64,000 bases of DNA from Caenorhabditis remanei (Eukaryota > Nematoda > Chromadorea > Rhabditida > Rhabditidae): assembly GCF_010183535.1 (NCBI RefSeq), contig NC_071331.1:8556001-8620000 (forward strand), read 5' to 3'. Below, piece after piece: positions 1-64,000 of the stretch. A model generated the notes under the pieces. The model made no database searches. It was given only the letters and a program-made list of their open reading frames with translations, and was not told where the DNA came from. The translations under genes and the position numbers were made by a program. The stretch's first letter is position 1; every line of letters starts with the position of its first letter.

Positions 1-902
1 CAGTTTGGGAAAGTGGAAAAGTGAAAGGTTTTCAGATTGATAGAAGAAGACAAAACTTTGAAAATGTGAGATTTTCGAAACATAAATTTTCTGAGGAATT
101 TTTTATACCGGCATCGCTCAGATCTTCTAGTAGTCTTCTGAAACCACATGTTTGTATACAGTACCGCTCAAAAAACTGGAAATTTTAGCTGTTTACTTTG
201 GAAAATGATTGTTGGTTGTACCTGTATCTTTACATTGTCAGGGAATGTCTGTCCGTTCTATTTGGAAAGCTGAAAAAGTTTTAGCCAAAAATCTACAGAG
301 CAATCAGGATTGGTCTGAAATTATTTGGATTGGTCTGAAATTATTTCTATTTGATTTATTTTTTTCTGAACTGAACTTTTTGAAAAAAAGTAGTATAGTG
401 GTTTTTGGATAAGTTTTTGGATTACTATCGGATTATAGTTTACGAACACTTCTCAATTTAATAGATTTCTAAACCAGTAATTTTTCAGGATATCAGGTTT
501 TCTGAAATTTACTGCTTCATAGCGGTTTCTTTTTGTTATACTTGCAAAAAATTTGATGATTGCGCTAATATCACATCGACTGTTCATATTCCTAATTGCC
601 GGGCAGAGGCCTGAGAAAAATGTTGATTTAGAACGGACCGTAACGTGACAAATATGATGATGAGTTAGTTATGGGACGATGTCAGTATCAGTGTTGTTAA
701 AAAGATTCTATAGCGTGACTGGAGGTTAAGATACCATTGTTGGGAATTCCGACTACCGGGTAAAAAATATTCACTTGCCATCATTTTTGGTCAGTATCAG
801 CATACAAATGCTGGCAAGGTCAAAATAAAAGTGTTGAAACTGGAAAACGTGAGATTTAGTTTTAAACAAATCGTTTGCTCCTAGTGAACCCAATCTTCAA
901 AC
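1..902. other. Gene-free AT-rich stretch
   Basis: No open frame here has splice partners, a signal peptide or a recognisable domain. Short AT-rich frames exist on both strands but look like chance. I see no repeat or RNA gene. Confidence 0.6.
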
Positions 903-2000
903 TATTAGGTTGTCCCATAAGTTTTCGAACATTATTGAATTCAAATTTATTCAAAGCCAGAATATTACAAAAATCAAACATAGTGACCACCTTTATCCAC
1001 GACTCTTTGCCATTTAATAGGTAGAGATTCAATACCTTTCCGCCAAAACTCAGGCTGCTTCGAGTCAAAATACTTCTTCAACCATTTCTCGACCTCTGAC
1101 TTTGTTTTGAAGTCCTGGCCTTCAAAGGATCGATGTATGTCGCTGAACAGATGGTAATCCGAAGGAGCGATATCAGGGCTGTACGGAGGGTGAGCAGGGA
1201 CTCTCCAGTGGAATGTAGCCCGGAGAGACTTGATCGTCTTTGCGGTGTGTGGTCTTGCGTTGTCATGGAGGTAGTGGACTTTGTGACCGTGTAGAGGGGA
1301 GGTTTTCAGTTTGGGCTTCACCTTTTGTAATTGAGAAGAATAGTAGTCGGCGGTGATAGTTTTTGCCCCCGGAAGCAGTTCCCAATAAAGCACTCCATGA
1401 ACAGACCACCAGACGGAGAGCACTATTTTCTTTGGGTGTAACTCCTGTTTGACGACATCCTCTTGCTGTTTATCAGCATCAACCCACTGGGCTCTCCTGT
1501 GGTGGTTTTCGTATAAGACCCACTTCTCGTCCGACGTAACCAAATGATCCAGCCAGTTGAAATTAGGTTGGTGGGTTAGAAGATGCAGTGACATGTCCAC
1601 TCGGCGCTCAAGGTCAAAGTTAGACAATTTGTGTGGTATCCATCTTCCCATTTTTTTTAACTTGCCAAGAGCTCCCAGTCATCTTTCTACCGCAGAGTGA
1701 GTAGAGCCCATTACTGTTGCCAGTTCACGAATGGATTGAAGTGAGTCACTTTCCACTACCTCCCGTAACTTGTCAATGTCGAACTCCACTGGTCTTCCAG
1801 AACGTGCTGCTTCGGTCAAAGAAAAATCATTATTTTTGAAACGATGGACCTAACGGCTAATTGTCTGCCGTTGAGGGGCAATATCCTTTTAAACTTCAAC
1901 CATACGTTCTTCAATCTCAGTGATTTTGGAGTTAGATAGAAACAAAAATAAAATGAGTTGTTCGAGATTTATTCTGCCACTGCGAACACAAACAACTAAT
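903..2000 (-). mobile_element. Mariner-family DNA transposon, right end lost
   Basis: The left end is visible: a TA (903-904) is followed by a mariner-like terminal sequence starting TTAGGTTGTCCCATAAG at 905. The transposase is read on the minus strand. No matching inverted terminal repeat (CTTATGGGACAACC) appears to the right up to about 2340, so the copy is truncated or decayed at that end. The extent to ~2000 is set by the N-terminal transposase homology. The element is probably immobile. Confidence 0.85.
974..1990 (-). pseudogene. Mariner transposase pseudogene (three in-frame stops)
   Basis: This is a DD34D mariner transposase, which cuts and joins DNA at TA sites. The C-terminal 225 codons (974-1651) are open and keep the catalytic core: SDEKW holds the first Asp, HDNARPH the second, and SPDIAPSDYHLF holds the third. 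Upstream the same frame continues through the N-terminal helix-turn-helix region (SLTEAARSGRP and SIRELATVMGS) but is cut by stops at 1679-1681 (TGA), 1850-1852 (TAG) and 1889-1891 (TAA). The start codon is not identifiable. The catalytic domain has outlasted the DNA-binding domain, but the copy cannot make a full transposase. Confidence 0.92.
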
Positions 2001-2453
2001 AAAAACTAAACTGCATGAAACTGAGCACTGTTAGAAAAAACTTTTTCTGACAGTGAAAAAAGTTTGTCCATTTCACCGCCTAGTATCACTGAGAATAAAA
2101 AATACAATAGTACAGTACTGCAAATTCAAAAAGTATAAGCATATATAGTTGTTCATTTGAGAAATCTTGCCGTTTTAAAACAGTAATATTTTTGACGAAA
2201 ACTCACATACATAGTAAAGAGACGAAATTACCAAACTTTTCATATTTTTCCTACTACTAATAGCTTTAAATATCAGATTTTGACTCAACAAAAAATTGCT
2301 TATTCAAAAAAAAACTTCTGTTTTAGTGTGGTCATAAGAGTTGACTATCGCGAGAGCAGACGATACCACGAGTACTGTCGAAAAAATAAAGTTTCGACAA
2401 GGATTTTCAAAAAAAACTTCGCGCGCTGAAACGCGCAAGCGCATAAAGTTCTG
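2001..2453. other. AT-rich spacer, no gene seen
   Basis: Possible decayed end of the mariner followed by unannotatable AT-rich sequence. Nothing else recognised. Confidence 0.5.
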
Positions 2454-2552
2454 GGCGGAGCTTAAACTGCAAGCGGCGCGGTTTTTAATTTGGAAAAAAC
2501 AACTGGAATTAGAACCGCGCCGCTTATTTAAGCTTGCAGTTTAAGCTCCGCC
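2454..2552. repeat. 99 bp imperfect palindrome
   Basis: GGCGGAGCTTAAACTGCAAG (2454-2473) is perfectly inverted at 2533-2552, and the inner segments (CGGCGCGGTTTT against GAACCGCGCCG) also pair. It is a GC-rich hairpin in AT-rich surroundings, consistent with a small MITE or foldback remnant. Confidence 0.8.
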
Positions 2553-3589
2553 AAATAAAGGCTCTGATGGTCCTAGTTTGGTAGGTAAGCCCAGTGGTGG
2601 GCCATCGGATTGCCTCTGGTAGCCAACCAAAGGGTATCCAAACATCCACATCATTTAACCGGGGATTTGAGGGAGCTCAGCAAAAACCATTGTGGGTAAC
2701 TTTGAAAATGAGAAAAATAACCGTTTCAAAACAGAATTTTTTTTTTGCAACAAGGAGTCGCACCCAATTATACAGCTTGAAAAAATGTCTAAAACAGATA
2801 CTCTGTTTCAAACCTGAGCGCTTTCAAAAGTTGAAAGTAACGTTCGGCTATTGTGTTGAAATATTGAAAACTTTCACCACCCAAATCCATAGAACAGAAT
2901 CTTGAGTAATCCGAACCAATTCTTTCTTTTCTCTCCTCAAAGTTCATAAGGTTCAAATATTGTACTCTTTGGACATTGTCATCTTGTTTGTTTGGTTTTC
3001 CCTCTTCCGCAGTTCCTTTTGACTACAATTTCATGAGTACATTCTATGTATATTTGCTGAATAGGGGAGGGGGATGATGTGTGGTGCAGGATGTGTCCTC
3101 CTACTTATTTTAAAGGTGGGGGAAGTTATGTTACATAATCTGATGTTTCAATGAAGTCATTTCAAAAAAGTTACTGATGTTCGTTTTAACACGATGACAT
3201 TGAATTACAGTAATCACAGTTCTGCCGAGAAGAATGACATCATCTTCTTTTTACAACACATGCAACACAAAAAAGTACGTGAAAAACTCAATAAAAGCAT
3301 ATTGAAACACACAAAAATTGATCTTCCGATCTCGATTCCCTTCTATACACATGTCCTTCTTATGTTATCAGTTTAGACAGGAAAACGTTGGATGTTTGAG
3401 TTTTGGATGCATCATGATAAGGGATGGGAGGAATAGAATATAGGAGGGGAGTGTATAGAAATCAGATTGGTGAAAATGGAGGGGTCTGGAGTGATTGAGG
3501 GAGAACGTTTCACAGAAATAGAAGTTTTTAACAGATACCATTAAAACTATCACAATCTTTACGGCTTCAATACGTGGTGAAAACGTAAA
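2553..3589. other. No gene recognised
   Basis: AT-rich, with short unsupported open frames only (for example 2594-2905 and 3194-3376). No repeat structure noticed. Confidence 0.5.
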
Positions 3590-6500
3590 ATTTTGATAAA
3601 AATTGGAATTCATGATCTCATAGATGACATCGATTTTGAAATCTGTTTCACAACTGAGTTAGAAACTGGATCGAAGTTCTCAGTTTGATAGTTGGGAAAT
3701 GCGAGAAATTTTTTGAGTTTTTCAAGAAACCCTTGTGAAATTAGTGTTCGAAATGGGACGAGTAGGGACGTCCCGCGTCCCTGTCTCGTTCGTCCCGGAT
3801 AGTCATAAAAACGTTAAAAATGAACTTATGTTTTTGAAACTTTGAAAATAGCTATGTCTTCAGACTCGGTGAAAGTTTGACTACTCTCCGACTAAAATTT
3901 ACTGTTTTCCAAAATGACCGGCTAGGGGAAACTGAGCTTTCACTTTACTTTAAAGTCTTCAAGACGATGGAATAACCAGAAGGAAAAGGTTATTTTCCAA
4001 ATTAAAACTTTTTGAAAATGAAAAACAGATTGGAAACCAATCGTCACACCAGTCGTTTAAAGCTATACTTTATTTTCTGTTACATGATTGAGATATTGAT
4101 TATCGGATTCACTGAAACACAGCGCCCCGAAACGGGATACAGCGCTGAAAAATTTCAAACGTTCGCCGGGGAGCGCGTTTGCTATTTCAGTGCATTTTCA
4201 GAGGCACTTTTTTCAAAGTGTTATAACTTTTTATAGAGCGAATTAAAATAAATTCTGAGACCTAACTATTGTAGAGGATAAGCTCTTTTATCGATTTTTT
4301 ATGATTTTAAATTTTTAAAAATGCTTAATCGCTGAGATCATTCGAGAGTTTTCGAAAAAACACTCAAAATTGCTTGTTTTTGGACGAATTCCCTACTTTT
4401 TCAGAACTTTTTTAAATGAAAAAAACAAAAAAAGGCATGAATAACTGACATCATACCGAAAATTCGCGTAACATTAACACTAGTGGGATAAAACGCTGAA
4501 ATTGCACAATTCGAGTATTCATGTCATATTTGCGTATTATAACCGAAATTTCTTAATTTTATTGTTGATCTAGATGTCTCGAAACATATAAACTATTTTC
4601 AAAGCAGTTCAACAACTTCCCATTGAAAAAAAACCCGTTTTTTCAAAAATGTCATTTTCCAATTTTTGCATTCACTCTCAAAAAGAAGAAATTAAGGTTC
4701 CAGGTGTGATTTTTGAATCTATATCATCTTCTATTATACTGAATTACTCAATATGTCGAGATCCCTAGTACTTTTGCCGTGTATCACTTATTTTTCAATC
4801 AAAAACTGCTTTGACGGGTTTTAGGGTCTCATCAATGATTTTATGTTTCCTGTAACGATTTCTTTATTTTATAATCACTCAAATAGTCGAGAAACTTTTT
4901 TTCATTCAAAAAAGTTCTGAAAAAGTAGGGAATTCGTCCAAAAACAAGCAATTTTGAGTGTTTTTTCGAAAACTCTCGAATGATCTCAGCGATTAAGCAT
5001 TTTTAAAAATTTAAAATCATAAAAAATCGATAAAACAGCTTATCCTCTTCAATAGTTAGGTCTCAGAATTTATTTTAATTCGCTCTATAAAAAGTTATAG
5101 CACTTTGAAAAAAGTGCCTCTGAAAATGCACTGAAATAGCAAACGCGCTCCCCGGCGAACGTTTGAAATTTTTCAGCGCTGTATCCCGTTTCGGGGCGCT
5201 GTGTGATATCTAGTCGGAAAGTTCTCTCCAGAGAAATACAGTGATTGACATTTACGGTATACCTAATTATCTCTTCTTGTTGGTATTGTGATAGTTAGTG
5301 GTGTGATGTGATAGATTCTTCATAACTTTTTGAAGTCCGTAAGAGTATTTAAACCGCCTCTATCTTTTCAATCAGGTTACAAAGAAACTAATATAGTACA
5401 GGCACATCCTACAATGTTTAAAACTTAGTGTTAACAGTTATTTCCAGTTTGAAACAGTCAAGAAGATGTATAAGTATTTTGTTGGTTTCTCAAAAATGTT
5501 GATCAGAATCTTATGAAATCCGGTTTCAAAAGTTCTTGGAATACAGTTCTTTAATAGTAACCTAATTAACATTACTATCTGTTTTGTTATTGATTCTTTT
5601 GTGAGACTCGAATCAACAAACGTTTAATTTCAGTTTCAAAATGAACACGTAAAATGTTGCTACCACAAGAAAACGATCTTAATTCCATTCTCCCTTAAAA
5701 AATTAGTAGCCACAGTAAGGATCCGACTAACATTTATATAAAAGTCGATTTGGTATTATGTGGAAGTTGAAACATAGGTAAAAATTAGAATTCATGCTCT
5801 CATAGATAATATCGATTCTGTATCCATTTTCAGAACTGAGGTTTAATAAAACTCAAAACAATTGGAGTTTTGCAAGTAACCATAGTGAAACTAGCGCTCG
5901 AAATATGACGATTTGGGACGTCCCGCGCGTCCCGGATAGCCACAAAACGGTTAGAAATAAACCTATATTCTTGAAACTTTGGAAATCGCGTTCCCAGCTA
6001 TGTCTTCAGGCTCTGTGAAATTTTGACAACTCGCCGACAAAAATTAACTATTTGCAAACTGACCGGAAAATAGTGGGATTTTCCGAGCGCTAGGTGAAAC
6101 GGAGTTTTCAGATTATCTTAAAGTCTTCAAGAATTTGTAATGACCAGAAGAAAAAGGTTATTTTCCAAACTAAAACTTTATGAAAATGTAAAACAGATTG
6201 GAAAACAATCGTCACACTGGCATTATCGTTTTAATTTATTTCCTGTTACATGATTGAGATATTGATTATCGGATTCACTGATATCTAGTCGGAAACTTGT
6301 GGCCAAAGAAATACACTGATTGACATTTTCGGTATTATGATCTCTTTTCGTTGGTATAGTTAGTGTATGATGTGATAGATTCTTCAAAACTATTTTTTTA
6401 AGCTATGAGAGTAATTGCAAACCGCTTCCACCTTTTCATTCAAATTACATAGAAAAAATTATACGAGCACCGTGCACTGTAAAAAAATTAGTTTTAACTG

Positions 6501-7640
6501 ATACTTTCAGTTTGAAACAGTCAAAATGAGGAAAATAATTTTTGTTGATTTCTCAAAAATGTTGATCAGAATCTTATAAAATCCGGTTTCAAAAGTTCTT
6601 GGAATACAGTTCTTTAATAGTAACCTAATTAACATTACTATCTGTTTTGTTATTGATTCTTTTGTGAAACTCGAATCAACAAACATTTAATTTCAGTTTC
6701 AAGATGAACACGTAAAATGTCACTACCACAAAAATATGATTTCAATTGATTCCTCACAGAACAAATTTGTAGTCACAGTAAAGAACCTACTAACATTTAT
6801 ATAGAAGTCAGTTTAGTATTATGTGTAAGTTGAAACATAGGTAAAAATTAGAATTCTTGATCTCCTAGATAATATCGATTTTGAAATCTGTTTCGCAACT
6901 GAGTTTTAATAAAACACGAAAAAAATTGGAGTTTAGCAAGACACTGTGATTAAACTTGCGCTCGAAATATGGGACGTCCCGCGCGTCCCGGATAGCCACA
7001 AAACGGTTAGAAATAAACCTATATTCTTGAAACTTTGGAAATCGCGTCCCCAGCTATGTCTTCAGGCTCTGTGAAATTTTGACAACTCGCCGACAAAAAT
7101 TAACTATTTGCAAACTGACCGGAAAATAGTGGGATTTTCCGAGCGCTAGGTGAAACGGAGTTTTCAGATTATCTTAAAGTCTTCAAGAATTTGTAATGAC
7201 CAGAAGAAAAAGGTTATTTTCCAAACTAAAACGTTTTTTTAAAATGAAAAACAGATTGGACGGCGTTTTCCAACCTAAAGTCACACTGGCATAATCTTTT
7301 AAATTTTTTTTCTGTTTCGTGATTGAGAAATTGATTACCGGATCCACTGATACTTAGTTGGAAACTTGAGACAACAGAAATACACATTGACATTTTCGGT
7401 ATAATTATCTCTTCTTGTTGGTATTGTGATAGTTAGTGATGTGATGTGATAGATTCTTTAAAGCTATTTTTTAAGCTGTGAGAATAACTATTAACCGCTT
7501 CCACCTTTTCATTCAAAGTACATAGAAAAAGTTATACGCGCACCGTGCATTGTAAAAAAATTAGTTTTAACTGATACCTCCAGTTTGAAACAGTCAAAAT
7601 GAGGGAAAATAACTTTTGTTGGTTTCTCAAAAATGTTGAT
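3590..7640. repeat. Three-copy ~1.06 kb tandem repeat
   Basis: Copies start near 3590, 5774 and 6837. They share, in order, a segment around CTCATAGATNATATCGAT, a GC-rich GGGACGTCCCGCG patch, GGATTCACTGATAC/ATATCTAGT, a GTGATGTGATAGATTC stretch and CCAGTTTGAAACAGTCAA. Copy 1 is ~2.18 kb only because a 1.09 kb foldback element sits inside it; copy 3 is partial and continues into the inverted-repeat arm at 7274. Copies 2 and 3 are more alike than either is to copy 1. No coding capacity is evident. Confidence 0.85.
4116..5203. mobile_element. Non-autonomous foldback DNA element
   Basis: About 285 bp at the left (CACAGCGCCCCGAAACGGG from 4118) is repeated inverted at the right end (ending CGGGGCGCTGTG at 5203). 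The central ~500 bp is unique and AT-rich. Tandem-repeat copy 2 gives an empty site (ACTGATATC at ~6287). In the filled copy the junctions read ACTGA|AACACAGCG and GCTGTG|TGATATC, suggesting a TGA target duplication. No transposase is encoded, so mobilisation would need a trans source. Confidence 0.82.
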
Positions 7641-9089
7641 CAGAATTCGGTTTCACAGGTTCTTGAAATACAGTTTTTGAAAAATGGTTAGCTAATTCAA
7701 TCTTATCATCCAGTAATTCTCATAACTGTCAGTACTGTCAGGAAAAGCAATTCGAAAACCCGAATGTCTGCTGGCTCAAAACATGGTTCGACTTGATTTT
7801 GAAAAAAAGACTTTACTGGAACCTTAAACGAGCATGTACTAAAACGTTGTTATATCTGACAGTTTCAACAACTTGTTGGAACATTGGTTTTTTTTTTAAA
7901 TTTTTACTGGGCGTGATAACATAAAAACCACGCTCTAAACTTTTAAAATGTTGTCTGAAATTATGGCAGATCGACAGAGATATTTCTTCAATAGTACGCT
8001 ACTGTTTCGAGAAACACGTTGAAGCAGAGCTTCAACAATGCCCAATGATCCGTCGTGTGTGTGTTATGAATTGAAATACATACAAGATGTAATAGTTTCT
8101 CAAAAAAATATATACTCAAGGCAACTTTTTGAAACATTGTAAACTACTTATGTGACTTTTGTGTTAGAATAGATCCGAAGAAAGTCAGAACATTGGTGGT
8201 TTTTAGTTTTATTAGATCCTCAAAAGATGGCCAAAGTCGTTATCTACTCTTCATTTTGTTAATAAATTGCAAACAAAATTTTTACAAGTTAAAACAATTG
8301 CAAAAAAACGAATTAAAAGCGAAAATGATTTCAGTCTGAAACAGTTTAAAAATATGTTGCAACCGCGCGCTGTTGTAATTCCATTGGCTGGAAACTCAAA
8401 AAATTGTCTTGAACCAACAGAATAAACCTTCCCACTGACAAAATTCGGTCAAACTCATGCAGAAGCGAATGTCAAAAAGTACAGTACCAAAAATGGTAAA
8501 ACGTGTTCACATAAGATCACTACATTTAGACCCAAAAGACCATAACGAGTATCTGAAACAGTAAGTCTATATCATAACAAAAGAACGTGTCAAAATCTGA
8601 AACACAATATTTCGATCACGTAACATCTTTCCTTTTTCAATATCACACATATTCTTAACTTCCGTTTCGTTTTCCAGGAAATTCCATTGGATTGCACCTG
8701 GATTATCCTGATATCAAAGCACAAACTTTTATGGACAGGAAATCAAAAAAATGGAGCACAAAAACATTCAAAAAACTTTTGAAGATTTCTCACGTCCACA
8801 TTTTTTTTGCATCTCTCAAAGAGCAAAGTACAGAGAGTGGGGGGGTACATAAAGATCAAATAATGTGTTGTGTTTTCAATTGAAATATCTTTTTGCGCGC
8901 ATTGAGAGAATGCACGTTATGCAAAGAAAAGCGACTGGAAGCAATCGAAAGATCAATTATATAATGTACGGGAAGCAGAGCAAAGATTGTTCCGTTTCAA
9001 TTTGAGGGGACGGAGATTCCATTCTACACAGAGTGAGTCGGTAAATAGAGGAAACAATGTGTGGAACGTAGCGAAGATTTGAAATATTT
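7274..9089. repeat. Inverted repeat 1, left arm (1,816 bp)
   Basis: Base n here pairs with base 25316-n at 16227-18042. Every stretch I compared is identical, including a chance 63-codon frame at 8692-8883 that reappears at 16433-16624 on the other strand. The arm starts inside tandem-repeat copy 3 and ends mid-sequence in unique DNA at both edges; there are no transposon ends. The spacer (9090-16226) holds a secreted-protein gene and the UBR pseudogene. Confidence 0.93.
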
Positions 9090-10199
9090 GGAATGGGGAG
9101 AGAAATGTCTGGAAATGTGAGGGACCAGGTGGAAAATCTTGAATGAAAATTTTGGACTTTGATATTTTAGACCGTGAAAAATGATTAAACTGATCGAAAC
9201 GTTCTCGAGAATTTAACGAATCCGAAATTTTTTTGTTTAAGGTAGTGGTAATTTTACATGGCGGCCGTAGCAGATGAAAAAGTCAAACTATTTAGTGAAA
9301 ATTAGAATTCCCGTTTCATATTATTAGGAAAACCGTTTACTTATAAAAAATTATAGTTAATTCCACCTACCATCACATATGTAGCTCATCCATGCATTCT
9401 GGCGTCAAAATACCTTTTGAGATGTCTCGTTTTTTGAATGTGCTGAAAACCTTTTTGTGTTTATGAGACAATCTCTGACTGACACGAGCATATTTCTAAT
9501 GGCCATGTTACACATGTACCAAGTTAATCCGTTTCAGCTGATTTGATTTCCAGTTATTCTGATTTTTCTCAATTTTTTTAACTGAAATTGTTAGAGAAAT
9601 GTATTAACCTACATAGTTCAATTTTGGACGAAGATTCCAAAATGGGAGTCCCCATTTCGAGCGCTAGATAGATTGAAGTCATTTTTTACATTTTCTCGAT
9701 TTTTCCAAAAACAAAAAGGCAGAGTTAAAATGTTTTGCATGCAACATTTCGGAGTTCACAAATGTACAATTCTGTCGTTCTGAAAACGTCTTGAAGTATC
9801 ATCATTTTTGTGTGATAGTCAGCAATCACAACTGGCTCTATATTTATGTCGGGCAGTGTATCAGTAACGACATCGACGGTTTTGAAACTTGTGCTTTCAG
9901 TTGTGTTTAAAAATATTTATACTTCGATCTCATTCATTCTATTTTTCTTTCAGAAGCCAATTTTGTAAAATTGTTGGAACTTATCTGAAAAAAATGACAA
10001 GGTAACATTGACAAGTTAACTATCTATACGGTTTCCAAGTGAATTGAAAAAATATAACCTTTAATATTCTTGGGACTCGACATATCCCATTTATTTTGTG
10101 AGAGTTCCAGTTTTCGAATCTTCAAGTAAAAACAAAACAACAAGCAGTTTATTTTGAGGTTAAACAATTATCCATCAATTACTTCAACAGTAGAATGCA
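9090..10199. other. Intergenic, nothing recognised
   Basis: AT-rich with no supported gene. It probably includes the 3' flank of the minus-strand gene at 10200-10773. Confidence 0.5.
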
Positions 10200-10773
10200 T
10201 CAATACAGAATTGGAAGTCCGTATAGTTTCATTAATTCGTGATCTACTTTTCCGATATGACAACTACTTCGAAGTTCAATCGGCAATGAAATAAGAATTG
10301 TAACATTACATTCAGGTATATAAGTCAATGAATCAAGAAAACAACTAGCAGTCTTTTCACAGGAATTCAGCAATTCATTTTTATTTTCTTTCTGTTGGTC
10401 CTGTTTGCCGGAGCACTTTTCCCAAATTTCATCGTGTTTTTTACTAGGGATACATCCGCCTATTTTCTCCATCAAGTAATGAAGCCAACGTGTTTTTCTT
10501 GTCAAGCTTTCACCATAAAGTTGGGTGGTGTGGCAGTTGGATTTGGAAGGTAGACAGTATTGTGCATTGAAAATATCGAGAAGTAGGAGGATGTATTCTG
10601 AGGGATTCGGGTGAAATATGGAATCCAATTTTGAGAAAAGGGTGCGGTTCTGTAATAGTTCGAGTAAAAAATGCAAATATTACAACAACAAAACCCACTG
10701 TCACACATTCATTAGATTTGTCTTTTTGTCCTAACGCAACCAATGGAAAAAGAAATAGGAAGTAGAAAAGCAT
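10200..10773 (-). CDS. Small secreted Cys-containing protein, two exons
   Basis: Exon 1 is 10705-10773 and exon 2 is 10200-10649; the 55 nt intron is in phase 0 (GTGACA donor, TTACAG acceptor). The product is 172 residues. Residues 1-16 (MLFYFLFLFPLVALGQ) form a classical signal peptide, so the protein should be secreted. The layout is the family plan seen in all paralogues here: exon 1 with signal peptide and a Cys just before the donor, exon 2 opening NRTLFSK. Closest relative in the window is 21179-21728, with which it also shares upstream sequence. The family resembles nematode T20D4.11-like (DUF19) secreted proteins in size and cysteine content, but I cannot confirm that. Function unknown. 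Confidence 0.8.
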
Positions 10774-12474
10774 GACTTCTAAATGTATTTCTCTTCTCCA
10801 CTGGAACTTATATATGTTCCAGAATAATGAAAGAATTCGTCATTTTGTTTAGTAGACATTCTAAAGGTATTTGTTCTGAAAAAAAATATGTCATAACGCA
10901 ATAATGAAATCAATTCAACCATTTTCCGGTAGAAGGATTTGTTTTGTATTTCAGGAATGTGCTTGAAATTGGGAAATAAAACTTAGGAAAATCTAGAAAC
11001 AGGCTAATCTGGCTTCATCAATTACCAATTGAAAAAGTTGCGTTCCGATAAAATACAGTTGCATGAGAATTAGGAAAACATCATTCGACATTACGGTTAC
11101 AAAAAGTTATTAGTTGATACGCGTATTGAAATGGAGATTGAGTTTCGGAAAAATCAGTTTAAATTCAAAAATTAAGGTGTTGACGATTGCTCAATTCGAA
11201 ATCAGAATGTTATCCTAATAGAAGCAATATTCAAAACATTGATATTGATAATTTTTTAGAATTGAAACAGAAAAGAATTGTGTTTCAGAAAGTTTTGATA
11301 ATGGCAGTGAACCTACTTTGTCAATAATAAGATCAAGTATCCACCAATTCCCTGTAAAGCTACTTTTTGAAAATGGAAATAATCAGAATTATCGGCTCTA
11401 AATTTACTTAGGAAATGTTATGGAACTTCAACCGGAAAAATGAAATATTATGAACTGCTCCTCTTCATACAACGTATTTTATGCTAAAACAAAGCTTACA
11501 GTGAGATGAGTTTACTATCAGCTATCCATTAAAACAAAAAATCATGTTTCAAATAACTTTTTTTAATAACTAATTTCATCTAGTTTCCCAGTTTGAGTGT
11601 AACCAGCTGAGTGAAATTGTAATTTTTCTCGGACCGGCTCGACATTAAAATTCAAAATTTTTTTGAAATTTCTTTCAAAAAATGTCAAATTTTTGACTAC
11701 ACTTCAGGATTCAATCAAAAGCTAATTATGCATCAAGAAATTGGATTATTTTGATGTAAAATCTTTAAACAATTCACAAAATCCGGTCAAAAAATAGGAC
11801 CGGGCACGGCTGGCTGAGGCTGAAACTTGACAATTTTGGAGACTATGTACCGTATCTTTTTAAAGAATCATCCAAGTTAATTCTGAAATGGGTCCCACAC
11901 CGTACCGCGTAAAATGGGTCCTACACCGTACCGCGTAAAATGGGTCCTACACCGTACCTGGAAATTTTTTCGATTGCGTTTTTTGTTTCCACATGTTCTT
12001 TAATTCATCCCTTCCTGTTGTAAAAAGATTTCCCATATCAATTTAAACAGACTTATTGTTAGAAAAGTACATTTTCTTCTGACTTTCCAACAGATAAACA
12101 ACTTGTTGCCTGTCGGCAAGACAATGAAAACGATATCTTTTTTGTTATGAAATAAATCGAAATTATTTACTCTTCACTATTTCCTCAGTTCCTCAGTTTA
12201 CTCTTCCTAGAGAGCATCTTATCTGCTGAGAGAAAACACTTGCAAAAAAGAGAGAAACAAACACATCTCCTCAGCGCCTCTTGATGTCCACTGTCATAAT
12301 TTTTGCCTCCCACAGCAATATTTCTGTCCGCTTGTTTACTACTTTACGCTGATACATATAGTCGCAGATATCGTTTGATGTAGTTCTCTGAATCATTTTT
12401 CACTGAGTTTTTCAATTCTTTAGTAACTTTCTCACTTTTTCACTTTTTCTGCTTATTTCAGCTCGTCTCACGGA
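10774..12474. other. Intergenic DNA and UBR 5' flank
   Basis: AT-rich, no gene supported. It contains a short 26 bp tandem repeat at 11887-11958. A TTATTTCAG acceptor ends at 12461, 13 nt before the UBR start codon, and could be a cis or spliced-leader acceptor. Confidence 0.5.
11887..11958. repeat. 26 bp tandem repeat, ~2.8 copies
   Basis: The unit AATGGGTCCTACACCGTACC plus GCGTAA is repeated at 11887, 11913 and 11939, the last copy truncated. It is more GC-rich than its surroundings. Confidence 0.85.
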
Positions 12475-15400
12475 ATGATCGTCGATTTGGTTCAATCGGT
12501 TTTACAAGGGGAATGGGCCCAAGTTCGCCAGTTGCTATTCAAACACTGGCTTGTTCAAGTTCCACAAGTATTTGAAATAAATGAAGATATACCATGGGAC
12601 AATACGGGTGTTAAGGAGAAGTTGCTTGGTATGTAGTACTGTTATCGTAATGCTCGAATGTTAAGGTATTGAAAAATGTTTTTAGGCCCTTCAGGGCAAT
12701 TATTGTTCTCCCCTATCGTCAGTGCATTTTTGTTAGATGTTCGTAACACAAAAAGTGATTTGGGAGGAATGAACGAAATTGCTGGAGTAGATCCATCGAA
12801 AACAGGCAAAATTTGTGGTCATGTTTTCAAAAACGTAGAGGAGACGTATACCTGTCTGGATTGTGCTACAGATAAAACATGTGTCATGTGTCTTCCATGT
12901 TTCAAAGTATCCATTCACAAATCGCACAAGTATGAGGTAACACGCTCTACATTTTTACACTTTATTCTAGCTATTTATACGTTTTTGAAACACATATCAA
13001 ATTCAGCCTAACACCGTTTTGATTTCTGATTAGTATGTGTTTTACATTCGAGCGTCTGACGTTATTTTAGTTCTATATATTTCAAGATGCGCTCTTCATC
13101 CGGATCAGGTTGCTGTGATTGCGGCGATGTGGAAGCGTGGCTGGAAGGATACGCTTGTGCTAACCACAAAAAGAAAGACGACGATGAAACATTTACCCTA
13201 GCTCCAGAATTGAAAAAACGCAGTGAGCAACTGATTGAAATTATTCTACATTTTGCTCTTTCAATGCTTACACACAATGACGATCTCAAACTACCCGATT
13301 TTTTCGAAAAGTTGGAGATAGAAAGCTCAACTGACAATCAGCAATGCTTAACAGTTTTGTACAAAAATGAAACGCATTCATATGAATCTGTGAGTGAACT
13401 ATTGCGATGATCTTTAATTCAAAGTAAGGTTTCAGGTTCTCAAAGTGTTAGAACTGTACTGCACTAAAGATCAGGCAATGTTTGTTGAAACAATCGTTGA
13501 TCGAGAAGGCCGCAGTGCGGTGAAGCTGGGGAATAAAACTGATTGTACAAGAGCAAAAGATGATCATCATTTACCACTCAGTTTCAAAGTCATGGATACA
13601 TCACTCTTTGCCCTTCAAAATTTTTCTATATCACTTTTAACTTGGCTCAATACCCAGATGGACGTTTTCCGTATGTTGAAAATTGAACACACTATAAAAA
13701 ACTTGAATTTACTGCGCCGCTGCGAGAAATTGTTGGGGAGGTCTTGCTCAATTCAAACTTTCCTTTAAAGAAGAAGTTCTTACAAAAAGTGGTTTTGGAA
13801 GATTCCAAAGATGATGGAGGTGTGAGAAACGAAATTGATGCAAATGAAGGAGCAGAGGTTTTCAATTCAGTAACAACGATTGTTGAACAACAAGAATCGA
13901 CCATCGAAAATTCATCGTTCACAATGCTGGAAAATATTCTTCTGCAGGATACCCAAATATGAACAGCTGGAAGATGTATCTTGCATCAGTTACTCATGAG
14001 AACCGTATTCATGATTTACGATCAGAAAGTTCGCTTTGCTAAAGCTTTCATGAAACACTACAATGAGATTTATGAGGATTTTATCAAAGACGATCACGAA
14101 ATATATGAATCTGTAGTACAATTGTCAGTACAGTTTATGACTGTCCCAAGTTTGGCCAGAAAATTAATAGCAGAAGAAGACGCATTTAGTGTAATCTCAA
14201 AAGCAATTTGTGTGCAGACTGATAAATACACTAAATGTAAGATACTCTTCGACGATCACTGGGAGCTAAAATTAATATTTTCAGTGAATGCTGATGAGAA
14301 AATTGCGAGATTCGACTTCACGAGCCTATCATTCCCAGCTGATTTAAGAAGATCACTTCAAATCGCACGCGATTTAGATTATATTCTGAATTCAGTTCCT
14401 TCCGAAACGGATTGGACCCGAGAGTTAATCGATGGATTTGTTAGTGGGTTTGCTGATTTCTTAGTTTTTTTTCAACGCTTACAAGGAATGGATGAGGTGA
14501 AGCTACAAGCAGTGGAACATCAAAATTGGGAATCCGAGTGGGAAACGGCGTTTCATATTCTTATAAGATTGAAAAATGCAATTTCTCTATCAGTATCGTG
14601 GGCGGAAACGAATGTAAGCAAGTCTTGTACTAGGTTTCATGATATAACTTTTTATAGGAAGAAGTTCACAATCGTGTTCTATTGATGTGTTTGGAATTGA
14701 TGAATAATATGCCACCCGTTTACACAAAGGCTGACGATGATTCAAAAGAAGTTACAATAACTGTTAATGGAGAATCGTGCAAAATTACACATTTTGATGT
14801 ATTGAAATCTGCAACATCAATTCATCAACCGGTGGTTCGAATTATCGCAGGTCTATTCACTGCTCAAAATCGTGCAATGTTTTTGATGAGAAATGAGCGT
14901 GGTAACAAGCTTCAGGAACAGATCAAGACCATTCTAATAACGAACGAAGACACAAATCTCTACGAGTTGAGTCTTAGAGTCCTCGTTCTATGTGCTCAGT
15001 CAAATGCGTCACTATGGAGAAGAAATGGCTTTTCTTTAGAAAATCAAATTCACAACTATTTTTCCCCATTTTGGCGTAGTGAGATGTTTGATCGAGATAT
15101 ATTAATGATGCAAGTTGGAGCTGCTATGACGCCACCATTGAAGTTCATCATTCACTTGCTTCAACGCTTTGGGCTTGATAAATGGGCAACTATCGAATTT
15201 GAACAAGATGAAGCAACTGTTGCACAAATCAAACCTGAATCAGAGGATCTTAGCAAGACCATGGTCACTATCGCTTAAGAATTTTTCCAATGTCTTATTT
15301 TGATTTTATGTGAACGGTACGCCCACGGTGTTGGTAAAACGAATCCTTTCGATAGAGTGAAACGGGAAGTCATTCATATTCTGTGCACTGGCTCTCATAC

Positions 15401-16223
15401 TTTCAGCCAAGTAAGTTGATGATTTTAGCAATTTTTGGAGGGCTCCCATAGGTTCTTAGTTGGTTATTGGTTTAGTATTTCAAATTCTTGTTTGTGTGGC
15501 AGTCGAAAAAAATAGTCGGGAGAAACGATACGTATATTTCCAAAGAATTGGTTTTGCTTTAGATTCAACAGAAGGTATCTAATGATATCAACTCAAAACG
15601 TATTTCACTTCATGATGTCGTTAACCAAGTCGCTGATTTCCGAAATCCGTTGTCAACTTCAGCTGGGCAGTTTCACTGCAAAGAATCTAGTCTTCCTGTT
15701 TACTCCCCTTTTTTCATGCACTATTCGAAAAGTGATCAATTGGCAGCAGAACAAAGTCAAGCTCGTGTACGTGAGAATCTAAACAAGTGAGTTTGATCAT
15801 TTTTTCCGTATAATAACTGTCTTCGCATTCAGAAATATTCGTGCTTGCGCTCCTCCTGTTCTTCCTGATTTCCTCCCATTTTTCGAACAAATACCAATGC
15901 TTTTGAAATCTGGTATCCTGATTCATGTCTTTCGTATTGTGATAGACCGAACTACTCGTAGAAGTCGTTTTTCAAGCGATCGTCTTTTCCATAAGGTTCT
16001 TTATCTAATTGGAATTGCATTAAATGAAGAAGAAAAATGTTCATCATTCGGATTTACCCAGAAAGCTGAAGAAAGCGTTGGTCTATTAGCGTTACTGGAA
16101 GGTCTTATCGGAAAACCTGAATCATCTATTTGTCCGATTCTACTCGAAGTAATTGTTGAAAAGTATAGGAAGCTGTTGAAATTTAACATAGGACCATCCG
16201 AACCGACTCTAGCTGTTGACTAA
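12475..16223 (+). pseudogene. Truncated UBR1-type N-recognin E3 ligase pseudogene
   Basis: UBR1 proteins bind destabilising N-termini through a zinc-binding UBR box and ubiquitinate the substrate with a RING domain. Exons, from splice phase, are 12475-12628, 12686-12936, 13087-13389, 13436-~13660, ~13700-14613, 14658-15410, 15563-15786 and 15833-16223. The UBR box spans exons 2-3 and is complete (CGHVF, YTCLDC, CVMCLPCF, SHKYEM, GCCDCGD, CANH). The middle follows UBR1 (SVQFMTVPSLARKL, LCAQSNASLWRRNGFSL, LYLIGIALNEEEK). Breaks: TGA at 13960-13962 where a Trp is expected, TAA at 15276-15278 with homology continuing in frame, and a frame change near 13650-13700 that is either an indel or an unusual intron. 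It stops before the RING and C-terminal domains, 3 bp short of inverted repeat 1, so any product could not be an E3. Confidence 0.88.
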
Positions 16224-16226
16224 AAA

Positions 16227-18042
16227 AAATATTTCAAATCTTCGCTACGTTCCACACATTGTTTCCTCTATTTACCGACTCACTCTGTGTAGAATGGAAT
16301 CTCCGTCCCCTCAAATTGAAACGGAACAATCTTTGCTCTGCTTCCCGTACATTATATAATTGATCTTTCGATTGCTTCCAGTCGCTTTTCTTTGCATAAC
16401 GTGCATTCTCTCAATGCGCGCAAAAAGATATTTCAATTGAAAACACAACACATTATTTGATCTTTATGTACCCCCCCACTCTCTGTACTTTGCTCTTTGA
16501 GAGATGCAAAAAAAATGTGGACGTGAGAAATCTTCAAAAGTTTTTTGAATGTTTTTGTGCTCCATTTTTTTGATTTCCTGTCCATAAAAGTTTGTGCTTT
16601 GATATCAGGATAATCCAGGTGCAATCCAATGGAATTTCCTGGAAAACGAAACGGAAGTTAAGAATATGTGTGATATTGAAAAAGGAAAGATGTTACGTGA
16701 TCGAAATATTGTGTTTCAGATTTTGACACGTTCTTTTGTTATGATATAGACTTACTGTTTCAGATACTCGTTATGGTCTTTTGGGTCTAAATGTAGTGAT
16801 CTTATGTGAACACGTTTTACCATTTTTGGTACTGTACTTTTTGACATTCGCTTCTGCATGAGTTTGACCGAATTTTGTCAGTGGGAAGGTTTATTCTGTT
16901 GGTTCAAGACAATTTTTTGAGTTTCCAGCCAATGGAATTACAACAGCGCGCGGTTGCAACATATTTTTAAACTGTTTCAGACTGAAATCATTTTCGCTTT
17001 TAATTCGTTTTTTTGCAATTGTTTTAACTTGTAAAAATTTTGTTTGCAATTTATTAACAAAATGAAGAGTAGATAACGACTTTGGCCATCTTTTGAGGAT
17101 CTAATAAAACTAAAAACCACCAATGTTCTGACTTTCTTCGGATCTATTCTAACACAAAAGTCACATAAGTAGTTTACAATGTTTCAAAAAGTTGCCTTGA
17201 GTATATATTTTTTTGAGAAACTATTACATCTTGTATGTATTTCAATTCATAACACACACACGACGGATCATTGGGCATTGTTGAAGCTCTGCTTCAACGT
17301 GTTTCTCGAAACAGTAGCGTACTATTGAAGAAATATCTCTGTCGATCTGCCATAATTTCAGACAACATTTTAAAAGTTTAGAGCGTGGTTTTTATGTTAT
17401 CACGCCCAGTAAAAATTTAAAAAAAAAACCAATGTTCCAACAAGTTGTTGAAACTGTCAGATATAACAACGTTTTAGTACATGCTCGTTTAAGGTTCCAG
17501 TAAAGTCTTTTTTTCAAAATCAAGTCGAACCATGTTTTGAGCCAGCAGACATTCGGGTTTTCGAATTGCTTTTCCTGACAGTACTGACAGTTATGAGAAT
17601 TACTGGATGATAAGATTGAATTAGCTAACCATTTTTCAAAAACTGTATTTCAAGAACCTGTGAAACCGAATTCTGATCAACATTTTTGAGAAACCAACAA
17701 AAGTTATTTTCCCTCATTTTGACTGTTTCAAACTGGAGGTATCAGTTAAAACTAATTTTTTTACAATGCACGGTGCGCGTATAACTTTTTCTATGTACTT
17801 TGAATGAAAAGGTGGAAGCGGTTAATAGTTATTCTCACAGCTTAAAAAATAGCTTTAAAGAATCTATCACATCACATCACTAACTATCACAATACCAACA
17901 AGAAGAGATAATTATACCGAAAATGTCAATGTGTATTTCTGTTGTCTCAAGTTTCCAACTAAGTATCAGTGGATCCGGTAATCAATTTCTCAATCACGAA
18001 ACAGAAAAAAAATTTAAAAGATTATGCCAGTGTGACTTTAGG
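16227..18042. repeat. Inverted repeat 1, right arm (1,816 bp)
   Basis: Reverse complement of 7274-9089. It begins 3 bp after the UBR stop codon and ends exactly where inverted repeat 2 begins (18043). It includes the end of the tandem-repeat unit, copied in inverted orientation. Confidence 0.93.
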
Positions 18043-19000
18043 CACGGACTTGGATGCTGGTCGTTCTGGCACATCCATCGGAGGGATGAAGATTCCGTTC
18101 GCCCCGGATTCAGATGCTTGTCGTTCAGACACATCTGGAGATGGCGCTATACGGGAAGTCCCGAATTTGGAAGCTAGTCGATCAGGCGCATCCAATATAA
18201 GATATGGACTAAAGTCATCTGGTCCCGAGAAAATATTCGATAGTGGTTCCCCTCGAACAGCTAATTCTTTAGCCTTCGATGGTACACCTCGACCGGATAC
18301 CCCTCGGCCAGCCACCGACTTGGTTGCTTGTCGCTCAGGCGCACCCAGAAAAAGGAGAAGACTGCAGTCTCCGGACTCAGGATCAATCATGGATGTTGGT
18401 CGATCTGGCACATCCATTAGAAGGATACTACCGTCCGCCCCGGATTCAGATGCTTGTCGTTCAGGCACATCTGGAGATGGCGCTCAACGGAAAGTCCCGA
18501 ATTTGGAAGCTAGTCGTTCAGGCGCATCCAAAGCTGGGAAATCTCCTCGTGCTCCGGATTCAGATGTTAGTCGTTCAGGCACATCTGGAAACGGATTCAT
18601 CCGGGTAGTCCCTAACTTGGATGCTAATCGCCACGCATCTGTTAACGAGTCTGCACAGTTAGATTCTGATTCTAATGCCCCTCGACAGCGTAATACCGAG
18701 ATAATGGATGACTTGACGAAGCCATCAGGTTCCGCGATCTCTCATGGTGACATAGTACCCCAAGACACTGCTAATCACAGTCCAGGGGTCAGTTATCCAA
18801 TGATGTCTTCTCGCCCTGACAGCGTTGATCATGCGAAAACTCGCTTACCAATCCACCGTGTCCGACAATACCAACCTCGCAAAGCGAAAGCTAAGCTTGC
18901 ACGTTATGTTCACATAACGCAAGCAGCCGGGCCTCAGACCCCCCGGAGTGTTGACAGTCTCCTGGTCCCCGAATCAGGTTCCTGTCCCACTCCAAACTAA
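18043..19000 (+). pseudogene. Copied 3' fragment of retroelement pol (RSG repeats)
   Basis: Opens mid-protein at the inverted-repeat edge and encodes only the Arg-Ser-Gly repeat tail (motifs such as GRSGTS and SRSGAS). It ends with the same stop codon inside the LTR as the parent gene at 29117. No reverse transcriptase remains. An in-frame ATG just upstream (17969) lies in inverted-repeat-1 sequence, so the open frame across the junction is accidental. Confidence 0.85.
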
Positions 19001-19679
19001 AATGTAATTCGTATCACTAAATTATTCTAATTTAGTTTATACTTATTACGTATTTTACTTTCTGTTAATTAACTCCCTTCTTCCCTGTCTCTTTAACCCC
19101 ATTTCAGGCGGAAGTAATATTCCACAATTCAAGTTGCCGCCATTTAGTCGTGTCTGCGTCTCTCCAGTCAAAGGCGCACGCTGTTTCCGACGTCCGCTGG
19201 TCTCGCCACGCGCACACCTGCTAAACGACTGTGACCGTACTCGACCGACTCCCCTCGCTTGGCCTAAAGCCATTAATAATTTAGTTGTTCCTTAGTGTTG
19301 TTTTTCCTCTCTCTCTAAGAGAGTTATTATTGTGTTTTGTAAGAGAAGTTGTTAGAGAGCTTCTTGTAGCCCCTCGAGAGCTCCCGATACGTGTATCGGG
19401 CGCTTGCAGAGTCGCTATTAAGTTCCCTCGATAGCCCTTTTCCCTTTAAATTCTATTTGTATTGTAAAAGGCAGAACCGAATAGGTTTTTAATGCAGTCC
19501 CTCGCGGGACATGCTTTTTCCCTATAATAAATGGTTCTTGTAAATACTTGAATTGTCAGCACATCGGGCACTTCCTTTAAACCCACTGAACCACCTATCG
19601 GAAGTATAATTTGGGCTCATGTTCCCACCCTACTCGGCACATTACCGGCGGCCTTCTGGAGACAGAAGGGGTGGCCACA
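18949..19679 (+). repeat. Third copy of the 731 bp BEL LTR
   Basis: Identical in all compared stretches to the LTRs at 28438-29168 and 50154-50884, here in plus orientation (starts TGTTGACAG, ends GGCCACA). It has an AATAAA near 19526 and a CCCGATAC/GTATCGGG hairpin near 19385. It arrived by segmental duplication, since it is followed by the same flanking DNA (GGAACTGTCAATTTTG) that borders the giant element at 28437. Confidence 0.93.
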
Positions 19680-19921
19680 GGAACTGTCAATTTTGACCGA
19701 CTTTTGATTCATCCAAATGTTTTTTTGATTACGGTTTTCCAAGCAAAATGTTTCTTTCATTTCAGACATTTCAGAAAAATTCCTGAAAAATCAAAAGCTT
19801 TTTTGAAAAAAAATGTGAGTCATTGGTTTTGTGTTCGACCTCGATAAATATTTTCCTGTTGTTCGTATTGTTCGTTCCATTTATATAATCTAGCCCAAAA
19901 ATGGTTATAGTTATAGAAACC

Positions 19922-20402
19922 ATGTTTCTCTTCCTTCTAATTTTCGTTCCTACTGCTGTTATCGGTCAGGATACAACTGTTTCAACTGTTCTGGATCCGC
20001 AATGTGTTGAGGAGTTCCACAAAATTCTAAGCCGCGTAAAGGTGTTTTCTGAATTTCTCAAAACATGAGTACAGTTCTTATTATTTTCAGAACAGAACGG
20101 TGTTCAACAAAGTTTACGATGTTGATTTGAATGAAGAGTGGATGGATCGGAACCTTGCTGAAGAACTAGGAAATAATGTATACCATTCCTTCCCAACCTG
20201 TCCAAGCGCTCAGAGATTCCTATTTTTTTTATTCCAAGAAAAATGGACGATTGATTTTTATCACAGTGAACTGGAATCTTGTTTAGGAATTGGAACTCTC
20301 AAAGAGATCAAAAGAATCTGTAACTCTATTCCAAGACCTCCATCAGATGAAGTTGATTTGAGTCCTTGTAGTAAAATATTTTATTTGCAAGTTTTAAAAT
20401 AA
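19922..20402 (+). CDS. Secreted protein paralogue, C-terminally shortened
   Basis: Exons 19922-20035 and 20091-20402, intron 55 nt, phase 0; 141 residues. Signal peptide MFLFLLIFVPTAVIGQ. An in-frame ATG at 19901 would add seven residues; I chose 19922 because paralogues start there. The protein follows the paralogue at 26456-27062 up to LSPC and then diverges and stops, losing ~50 residues and several cysteines. The Cys normally preceding the intron is Arg. It is duplicated exactly at 27715-28195. It may be a decaying copy, though the frame is open. Confidence 0.72.
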
Positions 20403-20456
20403 ACGTTAACAAATCGAATGTGAACAACTTGGTGCGCTGTTTCTAGCCTTCTTGAT

Positions 20457-21178
20457 GCCGTTTCATTCAGGAGAAGAGTTCTGTGCCTGAACCAGAGCTG
20501 ACCCAAACATTGGTATCACTATTTATGCCGCACCCTGTACCTAATGGATTCGATTTTTCATTTTTGTTTTCTGACAAATTTTTTTTTGCAAGTTTTGTAA
20601 TCCCCTGTTAGATTCCCACAAAAACCCGACGTGGCCACTCCTACATTTCTTAACTTGACTTCCCCCACCTCTTTTTATTGTATTTTATTTTTCGATTTGA
20701 TTGATTGATAACCTTCACGTATCGAGCATGCTTGAATAAACAAAAAATGTTTTCAATGAATTTTATAAGTTCTGTCAGAATTCAGAATATGCGAATTTTT
20801 TTCAGATTCTTCTTCCGTCTTTACATTTTTCAGAATTGTCTTCCGTGCATCACAGATGCATATCAAGCAAAATTTCGATTGTCAAAATTGATTTAAAACT
20901 GATATTCGACAGTTTTCTCAGTCGAAATTTCTTATCAAATGTATCATAATCATCTGAAAAGTACTAATCGGTAGTAGAAAAGTGAAAACAACGCTTAGTG
21001 AGAGAATATGCTCTCTACTTTTCTCATTTGCGGTAAAAATTTTCTGGGGGAGTTGGGTAATTATGGATTGATTCACACATCTATCCAGTTTTCGAATCAT
21101 CAGTTTAAAGACAAAACAACAAACACATTCTTCTGAGATTAAACAATTATTTATTAATCAATTCAACAGTTGGATGCA
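20457..21178. other. Intergenic, no gene recognised
   Basis: AT-rich. Short frames (20705-20896 and 20918-21100) have no support. Probable 3' flanks of the converging neighbours. Confidence 0.5.
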
Positions 21179-21728
21179 CTAATACAAAATTGGAAGTCCC
21201 ATTTCTTTCATTGTTTCGTAAGCCATTTTTTCGAGAATATTATTTAACTTTATGGACTTTTGAGCTTCACCAATGCATTTACAACCAAAAGAATCCTGCG
21301 TTTCCTGGCCTTTTTGTTCATCTTGGCCCTGTTTGCATTTCTCCCAAATTTCATCCTTTATTTCACTAGTGAAACATTCGCGTATTTTCTCCATCAACCA
21401 TTGAAGATTAATCGATATTATTGTCAAGCTTTCTCTATAAACTTTTGTGCTGGAGCAGTTGGATTTCAATGGAAGACAGCCTAGAGCATTGTTAATATCG
21501 GCAAGGAGACTGATGTATTCTGAGGGATATGGGTGAAACGCGGAATCCAATTTTGAGAAAAGGGTGCGGTTCTGTAAATTTTTAAAGTCCAAAAACTGCA
21601 AATATTATAACAACAAAACCCACCTTCACACATCCATTAGATTTTTCGATTTCCTTAATACATTCGGGTGTTAAAGGGGGGTACCCAAATGCAACCAATG
21701 GCAAAAGAAATAGGAAGTAGAAAAGCAT
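21179..21728 (-). CDS. Secreted protein paralogue of 10200-10773
   Basis: Exon 2 is 21179-21571; exon 1 is about 21631-21728, ending with a Cys at a GTGAAG donor; the intron is ~59 nt. The mature part opens NRTLFSKLDSAFHPYPSEY and parallels the gene at 10200-10773 throughout, including the C-terminus GLPILY. The signal peptide begins MLFYFLFLLPLVAFG. The frame through the middle of exon 1 (around 21655) should be verified, because one base there decides whether it is open. Upstream non-coding sequence is also shared with the 10.2 kb gene, so the duplication included the promoter. Confidence 0.7.
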
Positions 21729-22769
21729 GGCTTCTAAATGTATTTCTCTTTTCCACTGGAACTTATATATGTTCTAGAATAATGAAAGAATTCGTCATTT
21801 TGTTTAGAAGACATTCTAAAGGTAATTGTTCTGAAAAAATTTGTCATAACGCAATAATGAAATCAATTCAACTATTTTCCGATTGAAAAATTCGTTTTGT
21901 GTTTCAGGAATGTCATTGATTTGTGGAACGCTGTTTTGTTTGATTGGATAATAATGGCTGACACAAAAATCCGATGAGAGAATCAAGTAGAGAACCTAAA
22001 TCGTGAAAAAAACAGACTGATTTCACAAATGGTAAAAAGTTTGGAAAGTACAAAAACAGGCTAATTATGAAAACCAAAACTTCCAGTTTTGATGGAAATT
22101 TGTTGCTCATAGAAATTCTAAAAGTAAACAGATGAGTTTTATGTCTTTACCAAGACTGGCCCTTATTGGTCACTGGAGTGAAGTTGGTCATAATTTTTCC
22201 TACTCGGTAGTCGTGTTGCAACTTCAGGTCGAACGCTGAAAGCATAATGATTTCAGACTTTTAGTCGGATCTAAGTCACTTTTTGAGTGGAAGATGGAAC
22301 AGTCTTGGTATGAAGTTGGACTTTCGGCATTTTTTACCCGCAAGTGAAAGGAATGGCAACTTTGGATCTGATATTGGTCGGATTTTGATCACAACTTTTT
22401 ATCTGACTGTCGCTGCCCGGAAGTTGGTTGAACCTTGGAGAGATTTAGTAGCGGTCTTGTCCAGAATACGACCAACGTCCGAGCTAAAGCAACCGGGGAT
22501 GATGTAAATGGACTTATGTTAAGATACACCTTTAAAAACTAGGTAAGATCTGTTCCAGAAAATTTAAAACAGAAACATTTCCAAGTTGTACTATTGGAAC
22601 AATCTCTTAGCGTGAATACAGAGTTTTGCTTGACTTTTTTCCATATTTCGATATGTGTTTTCAATGTTTCAAAGCTTCCCATTATTTTAACTTTACTCAG
22701 GCCCCTAGTAAGCCCATGCTATAACTACTCCAACAATAATGCTCATCATTCATTCAAATCACAATAAAA
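21729..22769. other. Intergenic with a dispersed repeat
   Basis: The first ~180 bp matches the 5' flank of the 10.2 kb gene (AGAATAATGAAAGAATTCG). Around 22140-22540 is a diverged repeat related to 23790-24130 (shared GTCCAGAATACGACCAAC). No gene seen. Confidence 0.6.
22140..22540. repeat. Dispersed repeat pair, copy 1
   Basis: Related to 23790-24130. Both contain a GTCCAGAATACGACCAAC core followed by a TAAGATACACC/AAGGCACACC-type stretch. Diverged, no terminal repeats found. Confidence 0.6.
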
Positions 22770-23484
22770 TCAGAAAGAAATCCGTATTTTCTCGATATAA
22801 TGCTTAATTTCTGGTCCATAGCGATTGGCGGATACGTAAATCGACCGAACCAAATTAGTGAAGAGGAGGAATCGAGACGCATCTTTATTATCGCATGTCG
22901 AATGGTTCAAGAACTCCACAACGGCGCATTTTTCATCCAATTCGAAGAAAAAATCTGGAATTTTTTGTTTGTTTCGAAGTTTTTCCGCTGTATTGTTTCA
23001 ATGTTTTTGTTAGAGCAGTACATATATTGATTCAGTTTGCTATAAAAATTTATTCGTTAAATCTTACCATCTACATCACTAGTAGCACATTTCCTCCAAA
23101 CCTCTAGGACTACAAACATCCCTGCACAAGCCTCCAAGTTCTCATTGTAGTAATCCAAAATACACTTCTTTTGATACAAGAATGAACGGAAAATTTGAGA
23201 AATCGGGCAGTGGAGTGGTCCGGAACAAGCAAGAACATACTGAAGCTCTTCGGAGAGTTCATGATTCAACGCGGAGTCGTCACGGGGACTACTTTCAGAG
23301 AATCGGAAAAGGGACTGATTCTGGAATAGTTTTTTGTTGTTCAGGGTTAATATCCTGTGAAAGTTTTACTCACTCTCACACAGCTGTATATTTCATTGAA
23401 CTCATTTATGCAAGCGGGATTGAGAATATAGTCGGTTTGTCCAGAGATTGAAAATGGTAGGAGAAGAAGGGTTAAGAGAAGCAT
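22770..23484 (-). CDS. Secreted Cys-rich protein, three exons
   Basis: Exons 23380-23484, 23068-23320 and 22770-22954 (phases 0 and 1) give 180 residues. Signal peptide MLLLTLLLLPFSISGQ. Exon 1 ends with a Cys at a GTGAGA donor and exon 2 opens NQSLFRF, the same plan as the neighbours. Exon 3 adds a Cys-containing tail (DEKCAVVEFLNHSTC). The gene at 24720-25390 has the same three-exon plan and a matching exon 3. Function unknown; possibly a T20D4.11-like (DUF19) secreted protein. Confidence 0.8.
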
Positions 23485-24719
23485 GGTTTCAGAAATAGAT
23501 TTTTGTCAGGGAGCAGGAGTTTTATAGATGGGTTGAACAATGCATGAATTGTTCATTATTTGTTATTAAATTAATTAAATGAAAATTGCTTCCGGTCTGA
23601 TTGTGAGTCATAGAAATCGGGAATTAAAAAATCAAATTGTTTCGAAATAAAGATACAAATGAATTTTTTCAAACTTTACTAAAATAGTGTTCTGTTTTCA
23701 AATATAAGCTCGGCACAGTTCTTCAAATTGCGGTCCACCGAAATTCCCTTGAAAACTGTCTCTACGGAATGATCATTCTCCCATTTTTACAACTTCAGCC
23801 TACTCGGCCCTAGCGTTTCAACTTTTGGTCGAATTTGGGGCCAACTTGGCTTCAGAGCAAATTTTAATCACATATTAGTCAGAAGACAAAAAAATCTTCT
23901 GTAGCTGATAGCGGCCATCTCTGAAAAGAAGTTGGTCAAAATTTGATTGGACGTTTAAGAGATTTTGACCTCAAGTTTCAATTTGATTGAAGACAAGACA
24001 GAAGCCGTTTGTAAGTGTATCTTGATCGACTTTAGTGACGGTATTGTCCAGAATACGACCAACTTTCGAACTGAAGTTACCGGTGACAATTCAAATGTAT
24101 TTCTCTCAAGGCACACCTTCAAAACTTATGAAAGGTCTGCGAATTCTGAAGTTTTACATTTCTGGAACAGTAGCCGACAAATTTATAAGGGAAAATGTGG
24201 TAAATTATTATGTAGTGGAGCAGTGATACAATATTTTCCACATTTTCCAAGGATGTGAATGTAGTTATATATTTTCTGATTGTCGTATTGTATACAACAG
24301 AATATTTACGAGAGCGTTCAGCAGATGATCGCATTTTCGATATGATACCGAAACCAGAGCTGTGCGAACAATATTTCTATTTTTCGGTGGTTGTTGAAAA
24401 AATTTACAGCAAAAAACATTTCGGTTCAAACTTTTCAAAAAAAATTGGGAAAGTTTTCGAAAATACTGCTCGAAAAATTTTCAAAAATTAAATAACAAAA
24501 GTAGTGATTTTTTGGTTTTCACACTTTTTTAAAGGTTTTGTTCTCAAAAAAAAAAGTTTCTGAATGTCTGTCCTTGAAGTAGTTACAGTTTACATACAAA
24601 TTCGAGATTTTTGGTCAGAAAAAAGTTTTTAAAACCATGTCTATTAGCACCGTCATAACTTGTGATTTTGTTAAAACGAATTAATTTATAATTATCATAT
24701 TTATTAATTATTTTAATCA
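23485..24719. other. Intergenic with dispersed repeat copy 2
   Basis: 23790-24130 is the partner of the repeat at 22140-22540. The rest is AT-rich; open frames here have no splice or domain support. Confidence 0.55.
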
Positions 24720-25390
24720 TTAAACAGGTTTAAAAAAGTAAGGTGTTAATTCGTTTCTGTATCTTTCTTGGAATTTGTAATATGAGTACAGTAGACGATG
24801 GTAGTGTAGAAAATGAGAAGCATCTTTCATCTCACACGTCGACCATTCCAGCAACAGTTTTATGGCACATTTTTCATCAATTGCAAAACGATCAAAATCT
24901 TAAAATATGTATCAATTGCTGTATTTTTTAAAGACTCACATTCTTCTTTTGTCTCATCTTCGTTCGTTTTTGGTGTCTGCAATTTGCATCGAGATTGAAT
25001 AGTCATAGTTACATCCATTACCACGCACGACTCTAAATGCTCAATATAGTAATTCATGTAAAGCTGGGCCTGGTTTAATTGAGTCATGTAAAGCTGCATA
25101 TAGTAGCAGTTCATTGGTTTGCCACAATCAATCTCTTGTTGAAGCTCTCTTCTGTAAGATTCGCCGAAATCTGAACCGTTATCCGAGCTATTTGTTGTTG
25201 AAGGTAATAGAGATTGTTCCTGAAACAGTTTTTTCGGTGACTTCGAAGAACATGATCATGCTTTACTCACCTTAATACACATTTCAAATATTATGAATTC
25301 TTTTTGGCAAACAGGATCGAGAGTGTTGTTGTTACTATACGTGTGCCCAGAAATAGGTAAGGAGAGGAAAATAAGGAAGAAAAGAAACAT
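24720..25390 (-). CDS. Secreted Cys-containing protein, three exons
   Basis: Exons 25271-25390, 24940-25219 and 24720-24898 give 192 residues; the phases close exactly on the TAA at 24720-24722. The second intron is only 41 nt and has a weak TTTTAAG acceptor, but the tail it yields (DEKCAIKLLLEWSTC, then KDASHFL) matches exon 3 of the gene at 22770-23484 (DEKCAVVEFLNHSTC, then KDASRFL), which supports the model. Signal peptide MFLFFLIFLSLPISG. An NNNT sequon lies near the mature N-terminus. Function unknown. Confidence 0.78.
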
Positions 25391-26455
25391 GGTTTTCTTA
25401 TTACTTTTCTTTCGACGTGTCGGTATTTTATAGATGGGTAGAACAATTGTTCAATTGTTTTCTTATTATATTGAGAAATTGCTTGCCGAAAAATTGAATT
25501 TGGAAAATGAAAAAGCATTGTTTAAATCTAATATTTAATAATATAAGTTGAATTGTCCAAGCACCAATATTGCAAAGGAGTTTTTCAGCTAGGTTTTATT
25601 TCCGGTATTACTAATAACAAGAAATCAAAAAATCAAAAAATCAAACACCGTACTGTCACTTTCGCAAATTAAACCTATCTGGATTTGTGCCAATGCACAT
25701 CTTTATAAACTTCACCGGGATTGAAAACCCCTGCCAAGAACCATTAGTGAGTTAATTTGTATAATTTGGTTTGTATGTGAAAGTTTGCATAGTCTAACGC
25801 AGAAATAGCTTCAAAATGGTTTCAATAAACAACGGTCATTTTTCAAAATTATTTTACTGTGTAAAATGACATAAATAGTATAAAGACCACACTCCAAACA
25901 TAAAGAATTATATCTGAAATGACGGCAGATCGACAGGGTTAGTTCTTCGATAGTACGTTATTGTGTCGTTAATCAGGTTACAGCAATGCTATCACAAAAA
26001 ATTTGTCTTTGAAATATTTTCCTGAATTGAATTATTCGAAATGAAATATTAAGGATCGCATTATAAAATTAAGAGAATACAATTGGAACATGATTTAGGT
26101 TTATGAAACAACTGATTTTCATTATCGGGTCATCTGCAACTACCTATACTCGGCTATTATTTTCTTGCTACATTAAAAACCCAGAAAGACGTGATTCAAT
26201 AGTTTCTGAACGATTTGCAGTTGTTTCTTTTCGTAAAGCTCATAAAAATTTTCTCATTTTTTATTTTTTTCATAATCTGAAGATTCAGCCCCTCTTCTTT
26301 TTTTTGAAACTAGAGTAAACTAAAACTGGTCATCTTTATCAATCAGTCTTGTTCAACATCTGAAAATGCACCAAAATATTGCTTGCATTGTGTTTATTAC
26401 GTTAAATTTGAAAAAAAGCAAATGAAATATTTATTCAGTGTTTTTAGTCAAAAAA
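25391..26455. other. Intergenic, nothing recognised
   Basis: AT-rich; no supported gene or repeat. Confidence 0.5.
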
Positions 26456-27062
26456 TTATGAAGACCTGTAATAATCAATAGAATATTCTTTCCATGTGTC
26501 TGCTAAATACGGAACATGTAAGGAAACACACTCTGTGTGCAATGCAAAACTGAACACTTTGAAATCCGGAAGATGTGCATCTGTGCATGTTTTCTGCTTT
26601 ACAAGTTCTTCGGAGAAACATGGATCCTCGATTCCTTGACAAGGACTCAAATCATCTGATGGAGGTCTCGGAATAGAGTTACAGATTCTTTTGATCTCTT
26701 TGAGAGTTCCATTTCCCAAACAAGATTTCAGTTCACTGTGGTAAAAATCAATCGTCCATTTTTCTTGTAGTAAGAGTCTATAGAAATCCTCAGCGACCAA
26801 ACAGATTGGCATAGAAGAACAAGATATAGCATTTCCAATTTCTTCAGCCAGGTTCCGATCCATCCACTCTTCATCCAATCCTAGATCGTAAATTCTGCTG
26901 AACAGTGTTCTGTTCTGAAAATAATATACTAAACTATAGTTATGTTTCAAGAAATTCAGTTAAAACCTTTACGCAGCCAAGCATTTTGTGGAACTCCTCT
27001 ACACATTGCGGATCAAGCCCGGAAATAGCAACAGGAACCAAAACGAGAAGGAAAAGAAACAT
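26456..27062 (-). CDS. Secreted protein, full-length family member
   Basis: Exons 26973-27062 and 26456-26914, intron 58 nt, phase 0; 182 residues. Signal peptide MFLFLLVLVPVAISG; exon 1 ends KMLGC at a GTAAAG donor. The mature protein has ten cysteines, enough for five disulphides (for example GNAISCSSMPIC, ELKSCLGNG, RICNSIPRPPS, KQKTCTDAH). It is the intact form of the subfamily that includes 19922-20402, 27715-28195, 51927-52555 and the fragment at 62370. Extracellular role unknown. Confidence 0.85.
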
Positions 27063-27660
27063 GGTTTCTATAACTGTAACAATTTTTTGGCCAAGATTAT
27101 ATACTGGAGTGAACAATGAGAAAGAAAAGGAAAATATTTATCAAGGTTGAACACGAAACCAATGACTCACCTTTTCTTTCAAAAAAGCCTTTGTATTTTT
27201 TCAGGCATTTTTTTGAAACGAAAAGAACCTATTGCCTGAAAAACATTAATCGAATAGCATGATTTTCAGAAGAATCAAAAACCAGTCACCTATTTTCTTG
27301 AAGTAAGTTTTAGGCTATGGATGGGACGAAAAAGAAAAGGTTTGTGAACTATTATCACGTCACGCTTCTAACAACCGTGCTCTACCGAACCAGAAGAAAA
27401 TTGAGAGACTCAGAGAAAAATATACACTTTTTTAGAACATTCCGGTGGAGCGCAGTTGTAAAAAAAAATTTCGAATTGTTTCTTTCATAAAGCTTATCAC
27501 ATTTTTCCGTTTCATTTCTTTCAGAAACTTTAACCCAAATCAGTAAACTTTTTTTTTGAATTTTTTGTTTTTGCCAACAAACATGTTTTTTGAAACTAGA
27601 GCAAACTTGAATAACAAAATTGGTAATGTTTATTCATAATTTTTATTAAAAAATGGAAAA
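27063..27660. other. Intergenic; carries a dispersed repeat
   Basis: 27340-27470 is similar to 60516-60640 (shared CACGCTTCT, GAGAGA.TCAGAGAAAAA). 27150-27300 resembles the upstream region of the paralogue at 51927-52555 (AAGAATCAAAAACCA.TCACC), so promoters were duplicated with the genes. Confidence 0.55.
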
Positions 27661-27714
27661 ATCAAGAAGGCTAGAAACAGCGCACCAAGTTGTTCACATT
27701 CGATTTGTTAACGT

Positions 27715-28195
27715 TTATTTTAAAACTTGCAAATAAAATATTTTACTACAAGGACTCAAATCAACTTCATCTGATGGAGGTCTTGGAATAGAGTTACAGA
27801 TTCTTTTGATCTCTTTGAGAGTTCCAATTCCTAAACAAGATTCCAGTTCACTGTGATAAAAATCAATCGTCCATTTTTCTTGGAATAAAAAAAATAGGAA
27901 TCTCTGAGCGCTTGGACAGGTTGGGAAGGAATGGTATACATTATTTCCTAGTTCTTCAGCAAGGTTCCGATCCATCCACTCTTCATTCAAATCAACATCG
28001 TAAACTTTGTTGAACACCGTTCTGTTCTGAAAATAATAAGAACTGTACTCATGTTTTGAGAAATTCAGAAAACACCTTTACGCGGCTTAGAATTTTGTGG
28101 AACTCCTCAACACATTGCGGATCCAGAACAGTTGAAACAGTTGTATCCTGACCGATAACAGCAGTAGGAACGAAAATTAGAAGGAAGAGAAACAT
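27715..28195 (-). CDS. Duplicate of the 19922-20402 secreted protein
   Basis: Exons 28082-28195 and 27715-28026, identical in translation to 19922-20402. The giant retroelement inserted 242 bp upstream of this start codon (its 3' LTR ends at 28438), so promoter activity may be affected. Confidence 0.72.
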
Positions 28196-28437
28196 GGTTT
28201 CTATAACTATAACCATTTTTGGGCTAGATTATATAAATGGAACGAACAATACGAACAACAGGAAAATATTTATCGAGGTCGAACACAAAACCAATGACTC
28301 ACATTTTTTTTCAAAAAAGCTTTTGATTTTTCAGGAATTTTTCTGAAATGTCTGAAATGAAAGAAACATTTTGCTTGGAAAACCGTAATCAAAAAAACAT
28401 TTGGATGAATCAAAAGTCGGTCAAAATTGACAGTTCC

Positions 28438-29168
28438 TGTGGCCACCCCTTCTGTCTCCAGAAGGCCGCCGGTAATGTGCCGAGTAGGGTGGGAACATGA
28501 GCCCAAATTATACTTCCGATAGGTGGTTCAGTGGGTTTAAAGGAAGTGCCCGATGTGCTGACAATTCAAGTATTTACAAGAACCATTTATTATAGGGAAA
28601 AAGCATGTCCCGCGAGGGACTGCATTAAAAACCTATTCGGTTCTGCCTTTTACAATACAAATAGAATTTAAAGGGAAAAGGGCTATCGAGGGAACTTAAT
28701 AGCGACTCTGCAAGCGCCCGATACACGTATCGGGAGCTCTCGAGGGGCTACAAGAAGCTCTCTAACAACTTCTCTTACAAAACACAATAATAACTCTCTT
28801 AGAGAGAGAGGAAAAACAACACTAAGGAACAACTAAATTATTAATGGCTTTAGGCCAAGCGAGGGGAGTCGGTCGAGTACGGTCACAGTCGTTTAGCAGG
28901 TGTGCGCGTGGCGAGACCAGCGGACGTCGGAAACAGCGTGCGCCTTTGACTGGAGAGACGCAGACACGACTAAATGGCGGCAACTTGAATTGTGGAATAT
29001 TACTTCCGCCTGAAATGGGGTTAAAGAGACAGGGAAGAAGGGAGTTAATTAACAGAAAGTAAAATACGTAATAAGTATAAACTAAATTAGAATAATTTAG
29101 TGATACGAATTACATTTTAGTTTGGAGTGGGACAGGAACCTGATTCGGGGACCAGGAGACTGTCAACA
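28438..29168 (-). repeat. 3' LTR of the giant element
   Basis: Reads TGTTGACAG...GGCCACA on the minus strand. Contains an AATAAA (28586-28591, complement) and an 8 bp-stem hairpin CCCGATAC/GTATCGGG near 28718-28735. The pol frame runs 52 bp into it and stops at 29117. The sequence just upstream (CAGACCCCCCGGAG on the sense strand) is not a normal polypurine tract. Confidence 0.93.
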
Positions 29169-32100
29169 CTCCGGGGGGTCTGAGGCCCGGCTGCTTGCGT
29201 TATGTGAACATAACGTGCAAGCTTAGCTTTCGCTTTGCGAGGTTGGTATTGTCGGACACGGTGGATTGGTAAGCGAGTTTTCGCATGATCAACGCTGTCA
29301 GGGCGAGAAGACATCATTGGATAACTGACCCCTGGACTGTGATTAGCAGTGTCTTGGGGTACTATGTCACCATGAGAGATCGCGGAACCTGATGGCTTCG
29401 TCAAGTCATCCATTATCTCGGTATTACGCTGTCGAGGGGCATTAGAATCAGAATCTAACTGTGCAGACTCGTTAACAGATGCGTGGCGATTAGCATCCAA
29501 GTTAGGGACTACCCGGATGAATCCGTTTCCAGATGTGCCTGAACGACTAACATCTGAATCCGGAGCACGAGGAGATTTCCCAGCTTTGGATGCGCCTGAA
29601 CGACTAGCTTCCAAATTCGGGACTTTCCGTTGAGCGCCATCTCCAGATGTGCCTGAACGACAAGCATCTGAATCCGGGGCGGACGGTAGTATCCTTCTAA
29701 TGGATGTGCCAGATCGACCAACATCCATGATTGATCCTGAGTCCGGAGACTGCAGTCTTCTCCTTTTTCTGGGTGCGCCTGAGCGACAAGCAACCAAGTC
29801 GGTGGCTGGCCGAGGGGTATCCGGTCGAGGTGTACCATCGAAGGCTAAAGAATTAGCTGTTCGAGGGGAACCACTATCGAATATTTTCTCGGGACCAGAT
29901 GACTTTAGTCCATATCTTATATTGGATGCGCCTGATCGACTAGCTTCCAAATTCGGGACTTCCCGTATAGCGCCATCTCCAGATGTGTCTGAACGACAAG
30001 CATCTGAATCCGGGGCGAACGGAATCTTCATCCCTCCGATGGATGTGCCAGAACGACCAGCATCCAAGTCCGTGGCTGATTCTACTGGCCGAGGGGTATC
30101 CGGTCGAGGTGTACCATCGAAGGCTAAAGAATTAGCTGTTCGAGGGGAACCACTGTCGAATCTTTTCCCGGGACCAGATGACTTTAGTCCATTCCTTGTA
30201 TTGGATGCGCCTGATCGACCAGCTTCCAAATTCGGGACTTCCCGTATAGCGCCATCTCCAGATGTGTCTGAACGACAAGCATCTGAATCCGGGGCGAACG
30301 GAATCTTCATCCCTCCGATGGATGTGCCAGAACGACCAACATCCAAGTCCGTGGCTGATTCTACTGGCCGAGGGGTATCCGGTCGAGGTGTACCATCGAA
30401 GGCTAAAGAATTAGCTGTTCGAGGGGAACCACTATCGAATATTTTCCCGGGACCAGATGACTTCAGTCCATTCCTTGTGTTGGATGCGCCTGATCGACTA
30501 GCTTCCAAATTCGGGACTTCCCGTTTAGCGCCATCTCCAGATGTGTCTGAACGACAAGCATCTGAATCCGGGGCGAACGGAATCTTCATCCCTCCGATGG
30601 ATGTGCCAGAACGACCAACATCCAAGTCCGTGGCTGATTCTACTGGCCGAGGGGTATCCGGTCGAGGTGTACCATCGAAGGCTAAAGAATTAGCTGTTCG
30701 ATGGGGACCACTATCGAATATTTTCCCGGGACCAGATGACTTTAGTCCATTCCTTGTATTGGATGCGCCTGATCGACTAGCTTCCAAATTCGGGACTTCC
30801 CGCTTAGCGCCATCTCCAGATGTGTCTGAACGACAAGCATCTGAATCCGGGGCGAACGGAATCTTCATCCCTCCGATGGATGTGCCAGAACGACCAATAT
30901 CCAAGTCCGGAACTTTCGAATCTGCTCTAACCAAACTTTCGCTGAAGCTTTGTACTTTGACTTTCGCTAATCTCTTTCCTTCAACGCTGGTCTTCAACGT
31001 ATTAGGTTTTGTCGATTTCTCGACAGTGTCTACCGATTTCGCAGTAGACACGACTGATTTCTCAGCAAGGTTTCTGTGATCTACAGAATTCCAGTGATAC
31101 CCGAGTAAATTGACCGACGGATCAGCTGTGATCTCCTCCCGAGGGAATTTTGACATCTCTTCCGCACTGTTTGAGATATATTCTCGAGGACGCTTGTTCA
31201 TCGAGGTGAACGCGTTACTCGAGTCAATCCGAATATTCTGTGTTTGAGCCCTATCATTCGAGGTAATCATTATATTGTCGACGTAGATGTTTTTCCGGAT
31301 TCGCTCGGCGATCGGATCGGTCATCCCATTTGGGAAGTGATCAATCGTGGCGGCGAGGAGGAACGGAGAACAGGTCATTCCGAAAGGAATCCGAGTAAAT
31401 CGGTACTCAATAAGATTATCTCGAACTGGGGGCTTCGCGTTATCTTTCAAGATAACACGAGTACAGTTACGCTCTTCGGGGTCCAGACGTACCTGGTGGA
31501 AGGCTTTTTCTATGTCAGCCTTCACCAGGGAATCCGGTAGCCGAGGGCGAATGAGAGTGTCATAAAGATCAACCAGCATCGAGGGTCCAGGTTCGAGGCA
31601 GTCATTAAGACTGAGCTCTCTCCCTTTTTTACTACTAGCATCGAACACGATCCGCAACTTTGTCATGAGCGAAGATTCCTTCACTACGACTCGATGGGGG
31701 ATGTAATAGACCGGATCTGTAGTATTGTCCATCTCCGGGGTTACCATCTCAATAATACCGCTAACTAGCTTCACAAATATTTCATAAGGAAGCAACAGTC
31801 TCCGGGACGTTCCTAATAATCGAGGCAACAAATCGATGCCCAAGAGCATACCGATGACTTGTCCGTTGAACGAACTATCCGTCAGTAATCTTCGAGGGGC
31901 AATTTGATTGTCACGAGAATAGCGAATATCTGCAGCGCTCAAACGAGGGCATACAAACTTCGTTTTCGGAAGTCGAGGGGAACTCGCGAATGTCATTGAG
32001 AATGGCGTACCATCCGTATGAAAAGACAATTGATAAAGAACTGGGAACGTAGCGATGCGAGGGGGATCCGAAGGGTCTTGAGAATCATGAGTACCCTGAA

Positions 32101-32347
32101 CCAGCTCAAGAGCGGGGTCGTCATCCGAGGATGACAATTCGAGGGGGGTCAGTTGATTCTCGGAACGCTCATAGATCTTGCCCGTGCATCTGATAGTCGC
32201 TGAGCGGATTTCTCCGGTGCTACTACGTTTAAACGTTCCAATTAGTACTAGAGGCACTGTTGCTGGCGAGGCAACAGTCGGTACGCTAACCGAGGAAGGC
32301 CCAAGGTTTATCCCTGGAAATTTACTGCGAGCCCCCGAGGGGGCCAC
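29117..32347 (-). CDS. pol: BEL pol: RT domain plus RSG-repeat tail, no RNase H/integrase
   Basis: About 1,076 codons overlapping gag by 26 nt in the +1 frame. Residues ~1-170 would hold the protease, but I see no clear DSG-type active site. Residues ~200-400 are BEL reverse transcriptase: RIVFDASSKKG, KADIEKAFHQV (catalytic Asp), RIPFGMTCSPF and IYVDNIMIT (YVDN in place of YVDD; the second Asp of the motif is Asn). The post-RT segment NLLGYHWN is still BEL. RNase H and integrase should follow; instead there are ~600 residues rich in Ser, Asp, Gly and Pro with ~17 RSG/RSD motifs in 93-residue repeats. The stop lies inside the 3' LTR. Confidence 0.85.
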   Translation of the reverse strand: MAPSGARSKFPGINLGPSSVSVPTVASPATVPLVLIGTFKRSSTGEIRSATIRCTGKIYERSENQLTPLELSSSDDDPALELVQGTHDSQDPSDPPRIATFPVLYQLSFHTDGTPFSMTFASSPRLPKTKFVCPRLSAADIRYSRDNQIAPRRLLTDSSFNGQVIGMLLGIDLLPRLLGTSRRLLLPYEIFVKLVSGIIEMVTPEMDNTTDPVYYIPHRVVVKESSLMTKLRIVFDASSKKGRELSLNDCLEPGPSMLVDLYDTLIRPRLPDSLVKADIEKAFHQVRLDPEERNCTRVILKDNAKPPVRDNLIEYRFTRIPFGMTCSPFLLAATIDHFPNGMTDPIAERIRKNIYVDNIMITSNDRAQTQNIRIDSSNAFTSMNKRPREYISNSAEEMSKFPREEITADPSVNLLGYHWNSVDHRNLAEKSVVSTAKSVDTVEKSTKPNTLKTSVEGKRLAKVKVQSFSESLVRADSKVPDLDIGRSGTSIGGMKIPFAPDSDACRSDTSGDGAKREVPNLEASRSGASNTRNGLKSSGPGKIFDSGPHRTANSLAFDGTPRPDTPRPVESATDLDVGRSGTSIGGMKIPFAPDSDACRSDTSGDGAKREVPNLEASRSGASNTRNGLKSSGPGKIFDSGSPRTANSLAFDGTPRPDTPRPVESATDLDVGRSGTSIGGMKIPFAPDSDACRSDTSGDGAIREVPNLEAGRSGASNTRNGLKSSGPGKRFDSGSPRTANSLAFDGTPRPDTPRPVESATDLDAGRSGTSIGGMKIPFAPDSDACRSDTSGDGAIREVPNLEASRSGASNIRYGLKSSGPEKIFDSGSPRTANSLAFDGTPRPDTPRPATDLVACRSGAPRKRRRLQSPDSGSIMDVGRSGTSIRRILPSAPDSDACRSGTSGDGAQRKVPNLEASRSGASKAGKSPRAPDSDVSRSGTSGNGFIRVVPNLDANRHASVNESAQLDSDSNAPRQRNTEIMDDLTKPSGSAISHGDIVPQDTANHSPGVSYPMMSSRPDSVDHAKTRLPIHRVRQYQPRKAKAKLARYVHITQAAGPQTPRSVDSLLVPESGSCPTPN
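29974..30905 (-). repeat. 279 bp (93-codon) tandem repeat in pol
   Basis: Unit boundaries, taken at CATCTCCAGATGTG, fall at 29974, 30253, 30532 and 30811: exactly 279 bp each, so the frame is kept. Each unit encodes GRSGTS, CRSDTS and SRSGAS-type motifs. Shorter related segments extend to ~29560. Units are nearly identical, suggesting recent expansion or homogenisation. Confidence 0.92.
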
Positions 32348-34895
32348 GAAAAAATTCAGACAGGATTGGAGCCGGGGCGTCGGATGGATAGTTTCGAGGG
32401 TCGCGGTAGTACTCTTTCAAAGTGCAAGCTCCCGAGTTGTGCTTGCCTTGACAGTAAGCGCAGGTACTGAAGCTCTTGCATTCTTCGGTGGGGTGGGTTC
32501 TCTGTGCACAATTGTGACAAGATCCACTGGAACGGAAGAATTGCCGAACTTCGTACGAAGGGAGGGCACACTGTAAAATGGAGTGTCCGGGACCGCAGAT
32601 GAAACAGCATTTCGAGGCAACTTCGGAGTCTCGAGGGAAAGTATGAGCGATAAAACGCTCATCATATCCTCTACCGTACTTATAGCACGGTTCGAGTTTC
32701 TCTCCGGGCTGCCCTTTCATGCCGGGAATCCGAGGCTTGAGGGTTCCTGAGTTTGGGTTAGACGTGGGGCCTCCTCCTTGGCGATTTCCGGGTGACGCGA
32801 TTCCTTGCGGATTCGGAAACGAGGGTCTACCAAATGGTGCGGAACCTTGGCTCGGGGGAGCCTGATTTCCCTGGTGTTGGGCGGTTGCTTGGGAACCGAA
32901 GTACCCGAGGCCGGCCTGACCAGAGGAGCCTTGATTGCCGGATTTATTCGGCTGGTTCGAATTCTTCGAGGGGTTCTGTCCTTTGCCGCCTTTGCCCGAA
33001 GTAGGAGACGCGTTATTGCTAACGTTCGCCGGTTTCGGGGAGGAAGCGAATTTGGGGGCGGTACGAGTACTGCCGCCAGGAGTAGAGTTACCTCGAGGAT
33101 TCTTAGATGTACTTGAAATCGCGTTTGTAGCCATTACTGACTCGCCCGGGATCTCTTTCAATCTCTCAGAGACTTTGGCAGTTCGAAAACGGTCGACGAA
33201 GGCACGGTCGTTAAGATAACTTGCGTACCGGTCGAAGATCTGATTTGTCGAGGGCTGCCCGCCATTGTCGAACAACGGCTTGATGACACGGATCATCTTT
33301 TCCGGCAACTTTTCCATAAGATTGCGAACAAACGCGGGGGAGTCAACATCTTCCCCTAGATCTCTGAGCCGTAGGACGAGAGTTTTCGCGTCCTGTAATT
33401 GGCGGGAGGAGCGTTTGAGGTCGGTCTCGTGGAATGTCAGCTCCCGGAAACGCGTTAGGGCTTCCGTGACGCCAGAAGTATCGCCCTCGAAGGTGTTGCG
33501 AAGACCTTCCAAGGAAGCTTCGATGGCCCTGCGAGGATCACTTAAGTCGACATAAAAGCGCTTTGCGTCTCCGACCAGCTTCTTTTCCAGGATAGCGAGT
33601 CGCATTTCATCGGAAAGTCGCGGATTTTGCATTCCAAGTTTTTCGAACATCGAAATGAACTTTTTGTATCGGAGGGCATCACCAGAAAATTTCGGAAGAA
33701 TAGACTCGAGGTCGTAATAAGACAACCCTTTGTTACTCGATTTCATTTTTCTGCCTCTCTGAGCCTCACGGCATTCGTCGTTAGCTTCCTCATCTGAGGA
33801 AACTTCGGTTCGAATTTGAGGGGCGGGCGAGCGAGCCGAAACATCTTGTTCTTTCCCTTCGCTGTCAGACAGATTGGGGAAATTCGATTGAACCTGACGA
33901 GGAGTAGAGGCTACTATCGGGGTAGCCGAGGTCACAAAACGTCCACCGCTTTCTGGCCGCATTGCGCTAGCGAAATTTGGTGATGACCGGGGTTCCCGTA
34001 GTGGACACTGGTGTGTCTTATGTCTCGACGACGTGCAGAGAACGCATAAATCGTTCTTAGCGCAAAAGACCGGTAGCTTCGGACTAGTGCAGTCGAGAAG
34101 ATCATGACTTCCTCTACAGAGCGGACAGGCCGATCTTTGAGGAGCCGAACTAGAGGCTTTGTGGGTTTCGGTATTTGAACGAATATCCGAAGTGACCACT
34201 GGAGGAACTTGCGTTCCACCGGAGTTGGTGATACCATCGAACGAGGTGTGTTGAACACGATTGCTGTCCTCATTCTTGGCATCGAGAGGATCGATGACTT
34301 CTTGAGAAGTATCTGATAACGAGGGATCATTCAAATCGTCCTCGTCGGATACAATCTCATCCTCCTGGGGTGAAGTTTCCACTAACTCCGAGATATCCGC
34401 GGCTTCCGTAGAGGATACCTCTTCGTCATAGCGGTACTTCTGCTTTTCGAGCGTTTCCTGCAATGCCAATATGGTCGTCCTGAGAACCGGCAAGGTGTTG
34501 GTCCGAGGCTTCAGATTAAGATGAGCCTTTGCCGCTTCGCGTAGACGGTGACGTTCCTTGTTGGACAGGACTTCCTGGACTTTGGAGACGAAATCGTGGA
34601 AGTGATTATCAGTCTCGATCATTGCTTTGATGACGATCAACTTCTTTCGTAAATCGTTGATAGTCTTGAGCTCGATAGCGTCATGGACGACCGAAGTGTC
34701 GTCAATGAAGGGTTGTGCTTCTGCCACAGCTTTGACGCCGGCAGAACTTGCACGAGTGATCGCGGTCTTGACTTTCTTCTGAGCCTTCTTGAAGTTCTCC
34801 GAGGGTTGACGTTGAATCACGTTGTTGTTTGCGGCGGTTCCTCCAGATGTTGACGAGGGGTCGATCCGCGAGTGTTGTTGTCCGGTACCAGACAT
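32322..34895 (-). CDS. gag: BEL gag polyprotein
   Basis: 857 codons. The order is an N-terminal basic/coiled region; a first zinc cluster at ~residues 255-300 (CPLCRGSHDLLDC, then CVLCTSSRHKTHQC); a capsid-like region at ~395-500 (LPKFSGDALRYKKFISMF); a Gly/Ser/Asn/Pro-rich linker; and three C-terminal zinc knuckles (CFICGPGHSILQC, CHNCAQRTHPTEEC, CAYCQGKHNSGAC) that should bind the genomic RNA. Gag would form the particle. It ends at a TAA 26 nt into pol; the overlap contains GAA TTT TTT CGT, a plausible +1 slip region. Confidence 0.88.
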   Translation of the reverse strand: MSGTGQQHSRIDPSSTSGGTAANNNVIQRQPSENFKKAQKKVKTAITRASSAGVKAVAEAQPFIDDTSVVHDAIELKTINDLRKKLIVIKAMIETDNHFHDFVSKVQEVLSNKERHRLREAAKAHLNLKPRTNTLPVLRTTILALQETLEKQKYRYDEEVSSTEAADISELVETSPQEDEIVSDEDDLNDPSLSDTSQEVIDPLDAKNEDSNRVQHTSFDGITNSGGTQVPPVVTSDIRSNTETHKASSSAPQRSACPLCRGSHDLLDCTSPKLPVFCAKNDLCVLCTSSRHKTHQCPLREPRSSPNFASAMRPESGGRFVTSATPIVASTPRQVQSNFPNLSDSEGKEQDVSARSPAPQIRTEVSSDEEANDECREAQRGRKMKSSNKGLSYYDLESILPKFSGDALRYKKFISMFEKLGMQNPRLSDEMRLAILEKKLVGDAKRFYVDLSDPRRAIEASLEGLRNTFEGDTSGVTEALTRFRELTFHETDLKRSSRQLQDAKTLVLRLRDLGEDVDSPAFVRNLMEKLPEKMIRVIKPLFDNGGQPSTNQIFDRYASYLNDRAFVDRFRTAKVSERLKEIPGESVMATNAISSTSKNPRGNSTPGGSTRTAPKFASSPKPANVSNNASPTSGKGGKGQNPSKNSNQPNKSGNQGSSGQAGLGYFGSQATAQHQGNQAPPSQGSAPFGRPSFPNPQGIASPGNRQGGGPTSNPNSGTLKPRIPGMKGQPGEKLEPCYKYGRGYDERFIAHTFPRDSEVASKCCFICGPGHSILQCALPSYEVRQFFRSSGSCHNCAQRTHPTEECKSFSTCAYCQGKHNSGACTLKEYYRDPRNYPSDAPAPILSEFFRGPLGGSQ

Positions 34896-36064
34896 GGTTG
34901 ATTGTTCACACGAGGTGTTGAAAGATGAGAAACTGAAAATAAATTATTCTTTAAGAGAATTGAGACCGGACAGCGGGACTATAAAAAGATTAAAAAACAG
35001 AGAAACAAAACGCTATGAAGTCCGCTCCTGTTCGGGCGAGTCCTGACGTCCATCCACGAACTGTACACATTCGAAGCTGAAATCCAGGCTACACAACAAA
35101 ACTAAAATTGTAGCATCAGCTGTGCTCAGTAGGAGGACGAGTCAGGTGAGCTCCGAGACGTTGCCTTGGTAGGACGAATACCAAGTTATAATTACGTCTA
35201 ACTCTAACTTAGTTCATCCTAAATGGATGGTATACAACGTATATCTCATCACAGCTCATCGACTCATCGACCATCACTCCGGAAGTTGAAAAACCTTCGT
35301 CTTCCGAAGAGTCGACATAGACTGAATACTAGAATCCGAGAAATGAAGTGGCTGGGGTGTGTTTTCGCTGTACCGTCAGCTAGACACGTTCAGAGCCTCG
35401 CAACTCTGAGATACGAGAGGGGACCATTTCAGATGAGAGTTCTGAATTGGCTCTGGGATATCGCGTACCAAACGAGTACCCTTACAAATCATGATAGACT
35501 ACTGTCGACTATGTGCAACACAGAGGTGGACGAGGGCCCGCGTTGGCTCCGGCACTTGTGGATTACATGACTACAGAGTTCTCAGCAGTATCGCACTTAC
35601 TGTATCACGAGGGGCGTGTTCTCCAGTGTCTGGTGGCTTCTCACCACAACACGGAGGTCTTCAAACATAACACTACGAATTTACCTGAAGTAGTCCGTCA
35701 GATGAAACTGGATCTGCTAATAGGAACTTCGGAACCCTTCGGTAGGGCACTACTACTCGGTGGGGGGAGTCGGGTATCTCTCAATTATTCCAACTCCCGA
35801 TCAAGGTCATAGTAGATTCTAGACAGGGAAACTAGGCTTTGTCCGAGGCTTATCGGTTTATACAAAACCCTCTCTAGCGGTAACACGATTATCGGCTCAT
35901 TCAATCACTGCTGTATCATAGACACGCGGAAGACAGGATTTATGGCTGGGATAACGTGTATCGATCCCTAGAGAAGTCGAGAATATGTCCTCCTTGACCA
36001 GACGACCGAAGTCGCCCTTTTTAACAATCTTTCGAGGTTACACGGTATCACCACGAGGATTGTA

Positions 36065-36337
36065 CTAGAGACATGAGATGAAATTGTACGTGTTTCTAAT
36101 ACTTGTACCATAGTAAAGACTCGGATATGTGAAACGATGGAGGGACTCGACCCACTCATCAACTGGCGGAAAGCATCGCGAAAATTGAATCCGATGTGGA
36201 CTTTTTAAAACATATGGAGCTCTCCATCTGGCTAAGATGCCGCTGTCTTCCATAAGCTCCCACTTTTCCCAGTGAACCGGTTGAATTCTGAAGCATCCGA
36301 TGCTTAGATTCTCGTATTCTATGCACATGGTGAACAT
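36065..36337 (-). pseudogene. Possible degenerate copy of the accessory D/E family
   Basis: 90-codon frame with CFRIQPVHWEKWEL followed by FPPVDEWVESLHRF. The pattern PxxD-x-WV resembles MSPLDQWVAYHV in the gene at 41131-41925 and IKWYQWVDDKFV in that at 42631-43242. No convincing downstream exon or Cys motif was found. Weakly supported. Confidence 0.35.
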
Positions 36338-36527
36338 TTTTCCGATTTTAACACGCTAAAAAGTAGTACGATCTCGCCCCAGACGGCTCGAACGATCGTA
36401 TCGAGTCTACTTTTTACTCATCGCATAGAGTTGATTTCATCACATTTTACCCCCGTTCATGAATCTCGAATTCAAGAAGGGCTTTTTCTCAATACGTGCA
36501 GACTTGTAATAGACGAGGTAACTGTTT

Positions 36528-36563
36528 TAATCGGACTGTCTCGGTTTCGAGACAGTCCGATTA
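36528..36563. repeat. Perfect 16 bp stem, 4 nt loop hairpin
   Basis: TAATCGGACTGTCTCG at 36528-36543 is followed by a GTTT loop and its exact reverse complement at 36548-36563. It lies in the non-coding gap between gag and the accessory genes. Confidence 0.95.
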
Positions 36564-38894
36564 ATCTGTACTTAGTACATCTGCACCAAATATCGTCGGT
36601 TGACGAGGAATTCGATGGAAATCAGAAGTACCGAATGATGCTCAAAATAAGTATATCCGAGGACATATTAGAAATTTTTTACTCCTAGATCGTGGTGATG
36701 GGATTCCGGAAGACCGTTCAATCTTGCTGGAATTCATGACCACTTCTGAGGAGTACCCATTAGAGACGGAGAGTTCGACACGGGTAGCTCGAGAGCAATT
36801 TGCCTCAAACGATCGGTCTAAAGATGGGTTGCGAGGAGCGTGGCTTACAGATACTAGCACCGATAAACAAGTTGTCCAACCAAAATAAGACGGGGGGTTT
36901 TTAAGAGCGAAGGGTAAAGATGTGAAAACACGAACTGAACACTGGGGCTCGAAACCGCCCATCTCATTTTAGCCACGTCGTAACGTGGACAAGTTTATTA
37001 GCACACGTAAGAGGTCACGTTCATAATGAACGTGGAATACGAGGGGTACACGTACTAATAATTTACGTATAACCTCGTTGTGCCATATAGGTCTCAAAGT
37101 ATCTAGCTTTCTGTGACGTCTCAGTCGGCGAATGCATCTTCGAGGGGATATGACCACGCATGGACGGTAAATTCAGCTGAATTTTCATCGATGCATGAAG
37201 TTAAAAGGAAGGATCCTTTTAGGTAGAGACGGTTCCTTGCTTTTCGTGATACGCTGCAGCTCAATCAAGCAGCATTAGAAAGAACTGAGGTTTCATCTGT
37301 ATATGACTACGAAATGATATCACTTGTCAAGGAGGTGACGAGCACCTTTGCCATCGTCATGGCTCAAAAAACGAGCACCTTGGAACAATCGAGATATTCC
37401 GCTGGCGGACATTTTCTAAGTCAATCAGACCGCCGCTCATGAACGATTAACTCCATTGCCCTAATGGGGGGAAGAAAATACATTGATGAACGAATTTTGA
37501 GATGAAATCTCGGTACAAGAGGCACTTTCAGTTCAGTCGCTTGACGTTCCTGAAGTCGTCCAAAGACGTATAGAAGTAAACGAGGTGTAGTTGTCGAAGA
37601 AGCACGTCCCGAGGGCACTGACATCGTTCGACGGTACACTTGTGAGCCAGTAAGTATGCGAGGTGACTGATCCACGTAATGACAGAGCTTCAAATTCCGC
37701 TCTTGCGAAACCTGTGCCAATACGCTCCAGTTTTACCAAAGAACTTGATTCAACCGAATTTTTGCGGGCGGCGCTAAATTGAAACTATCGCGAATTTCTG
37801 TTGGTATAGTCCCGGAGGATGTTTACCGAGGAAATTCTTAGACCGAGTTGTCGGCTTGATAACAGATCGCCCGGCGCTGAAGACCAAACGACTCTCGAGT
37901 CCCGAGGGAACGATTATCGATTGAGCTGAGGCGGTGGGGGGAGTGGAATCGTATCCGAGGAACTCACATGGTCTAGATACTGCAATACGTGCGGCCGGCG
38001 TAGGATATTTTCACTCGCAGAACAAACTTAGATCTTAGACAGTCGTGTATAGTAATAGCGTTTCTGACGCACCAAATACGCTAGGCTATACCAAGTCAAC
38101 ATGCACCAGATGCCTTCATATTCAGCTGATATGAATAGAATTCCAATGTTTTAGCTTGATTGCTAAATCGCGATTCGAACTATCTGTGAAGATTCTGAAC
38201 ACAAATTATCATCTATATCCTCATTCCTTTTCTAGCTTTCGCATCATAGATCCGGAAATTAGGTATTTATCCCGAGGGATTGGACCGGTTTTTAAGATCA
38301 CAGTGATCACCGACCCGGATAACCCTGAATCTAGGCTTAAACGAGGAGCCACCTAGTATCATCGCTTCGATTACAGGTTTGGGGGTTTACCAATTGAATT
38401 AATTTTCAATCGGAAGGGAAGATTGTACCCGATTATGAGTCAAAAACACCGAAGTGCACCAAGATAGGTCCGACATCATATGCCCGAGGGCGCTGGAACT
38501 AGTCCAAATCGGAATACGGCGTTAGCTGCCTGCTAATTATCAACCCAAATTGCACTAAATCGGTGTCCAGAGAACCTGGAGCACTAGATTCTGTGACTGA
38601 CATACGAGGTTTATCATTTTACCCGGACTCGAGGTCATAGGGACGGATGAATCTCCTGTTAGCCTCAGAACGATCAGAAGAGCGTACTGAGTATGAGGTT
38701 TTACTTCTATTCATAACTATAGAAGGAGGGGGGTCCAGCGAATTGGCTGGCACCTCCCTGATACGTGGCATTCAGTTCGTGTTTGGACATCAGGAGGCGG
38801 GAAAAATAAAAGAGCGCTGAAACAGAAATAATAATGAGTTCGGACTCATATCAAAACCGAGAATGAAATCGCTCGAGATCAACAACAACTGGGA

Positions 38895-38900
38895 TTTATT
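38895..38900 (-). terminator. Poly(A) signal after accessory gene A
   Basis: AATAAA on the minus strand, ~73 nt past the stop at 38973. Confidence 0.5.
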
Positions 38901-38972
38901 AGAAAACCCGTAACAAAAATTGATAAAAACAACAAATTGTTTAACAGTTATAAAAATCTCGAGGGACAATTC

Positions 38973-40963
38973 TTATTCGGCAGCTTCTGGCTCCTTCTTT
39001 ATCGAGGATTCCGACTTTGCCGCTGGGGCGAGTCTCGGTCTCTTCGCATCGTCGCGCTTTCCACTGCTTCTGTGCTTGGCTCCGCGACGTTGCCAATTGT
39101 ATCCACCATATTTCTTCGAGGTTTCGCCACCGGATCTCTTACTAGACGAGGGGGCTAGTGCTCGTTGACTTGACGAGGGCTTTTTCTCTTCGTCGGAACC
39201 GGAGTCCGAGAAGAAACCATTCTCTTTAAAGTCGACGTACTTTCTCTGCACGTGATATCGACCTTCTTGGCGAGGCCGAGAATGGTCAATGTATTTGCCC
39301 ATGTTGCCGCCGTAGTACGAGGAATCGTCCTTAGGATCAGATTCTGAGCGATTTCCCGCTTTCGAGGTCTCTCCGGCCGAGGAAGACGGATGCTTCTGAT
39401 GGCGGGAAGGACACAAAAGAGGGTGATGCTCTCGTTCTTTGGAGGGCATGGACGGATCACATCTGAGGCAGAGACGGTGTTTCGCTTTGCAGAGTTCTGG
39501 CGAGCCATCGCAGTCGTTTTTTCCACAAATGAGACATCTTTGCTGAGTAATCAGCGCCAGACGTTTCGAATGCAGATCGAGGTGCACGTCACAATAGGCT
39601 GCGTCGTGTGTTCCGGTGCAGTAAAAGCATTTCGTGGAACTCTGAACATTACTGAATTAAGAAATGATCTAAGAAAATCACACTACGTACGGTCTTTCGG
39701 GCCTCTTGAAGCTTTCGCTCCTCAATTTCAGCAACCTTTCGATTGTGAGCACGGTCCGAGGAATTACCGATCGCTTCGATCTCATCGAGGGCTATCAGGA
39801 CTGAATCATCGTGGTCTGCGCCTGGTTCGAGGATTTGCTTGAAGCTATCCTGATCCTTCTTGATTCCAGCCATCTGGATTTTCAGATCTCTAACCTCCGT
39901 GGCCGTTTCCATCGATGACACTTTCCGTGCAATATAGCTTCTCAACGAGTCGTAGACTCTGGTGATTTTCAACGAGGTACTTTCGAACTTTTTCCAATCG
40001 AGGGAGCCTTGCTTCAAAAGTGTCTCTACTTTCTCATTGCCTTTGCCTTGACTTCTGGATAGACGGCGTTGATCGATCGCGATCCGAGTCAACTGCTCCA
40101 GGAAGATACCCATATTTTTGGAGATACCCTGGAGAGTTGCGATCGGGGCCAATCTCTCAATCATATCGGTCCATTGATCGAGGGAAGGAATACGATCAAT
40201 AAGATCTGCTTTCTTCGCGAGGGCCTCGAGATCGGTCTTGGTTGCCAGCACTTCGAGATCTTTCTTGGTCACGTATTTGTCGAGGTCATCATGGGTGACT
40301 GAAGCTGTCGAGATGGTTTCGAGCTGATCCGAGATCTTTTTCAGCATCGCAAAAATCGTGGGAATCGTCTCCGATTCTTGGGTAGTATCGAGGAGTTGAG
40401 CTACGGTCTCTGGCGTCTTTCCGTCGGTCTCATCGCCGGATGTGGGCGCTGGACGTACGTCCTGGTCCTTATCTGGTGAATCCTGCGAGGGATCGACTTC
40501 GTCAGCGTTCGAGTTGACATCAACGTAAAACGCTGGCGGACCGAATAGAACCTGCTCGTTTGGCGGGAGGTCGTCCTCATTTGAGTACGATTTTCCGGCC
40601 TCATCGAGGATATGGTTGTCCTCTCCTGAACTTTCCCCTGAAAAAGAGATGATTTAGCCGCAATCCAGCGTACTGAATGGCACTAACCATAATCGAGAAG
40701 CTCTTTCTCTTCATTTGATCCGGGCTCCACGCTAGCCGATCCGAGTCCGAAGACTGGTGGGGCGGGCGAGGATTCTGAAACAAGAAGGCTAGTCACTCTC
40801 CACTCATTATCGATCTGTTTTTACCTTTGCCGACCTCAAGGAGCTCGACGATGCGTTGCTCACTTATCGGGGGGCATGGGATCAAGGCGATCGGCGGAAG
40901 CTTATTGCGAGGGACTTGATTGTTCACTCGCTCCTGGTCGTCAGTAGTGTTAGCTGCACTCAT
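38973..40963 (-). CDS. Accessory gene A: spliced 613-residue gag-like zinc protein
   Basis: Exons 40825-40963, 40688-40774, 39691-40637 and 38973-39641; introns of 49-50 nt and phases 1, 1, 0 that close without a stop. The N-terminus is MSAANTTDD; residues ~90-170 are acidic; ~180-390 form a predicted helical region with repeated heptad-like KADL/KTDL segments. Residues ~391-460 are Cys/His rich: CFYCTGTHDAAYC has the C-x2-C-x3-H-x4-C spacing of the first gag cluster, followed by CLICGKNDC and CLRCDPSM. The tail is basic and Ser-rich with KRPR and KKEPE. By zinc spacing and placement it looks like a second, diverged gag-type protein; RNA binding is inferred only. A poly(A) signal follows at 38895. 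Confidence 0.8.
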
Positions 40964-41088
40964 CTTTTTATGCTAAATCAATACAAAAATAATGATTAAT
41001 TCACTGAGTCGTTTACGAAACAGATATCGAACGGGGTAAAAACCGAGTTACTGAATTACAAGCATAAATGAGTAGTGGAGGACACAAC

Positions 41089-41094
41089 TTTATT
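41089..41094 (-). terminator. Poly(A) signal after accessory gene E
   Basis: AATAAA on the minus strand, ~37 nt past the gene's stop at 41131. A sense-strand internal polyadenylation signal is unexpected in an LTR element. Confidence 0.5.
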
Positions 41095-41130
41095 ACGAGG
41101 TAAAAAATGAATAATCAGTCTTTCTGCAAA

Positions 41131-41925
41131 TTATGACGGCTTCCATTTGAGTGAAAACATCCTTTCGAGGGTTCCCGATTGGAGCTTGTGATGTACCAAG
41201 AGCATCGCTTTTTGGGCGATTTGACGGATTTGACAGAAGTCTGACAGTCCGAACGCTTCATGTTGTGACAGTAACGAGGGTAGGCATCCGCAGTTCATAT
41301 CGTTTTCACGAATCAAACTCAACGAGGACAATCGTGAAGTGGAGTACCGAGGGCGAGGAGCATTTACATCAACATAATCCAAAATGGCTACGTGATAGGC
41401 TACCCACTGGTCCAATGGTGACATATCCCGAGGGATACGTGTTCCAAGAGCTTCCGGAGTCTTCTGGAGGAAAAATCCGCCGTTCAACTCGAAAGCCCGG
41501 ACACTGTGCTCTCGACAACTCTCAACTTCGACGAGGATCCAAGTTGACCACACACGATTGCGTGATGCGAAGGCGTATGCTCGAACCATCACTTCCATTG
41601 GCATTCGATCTATCCGAATCTGAAAACTAGAGGCATCATTAGATTAAACTGTCTGCTTTTTCTGGCTAACCATCGTTTTTTCGAGGTGTTTATACTCATT
41701 TCTGCTAGAATTCACGACTTCAGATGCCCGAGGGCGATTGACGTCGAAACTCGGAGCAACAACGAAACTAACTGACTTCTGATCCGATTTCTCAGAGCGA
41801 AAAGTCCCCTCGATGGAGCGAGAGCCTGGAAAAAGTCGATTTAACCGCCCGATTCGATCTATTTGGATACTTTTGCAAGTTTCCTCCTTTCTCAAACACG
41901 AGGGATGTCCACCGAATTGATCCAT
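41131..41925 (-). CDS. Accessory gene E: spliced 247-residue protein, CxC-H-CQ family
   Basis: Exons 41671-41925 and 41131-41619, phase 0 with a GTTAGC donor and TTTTCAG acceptor. The start is the ATG at 41925; the frame is open ~10 codons further up to a possible acceptor. Exon 2 has a strand-like pair (VRAYAFASRNRVWSTWILVE), then NGGFFLQ, SPLDQWVAYHVAIL, and a cluster C-x-C-x7-H-x8-C-Q (from CGCLPSLL to DFCQ). Gene D (42631-43242) shares these in order, so the two are paralogues. No known domain recognised. The cluster might bind zinc. Confidence 0.65.
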
Positions 41926-42630
41926 GCCCGCTTGACGATTGGCCAAAAGGTGCTGTTACCTGAAATAAAAGTTTAGCCGCGAAACACCGGTCTATGTAAA
42001 GCGAACAGAACAAAGATACAACATGCAAAAACACGCTGGGGATCAATGAACACATAAAGGGGGCATTTCGTGGGAACCTTTATCTCATATAACGACAATT
42101 ATATCTAATGATTTGTGACTTCTTTAACGAAATCTCGAGGGATCTCGTTCCGGCGGTGACGAAACGCTATTTTGCATCGGCAGTTACTCTGAAAAACGAA
42201 TCTTTCATAGTAACGGAAAGAAATCACGGGGGCGTTACCATCATCTCATCATTACGTAACGGAGCTGTTCCGGTCCAACGGAATTTTCAGTTAGCAAACT
42301 TCAACAAAAAACAACAACGAGGTGAGAATATGCGAGACTTGAGACGAGGAACCTGAAACACGACCGATGTAAATGAGCTTGCTCATCTTAAACGACTACA
42401 CCGGAAGTGCGTACAAGTAACACGCAAAGTGCGTCAGCTGCCTGCTGGCTCGAAACTAGCTAAGAAAAAATTATGCGTACTTTTTCGAAACTCTCAAATT
42501 TCGCAGTTCTGACCTACATGGCCATTTTCCTTGAAGGAAAAGCCATTTCCAGGCTGAAATCTACCAAGCGACAGTGCTAAAAACGTACAAGTAGTTAGTA
42601 GAACGGCCAAAGAAGCTCAAACGAGGGCTT

Positions 42631-43242
42631 CTAGAGATTCCAGGTTGAAAATGCTCTTCTCAGAGACGATAATCCAGACAGGGTCTCAGCGCGGGTGGGT
42701 TCCGAGGGCCAATAATTTTGGGTACGACTAGTCGAGGGCAGCTCAAAGAGATGAGCCTCGATATTAATATCCTCCATCATTTTTCCTTCACGAAGACCAT
42801 CGGCGATTGCCGCTGCGAACGCGAGGGCTTGACACTCCGGTGGATCAGAATGATCGTAGAGAGGAGTATCGTACCACGGGTTGCATTGGCAACGCGGACG
42901 ATCCACGGGAACCGAGTTTCGCAGCCAAGTCGCGAATTCGACTTTTACGAAGAATCCTCCGTCCTAAAATACAAAACGAGGCTGAGTCGAATAGTGCTTT
43001 CTCACATGTGAATGTGGGCCTTCGGGGCATCCAGGAGGTGGTCGAGGTGGGTGGATATGATAAAGAACGAACTTATCATCTACCCATTGATACCACTTAA
43101 TCGCGTCCTCCGAAAAGGACTCGAAATTGAGCGGGTCGTAGTCGACTCGTACCGACAGATACGTAGTACCGTGGGCATTGATCGAGTGAAGACTGAATCC
43201 GATCGCTGGGAAATCGAAGGGAGCACTGTCCGACAGAGGCAT
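42631..43242 (-). CDS. Accessory gene D: spliced 189-residue paralogue of E
   Basis: Exons 43006-43242 and 42631-42963, intron 42 nt, phase 0 (GTGAGA donor, TTTTAG acceptor). The ATG follows a TTACCTACAG acceptor by one base. Shared with E: a strand pair (IGFSLHSINAHGTTYLSVRV), WYQWVDDKFVLYHI followed by PPRPPP, a GGFFVK segment, and C-x-C-x10-H-x5-C-Q (CQCNPWYD ... ECQALAF). Order and spacing differ slightly from E, as expected for old duplicates. Function unknown. Confidence 0.65.
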
Positions 43243-43573
43243 TCTGTAGGTAACTTAATACAACGGTTTTTACACGTTTCTGTGATAAATCAATGAAATG
43301 ATACGATCTGATTAACGACGATTCACTTTGAAAAAATAGTGAAAAGACCACAAAATTCCAGTGATTCAAAACGGAATTGCGTAAAAATTTATAGTCCGAG
43401 GGACTCTAGAGGCTGATGCATCCGAACTGTTACGAGGGCGGTGCATCCTTCACTCCGATTTCATTATCATCCGAAATCCGTCATTCGAGGAGATATCAGA
43501 ATTTCCGTGGTTCTAACGAGCATGATATATTACTGGACTCGGAATTCGAGGGGTTGGCTGAGATCAGAAGATC

Positions 43574-43793
43574 TTAGCCTATGCCTAACGAATCATCAGC
43601 GAAGTAACTTATCAAGTTTCCGAGGCGGCCGGGTGAAATTTCATCAAAATTCGTATCGGAACCGTCTTCTCTTACGAGGAGTTGGCGAAGAATACAAGGG
43701 ACGAATAACACGAGGTCAACGGGCTCTTCTAGATGTACAGAATCTGGAATCTGTCGTAACGGTTCGAGTGACTCATTCGTGTGTTCGAGACGC
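43574..43793 (-). other. Orphan open exon in the giant element
   Basis: After a TTTTAG acceptor the minus strand is open for 72 codons (RLEHTNESLEPL ... ISYFADDSLGIG) to a TAA. Composition looks protein-like (acidic and leucine-rich), and the sense-strand CCTCG motif falls in frame as Leu-Val or Leu-Gly. No upstream exon found; it may be the 3' exon of a gene whose start I could not place. Confidence 0.4.
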
Positions 43794-43898
43794 CTAAAAT
43801 GGGCCTAACATGTTCATCGATTATCACAAATATAGCTGGTTAAAACCAGATATTACCCCAACGTGGAAGACGAAAGTGAACTGGTTCAAAGAACAAGT

Positions 43899-43904
43899 TT
43901 TATT
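43899..43904 (-). terminator. Poly(A) signal after accessory gene F
   Basis: AATAAA on the minus strand within TTCTTAATAAAAC, ~190 nt past the stop at 44096. Confidence 0.45.
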
Positions 43905-44095
43905 AAGAAAAATTTAATAGACACGTTAAGGAGAGTGAGATTGGACGAGGTATTAGGCTGATCAAGACGTCGTTGAACGCGTGAAGATGTGAAAATGTCC
44001 AGTGAGGTGGAAAAAATGCTGTCACGAGGGTGGCGAGGAAAATTGAGAGATCTTGGCAGTGAGGTTGTAACAGGATTGGAGTCTATGGAGTGGAT

Positions 44096-44804
44096 TCAGT
44101 AGGCGTTGCAAGCAGAAGGGGCAACTGCGCCAGACTGAGCTGGGGCGAATTGGAAACCCGTGCCGGCTTCGTCATCTGAATCGTCTTCTTCGTCGTTAGA
44201 GTCGGATGGGGGAGTATCCGGATCGGAGTCCTGACCGTCCGAATCTTCCGAGGAATCAGACGACTCCGAGGAGTCTCCGTAAGTAATAGACTGGAAAATC
44301 TTGAAACGTTTTCGGATGCCTCGAGCGCTCAATTCTCCGTTGGCCACGTCGCCACGGATTCGATCCATGATCTTCGAGATCTTCTGAAACATTCGGTGAC
44401 GCTGGGATATTTAGGTGTGACTGGGTACCGCATAATTAGAGTAGCGTTTTCGCGCAATGCGAGGGTCCTTCTCTTTTTTGGCGGTTCCAAGATTAGAATC
44501 TTTGAGGCGTCTGGCTACGAGGTCGCTAATCTCTGCTCCGAGGTCGGCCTTGAACTTCCCATTCAATAACTTGAACAGAGAGTCCTGAATACGAGAGCTG
44601 GCTTGAAGCTGCATCTCAAAGTGTCTCAGGACACCATAACCAGTCTCAGACCGGAAATCAGCATATCGTAGTCGGCACGGCTCATTGTCACACCTAAAAC
44701 ACCATCATCTGTAATTTCTAGCTCGAATTCTGGTTAATCTCACGCTGTGGAGGTTCCGAGGGCTGATTGAAGCCTTGCGGCGGGTCAGATCCGTTAGCCG
44801 ACAT
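44096..44804 (-). pseudogene. Accessory gene F: acidic Ser/Asp-rich protein, frame disturbed
   Basis: Exon 1 (44744-44804) encodes MSANGSDPPQGFNQPSEPP. Exon 2 (~44690 to 44429) encodes a helical, basic segment (RIQDSLFKLLNGKFKADLG ... RIARKRYSNYA). Exon 3 (44096-44383), joined in phase 0, encodes a run of Ser and Asp/Glu (SSESSDSSEDSDGQD) like an acidic phospho-tail. Exon 1 to 2 does not join cleanly: the splice that fits phase reads MSRADYDMLISGLR and then stops, while the downstream frame opens at YGVLRHFEMQLQ. Either a 1 nt frameshift or an intron I missed. Confidence 0.5.
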
Positions 44805-47800
44805 CGTCGATCTCGAGGGTCGCTGAAACATAAATGATTCAACTATGCTCGGATGGAACAATGACGAGAAACTGTCACGGAGTTACACGGGCAAGATAAG
44901 ATAGAATTCGAAAAGGGAAACTACTTGCGTATACAACAGGGCACAAAGGTTCGAGATGACGAGAGATAGTCCACGACATCAGTTGAAGGAGTCACCTTCT
45001 CAGACATCACTGGCTAGAGCTCTACGCGAGAAGTTTCGCCGCAACACGATACTAAACCATCTCAAAGCTAAGCGAGAGCTTTCTATGTAGCGATCGAAAC
45101 CACTACTCTGAAAGCAAGAGGCTTTGGAATCATAACGGATTCCGTGATGTAATTAGTTTGACAATATAGTGTATTCGTAAGCTGATTACGGTCTCTCTTA
45201 AACGACTATCATTCTCATCGGTTCTTTGTAAGTCTCGAGGATCTACTAATTTCAGTGTAGTTCGTGATAGAGACGAGGTATTGGTAGCCTAATAAGGCCC
45301 TCCGCTTGCCAGGCGGCCGGCCCGTTAATCTACCGATCCGCTTAAAATCGCTCCAAAACGGCTAAACCGAAAGCTTCAACCTCAAGTCCTACTTAGAACA
45401 AAACGAAGACTCGAATGACAGAGAGGGTCCGTAATCAAAAACGACTACCTACGGCCACTAAGAGAATCGAGGGAGAAGGAGGAGTCATACAACGCCGGCT
45501 TATCGCTGTCATCTGCCTATACCGCAAACTAAAGCACCACATAGTTTATTCTCTTTCTCTCATCCAGATGTGGTTATCGAGTGGATTTCCAGATTGGTAA
45601 TACTGTCGACAACGGTTGTTAGACAACCTTCAGATTTCGAGGAAGTGTTCACAGTCAGTAATGTACCAAAAAGGTACAAAAGCCACGCGACCTGATGCGA
45701 AAACTGCCGAAAATCCGGTCTAGAGTATACCAAATCCCTTGCGGGATAGCGAGATTCTAAAAAGAATCTGAGCTACAAGAATTCCTATGCAATTCGAGGG
45801 AAACGCGCTCACACTCGCCCACTGGGGGAGAATGTAAGTCTATTTCGGTCGAATTACTCTCGATAATGAACATCTTTCACAAGATACTCAGAGTTCCGTG
45901 TTATGTATGATTGAATATCTAGGATTCAGAATCGAGACTCTGATTCCATACTTCATACACATCTTCCAATAGGCGGATCTGATAGCACCATATCTGGTCC
46001 CGAGGGTCTCATAATCAATGGCGCCCTGGAGCAGTGGGTCCTGGAACCCATGCTCCGGGGGGCCAGAGGATTCGAGTATATCTCCGATCCGAAGGGTCTC
46101 ACTCGAAATCGAGGGATATGCTTCGGCGGAGGCTACACCGAATCGCTGACTACGATAACCTTTGAACGTGATCTAGTACTAGAAACTCTCCCCAGAGCGT
46201 AATCCACGCTCCGGGGGGCCAGAGGATGCTCCATAGGGAGTATCCTCCTCAAATACTGTAACCGGAAGAGCATACGAAAGACACTCTCTCGCACTAACAC
46301 GGCCGACTATCCTATAGCTCATTGGGGACGACCACCGAATAACCAACCTTGCGGCCGGTTACGAGGGCGAGCGGGCCAACCAGCCAGAATAGCCGGGTTG
46401 ACTGTTTCAGTTCACGTTAACACGCTACTGAATATGTCGGTCGCCAAAGAGCATATACACTCTTCAACTAAGTCTTCTGGCAGTTAGGTCAGATTTCGTA
46501 TCGATGTGTACAGAGTCGGTCGAATTTCAAATTGCATGTATCCGAGGGGAGTAGACCCATACGGGGTTCCGGTCTCGATACGAAATTCAACGTGTCTCGG
46601 TGAGACCGAACGATCTGGAACCCATTCAATGCATAGCTCTCCGAATCAATTTGAACGGATGACTCGCTAGCACCAAATGCTCCGCAGGAGGGAATGGTCG
46701 TCTGAGGATCGGCAGTTCAGATGCTTGAAAAGCGTCTGTCGAACCAACGAGCTTAGGCGTAGTTCCTTTCCATTGGAGGTTCTAACACAGAAGACAAGTG
46801 CGAAATTACTCAAATTTTTCTGCGAAGTAGCGTCTTCTTGGGATAGAAAGTGGATATTAGTGAGTCGATATTATCTAATAGGCCGCTAGTTATCATATCA
46901 GGTAAACAGAGGGTACCGACTGCTCGATCGCTTCGGATCTACTCACAATGCAACGCTTGCGTTGATGTTTTCGAAAGTAGGCATCAGCCTTAACCCTTCA
47001 GAATCCTGCTACTAAACCAGTGGGTGTTCGAACAATCGATGAACTAAATCGACTTTCTACCTAGAAGTCTGAAAGCGAGGGAGCGAATCGGATGAATAAT
47101 TAGAAGAATTGACTAGGTGTATTATCGAGGTGAGGGGGATTCGAAAGACTCGAAATACATCGAGGGAGATCAAATCGCCGAGGCTCGCATTAACACCATT
47201 GGTCGAACTTCCAGAATTGCGAGGGTCGTGAGGTCGAGGAAATATCGCCATTTCCTGTCAAGCTCTAAACCGGAGCAATAAAAGACTATCCGAAGGCTCG
47301 CTTGCTATCTACTGACGGCTTACGAAATTCTGAGTCCCGATGATGGGCCAGATACAGTACGTATTCCGCTAACTGTTCTCAAACGACTACCAAATCAAAC
47401 GATAAGGCAAGAACAGACTCACGGAACGTCTAATGAAATCTCATTGGAGCGTGTTAACTCGAGGGGCCGGTTACGAAAATGGCATACGCACTGATCCGTG
47501 GCGTACCTTACTCGAGGTTTCTGTATTCATATGTCCGACCGGAGACCCTTGCCGGCAAGACGACCACGGTTAGTGGATGGGCGCCGCTAGGGGGAAACGG
47601 GTGGGACACAGAGCTTACAGTCCCTAACTAACGCAGAAAATGGAGCACCTGAGGCGGGACAGGGACTGCCCTCCGAAGGGAGGAGTCTGATCGTCTCTTG
47701 CCTGGCATCTCTTTCGCTAGTCAATAACACGAGCCGATAAGCTCAAAACCGTATCTGGTGAACCAGTCGGGCTTCACACGAGGGGGCCAGCCTGCTCGGT

Positions 47801-48445
47801 ACTTAATTCAACACGTTCGGCGGGTCGGAATTAACCCGATGAAGCCTAGGGAGCTGAACAAAACCAAACCGACCCAAGATCCCATGTACGCATCAACATT
47901 CCGAGGGATCCTTGTCCCACGAGAGGGGTCGTACGCAGTAAAAACTGCCGACCGCTCGGGTAGGGAATCGGTTATCGGGACTGCTCGCGCTCCGAGGAGC
48001 TGGAGACAAATGCCGATAAACCATCAAAAGGAGCATCCGAAACATCAAAATCATACACGAGGTCGAGGACCCCCAGTTTTTCATATCATCCTTCAGTCTA
48101 AAAACTCGGCATCCCAACCGCTTTGCTACCTTGCGGCTGCTTAGCGGGGGTTCCGGGTTCTCAGACATTCAGACAACGTCTTAGATCCGAGGAATCGATT
48201 GTAGGGTATCGATCCGAATGCTGTAATTGACCGCCGATCCCCTTCGGAAGTACAGAATTCATAAGAATTCCGTAAATATCCGGCGAGGGGAGAGGGCGAT
48301 ATCAAAAACTATCCGGAAAGACATGACTACAATAGACACTCAAATCCGCAAAGAGGCTCCCTCCGATCCAGCAAGCTGGCATGAAGGGACCTTGACTTAT
48401 TCAACGATCGTCTTTAATGCGATCAGTCGGCTGCCGGTACCACAC

Positions 48446-48983
48446 CCTCCCGCAAACAGACGAATCTGTGTTAAAACACAGCAAGAAGCGGCAGTACCTT
48501 TCACCAACTTAGCACAAAAAATAAAACCGAAAAACTATAGCCAAGTGGCTTCGTCCCGAGGGAGAAGCACCCAAACGAGAACAATCCCGCTCGACATCCA
48601 GCACGAAACGACATCGGGCATCACACGAGACTTCTGATCGATTTTTCCCAGTTTCCGAATGGTTCGGGGCGAGCGAAACGCCTCGAATTGCTTCGAGGGG
48701 TGTCGGAATCGCGAAAACCGTTCGTAGTCCCGAGAAAACCGAGGGAAGTTGACCAGCAAACGACATCCGAAGCCACAGGGCACGAGGGAGCCATCCAAAC
48801 CAATCGCGAACTTCTGATCGATTTTTTCTCAGTTTCCGATGGGTTCGGGACATACGAAACGCCTCTAGTTCATTACTCGAACGTCTCCGATGTGATCTGT
48901 TAGCTAGAAGCACTACACCCTTCCGCAAACGGACAAGTCCGTGTTAAAACACAGCAAGAAGGGGGCAGCACCGTTCACTAACG
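48446..48983. repeat. ~462 bp imperfect tandem repeat in leader
   Basis: The block beginning CCGCAAACAGACGAATCTGTG (48450) recurs at ~48912 as CCGCAAACGGACAAGTCCGTG; both continue into TTAAAACACAGCAAGAAG. A CTTCTGATCGATTTTT segment is also repeated (48630 and 48810). Confidence 0.75.
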
Positions 48984-49121
48984 TAGCACGAGGGATGAGA
49001 ACAAGAAACGAAACCTCAAAGCGTGTCGAAATCGCGAAATCCAATCGTAATCCCGAGAAAAAAGCGAGGGAAGTGGACCAAAACAGCAGCAAACGAAGCG
49101 ACGAAGCACGATGCAGTCAGA

Positions 49122-49440
49122 GTACCCAATCCGTAGAACTTCTGATCGAATTCTTGCCCGCTTCCGGTTTTTTCGGAATTTTCGAAAAATTTCGAAATCC
49201 GAAAAAATGGGGAATTGGGGAGAAAAACGAGGGAAGCGGGAGAGGGCGAAGACAACTGACGCAAATGAGCACGAGGCAATCAGAGTACCCGATCCGTAGA
49301 ACTTCTGATCGATTTCTTGCCCGCTTCCGGGTTTTTCGGAATTTTCGAAATATTTCGCAATATTTCGAAATTCGAAAAACGGGGGAATTGGGGAGAAAAA
49401 CGAGGGAAGCGGGACCGGGCAATAACGACTGACGCCCGCG
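49122..49440. repeat. 163 bp tandem pair near the 5' LTR
   Basis: Units start at 49122 and 49285 with GTACCC(A/G)ATCCGTAGAAC and share GCCCGCTTCCGG, a TTTCGAAATA-type AT/CG patch and GGGGAATTGGGGAGAAAAAC. They lie ~0.7-1 kb inside the 5' LTR. Confidence 0.85.
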
Positions 49441-50142
49441 AAGCTCGAGCCATCCATTTGAGTCGATGCGAGGGCGGTCCGATCGATTTCCAACCAATTT
49501 TCAGAAAATCCGTTGAAAAATCCTCGAGGAGAGCGAATCCGAGGTTGATGTGCGTAGAAATCGAGTGGAATTGGGAATTTTCGCCGGGAAAATGTGCGGA
49601 ATGCCGAAAAACATAGAATTTTCCGAGAAAAATTCGATTTTTCAGACAAACAGCGAATTTCGAGGAGAAAAATCCGAATTTCTCGAGTGTCCGAGTGTTT
49701 TCGGGCCTTTTCCGTCGATTTTCTAGCTGGTTTTCGCGAAAAATCGCGAGAACGCCGCCGAAAAGCGAGGGAATGATGCAAAAATCGCGCTGAAATTCGC
49801 GCAAAAGTGGGAAGGCCTAAAGCCGCTTTGCGGCGCAGCGCTTCGCACTAGAGCGCAGTTGCTACCCAAATTTAAAGGTGGGGCCTTAAATGGCGCCAAA
49901 TTCAAAAAAGGGAAGCGGAATTTCGCGAGAAAAAAGCAACAAAAAGACCGAAATTGCGAAATGCAAAGAAGTTTTCGCCGTTCTAATGTATTTTCAAGGA
50001 AAAACACGAGAATCGCAGCACATAAAAAATCGAAAAATCGATTTTTTCGGACAAAATATGGGCAAACCGACTGATTCGTCCGTGTCGAGGGGAAAAATCG
50101 ATAACTCGAAATTTTCCGGTCTAGCGGAGAAAACCTGGTCAA

Positions 50143-50151
50143 GATGCACCA
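50143..50151 (-). other. Primer binding site, tRNA-Gly type
   Basis: Two bases inside the 5' LTR, the minus strand reads TGGTGCATC. This is complementary to a 3' end GATGCACCA, as in tRNA-Gly(GCC), over nine bases. Position and sequence are what a BEL element needs to prime minus-strand synthesis. Confidence 0.75.
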
Positions 50152-50153
50152 AA

Positions 50154-50884
50154 TGTGGCCACCCCTTCTGTCTCCAGAAGGCCGCCGGTAATGTGCCGAG
50201 TAGGGTGGGAACATGAGCCCAAATTATACTTCCGATAGGTGGTTCAGTGGGTTTAAAGGAAGTGCCCGATGTGCTGACAATTCAAGTATTTACAAGAACC
50301 ATTTATTATAGGGAAAAAGCATGTCCCGCGAGGGACTGCATTAAAAACCTATTCGGTTCTGCCTTTTACAATACAAATAGAATTTAAAGGGAAAAGGGCT
50401 ATCGAGGGAACTTAATAGCGACTCTGCAAGCGCCCGATACACGTATCGGGAGCTCTCGAGGGGCTACAAGAAGCTCTCTAACAACTTCTCTTACAAAACA
50501 CAATAATAACTCTCTTAGAGAGAGAGGAAAAACAACACTAAGGAACAACTAAATTATTAATGGCTTTAGGCCAAGCGAGGGGAGTCGGTCGAGTACGGTC
50601 ACAGTCGTTTAGCAGGTGTGCGCGTGGCGAGACCAGCGGACGTCGGAAACAGCGTGCGCCTTTGACTGGAGAGACGCAGACACGACTAAATGGCGGCAAC
50701 TTGAATTGTGGAATATTACTTCCGCCTGAAATGGGGTTAAAGAGACAGGGAAGAAGGGAGTTAATTAACAGAAAGTAAAATACGTAATAAGTATAAACTA
50801 AATTAGAATAATTTAGTGATACGAATTACATTTTAGTTTGGAGTGGGACAGGAACCTGATTCGGGGACCAGGAGACTGTCAACA
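50154..50884 (-). repeat. 5' LTR of the giant element
   Basis: Same length and, where compared, the same sequence as 28438-29168. The promoter should lie in its 50884-proximal part on the minus strand. It is followed outward by the GTTCC target duplicate and host sequence (TTGAAAAAATACAATTT) that has a paralogous counterpart at ~52972. Confidence 0.93.
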
Positions 50885-50967
50885 GTTCCTTGAAAAAATA
50901 CAATTTTTGAAATTTTTGAAACTGTGAAAATCTGTAAACGTCAAAACATTTATTTTATCAGGAATGC

Positions 50968-51572
50968 TGTAATGACACTTTAGAGGGACGGTGGGCCCGT
51001 GTCACACTTAGAATGTGAGAGTAACAGAAAGAGGAGAACACTAACAAACTTTATTGACGTGAATAACTAATGAGACACTTTGTCATCAACAGTCGAGGCT
51101 TCTTCAGTAGATCTGATTGTTATGGGCGGCTGGTTGTCCGTATTGGAACAGGTTTCCTCGACGAGGTGGTTTGAGCTTGAAGCAGCTTCGCAGGCAGATA
51201 AAAAGACCCTCGGAGCCATTGTGCCAAAGGTTCATCGGTCTCCACGGTAGAACATCGGTGAGTGAATGATCGAGAGACAACGACTTCTGACGGCTTCCTT
51301 TTTCTTTTATGCACAGAATGTAGAGCGATGTTGTTATCGTAGGGTCATCAGGTTGAGTTTAGGAGAGCACGTCCAAAACAGTATTGGTTGCAGTATGGTT
51401 GGTCACGGTTCACGTTTCACGCAGTTGTTGGTGTTCATTTTATTGTTTATTATATTTTGAGTAAATTGTGTAAGTCTGGGAATGGACCAGGCTTAATACT
51501 CAAGGTCGTGAATTAAGACCTATTAATTCCGAGACAAATGCTTTTAATTTGACCAGTGAAAATTCCTGATCC
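50968..51572 (-). mobile_element. Candidate ~605 bp solo LTR
   Basis: Compared with the paralogous segment at ~53005-53070 (an empty site), ~605 bp is inserted after AGGAATGC. The insert starts TGTAATGACAC and ends GATCCA, so it has TG...CA ends. It contains AATAAA on the minus strand near 51047. No target duplication is visible, and about four bases of the empty site are missing. Not related by eye to the 731 bp LTR. Confidence 0.45.
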
Positions 51573-51926
51573 ACGGAAATTGTATAGGATTAGGGAAGCG
51601 CTGGTTTTAAATACACAGGAAATCATAAACTATTACTCGTAGAGGGAGAAGGAATTGTTTAATATTATCGAGCGACCATCAGCGCAATAACCCTCTCTCG
51701 ACATAGACCCACATTGTATAATTCTGATGAAGGTTTGGGACAAGGGTTTGAAATTTTTAGAGCAGTTCCGTTTTCAAATGAAGATTTCAAAACTTTTTTT
51801 AAAGAGACTAATCCAGAAGCAACTTCATTTGGTCCATAATTTACAGAAAGTGGATTACCGAATAAAAAGATGGTTTTTCAAAAACTTGCAAATTAAATAT
51901 TTATTCAATGGTTTATGTCAAAAAAA
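51573..51926. other. Intergenic 3' flank
   Basis: Resembles 53040-53170 (CATAAACTATTACT and TATAGGATTA.GGAA), i.e. part of a duplicated intergenic segment. No gene. Confidence 0.5.
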
Positions 51927-52555
51927 TCAGGAAGATCTGTACCAATAAATAGAATATTGTTTCCAATCGGCTGCGTTTTGATATAGGGCTTTACAATCTG
52001 TGTACAATGCAGAACTGAGCGCTTGGAAATTCGGAAGATGTGCATCCGTGCACGTTTTCTGTTTCACTAGCTCTTCGGATAAACATGGATCAAAGAATCC
52101 TTGACAAGGACTCAAATCAACTTCATCTGATGGAGGTCTCGGAATAGAGTTACAGATTCTTTTGATCTCTTTGAGAGTTCCATTTCCCAAACAAGATTCC
52201 AGTTCTCTGTAGTAAAAACCAATCGCCCATTCTACTTGTTGTAAGAATATATAAAATATCTGAGCGCTCGAACATTTTGGCAATCTAGAACAAGATATAA
52301 CCTTTCCGATTTCTGCAGCAAGGTTCCGATCCATCCACTCTTCATTCAAACCGAGATCGTCAATTCTGCTGAACACAGTTCTGTTCTGAAAATATTATAA
52401 ATTTTGCTTAATTTTTTGAAATATTCAGGGAATACCTTTACGCACCCAAGCATTTCATTGAAATCCTCAACACATTGCTGATCAAGAACAGTTGGAGCAA
52501 TAGTTTCTTGCCCGGAAATAGCAACAGGAACCAAAATTAGAAGGAAGAAAAACAT
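51927..52555 (-). CDS. Secreted protein, full-length family member
   Basis: Exons 52442-52555 and 51927-52385, intron 56 nt, phase 0; 190 residues. Signal peptide MFFFLLILVPVAISGQ; exon 1 ends EMLGC. Exon 2 parallels 26456-27062 through to the C-terminus (YSIYWYRSS against YSIDYYRSS), so both are complete. The giant element and the candidate solo LTR lie immediately downstream. Confidence 0.85.
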
Positions 52556-53913
52556 GGTTTCTATGACTGTAACTATTTTTGCGCTAAGATTTTATAGTTG
52601 GAACGAACAATAAAAACGACAGGGAAAATATCGATGTGTTTTTTGTTCAACCAATGACTAACCAATATTTTTTCCAAAAAAGGTTTTGTATGTTTTTCTG
52701 AAAAGAAAGCAACGCATTGTCTGGGAAACAGTAATCGAATAACATGATATTTGGAAGAATCAAAAACCAATCACCTATTTTTCTGAAGTACATTTTTGGT
52801 AGATGATGGGCGGGACTGTTTCCCAAATGATTACCATTTTATAAGTAACATTCAATTTTAATATTCGTGATACAAAGTTTAACATGTCAAAGCTAATATA
52901 TTCATGTCTCGAGACTTATCTGGGAACTGTCGAATCTGTGGTAAAAATTTTGCCTAATGCAATTAACAACGCCTTAAAAAATACAATTTCTGAACTTTTC
53001 GAAACTGTGAAAATCTGTAATTGTGAAAAAAAATTTAGGAATGCTCTTTCGGAAATTTTATAGGATTACGGAACCGCTAAAAACAGTTTTGATACATGAT
53101 GATAGGGTTTCCCGAATCACCATTGCGGCGTGTTAACACAGAAAAGCATAAACTATTACTTGACGACTGGAGTAGTAAGTTTTACAAACTTTTCTGGCTA
53201 CCCCACTGGTTGAAAAACTTTAAAAGTAGAAGTTGTTTTGTTTTTAAAGATTGGAAAGAATCAAAAACTGCGATCAATAGTTCTGAAACAATCTTCATTA
53301 TATTCTGAAACATGATGAGATGATTTGGTGCAGCAGCAAACAACTCTCTTGAAAAATTATTTCATGAAGGCGCATTGATTGTTTCTATTGTTGCGGCCAA
53401 TTTAATGTGTTTCGAAAATGAGAAAAGTAGTTTTTGCCTATCTGTTGAAAAGTAGCTTTAATGCTGCTTGTAGAAATTACATGAACTTCTGATAACCACG
53501 AAGCATGATTTTGAAAATCAGGAATAGCACAGGACTGAGTTTGTCGGATAAGATCAAGCAGCACATGTTCTCACCATTCATCTGTAACACTTGAAACTGT
53601 TGAAAAAACTGTATTATTGTCGTTTTTACGTCTTTCAAAACAACTGTATATTGATCGAGCTTTTCTTTTTTCAGCAGGTTTTATGACTTTTTTGAAACAT
53701 AACAAGTGTTTCTGAAAAAGTGGGTTAAACGAGACAGTTTTGCAAGAATTTAAATGATAACTCTAAACTTATTGAAGATCACATTTAGTTTCAGTTTCAC
53801 TTTGATAATTTTAGTTTCAGTGATATCAGGTGCAATAATAATATAATAATATAGGTTTTATTTCAAATAATCACATGTAACCATCGAGAAACATCATACA
53901 TATCAATTAATGC
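52556..53913. other. Intergenic with a duplicated segment
   Basis: 52650-52810 matches the upstream region of 26456-27062; 52970-53170 is the empty-site counterpart of 50890-51640. No gene recognised. Confidence 0.55.
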
Positions 53914-54791
53914 TCAGCCAGCGTTAATTTCATAATTTTTGATTTCCAATACAAATTGATGTTCCATCAAACATTTAGCCCGATATGCAAAGATCCAACG
54001 TCTAAAAGGCTGAACATCCTTCGGCTCACAGTTTGGTTGTTGCTTCAGATTTGTGGAAAGACATTTCAAATTTGAAATTAGTCCATTACAATCCCTGTCG
54101 CTCACTTTATTGCATACTGATTGAATTTTATAAAATCCTTCTGGTGTCAAACAATGCGACAGTTTCTCATAGTAATGATCAGTAATCCATCGTTGATTGA
54201 AGAGATAAGATTGGAGGATTCTGGAGCTGTTGCAGTTCAAAAATCCAGAACAGTCGAGGACATGAGTGATCTCTCGAACGAATTCTTGATCTTTGGCTTG
54301 ATCGAGAAATGGGATATCGTCGATTTGGCTGAATTGAACAGGGGGCTGAAAAATATTACTAGTAAGGTGTTATGGTTTACAGGTCGAAAATTTTGGATGA
54401 TGATTTATTGTAGAATAATAGCGTGACCTTAAAAATGGAACAGGAAGCGACGACAATCTCTATCTCTCGAGATCTAACAGTAACTTGAAACTGCAATTAG
54501 TTGAAAAATTGTGTTCAGTAAACGAGTCGTAGCAAAACCTGTTACTTTCCATTGGCGTCAAACACAATTTTAAAACCAGTTTTTTTTTGATTCTAGGGAA
54601 AGTAGTCACTTTTTTACATCAGAAGTGAACCCCAAGCACTTGTAAGTTTGAACAACCTAACTCACCCTAAAACATCCCACAATCTTATCAAACTCCGCCT
54701 GACATTGCTCATTGGTGACAACTGGTGGTGGGGTACCCCATTGTCCGAATACTGATAACGGGAATAGGATAGTAAACCAATAAGAAATCAT
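53914..54791 (-). CDS. Divergent secreted Cys-rich protein
   Basis: Exons 54666-54791 and 53914-54345, phase 0; the intron (320 nt) is unusually long for this family. 185 residues. Signal peptide MISYWFTILFPLSVFGQ. The mature part has the family framework (CQAEFDKIVGC; LDCSGFLNC; WITDHYYEKLSHCL; IQSVCNK) but is otherwise diverged. It lies just downstream of the RING/B-box gene, mirroring the family fragment next to the second RING-gene copy at 62370. Confidence 0.78.
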
Positions 54792-55003
54792 TTTGCCACA
54801 TGTTTTGTTGTTTCAGGTACAATATTTATAGGTGGCGGGAACAATTGAAATATTAATTGTACCAGCATTGATGAAAAATAATTTGAAATATTTCTTTTCC
54901 ATTCCGGAAAGGAAAACTTTTGATCAAAAATTTCTAATTAGTTTTTTTTGAACAAGATGATAAAAACAAAATAAATTGTTATTAGTCACGTAAAACATCA
55001 AAA

Positions 55004-57489
55004 TCATTCGAAATTATTGAACATGGCAACCCGGGTACTGACTAGTTTGGTATTTCGTGGAGCAGGTTGTTGCGACGGGGAAGATGTAGAAGTTTCGCTG
55101 ATGTCGTGATTCACGTCAACATCTGGAGTTTTCGAATCGGACGTATTTTGTGTCTTCGCCAGGTCTGCATTTACTAAAAATTTGGCTCTCATGACTGGTC
55201 TTGGCACATTCAGCGTGGTTCCATTGTCTGATTGTGTTCTTTTCTTGAAACCGGCCAATAGATTTTCAAACTTAAAGTTTTCTTCAGTGTCCGCGTTCGC
55301 CAAAGGAGCCGAGTTGAGAACTTCGGATTGATTTTGGATTCCGGTCTCATTGGTTTCAACTGCGGCAGGCTGTTGAGTCGTAAGTAGATTGTTGGATTCT
55401 GGAGCTGACTCTTGAACCATCTCTGAGGGTGTCGAGGAGGAAGATCTTCCCACTTGCTTCGATATATTTTCAGATGGTGAAAAATTTGGTTCATCTAGTA
55501 GTTGATTAGCAATATGATGATCCTCCGAATTATCAGAAGATGTTGAAACAGCAGAACCGTCAGTTTCGAGATCACCACTTTCTGTTTCTGTGACCCGATT
55601 TGAGTCACCATTCTCAAAGAAATCAGTAGTTTCGGAACTTTGAACAGCCTCTCCGGTGGTAGTTAAATTTCTGATGCGATCAGCGATGGTAGAATCAGTA
55701 CAGTCTGTAGCAGGTCGTGAAGCAGCAATCTTTGTCTTTATATAATTCTTGTTGCCAATTGGTTGCTGCTCGATTTTGTTGAAATGATCAATGTGAGAGC
55801 GGACTCCTTGAGTGGGAGAGGAATCAGTCGTTCCTTGTGAAGACTCTTCAGAATGCTCGCCTGGAGACAGTTCTTCCGGTTCAATCACTTCTTCTGCAAC
55901 TGCAGAATCTGAATCTTCAATCCTGGAAGACAGTAGAATCGGTGTTTCAACAACGGGCTCCTCATCATGAGTTTCTGAATCTGTGAAAATCATTGATGGG
56001 CAAACGGATTCTGACATTAGAGAGTCTATGGAACTGTCAGTGCTTTCTGGAACAACATCAGTGACGTGTCCTGATTGAGATGTTCTGTCGTCTGGTTCGG
56101 AAACATTATCCACCACTTCTGCACTAGAAATCACGTGAGAACGAATGGATTCTTGAGTTGCTGAGTCAATCGGTGATTCACAAATTTCTGTTTCTGCAGC
56201 CGAGTCAGCGGCGTCCGAATGTTGTACAGCCTCTCCACTTGGATGCTCGATCGTATCATTAATGGTATTCTCAGTACAATCTTGAGCAGGTAGTGAATCA
56301 GCGATCTTTGTCTTTGTATAATTCTTGTTGCCAATTGGTTGCTGCTCGATTTTGTTGAGATGCTCTATGCGAGAACGGACTCCTTGAGTGGGATGAGAAT
56401 CACCTGTTTCTGGTGCAATGGGGTCTGAAGGCTCACCAGAATGCTCGCCTGGTGATTGCTCATCAATCACTCCTTCTGCTATTGTAGCATCCGCATCACT
56501 GCTGGAAGACAACAAAATTGGAGTTTCCTGAACTGGCTCCTCATCGTGAGTTTCTGAATCTGTGAAAATCATTGATGGGCAAACGGATTCTGACGTTGAA
56601 GAGTTTATGGGACGGTTAGTGCTTTCTGGAACAACATCAGTGGCATGTCCTGATTGAGATGTTCCGTCGTCGCGATCAGATTGTCTTGATTCAGAAACAG
56701 GCGTCAAATTTGATAACATCATCCAAATCCTCTCCACATCCTCTGACTCGAAAACCATAGAAGGAAGAGATGTTTCTTGAGTTGCTGAGTCAATCGGCGA
56801 TTCACAAGTTTCTGTTTCAGCAGCCGAGTCAGCATTTCCAGAGAAAACAGGAGTTTCGGAACTTTGAGCAGCGAGTAGGTTAGTAGTTGGAGTTGAGTCA
56901 GTACAGTCTTGAGCAGATAGTGAAGCAGCAATCTTTGTCTTTATATAATTCTTGGTGCCAATTGGTTGCTGCTGGATATTGTTGAAATGATCTATGTGAG
57001 AGCGGGCTCCTTGAGTGGGAGGAGAATCACTTGTTTCTGGTGCAATGGAAGCTGAAGGCTCACCAGAATTCTCGCCTGGAGATTGTTCTTCTGGCTCACT
57101 AGCTTCTTCTGTCATTATGGAGTTTGCATCACTGTTTAGCAGTTTACAAGACGATAAAATCGGAGTCTTGATAGGTTGCCCCTCAGGATGAGAATCTGGT
57201 TCCGATAACAGCATTGAAAGGTAAACGGGTTCCGAAGCTTGAGAGTCGATGGGACGATGGCTGCTTTCTGGAACAACATCAGTGACGTCAGTAATAGTTC
57301 CTTGTGAAGACTCTTCAGGATGCGCGCGTGGAGATTGTTCTTCAACAACTTCTTCTGCTATTGCAGAATCTGCATGACATCTTGAAGACAGCAAAATTGG
57401 AGTTTCCACAACTGGCTCCTCATCATGAGTTTCTGAATCCTTGAAAATCATTGAGAGGCACACGGATTCTCGAACTGTAGAGTCGATGG
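55004..57489 (-). pseudogene. 3' part of RING/B-box gene B, cut off by an LTR
   Basis: A long open frame of acidic Ser/Glu/Pro-rich repeats: units of ~200-220 residues carry ESVCPSMIF, SETHDEEPV, ETPILLSS and QPIGNKNYIKTKIA. The C-terminus (LVSTRVAMFNNFE) matches gene C at 62760. At 57489 the gene sequence stops and an LTR begins; adding back two bases would restore the frame with the part at 58208 and above. On its own this segment has no proper start codon, so it is probably untranslated unless spliced around the insertion. Confidence 0.75.
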
Positions 57490-58207
57490 TGTTGTCAACT
57501 GTACCATGCTTTGCATTCATTTGACAACTTGAAAGCACTTTAATGACTCCCTAAGGTTTTGCCCACAAAACTAGAGTCATTAAATGCTTTTATTATTTCC
57601 GGTTTACTATATTTCCCATTTTACCGTGTTAAATTACGTTAAAACTGCTCATAAAGCAAACCACACTCACAATAATTATATTTTGAATGCCCGCGCTTTT
57701 GTGCGGGCACCCACGCAGTGAGGGGCACCCACGCAGTCGACTATATAAGGCGACCGCGCGCCCTCACTCGAGTGACTATTCCAATAGGTCTTTCACTTAT
57801 AATTATTCACTACTTTTCGCGGTGTCCCGTGTCGGTATAAATTCCGACCAGCGCCCGCTATTCACTGACGCTCTTCAATCCGTATAACACGGACAGAAAG
57901 GTAAGACTGAGTGTAAAAGTGTGTAAATTTGCTCCCAAAAACGTCTTCCCCTCATAAGGGTTTTCGTATGCTTTTCTCCCTAAAATTCAATCAATCCCGG
58001 AACATCCCTTCGGCCGCTCCATCGGACCGCCCTTTCGTATAATAATTGTTCCTTATATTCCTTTCAATAAATTGGGATTCGTTCAAACTGTGTACTGTTA
58101 TCTGCTTGCACCGCTTATCACACCGCTACCCTCACCAAACAGACATTACACTTAACTCCCCGGACATGGGTGGGCCCGCCGACGCCCGCTAGACCCACTT
58201 GTCCACA
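57490..58207 (+). mobile_element. ~718 bp solo LTR inside a coding exon
   Basis: Starts TGTTGTCAAC and ends GTCCACA, as BEL LTRs do. Has CTATATAAGG near 57741, a palindromic GCCCGCGCTTTTGTGCGGGC near 57688 and AATAAA near 58066, all on the plus strand, antisense to the host gene. It interrupts a codon series shared with the gene's own repeats. No target duplication; two host bases appear lost. No coding capacity. Confidence 0.75.
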
Positions 58208-60501
58208 CGGTTACTGCTTTCTGGTGTATCTTCATTAAAAACCTCCAAATTTGATAACACTTCATCCAATACATCTGCCACGTCAATCATGGAAAATCGA
58301 ACAGATTCGGGAGTTGGTGAGTCAATCGGTAAAGTCTCTTCCGAATGAATAGTTTCAGGAGCGTTTTCTAGATTAGAAGGTTTAGTAGGTATTGGCACTG
58401 GAGTATCTTGGGTTGCCGTATTTGTTTCCAAAGCGACGTTTTCTGGGGCAACGTCAACTACTGTAAAAATTTAATTGATACACTCATATTATTAAAAACG
58501 GACTACTCACTATTTCCATATTCTTCAAAGCACAATTCCGTTAAACCCGTAATCCACCTATAAAAAAATTGCTCATCCATGTATATTTCGTATTTACTCC
58601 TCTTCCATATTTCTCCGTATTTCTTCACGTCCTTCAACAAGTCTAATCTTAAATTCAGTTCCTCTTGCTTCTCAATTGACAATGTAGGCAAAACATCCAC
58701 CCATTCTCGCTGTTTTTTAGCTAATACTTTCAGGATATTGGTCAGTACTATCTGGTTTTGCTCCAAGTTTTTCCGAATAGTCTCATACCGATGTTTCTTG
58801 TGTGACTCTTGATAACAATGAAGACAAATTGGTGAGTGATCGGATGAACAATCGGCTTGCTGAAAACTAATTGGTTTTTTAGAGCGTAGAAGTGAAACCA
58901 ACCGTGCAAACCACTTCTGCAAATTTATCCGGGCAGTTTGTACACTGTGGGAATGTGATGTCAATTGTGTCATGTGCGGATAACACTCTTCCCTGGTGGT
59001 TTTTGTTGAAACATCTAGAAATAGAACCATCCGGAAAAATCAAATTATTTTTCTTTCAAACGTACGGTTCACAATAATTAGCTTTGCAGACAACGCAACG
59101 AACAGTTGATTCGTGCCTGGAATTTTCCACGCAAGGAATTCTGGGATAGGTTGGTTCAGAATCGATCGGTTCCATGGGAATGTTTAAGAAAGTGTTCCGT
59201 TCTTCAATGGTTTCCAGAATCGCGAAATTTCGGGGAAGACTACTGGCTCCTCCTGAAATGATAGGAAATAATTTTTTTTTTAATTTTCAAAAATTCTAGT
59301 TTTTGAGCATTTTTCATGAGTTATGAAGATTTCCCCAAGGGTACTACTTTTGGCTTCTGGAGCTCTAGCACGAAGCTCAGGGTTTGAGAAACCAATTCAA
59401 CATAATTTTTTTGTTTATTCAAGTGTTTTCCAACATTTTGATACAAAAAACCCAATAACTCCAAGGGAAAAATAAAACTTTTCGGCTCTATTTCTTTGAA
59501 AACTCGAACGTCCCAAAAAACATTTAGAAGTCCCTCAAAACATGTTTCCCTTTGTTGTTCCAAAAGTACTCAGAGTTGTTTAAACGCCCCATAAAATGTT
59601 TAGACGTCCCTTGAACACTTCCAGTGACTTTTAGTGTTGAAGGGACGTCTGAATAAATTTTGGGACGTCTAAACGTTTTTTTGGGGCGTCTGAATGTTTT
59701 TTGGGACGTTTGAACATTTGAAAAGACGCTTTAATTTTCGATAAAAAACTTTGAGCTTGAAAGGAGGTATAACGTTTTTTTGTCAAAAAACAATTTACGC
59801 AACACGGAGTAGAATTACGCATGAGAGTATAAATCTGTATTTACTTATGCTCGCTACTGTAGGATTTTTGACAACTTTTTATGAAAACTTCGTAAAGTTT
59901 TGTGAAATGAAAGGCTTACCACCGAAGTTTCTTACCTTCAACATTAACATCTCTTCTATCGATTGGACATTTCAGTGTATTTCCACTGATAATGTTTTTC
60001 GCACAATCCTCGCACAATGTATGTCCACAGACTGGAATGACTCGGGGGATTCGATCCGTCTCATTATATTGACGGACACAAATTTTGCATTCTAAGGACT
60101 CCAATCTGAAATTTATATTTATTCAGTAAAGTATTTTTTCCAAAGTCTTACTCTAGAAGTTGCTCCACAATTCTAATCGGAAAAACCAGTGGAAAGCAAC
60201 AATTGTCCAAAGTGATCCATCCAACAGTAACCTTGCTCGAAGAGGTGTCCGGAGGTTTTGGGATTCCGATTGTTTCCAAGTTTCCCGGATCAATTATAAC
60301 TGAAAATCAAGTTTTATTAAGACCGGTATAGTTGAATTATGTACCTTTAAGTTGTGGATTAACATAAGGGATTGATAGGAATGAAATATGAAATTCCGAA
60401 TTGTTCCTCAGTATGAATTCTGCTCTTGAGTCTTCAGAATTCGTGAAAGTCAACACATTCGGAGTGATTTCAATGGTTTCAGGAATCCTCGGCAGATACA
60501 T
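58208..60501 (-). CDS. RING/B-box protein gene B, 5' part
   Basis: Exons 60345-60501, 60152-60299, 59936-60105, 59066-59252, 58903-59014, 58511-58859 and 58460 onward. The ATG is five bases after a TTTTTTCAG acceptor, as in spliced-leader genes. Order: an MSP-like Ig-fold segment (ITPNVLTFTNSEDSRAEFIL), a C3HC3D RING (CKIC ... CGHTLCEDC ... CPID), a Cys-rich segment (VRCVVCKANYCEPCF), a B-box (CSSDHSPICLHCYQESHKKH), a coiled-coil-like helix, then the acidic tail. It looks like a TRIM-type ubiquitin ligase. Because of the LTR the frame now ends at 58189 (464 residues), keeping RING and B-box but losing the repeat tail. Confidence 0.82.
59253..59935. repeat. Repeat-bearing intron of gene B
   Basis: A 683 nt intron, far longer than the others in this gene. 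It contains a foldback (59602-59619 with 59633-59650, one mismatch) and many GGGACGTC/GGGGCGTC units, so it probably gained a small mobile repeat. Confidence 0.7.
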
Positions 60502-62369
60502 TCGTTCTGAAAAAACGGGTTTTTATCACGGCACGCTTCTTACAAACGCGCTCTAAACAAAGAAAATCGTGTGCGAAGTTGAGAGATTCAGAGAAAAAGA
60601 TACATTTTTCAAAAGCATTTCGGTAAAGCGAAGTTGTAGGAACTGTGAAAACGTAGCAATCGTTAATGAGAGAATTTGTCAAGAAATGGTTAGAATGAAA
60701 CAGTTAAGAAAAAAATTAATTGCATTAGCGCTAATTTCATAGAAATCGGTGAAGAGCTATTTCTTTTATAGTAAAAGATAAATTATTTATGAATCATGAA
60801 ACACTTCCACTTCCAGGAACTGGAAATGTGCAGAGACTCTCCGCAAGAGTTTTGATAAGAATGGAAAAATGACGAATCGTGTGATTGAACCGAAGCGAAA
60901 TGGAAAAATCAACAAGTGTTATCTAAGGAATAGCAATAAAATTCGACTCTAAATTTTGCTTTCAAAGATAAATTGGTGGATGGGTGGGGATAAGAGAAAG
61001 AAAAACTTGAAGAAATGTCCTGTAAAGAAAAAAATGAAATCACTTTGAATAAAAACCGTTTACTAATAGTAAACTGAGAAAAAAGACTGACATGAAACTA
61101 ACAGTGAGTAATAGAATGTGTCCACGGAATACACGGAGTGATAATAGAGTTGTGAATAGTATTAGTCATTTGACTCTTGGTCAAACAAGTGCCTATACGG
61201 GGAGAAAAGTGATTCAAGGAGGTCGAAAGTGAGTGATTTTGATTCAGGTTTGAAATTGTCACAGTTTCTACACGTCAAGTTTAACAGATGAAAAAAAATG
61301 AAACACGATCGATCAGCAATTCTTGTTAACAGCATAGTTGTCAAGACCCGGCAAGGTACGAAGGTCCGCCTTCAAAAAAAGTACCTTATCCAACATATTT
61401 TTGACATTTTCCAATTTTTCCGAAAAAAATACGAAATTGTTTTAAATGATTATTCAGAATTTCTACTAATTCTGAATCATAGTAAAAATTGGACTTTCTC
61501 CCAAAAAAAATTCAAAGAAATTTTGAAGAATTTTGGCGCCAACATCCAGACCTTGATAACTGTGGTTAACAGCGAAAGAGATACAGCATTGATTTGCTTC
61601 AAAGCACTGAGGCTGATAGGGTAAACTGTTTTGAAATTGTTTTTTTAACAAAAAAATGAGAAAGTGAAGGTACACTATTTTATTGCGAAATAGATATTGA
61701 TAAGTTTAATATCAACCCGTGTTTGAAATGATGATTCTCTTTACTCATAACACTTTACAATGTACACATTGAGGTATTTTTATTTTGAAATTTAAAACGC
61801 ATAGAACATTAGCAGGGAATAAATGAATGCGATTGCTTATCAATTGGGAGTTGTGTTTATGTTTATCTAATATTTTGAAAGCAGAGAAACTGATGGTGTT
61901 CATTTCGCCCGACTCCAAAAAAAGAACCATTTCCAAAATTTTTTGACATTTTTTCAATTTTCCCGTCTGGTATTATAAAAACCATGGTATCATGTCTTTT
62001 GTGTGTTGCATTTGATAATTTTTCTAAGAAAACACCACGAATTCTAGACTTCAAACTGTATCCAGCTCTCTATTTCTTGACGTTTCTATCTCAATTATAG
62101 CTCAAAAAATCCGCAATAAATAGATCTTCATTTCTGATGGATGGGCCACTTTTTTGCCAAATAAGTTTTGAGAAATAATTAAAAAACTAATTTTTCAGGC
62201 CAAAACTTCGATCTGTATCAGCGCCTTTATTTTTGCTTCAAAAATAGTGTCTTTTTCCGAAATGTTGCTTTTGTCTTTCTCGTTTTTTGTAATGGACAAT
62301 TTTCACTATTTATTTCCTTTATTGTTCGTATTTTAAATAAAATCAAAATTTTCAGTTAATAAAAAAACA
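60502..62369. other. Intergenic, upstream of gene B
   Basis: 60516-60640 is the partner of the dispersed repeat at 27340-27470. The rest is AT-rich; frames such as 61298-61624 lack support. Confidence 0.5.
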
Positions 62370-62700
62370 TTAATAAAAAATATATGGCCTTTGCGCTCCG
62401 CTGAGAACTTTCGCTTGTGAGAATATATAGAATATCTGAGCGCTTGTACAGGTTGGCAACCTAGAACACGATATAACATTTCTGATTTTTGCAGCAAGGT
62501 TCCGATCCATCCACTCTTCAATCAAACCGAGATCGTAAATTCTGCTGAACACAGTTCTGTTCTAAAAAGAATATAAACTATGCATAGTTATGTTTTGAGA
62601 AATGCAGTTGATACCTTTACGCAGCCAAGCATTTTTTTGAGCTCCTCTACACATTCCTGATCAAGAACATTACGAGCAATAGTTTCTTGCCCGGAATTAG
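62370..62700 (-). pseudogene. Truncated secreted-protein family member
   Basis: Keeps part of exon 1 (62621-62698: GQETIARNVLDQEC ... KKMLGC), a standard intron and the first ~57 codons of exon 2 (62561 down). The signal peptide is missing and the end is replaced by unrelated sequence after IFYIFSQ. It sits just downstream of gene C, where gene B has its intact neighbour at 53914-54791, but it belongs to the 26456/51927 subfamily. Confidence 0.82.
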
Positions 62701-62759
62701 CAACAAAATTAGATGATGTTATAGTTTTATTGAAACAAAATAATGAATCCCACAGAACA

Positions 62760-64000
62760 TCAAAATCTGTCGAAATTATTGAACATGGCAACTCGGGTAC
62801 TGACTAATTTGGTTTGAATAAGTTTTGTTCGTGGAGCGGGTTGAGGAGGAGGGGAAGAGGTAGAAGTTTTGCTGATGTCGGGGTTCACGTCAGCATCTGG
62901 AGTTTTCGAATTGGACGTATCTTGTGGCTTCGCCAGGTCTGCGTTGATTAAAAGTTTCGCTCTCATAACTGGTCTTGGCACATTTAGAATGGTTCCATTG
63001 TCTGATTGTGCTGTTTTTTCGAAGCGTGCCATTATATTTTTAAACTTAAAGTTGTCTTCAGCTTCAGGATCTTCTAGAGATGTCAAGTTGAGAGCTTCTG
63101 TTTGATTTTGGATTTCGGTCTCCTTGGTTTTAACTGCGGCTGGTTGTTGAGTCGAAAGTAGTTTTAGCGATTCTGGATATGGCTCTTGAACTATTCCTGG
63201 GGAGGTCGATAGATTTTCAGATGGAGAAAAACCAGATTCATCTAAAAGTTGATTAGCAATATGACGATCCTCCAAATTATCAGATGATTTTGAAACGGGA
63301 AATCCGAGTTCACCATGTTCTGTTTCTGTGACCGGATCTGAGTCACAATTCTCAGAGAAATCCGAAGTTCCGGAATTTTGAGCAGGCGCAGTTGAACTTT
63401 CGATCGAATCATTTATAGTTGATTCGCCACAGTCTTGAGCAGATAGCGAAGCAGCAATCTTTGTCTTCACATAATTCTTGGTGCCAATTGGTTGCTGCTT
63501 AATTTTATTGAGATGATCTATGCGTGAGCGGACTCCTTGGTTGATAGAAGAATCATTCGTTTTTTGTAGAACCAATCCTGAAAGCTCTCCAGGTTGCTCG
63601 CCTGAAGGTTGTTCTTCCGGTTCAATCGCTTCATCTGTCGTCGTGGAACTTGCAACACTGCTGGAAGATAATAAAATCGGAGTTTCCACAACTGGCTTCT
63701 CATCATGAGTTTCTGAAGCCGAAAAAATCATGGAGGATCGTACGGATTCAGGAACAGGTGAGTCAATGCGACGCTGACTGATTTCTGGTGTATTTTCACT
63801 ACCGTCGCCATCAATTTTCCAGGGTTTAGAATCAGGCGGCAAATTTGATAACACTTCATCCAGCACTTCTGTCCCAAAAATCAATGAAGATCGAACGGAT
63901 TCTGGGGTTGGTGAGTCAATTGGTAAAGTCTCTTCTGAATGAATAGTTTCAGAGGCGATTTCTAGATTGGAAGGTCTCGTAAGACTCGCTCTCCCAGCTG
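62760..64000 (-). CDS. RING/B-box gene C, 3' exon (partial, runs off edge)
   Basis: Open to the right edge; stop at 62760. The segment visible is the acidic tail only, paralogous to gene B: PSNLEIASETIHSEETLPID matches the start of gene B's last exon, then SVRSSMIFSASETHDEKP, QPIGTKNYVKTKIA and a C-terminus LVSTRVAMFNNF. It has fewer internal repeats than B and no LTR insertion, so it shows what the uninterrupted exon looks like. RING and B-box exons are expected beyond the window. Confidence 0.8.
   Translation of the reverse strand, partial: AGRASLTRPSNLEIASETIHSEETLPIDSPTPESVRSSLIFGTEVLDEVLSNLPPDSKPWKIDGDGSENTPEISQRRIDSPVPESVRSSMIFSASETHDEKPVVETPILLSSSSVASSTTTDEAIEPEEQPSGEQPGELSGLVLQKTNDSSINQGVRSRIDHLNKIKQQPIGTKNYVKTKIAASLSAQDCGESTINDSIESSTAPAQNSGTSDFSENCDSDPVTETEHGELGFPVSKSSDNLEDRHIANQLLDESGFSPSENLSTSPGIVQEPYPESLKLLSTQQPAAVKTKETEIQNQTEALNLTSLEDPEAEDNFKFKNIMARFEKTAQSDNGTILNVPRPVMRAKLLINADLAKPQDTSNSKTPDADVNPDISKTSTSSPPPQPAPRTKLIQTKLVSTRVAMFNNFDRF

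Follow-up and report, generated by a model that had tools for sequence, protein, structure and literature searches.

The element at 28438-50884 of the window, a 64,000-nucleotide stretch of Caenorhabditis remanei contig NC_071331.1, belongs to a family of giant, recently active BEL/Pao retroelements. Units of ~12-28 kb, bounded by long terminal repeats (LTRs), are inserted at many sites in the genome with their introns in place. The sense strand of the element is dense in the word CCTCG, and a sister clade, clade C, has ACCGCG in its place. Comparison of the copies moderately favours the reading that, in this giant BEL/Pao family, CCTCG is an RNA self-tag bound by a protein which the element itself encodes. 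The features of the window copy are as follows.

28433..28437, no strand: left target duplication, GTTCC
28438..50884, minus strand: whole element, 22,447 bp
28438..29168, minus strand: 3′ LTR, 731 bp, matching the 5′ LTR with 0 mismatches
29117..32416, minus strand: defective pol frame, a partial reverse transcriptase (RT) followed by tandem 93-aa repeats
29169..50153, minus strand: interior, 20,985 bases, with 172 dispersed sense-strand CCTCG and 11 of the reverse complement
32322..34895, minus strand: gag, with five knuckle-type motifs; dN/dS 0.22-0.24 among three pol-defective copies
36763..36845, minus strand: site of g6 in sister C6:11.21M; the gene is missing in the window copy
40963-38973, minus strand: g1, predicted 4 exons, 613 aa
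41925-41131, minus strand: g2, predicted 2 exons, 247 aa
43242-42631, minus strand: g3, predicted 2 exons, 189 aa
44804-44096, minus strand: g4, predicted 4 exons, 185 aa, acidic C-terminus
45411..50133, minus strand: 5′ leader, 4.7 kb, without recognised genes, common to the 12-kb partners
50134..50151, minus strand: primer binding site, the first 9 nt fitting the 3′ end of tRNA-Gly(GCC)
50154..50884, minus strand: 5′ LTR, 731 bp, matching the 3′ LTR with 0 mismatches
50885..50889, no strand: right target duplication, GTTCC

The matched 731-bp LTRs, the 5-bp duplication and the tRNA-Gly-type primer site described in a sequence-only reading of this DNA were all confirmed. The first 9 nt of the primer site, TGGTGCATC (50151-50143), fit the end of tRNA-Gly(GCC) plus CCA, and at the clade-B LTR L041 the fit extends to 18 of 18 nt. 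In the genome, 19 listed tRNA genes match the site, and we take these to be tRNA-Gly genes. Before the 3′ LTR the sequence reads GACCCCCCGGAG in the window and at six printed clade-A/-B 3′ junctions, and at none of these is there a polypurine tract of ~10 nt. The leader is matched in L029, L030, L032 and L035 by blastn pieces at 75-94% identity. One candidate splice-donor context is located in the leader at position ~47650 and is present in 7 of 7 sister pieces. An Rfam search of 28000-51500 gave no match. The elements are GC-richer than the DNA that surrounds them.

Movement of the element as one unit, also proposed earlier, is borne out by further copies with different 5-bp target duplications, which were sought in the C. 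remanei genome and found. The duplication is present at 12 of the 13 LTR pairs examined there, and the paired LTRs differ by 0-1 bases (one pair also by gaps). LTR matches in the genome number at least 42, fragments included. Near-identical LTR pairs and target duplications are also a feature of pol-defective members of 22-25 kb and of apparently RT-less members of 12 kb, from which we infer that defective members are mobilised in trans. In LTRs, leader and 3′ end the 12-kb partners correspond to the large elements, and their middle is diverged; no accessory genes were seen in them, and no RT match was obtained in the one scanned. Among the longer matches to the accessory block, those of clades A and B lie between LTRs, the split copy C6:1.45M having an LTR on one side, and none of them puts the block in LTR-free host DNA. 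At two clade-C and four clade-D loci, where pol rather than LTRs was sought, BEL pol is found 11-19 kb downstream of g2. Parts of the accessory block align in relatives at 67-74%.

The earlier assignment to BEL/Pao holds through the 26-kb sister C5:14.09M, the window copy itself being pol-defective. One 1955-aa frame of this sister contains RVT_1, Peptidase_A17 and DUF5641 well above Pfam cut-offs, one aspartyl-protease model just above and an integrase zinc domain below. The window pol frame has no match to protease, Peptidase_A17 or integrase; relative to the 26-kb copy its pieces are deleted or shuffled, with an identical shuffled order in 3 of 3 copies. The gag of sister copy L025 has a DUF1759 match just under the cut-off. 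Among the three pol-defective copies, synonymous divergence is 0.03 in the shuffled pol versus 0.07 in gag, and g1 of the window differs from that of C5:11.92M by 0.11. As the pol value is below those of gag and g1, recombination with other copies has probably affected the flanks, and the purifying selection on g1-g4 and gag is therefore not assignable to the time since pol loss.

Up to five accessory genes lie upstream of gag in the order g4-g3-g2-g1-g6, a composite of several copies, none of which is shown with all five genes and an intact pol. The genes are predictions from sequence, each intron being 42-56 nt long with GT..AG ends, and the models reproduce exactly the spans of the four intron-containing sense-strand genes reported before. 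Neither g6 nor the CCTCG word featured in that report. Across four copies, the frames of g4 (dN/dS 0.24-0.32) and g3 (0.06-0.25) are open in all, while g2 (0.15-0.60) is open and g1 (0.25-0.31) kept in three; a stop in g2 of C6:1.45M and a frameshift in g1 of C5:14.1M are the sole exceptions. These ratios indicate that g1-g4 are under purifying selection. Each of the four copies compared retains all eight introns of g1-g4; the template of reverse transcription was therefore unspliced RNA, in agreement with the earlier view. Acceptor-like sites precede the four accessory ATGs, and an AATAAA follows g4, g2 and g1, in 4 of 4 copies.

The g1 protein contains a CX2CX3HX4C zinc knuckle, further Cys pairs, a basic C-terminus and a probable coiled coil (judged by eye). 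A protein search with g1 returned four matches, all from C. remanei; g3 is 97% identical to GCK72_019879, and every match to g1, g3 and g6 is a C. remanei hypothetical protein. Pfam gave nothing above cut-offs in the scanned exon frames of g1, g2, g3 and g6, and 150 pattern matches to g2 in viral contigs included zero relatives. Structure models are poor (pLDDT 53 for g2 and 34 for g6). A comparison of g1 with Gag gave no significant BLAST similarity and carries no weight, as the Gag query frame was wrong. Exon 2 of g2 is matched at 15 loci, g2 is found in four clades, and clade B keeps the order g2-g1-g6.

Within the 20,985-base interior, CCTCG is present 172 times on the sense strand versus 32 expected, and its reverse complement 11 times versus 24. 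The sites are spaced roughly at random (median 86, mean 122). All 17 pieces read from seven copies and all four clade-B loci are enriched, coding and noncoding sequence alike; two clade-B loci gave counts of 45 versus 1 (listed on the opposite strand, and so entered as the reverse complement). The diverged middle of the 12-kb partners also bears the word (32 sites versus 6.1 expected in L028), and the density in 12-kb members is similar to that in large elements. The word is dense and strongly sense-biased in clades A, B and D and in the 12-kb members. This strand asymmetry points to RNA, not DNA, as the acting form.

To separate the word from codon usage, pol was taken from nine BEL families (the four clades and five others, out of the families behind 139 Peptidase_A17 matches) and shuffled with protein and codon usage preserved. 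CCTCG is the top pentamer in pol of clades A, B and D (z 12.9, 10.4 and 10.1). Other BEL families reach a pentamer z of 5-7 in such shuffles (L053 6.2, L052 7.3), so that the values for the 12-kb frames (4.1 and 5.5) and the clade C pentamer (5.4) are unexceptional alone. An ordinary BEL family, L055, has 9 CCTCG versus 2.0 expected, the reverse complement being absent (z 5.8, or 3.4 in the codon shuffles), and a clear excess is absent from the other four of the five (3 versus 4.7, 2 versus 2.0, 5 versus 1.7 and 4 versus 3.0). CCTCG also occurs in accessory exons and so could not by itself tell spliced from unspliced RNA; there is 1 site in the eight introns. The predicted accessibility of the word, as unpaired probability, is modestly raised, at 0.42 versus 0.33 ± 0.09, with 26 of 136 comparable pentamers higher. 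In the whole genome, a pattern of three clustered CCTCG was uninformative, giving 194 forward and 301 reverse matches, with many simple repeats among the matches listed.

The word is also conserved. By probability, none of the 1024 pentamers has a stronger substitution deficit than CCTCG (36 versus 85 expected), although the pooled copies share ancestry and the p values are thus too small. The deficit is limited to the five CCTCG positions. Noncoding sequence alone gave 11 substitutions versus 32.4 expected, a ratio ranking 124th of 695 pentamers, with many rarer pentamers showing zero changes. Between clades A and B, pol keeps CCTCG at 29 of 35 sites versus 128 of 284 for similar pentamers (Fisher p 2e-5), and between A and D at 29 of 45 versus 137 of 350 (Fisher p 0.002). 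Three single comparisons were non-significant, namely coding C5:14.09M when the window serves as the reference (13 versus 16.7) and the two 12-kb coding comparisons. Masking sites present in either sequence, which inflates changes for any word, left 0 of 12 regions significant (lowest p 0.07). Clade C retains only 6 of 44 clade A CCTCG sites. Around its g2 (2.2 kb), ACCGCG is present 8 times forward and 0 reverse versus 0.3 expected (z 12.2), and in its pol 12 times versus 1.5 (hexamer z 9.2); the case for this clade is built on the hexamer z and not on its pentamer.

It is an open question by what means a retroelement selects its own RNA, long and with introns, from among host nuclear RNA, and a dispersed linear word which differs between sister clades makes RNA self-recognition directly testable. 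In the mechanism proposed here, CCUCG would be a clade-specific self-tag read by an element-encoded RNA-binding protein. The first candidate for the reader is g1, with its probable coiled coil and Gag-like knuckle; g6 or the Gag knuckles could also serve. The reader would coat tagged RNA over its full length and protect it against the splice acceptors and AATAAA signals that it contains. It would also bring about nuclear export of the unspliced genome and its entry into particles. The accessory proteins would be made first, from spliced transcripts, as CERV is from Cer1. There is an even chance that the whole of a more specific version is correct: a clade-specific RNA barcode of at least some 180 word copies, with a co-evolving element reader, that separates element from host RNA, serves protein-less partners in trans and was switched between CCTCG and ACCGCG in sister clades.

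Intronless mRNAs are known to recruit host export machinery through multi-copy export elements. The reader of CCTCG could likewise be a host factor, involved either in licensing against piRNA/nuclear RNAi silencing or in export recruitment. The presence of the word in 12-kb members without seen accessory genes and in accessory exons, its roughly random spacing and the smaller excess in L055 all suit such a factor. A host reader should treat related elements alike, yet clade C uses ACCGCG and four of the five other BEL families are without a clear CCTCG excess, which leaves this reading rather unlikely. A dispersed silencer of the element's splice acceptors and poly(A) signals, acting in neither export nor packaging, is a doubtful candidate of lower probability. 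The full-length RNA must indeed pass the conserved acceptor-like sites and three conserved AATAAA, but CCTCG has no visible concentration near them (500-base bins, by inspection) and the 12-kb members have a similar density.

Two further readings were rejected as extremely improbable. Mutational or codon bias without function draws on the GC-richness of the elements and on the pentamer z of 5-7 in ordinary BEL families. It is countered by codon shuffles, in which the CCTCG excess exceeds codon usage, by strand asymmetry, and by a substitution deficit which is confined to five positions and, like the enrichment, extends to noncoding sequence. Similarly, there is scarcely any likelihood that the accessory block is captured host cargo that rides passively inside a large LTR derivative. 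Host DNA can be part of LTR elements (PMC6431247), and the window copy has a broken pol. The block is nevertheless kept across clades, with g2 in four and g2-g1-g6 in order in clade B; it is under purifying selection, bears CCTCG, and encodes proteins (g1, g3, g6) whose matches are all C. remanei hypothetical proteins.

The preferred reading, an element-encoded reader of a dispersed RNA tag, can be set against known systems. Described Belpaoviridae are 4.2-10 kb in length with one to three genes, LTRs of 0.2-1.2 kb, a tRNA-Gly or tRNA-Arg primer site and a ~10-nt polypurine tract before the 3′ LTR (PMC8742986). The present family shares the LTR length (731 bp), gag and pol, the tRNA-Gly site and, in C5:14.09M, the order PR-RT-RH-IN, the integrase zinc match being below cut-off; the window copy, with its truncated pol, lacks a complete BEL-type Pol. 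The family differs in its size of 22-28 kb, its up to five accessory genes and 4.7-kb leader, the dispersed sense-strand word and the lack of a polypurine run before the 3′ LTR. Membership is assigned because of Pol; the tract is descriptive and the size range is not a phylogenetic criterion. The window copy, 22.4 kb long and with four accessory genes besides gag and pol, is beyond the described range, so that BEL/Pao elements can be larger and richer in genes than described. Open gag and accessory genes under purifying selection also distinguish the family from a large retrotransposon derivative (LARD), in which long, mostly noncoding DNA between the LTRs replaces the element genes.

Giant size has precedent in planarian Burro and other giant retroelements, which are LTR elements of >20 kb with extra coding capacity. 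Burro is Gypsy-like, its extra domains lying mainly in a 4873-aa polyprotein (available portions of PMC6431247), in contrast to the separate intron-bearing genes before gag in this BEL element. RNA viruses, too, have many short-motif copies along the genome RNA, in the form of dispersed packaging signals, where coat protein binds motifs of sequence and structure combined (PMC6281560); CCTCG is a linear pentamer, about 1 per 120 nt, with a putative reader. A literature search returned no paper on CCUCG with an RNA-binding protein, or on CCTCG with Caenorhabditis.

The nearest functional parallel is Cer1, a Ty3/Gypsy element of C. elegans. Its CERV protein, which has a potential leucine zipper and a Cys-rich loop, is made from spliced mRNA and is needed for export (PMC10309623 and PMC3315495, in part). 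The earlier statement that the accessory genes have no known retroviral counterpart is thus qualified, as spliced accessory expression is precedented by Cer1/CERV. Both are Caenorhabditis LTR elements with spliced accessory genes, predicted ones here, and the Cer1 genome RNA must also skip splice sites. Cer1 differs in its Ty3/Gypsy pol, its ~8 kb RNA and its single accessory protein, which has exons in common with Gag, whereas here Pol is BEL and g1 is predicted to start upstream of gag at a separate ATG. The export solutions discussed for Cer1 are Rev-type and structured export sites, which are localised (PMC10309623, in part), and a dispersed word is not described for it in the available portions of PMC10309623 and PMC3315495. 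Although not of Cer1 type, the element may work like Cer1, and it represents a second Caenorhabditis retroelement lineage with predicted spliced accessory genes, distinct from Cer1 by its Pol.

An intron-bearing unit has inserted at many sites in the C. remanei genome, and its genes and an oriented word, CCTCG on the sense strand, are conserved. Judged by its Pol, the window family (clade A) is BEL/Pao. The window element runs from right to left, i.e. on the minus strand, within C4:8556001-8620000 of the 130.5-Mb assembly. The boundaries set in the sequence-only reading proved exact, with 731-bp LTRs at 0 difference and GTTCC on either flank. An LTR search of the genome returned at least 42 places, fragments included. 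Further copies with different target duplications, proposed as a check in that reading, were found: 5-bp duplications are present at 12/13 LTR pairs, the window's included.

Target duplications (5 bp) at LTR pairs
Copies of 22-26 kb: GTTCC (window), ATTTA, AGATC, AAACA
Copies of 12 kb (shorter members sharing the LTRs): GACAT, GCAGC, ATAGG, TAACC
Further pairs: CAGCG, CCTCC, ACAAC, TCCTA

The pair lacking a duplication call (C4:21.67M) has its left LTR boundary cut short. LTR mismatches number 0 or 1 in each of the 12 pairs with a duplication, the TCCTA pair (C6:1.4M; C6:1417199-1448747) having 10 gap positions besides. The LTRs of this pair face outward with the matching duplications between them, and the copy is therefore taken to be split in the assembly. 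Between the two LTRs of the CCTCC pair (C5:16.29-16.35M) lies a third LTR, and its right flank matches that of the C3 copy. This locus has therefore undergone rearrangement or duplication, and some of its clade-B copies may not be independent of one another. The flank at the end of piece L040 (C5:16.32M) is a reverse-complement match to that at the start of L037 (C3:16.124M), which would reflect either duplication, rearrangement or an assembly fault. Alternative pairings of adjacent LTRs, examined at C5:16.3M and C4:23.6M, are not part of the 13-pair count.

Further features of the window
7274-9089 with 16227-18042, and 18040-20456 with 27661-30077: two inverted duplications, each 100% identical, meeting at 18040-18042; one includes the left end of the element and 777 bp of flank
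29169-29188, sense strand: sequence before the 3' LTR, ending GACCCCCCGGAG in clades A and B, not a polypurine run
29463-30942: 3' end of pol, with in-frame 57-nt and 279-nt tandem repeats that vary in copy number between copies and also occur in 12-kb members
32322-32416: gag/pol overlap, pol in the +1 frame by arithmetic on frame coordinates; giant and 12-kb members share the end FFRGPLGGSQ
36527-36564: perfect hairpin between g1 and gag, 17 bp with a 4-nt loop, seen by eye
55004-57550, minus strand: 848-aa stop-to-stop frame with internal repeats, partly repeated near 63.4 kb

Either the sequence was rearranged recently, after the element had inserted, or the inverted duplications are an artefact of assembly. 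The ending of the sequence before the 3' LTR means that second-strand priming in clade A and B elements may be unusual. At the start of clade-B piece L041 (C5:16345436-16346260), the 18-nt primer site after the LTR is identical to the end of tRNA-Gly(GCC), the match at the start of its neighbour L040 being 9 nt, a difference that may come from copying of the tRNA end into the provirus. The shared gag/pol end suggests a conserved recoding site.

The accessory genes g4, g3, g2 and g1, lying in that order upstream of gag, were compared in four copies (window, C5:11.92M, C5:14.1M and C6:1.45M). The claim that introns are kept within a retroelement held, as GT..AG is present at all eight predicted introns (42-56 nt) in 4/4 copies. 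The frames are open in the four copies, save for a g2 stop (C6:1.45M) and a g1 frameshift (C5:14.1M).

Pairwise dN/dS of accessory genes in four copies
g4: 0.24-0.32
g3: 0.06-0.25
g2: 0.15-0.60
g1: 0.25-0.31

Acceptor-like sites upstream of the four accessory ATGs and AATAAA downstream of g4, g2 and g1 are conserved in 4/4 copies, as is TTTTCAG of gag in the four sequences printed. A fifth gene, g6, with two long exons, the first Cys-rich, was found in C6:11.21M; it has matches of 67-70% identity at four clade-B loci, persists only as fragments in C5:14.1M and is gone from the window copy. The accessory genes demonstrated in clade-B piece L036 are g2, g1 and g6, ordered as in clade A. Matches to g2 exon 2 lie at 15 loci, assigned by identity to clades A (5), B (4), D (4) and C (2); stops occur in 3/4 clade-D loci. 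Protein searches returned 4 matches for g1, 1 for g3 and 1 for g6, all in C. remanei; for g1 and g6, scoring was confined to the approximately 8000 candidates with the most words in common. The g1 protein has a single CX2CX3HX4C knuckle, a type also present in Gag.

In the C5:14.09M copy, a 1955-aa frame scores above cut-off for RVT_1, Peptidase_A17 and DUF5641, just above it for one aspartyl-protease model and below it for Integrase_H2C2. The window, C5:11.92M and C6:11.21M copies have in common one shuffled, shortened pol with its pieces in identical order; a defective form has therefore spread, presumably aided by intact copies. The 12-kb copies retain the LTRs, leader and 3' end. In L028, the only one scanned, protease is present, gag is diverged (32% identity to that of the window) and RT gave no match.

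The sense strand of the 20,985-base interior contains CCTCG at 172 sites vs 32 expected (first-order Markov) and the reverse complement at 11 vs 24. The corresponding counts are 1 and 0 in the first 18,000 bases of the window and 4 and 4 in the last 13,116. Sense-direction enrichment was found in 17/17 pieces of seven fetched copies and at 4/4 clade-B loci; the pieces include the g6 block (22 vs 4.4) and, from a 12-kb copy, its diverged middle (32 vs 6.1). A stretch unique to C5:14.1M (L023 322-1523) is not enriched (1 vs 0.5), in keeping with its later insertion. Under shuffles preserving protein and codon usage, no pentamer scores higher than CCTCG in pol of clades A (z 12.9), B (10.4) and D (10.1; one pol), or in the gag (5.5) and protease (4.1) frames of a 12-kb copy. 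Five other BEL families have words of their own at z ~4-7, so the lower values for CCTCG are not exceptional alone.

Across the accessory block of the four copies, the five CCTCG positions differ at 1.2-2.1%, and the ten positions on each side at 1.9-6.4% (17/20 at >=3.8%). With the window as reference for three sister copies, motif-base substitutions number 36 vs 85 expected, the lowest probability among 1024 pentamers (1.6e-9; next 1.6e-5), a ranking rather than a true p since the copies share ancestry. The counts are 11 vs 32.4 in noncoding regions alone, where CCTCG ranks 124th of 695 pentamers by deficit ratio and many rarer words are unchanged, and 3 vs 10.4 in the noncoding leader of a 12-kb copy. 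When CCTCG sites found in either sequence were masked, 0/12 regions were significant. In pol, 29/35 CCTCG sites are kept between A and B (similar pentamers, 128/284) and 29/45 between A and the single D pol (137/350).

The tree built from nine pols groups A, B and D into one clade with C as sister (pol 76-77% identical), followed by an ordinary BEL family at C4:18.1M. The one clade-C pol keeps 6/44 of the CCTCG sites of A vs 65/331 for similar pentamers, and its pol piece still has 11 CCTCG vs 6.4 expected. ACCGCG occurs 12 times vs 1.5 in its pol frame (z 9.2), and 8 times forward and 0 reversed vs 0.3 in 2.2 kb around g2. Clade C carries ACCGCG instead of keeping the CCTCG sites of A, a probable code switch. 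CCCAC is in excess in pol (25 vs 8, reverse complement absent) and gag (9 vs 2.5) of the C4:18.1M family, only a lead because nearly all of this is coding; pieces L052 (C4:18095500-18100500) and L058 (C4:18093500-18095499) show this sense-strand excess and no g2 match. Other BEL families may likewise have words of their own. In control family L055, CCTCG is in smaller excess (9 vs 2.0, none reversed), and three control BEL families beyond these two showed no clear excess.

From its strand asymmetry and its presence in the 12-kb members, CCTCG is concluded to be a cis-acting signal, most likely in RNA form, that can be used in trans. An element-encoded knuckle protein would recognise it, and recognition would help unspliced RNA to be exported or packaged. 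The word would be new in itself, provided that its reader is confirmed. Cer1 offers the precedent: its spliced mRNA occurs with and without SL1, sites that have to be bypassed in its 8-kb RNA (PMC3315495), and CERV is required for export (PMC10309623). BEL/Pao elements are described as 4.2-10 kb long with one to three genes and a polypurine tract (PMC8742986); the window family differs from this description in its size, in how many genes it has and in the tract preceding the 3' LTR.
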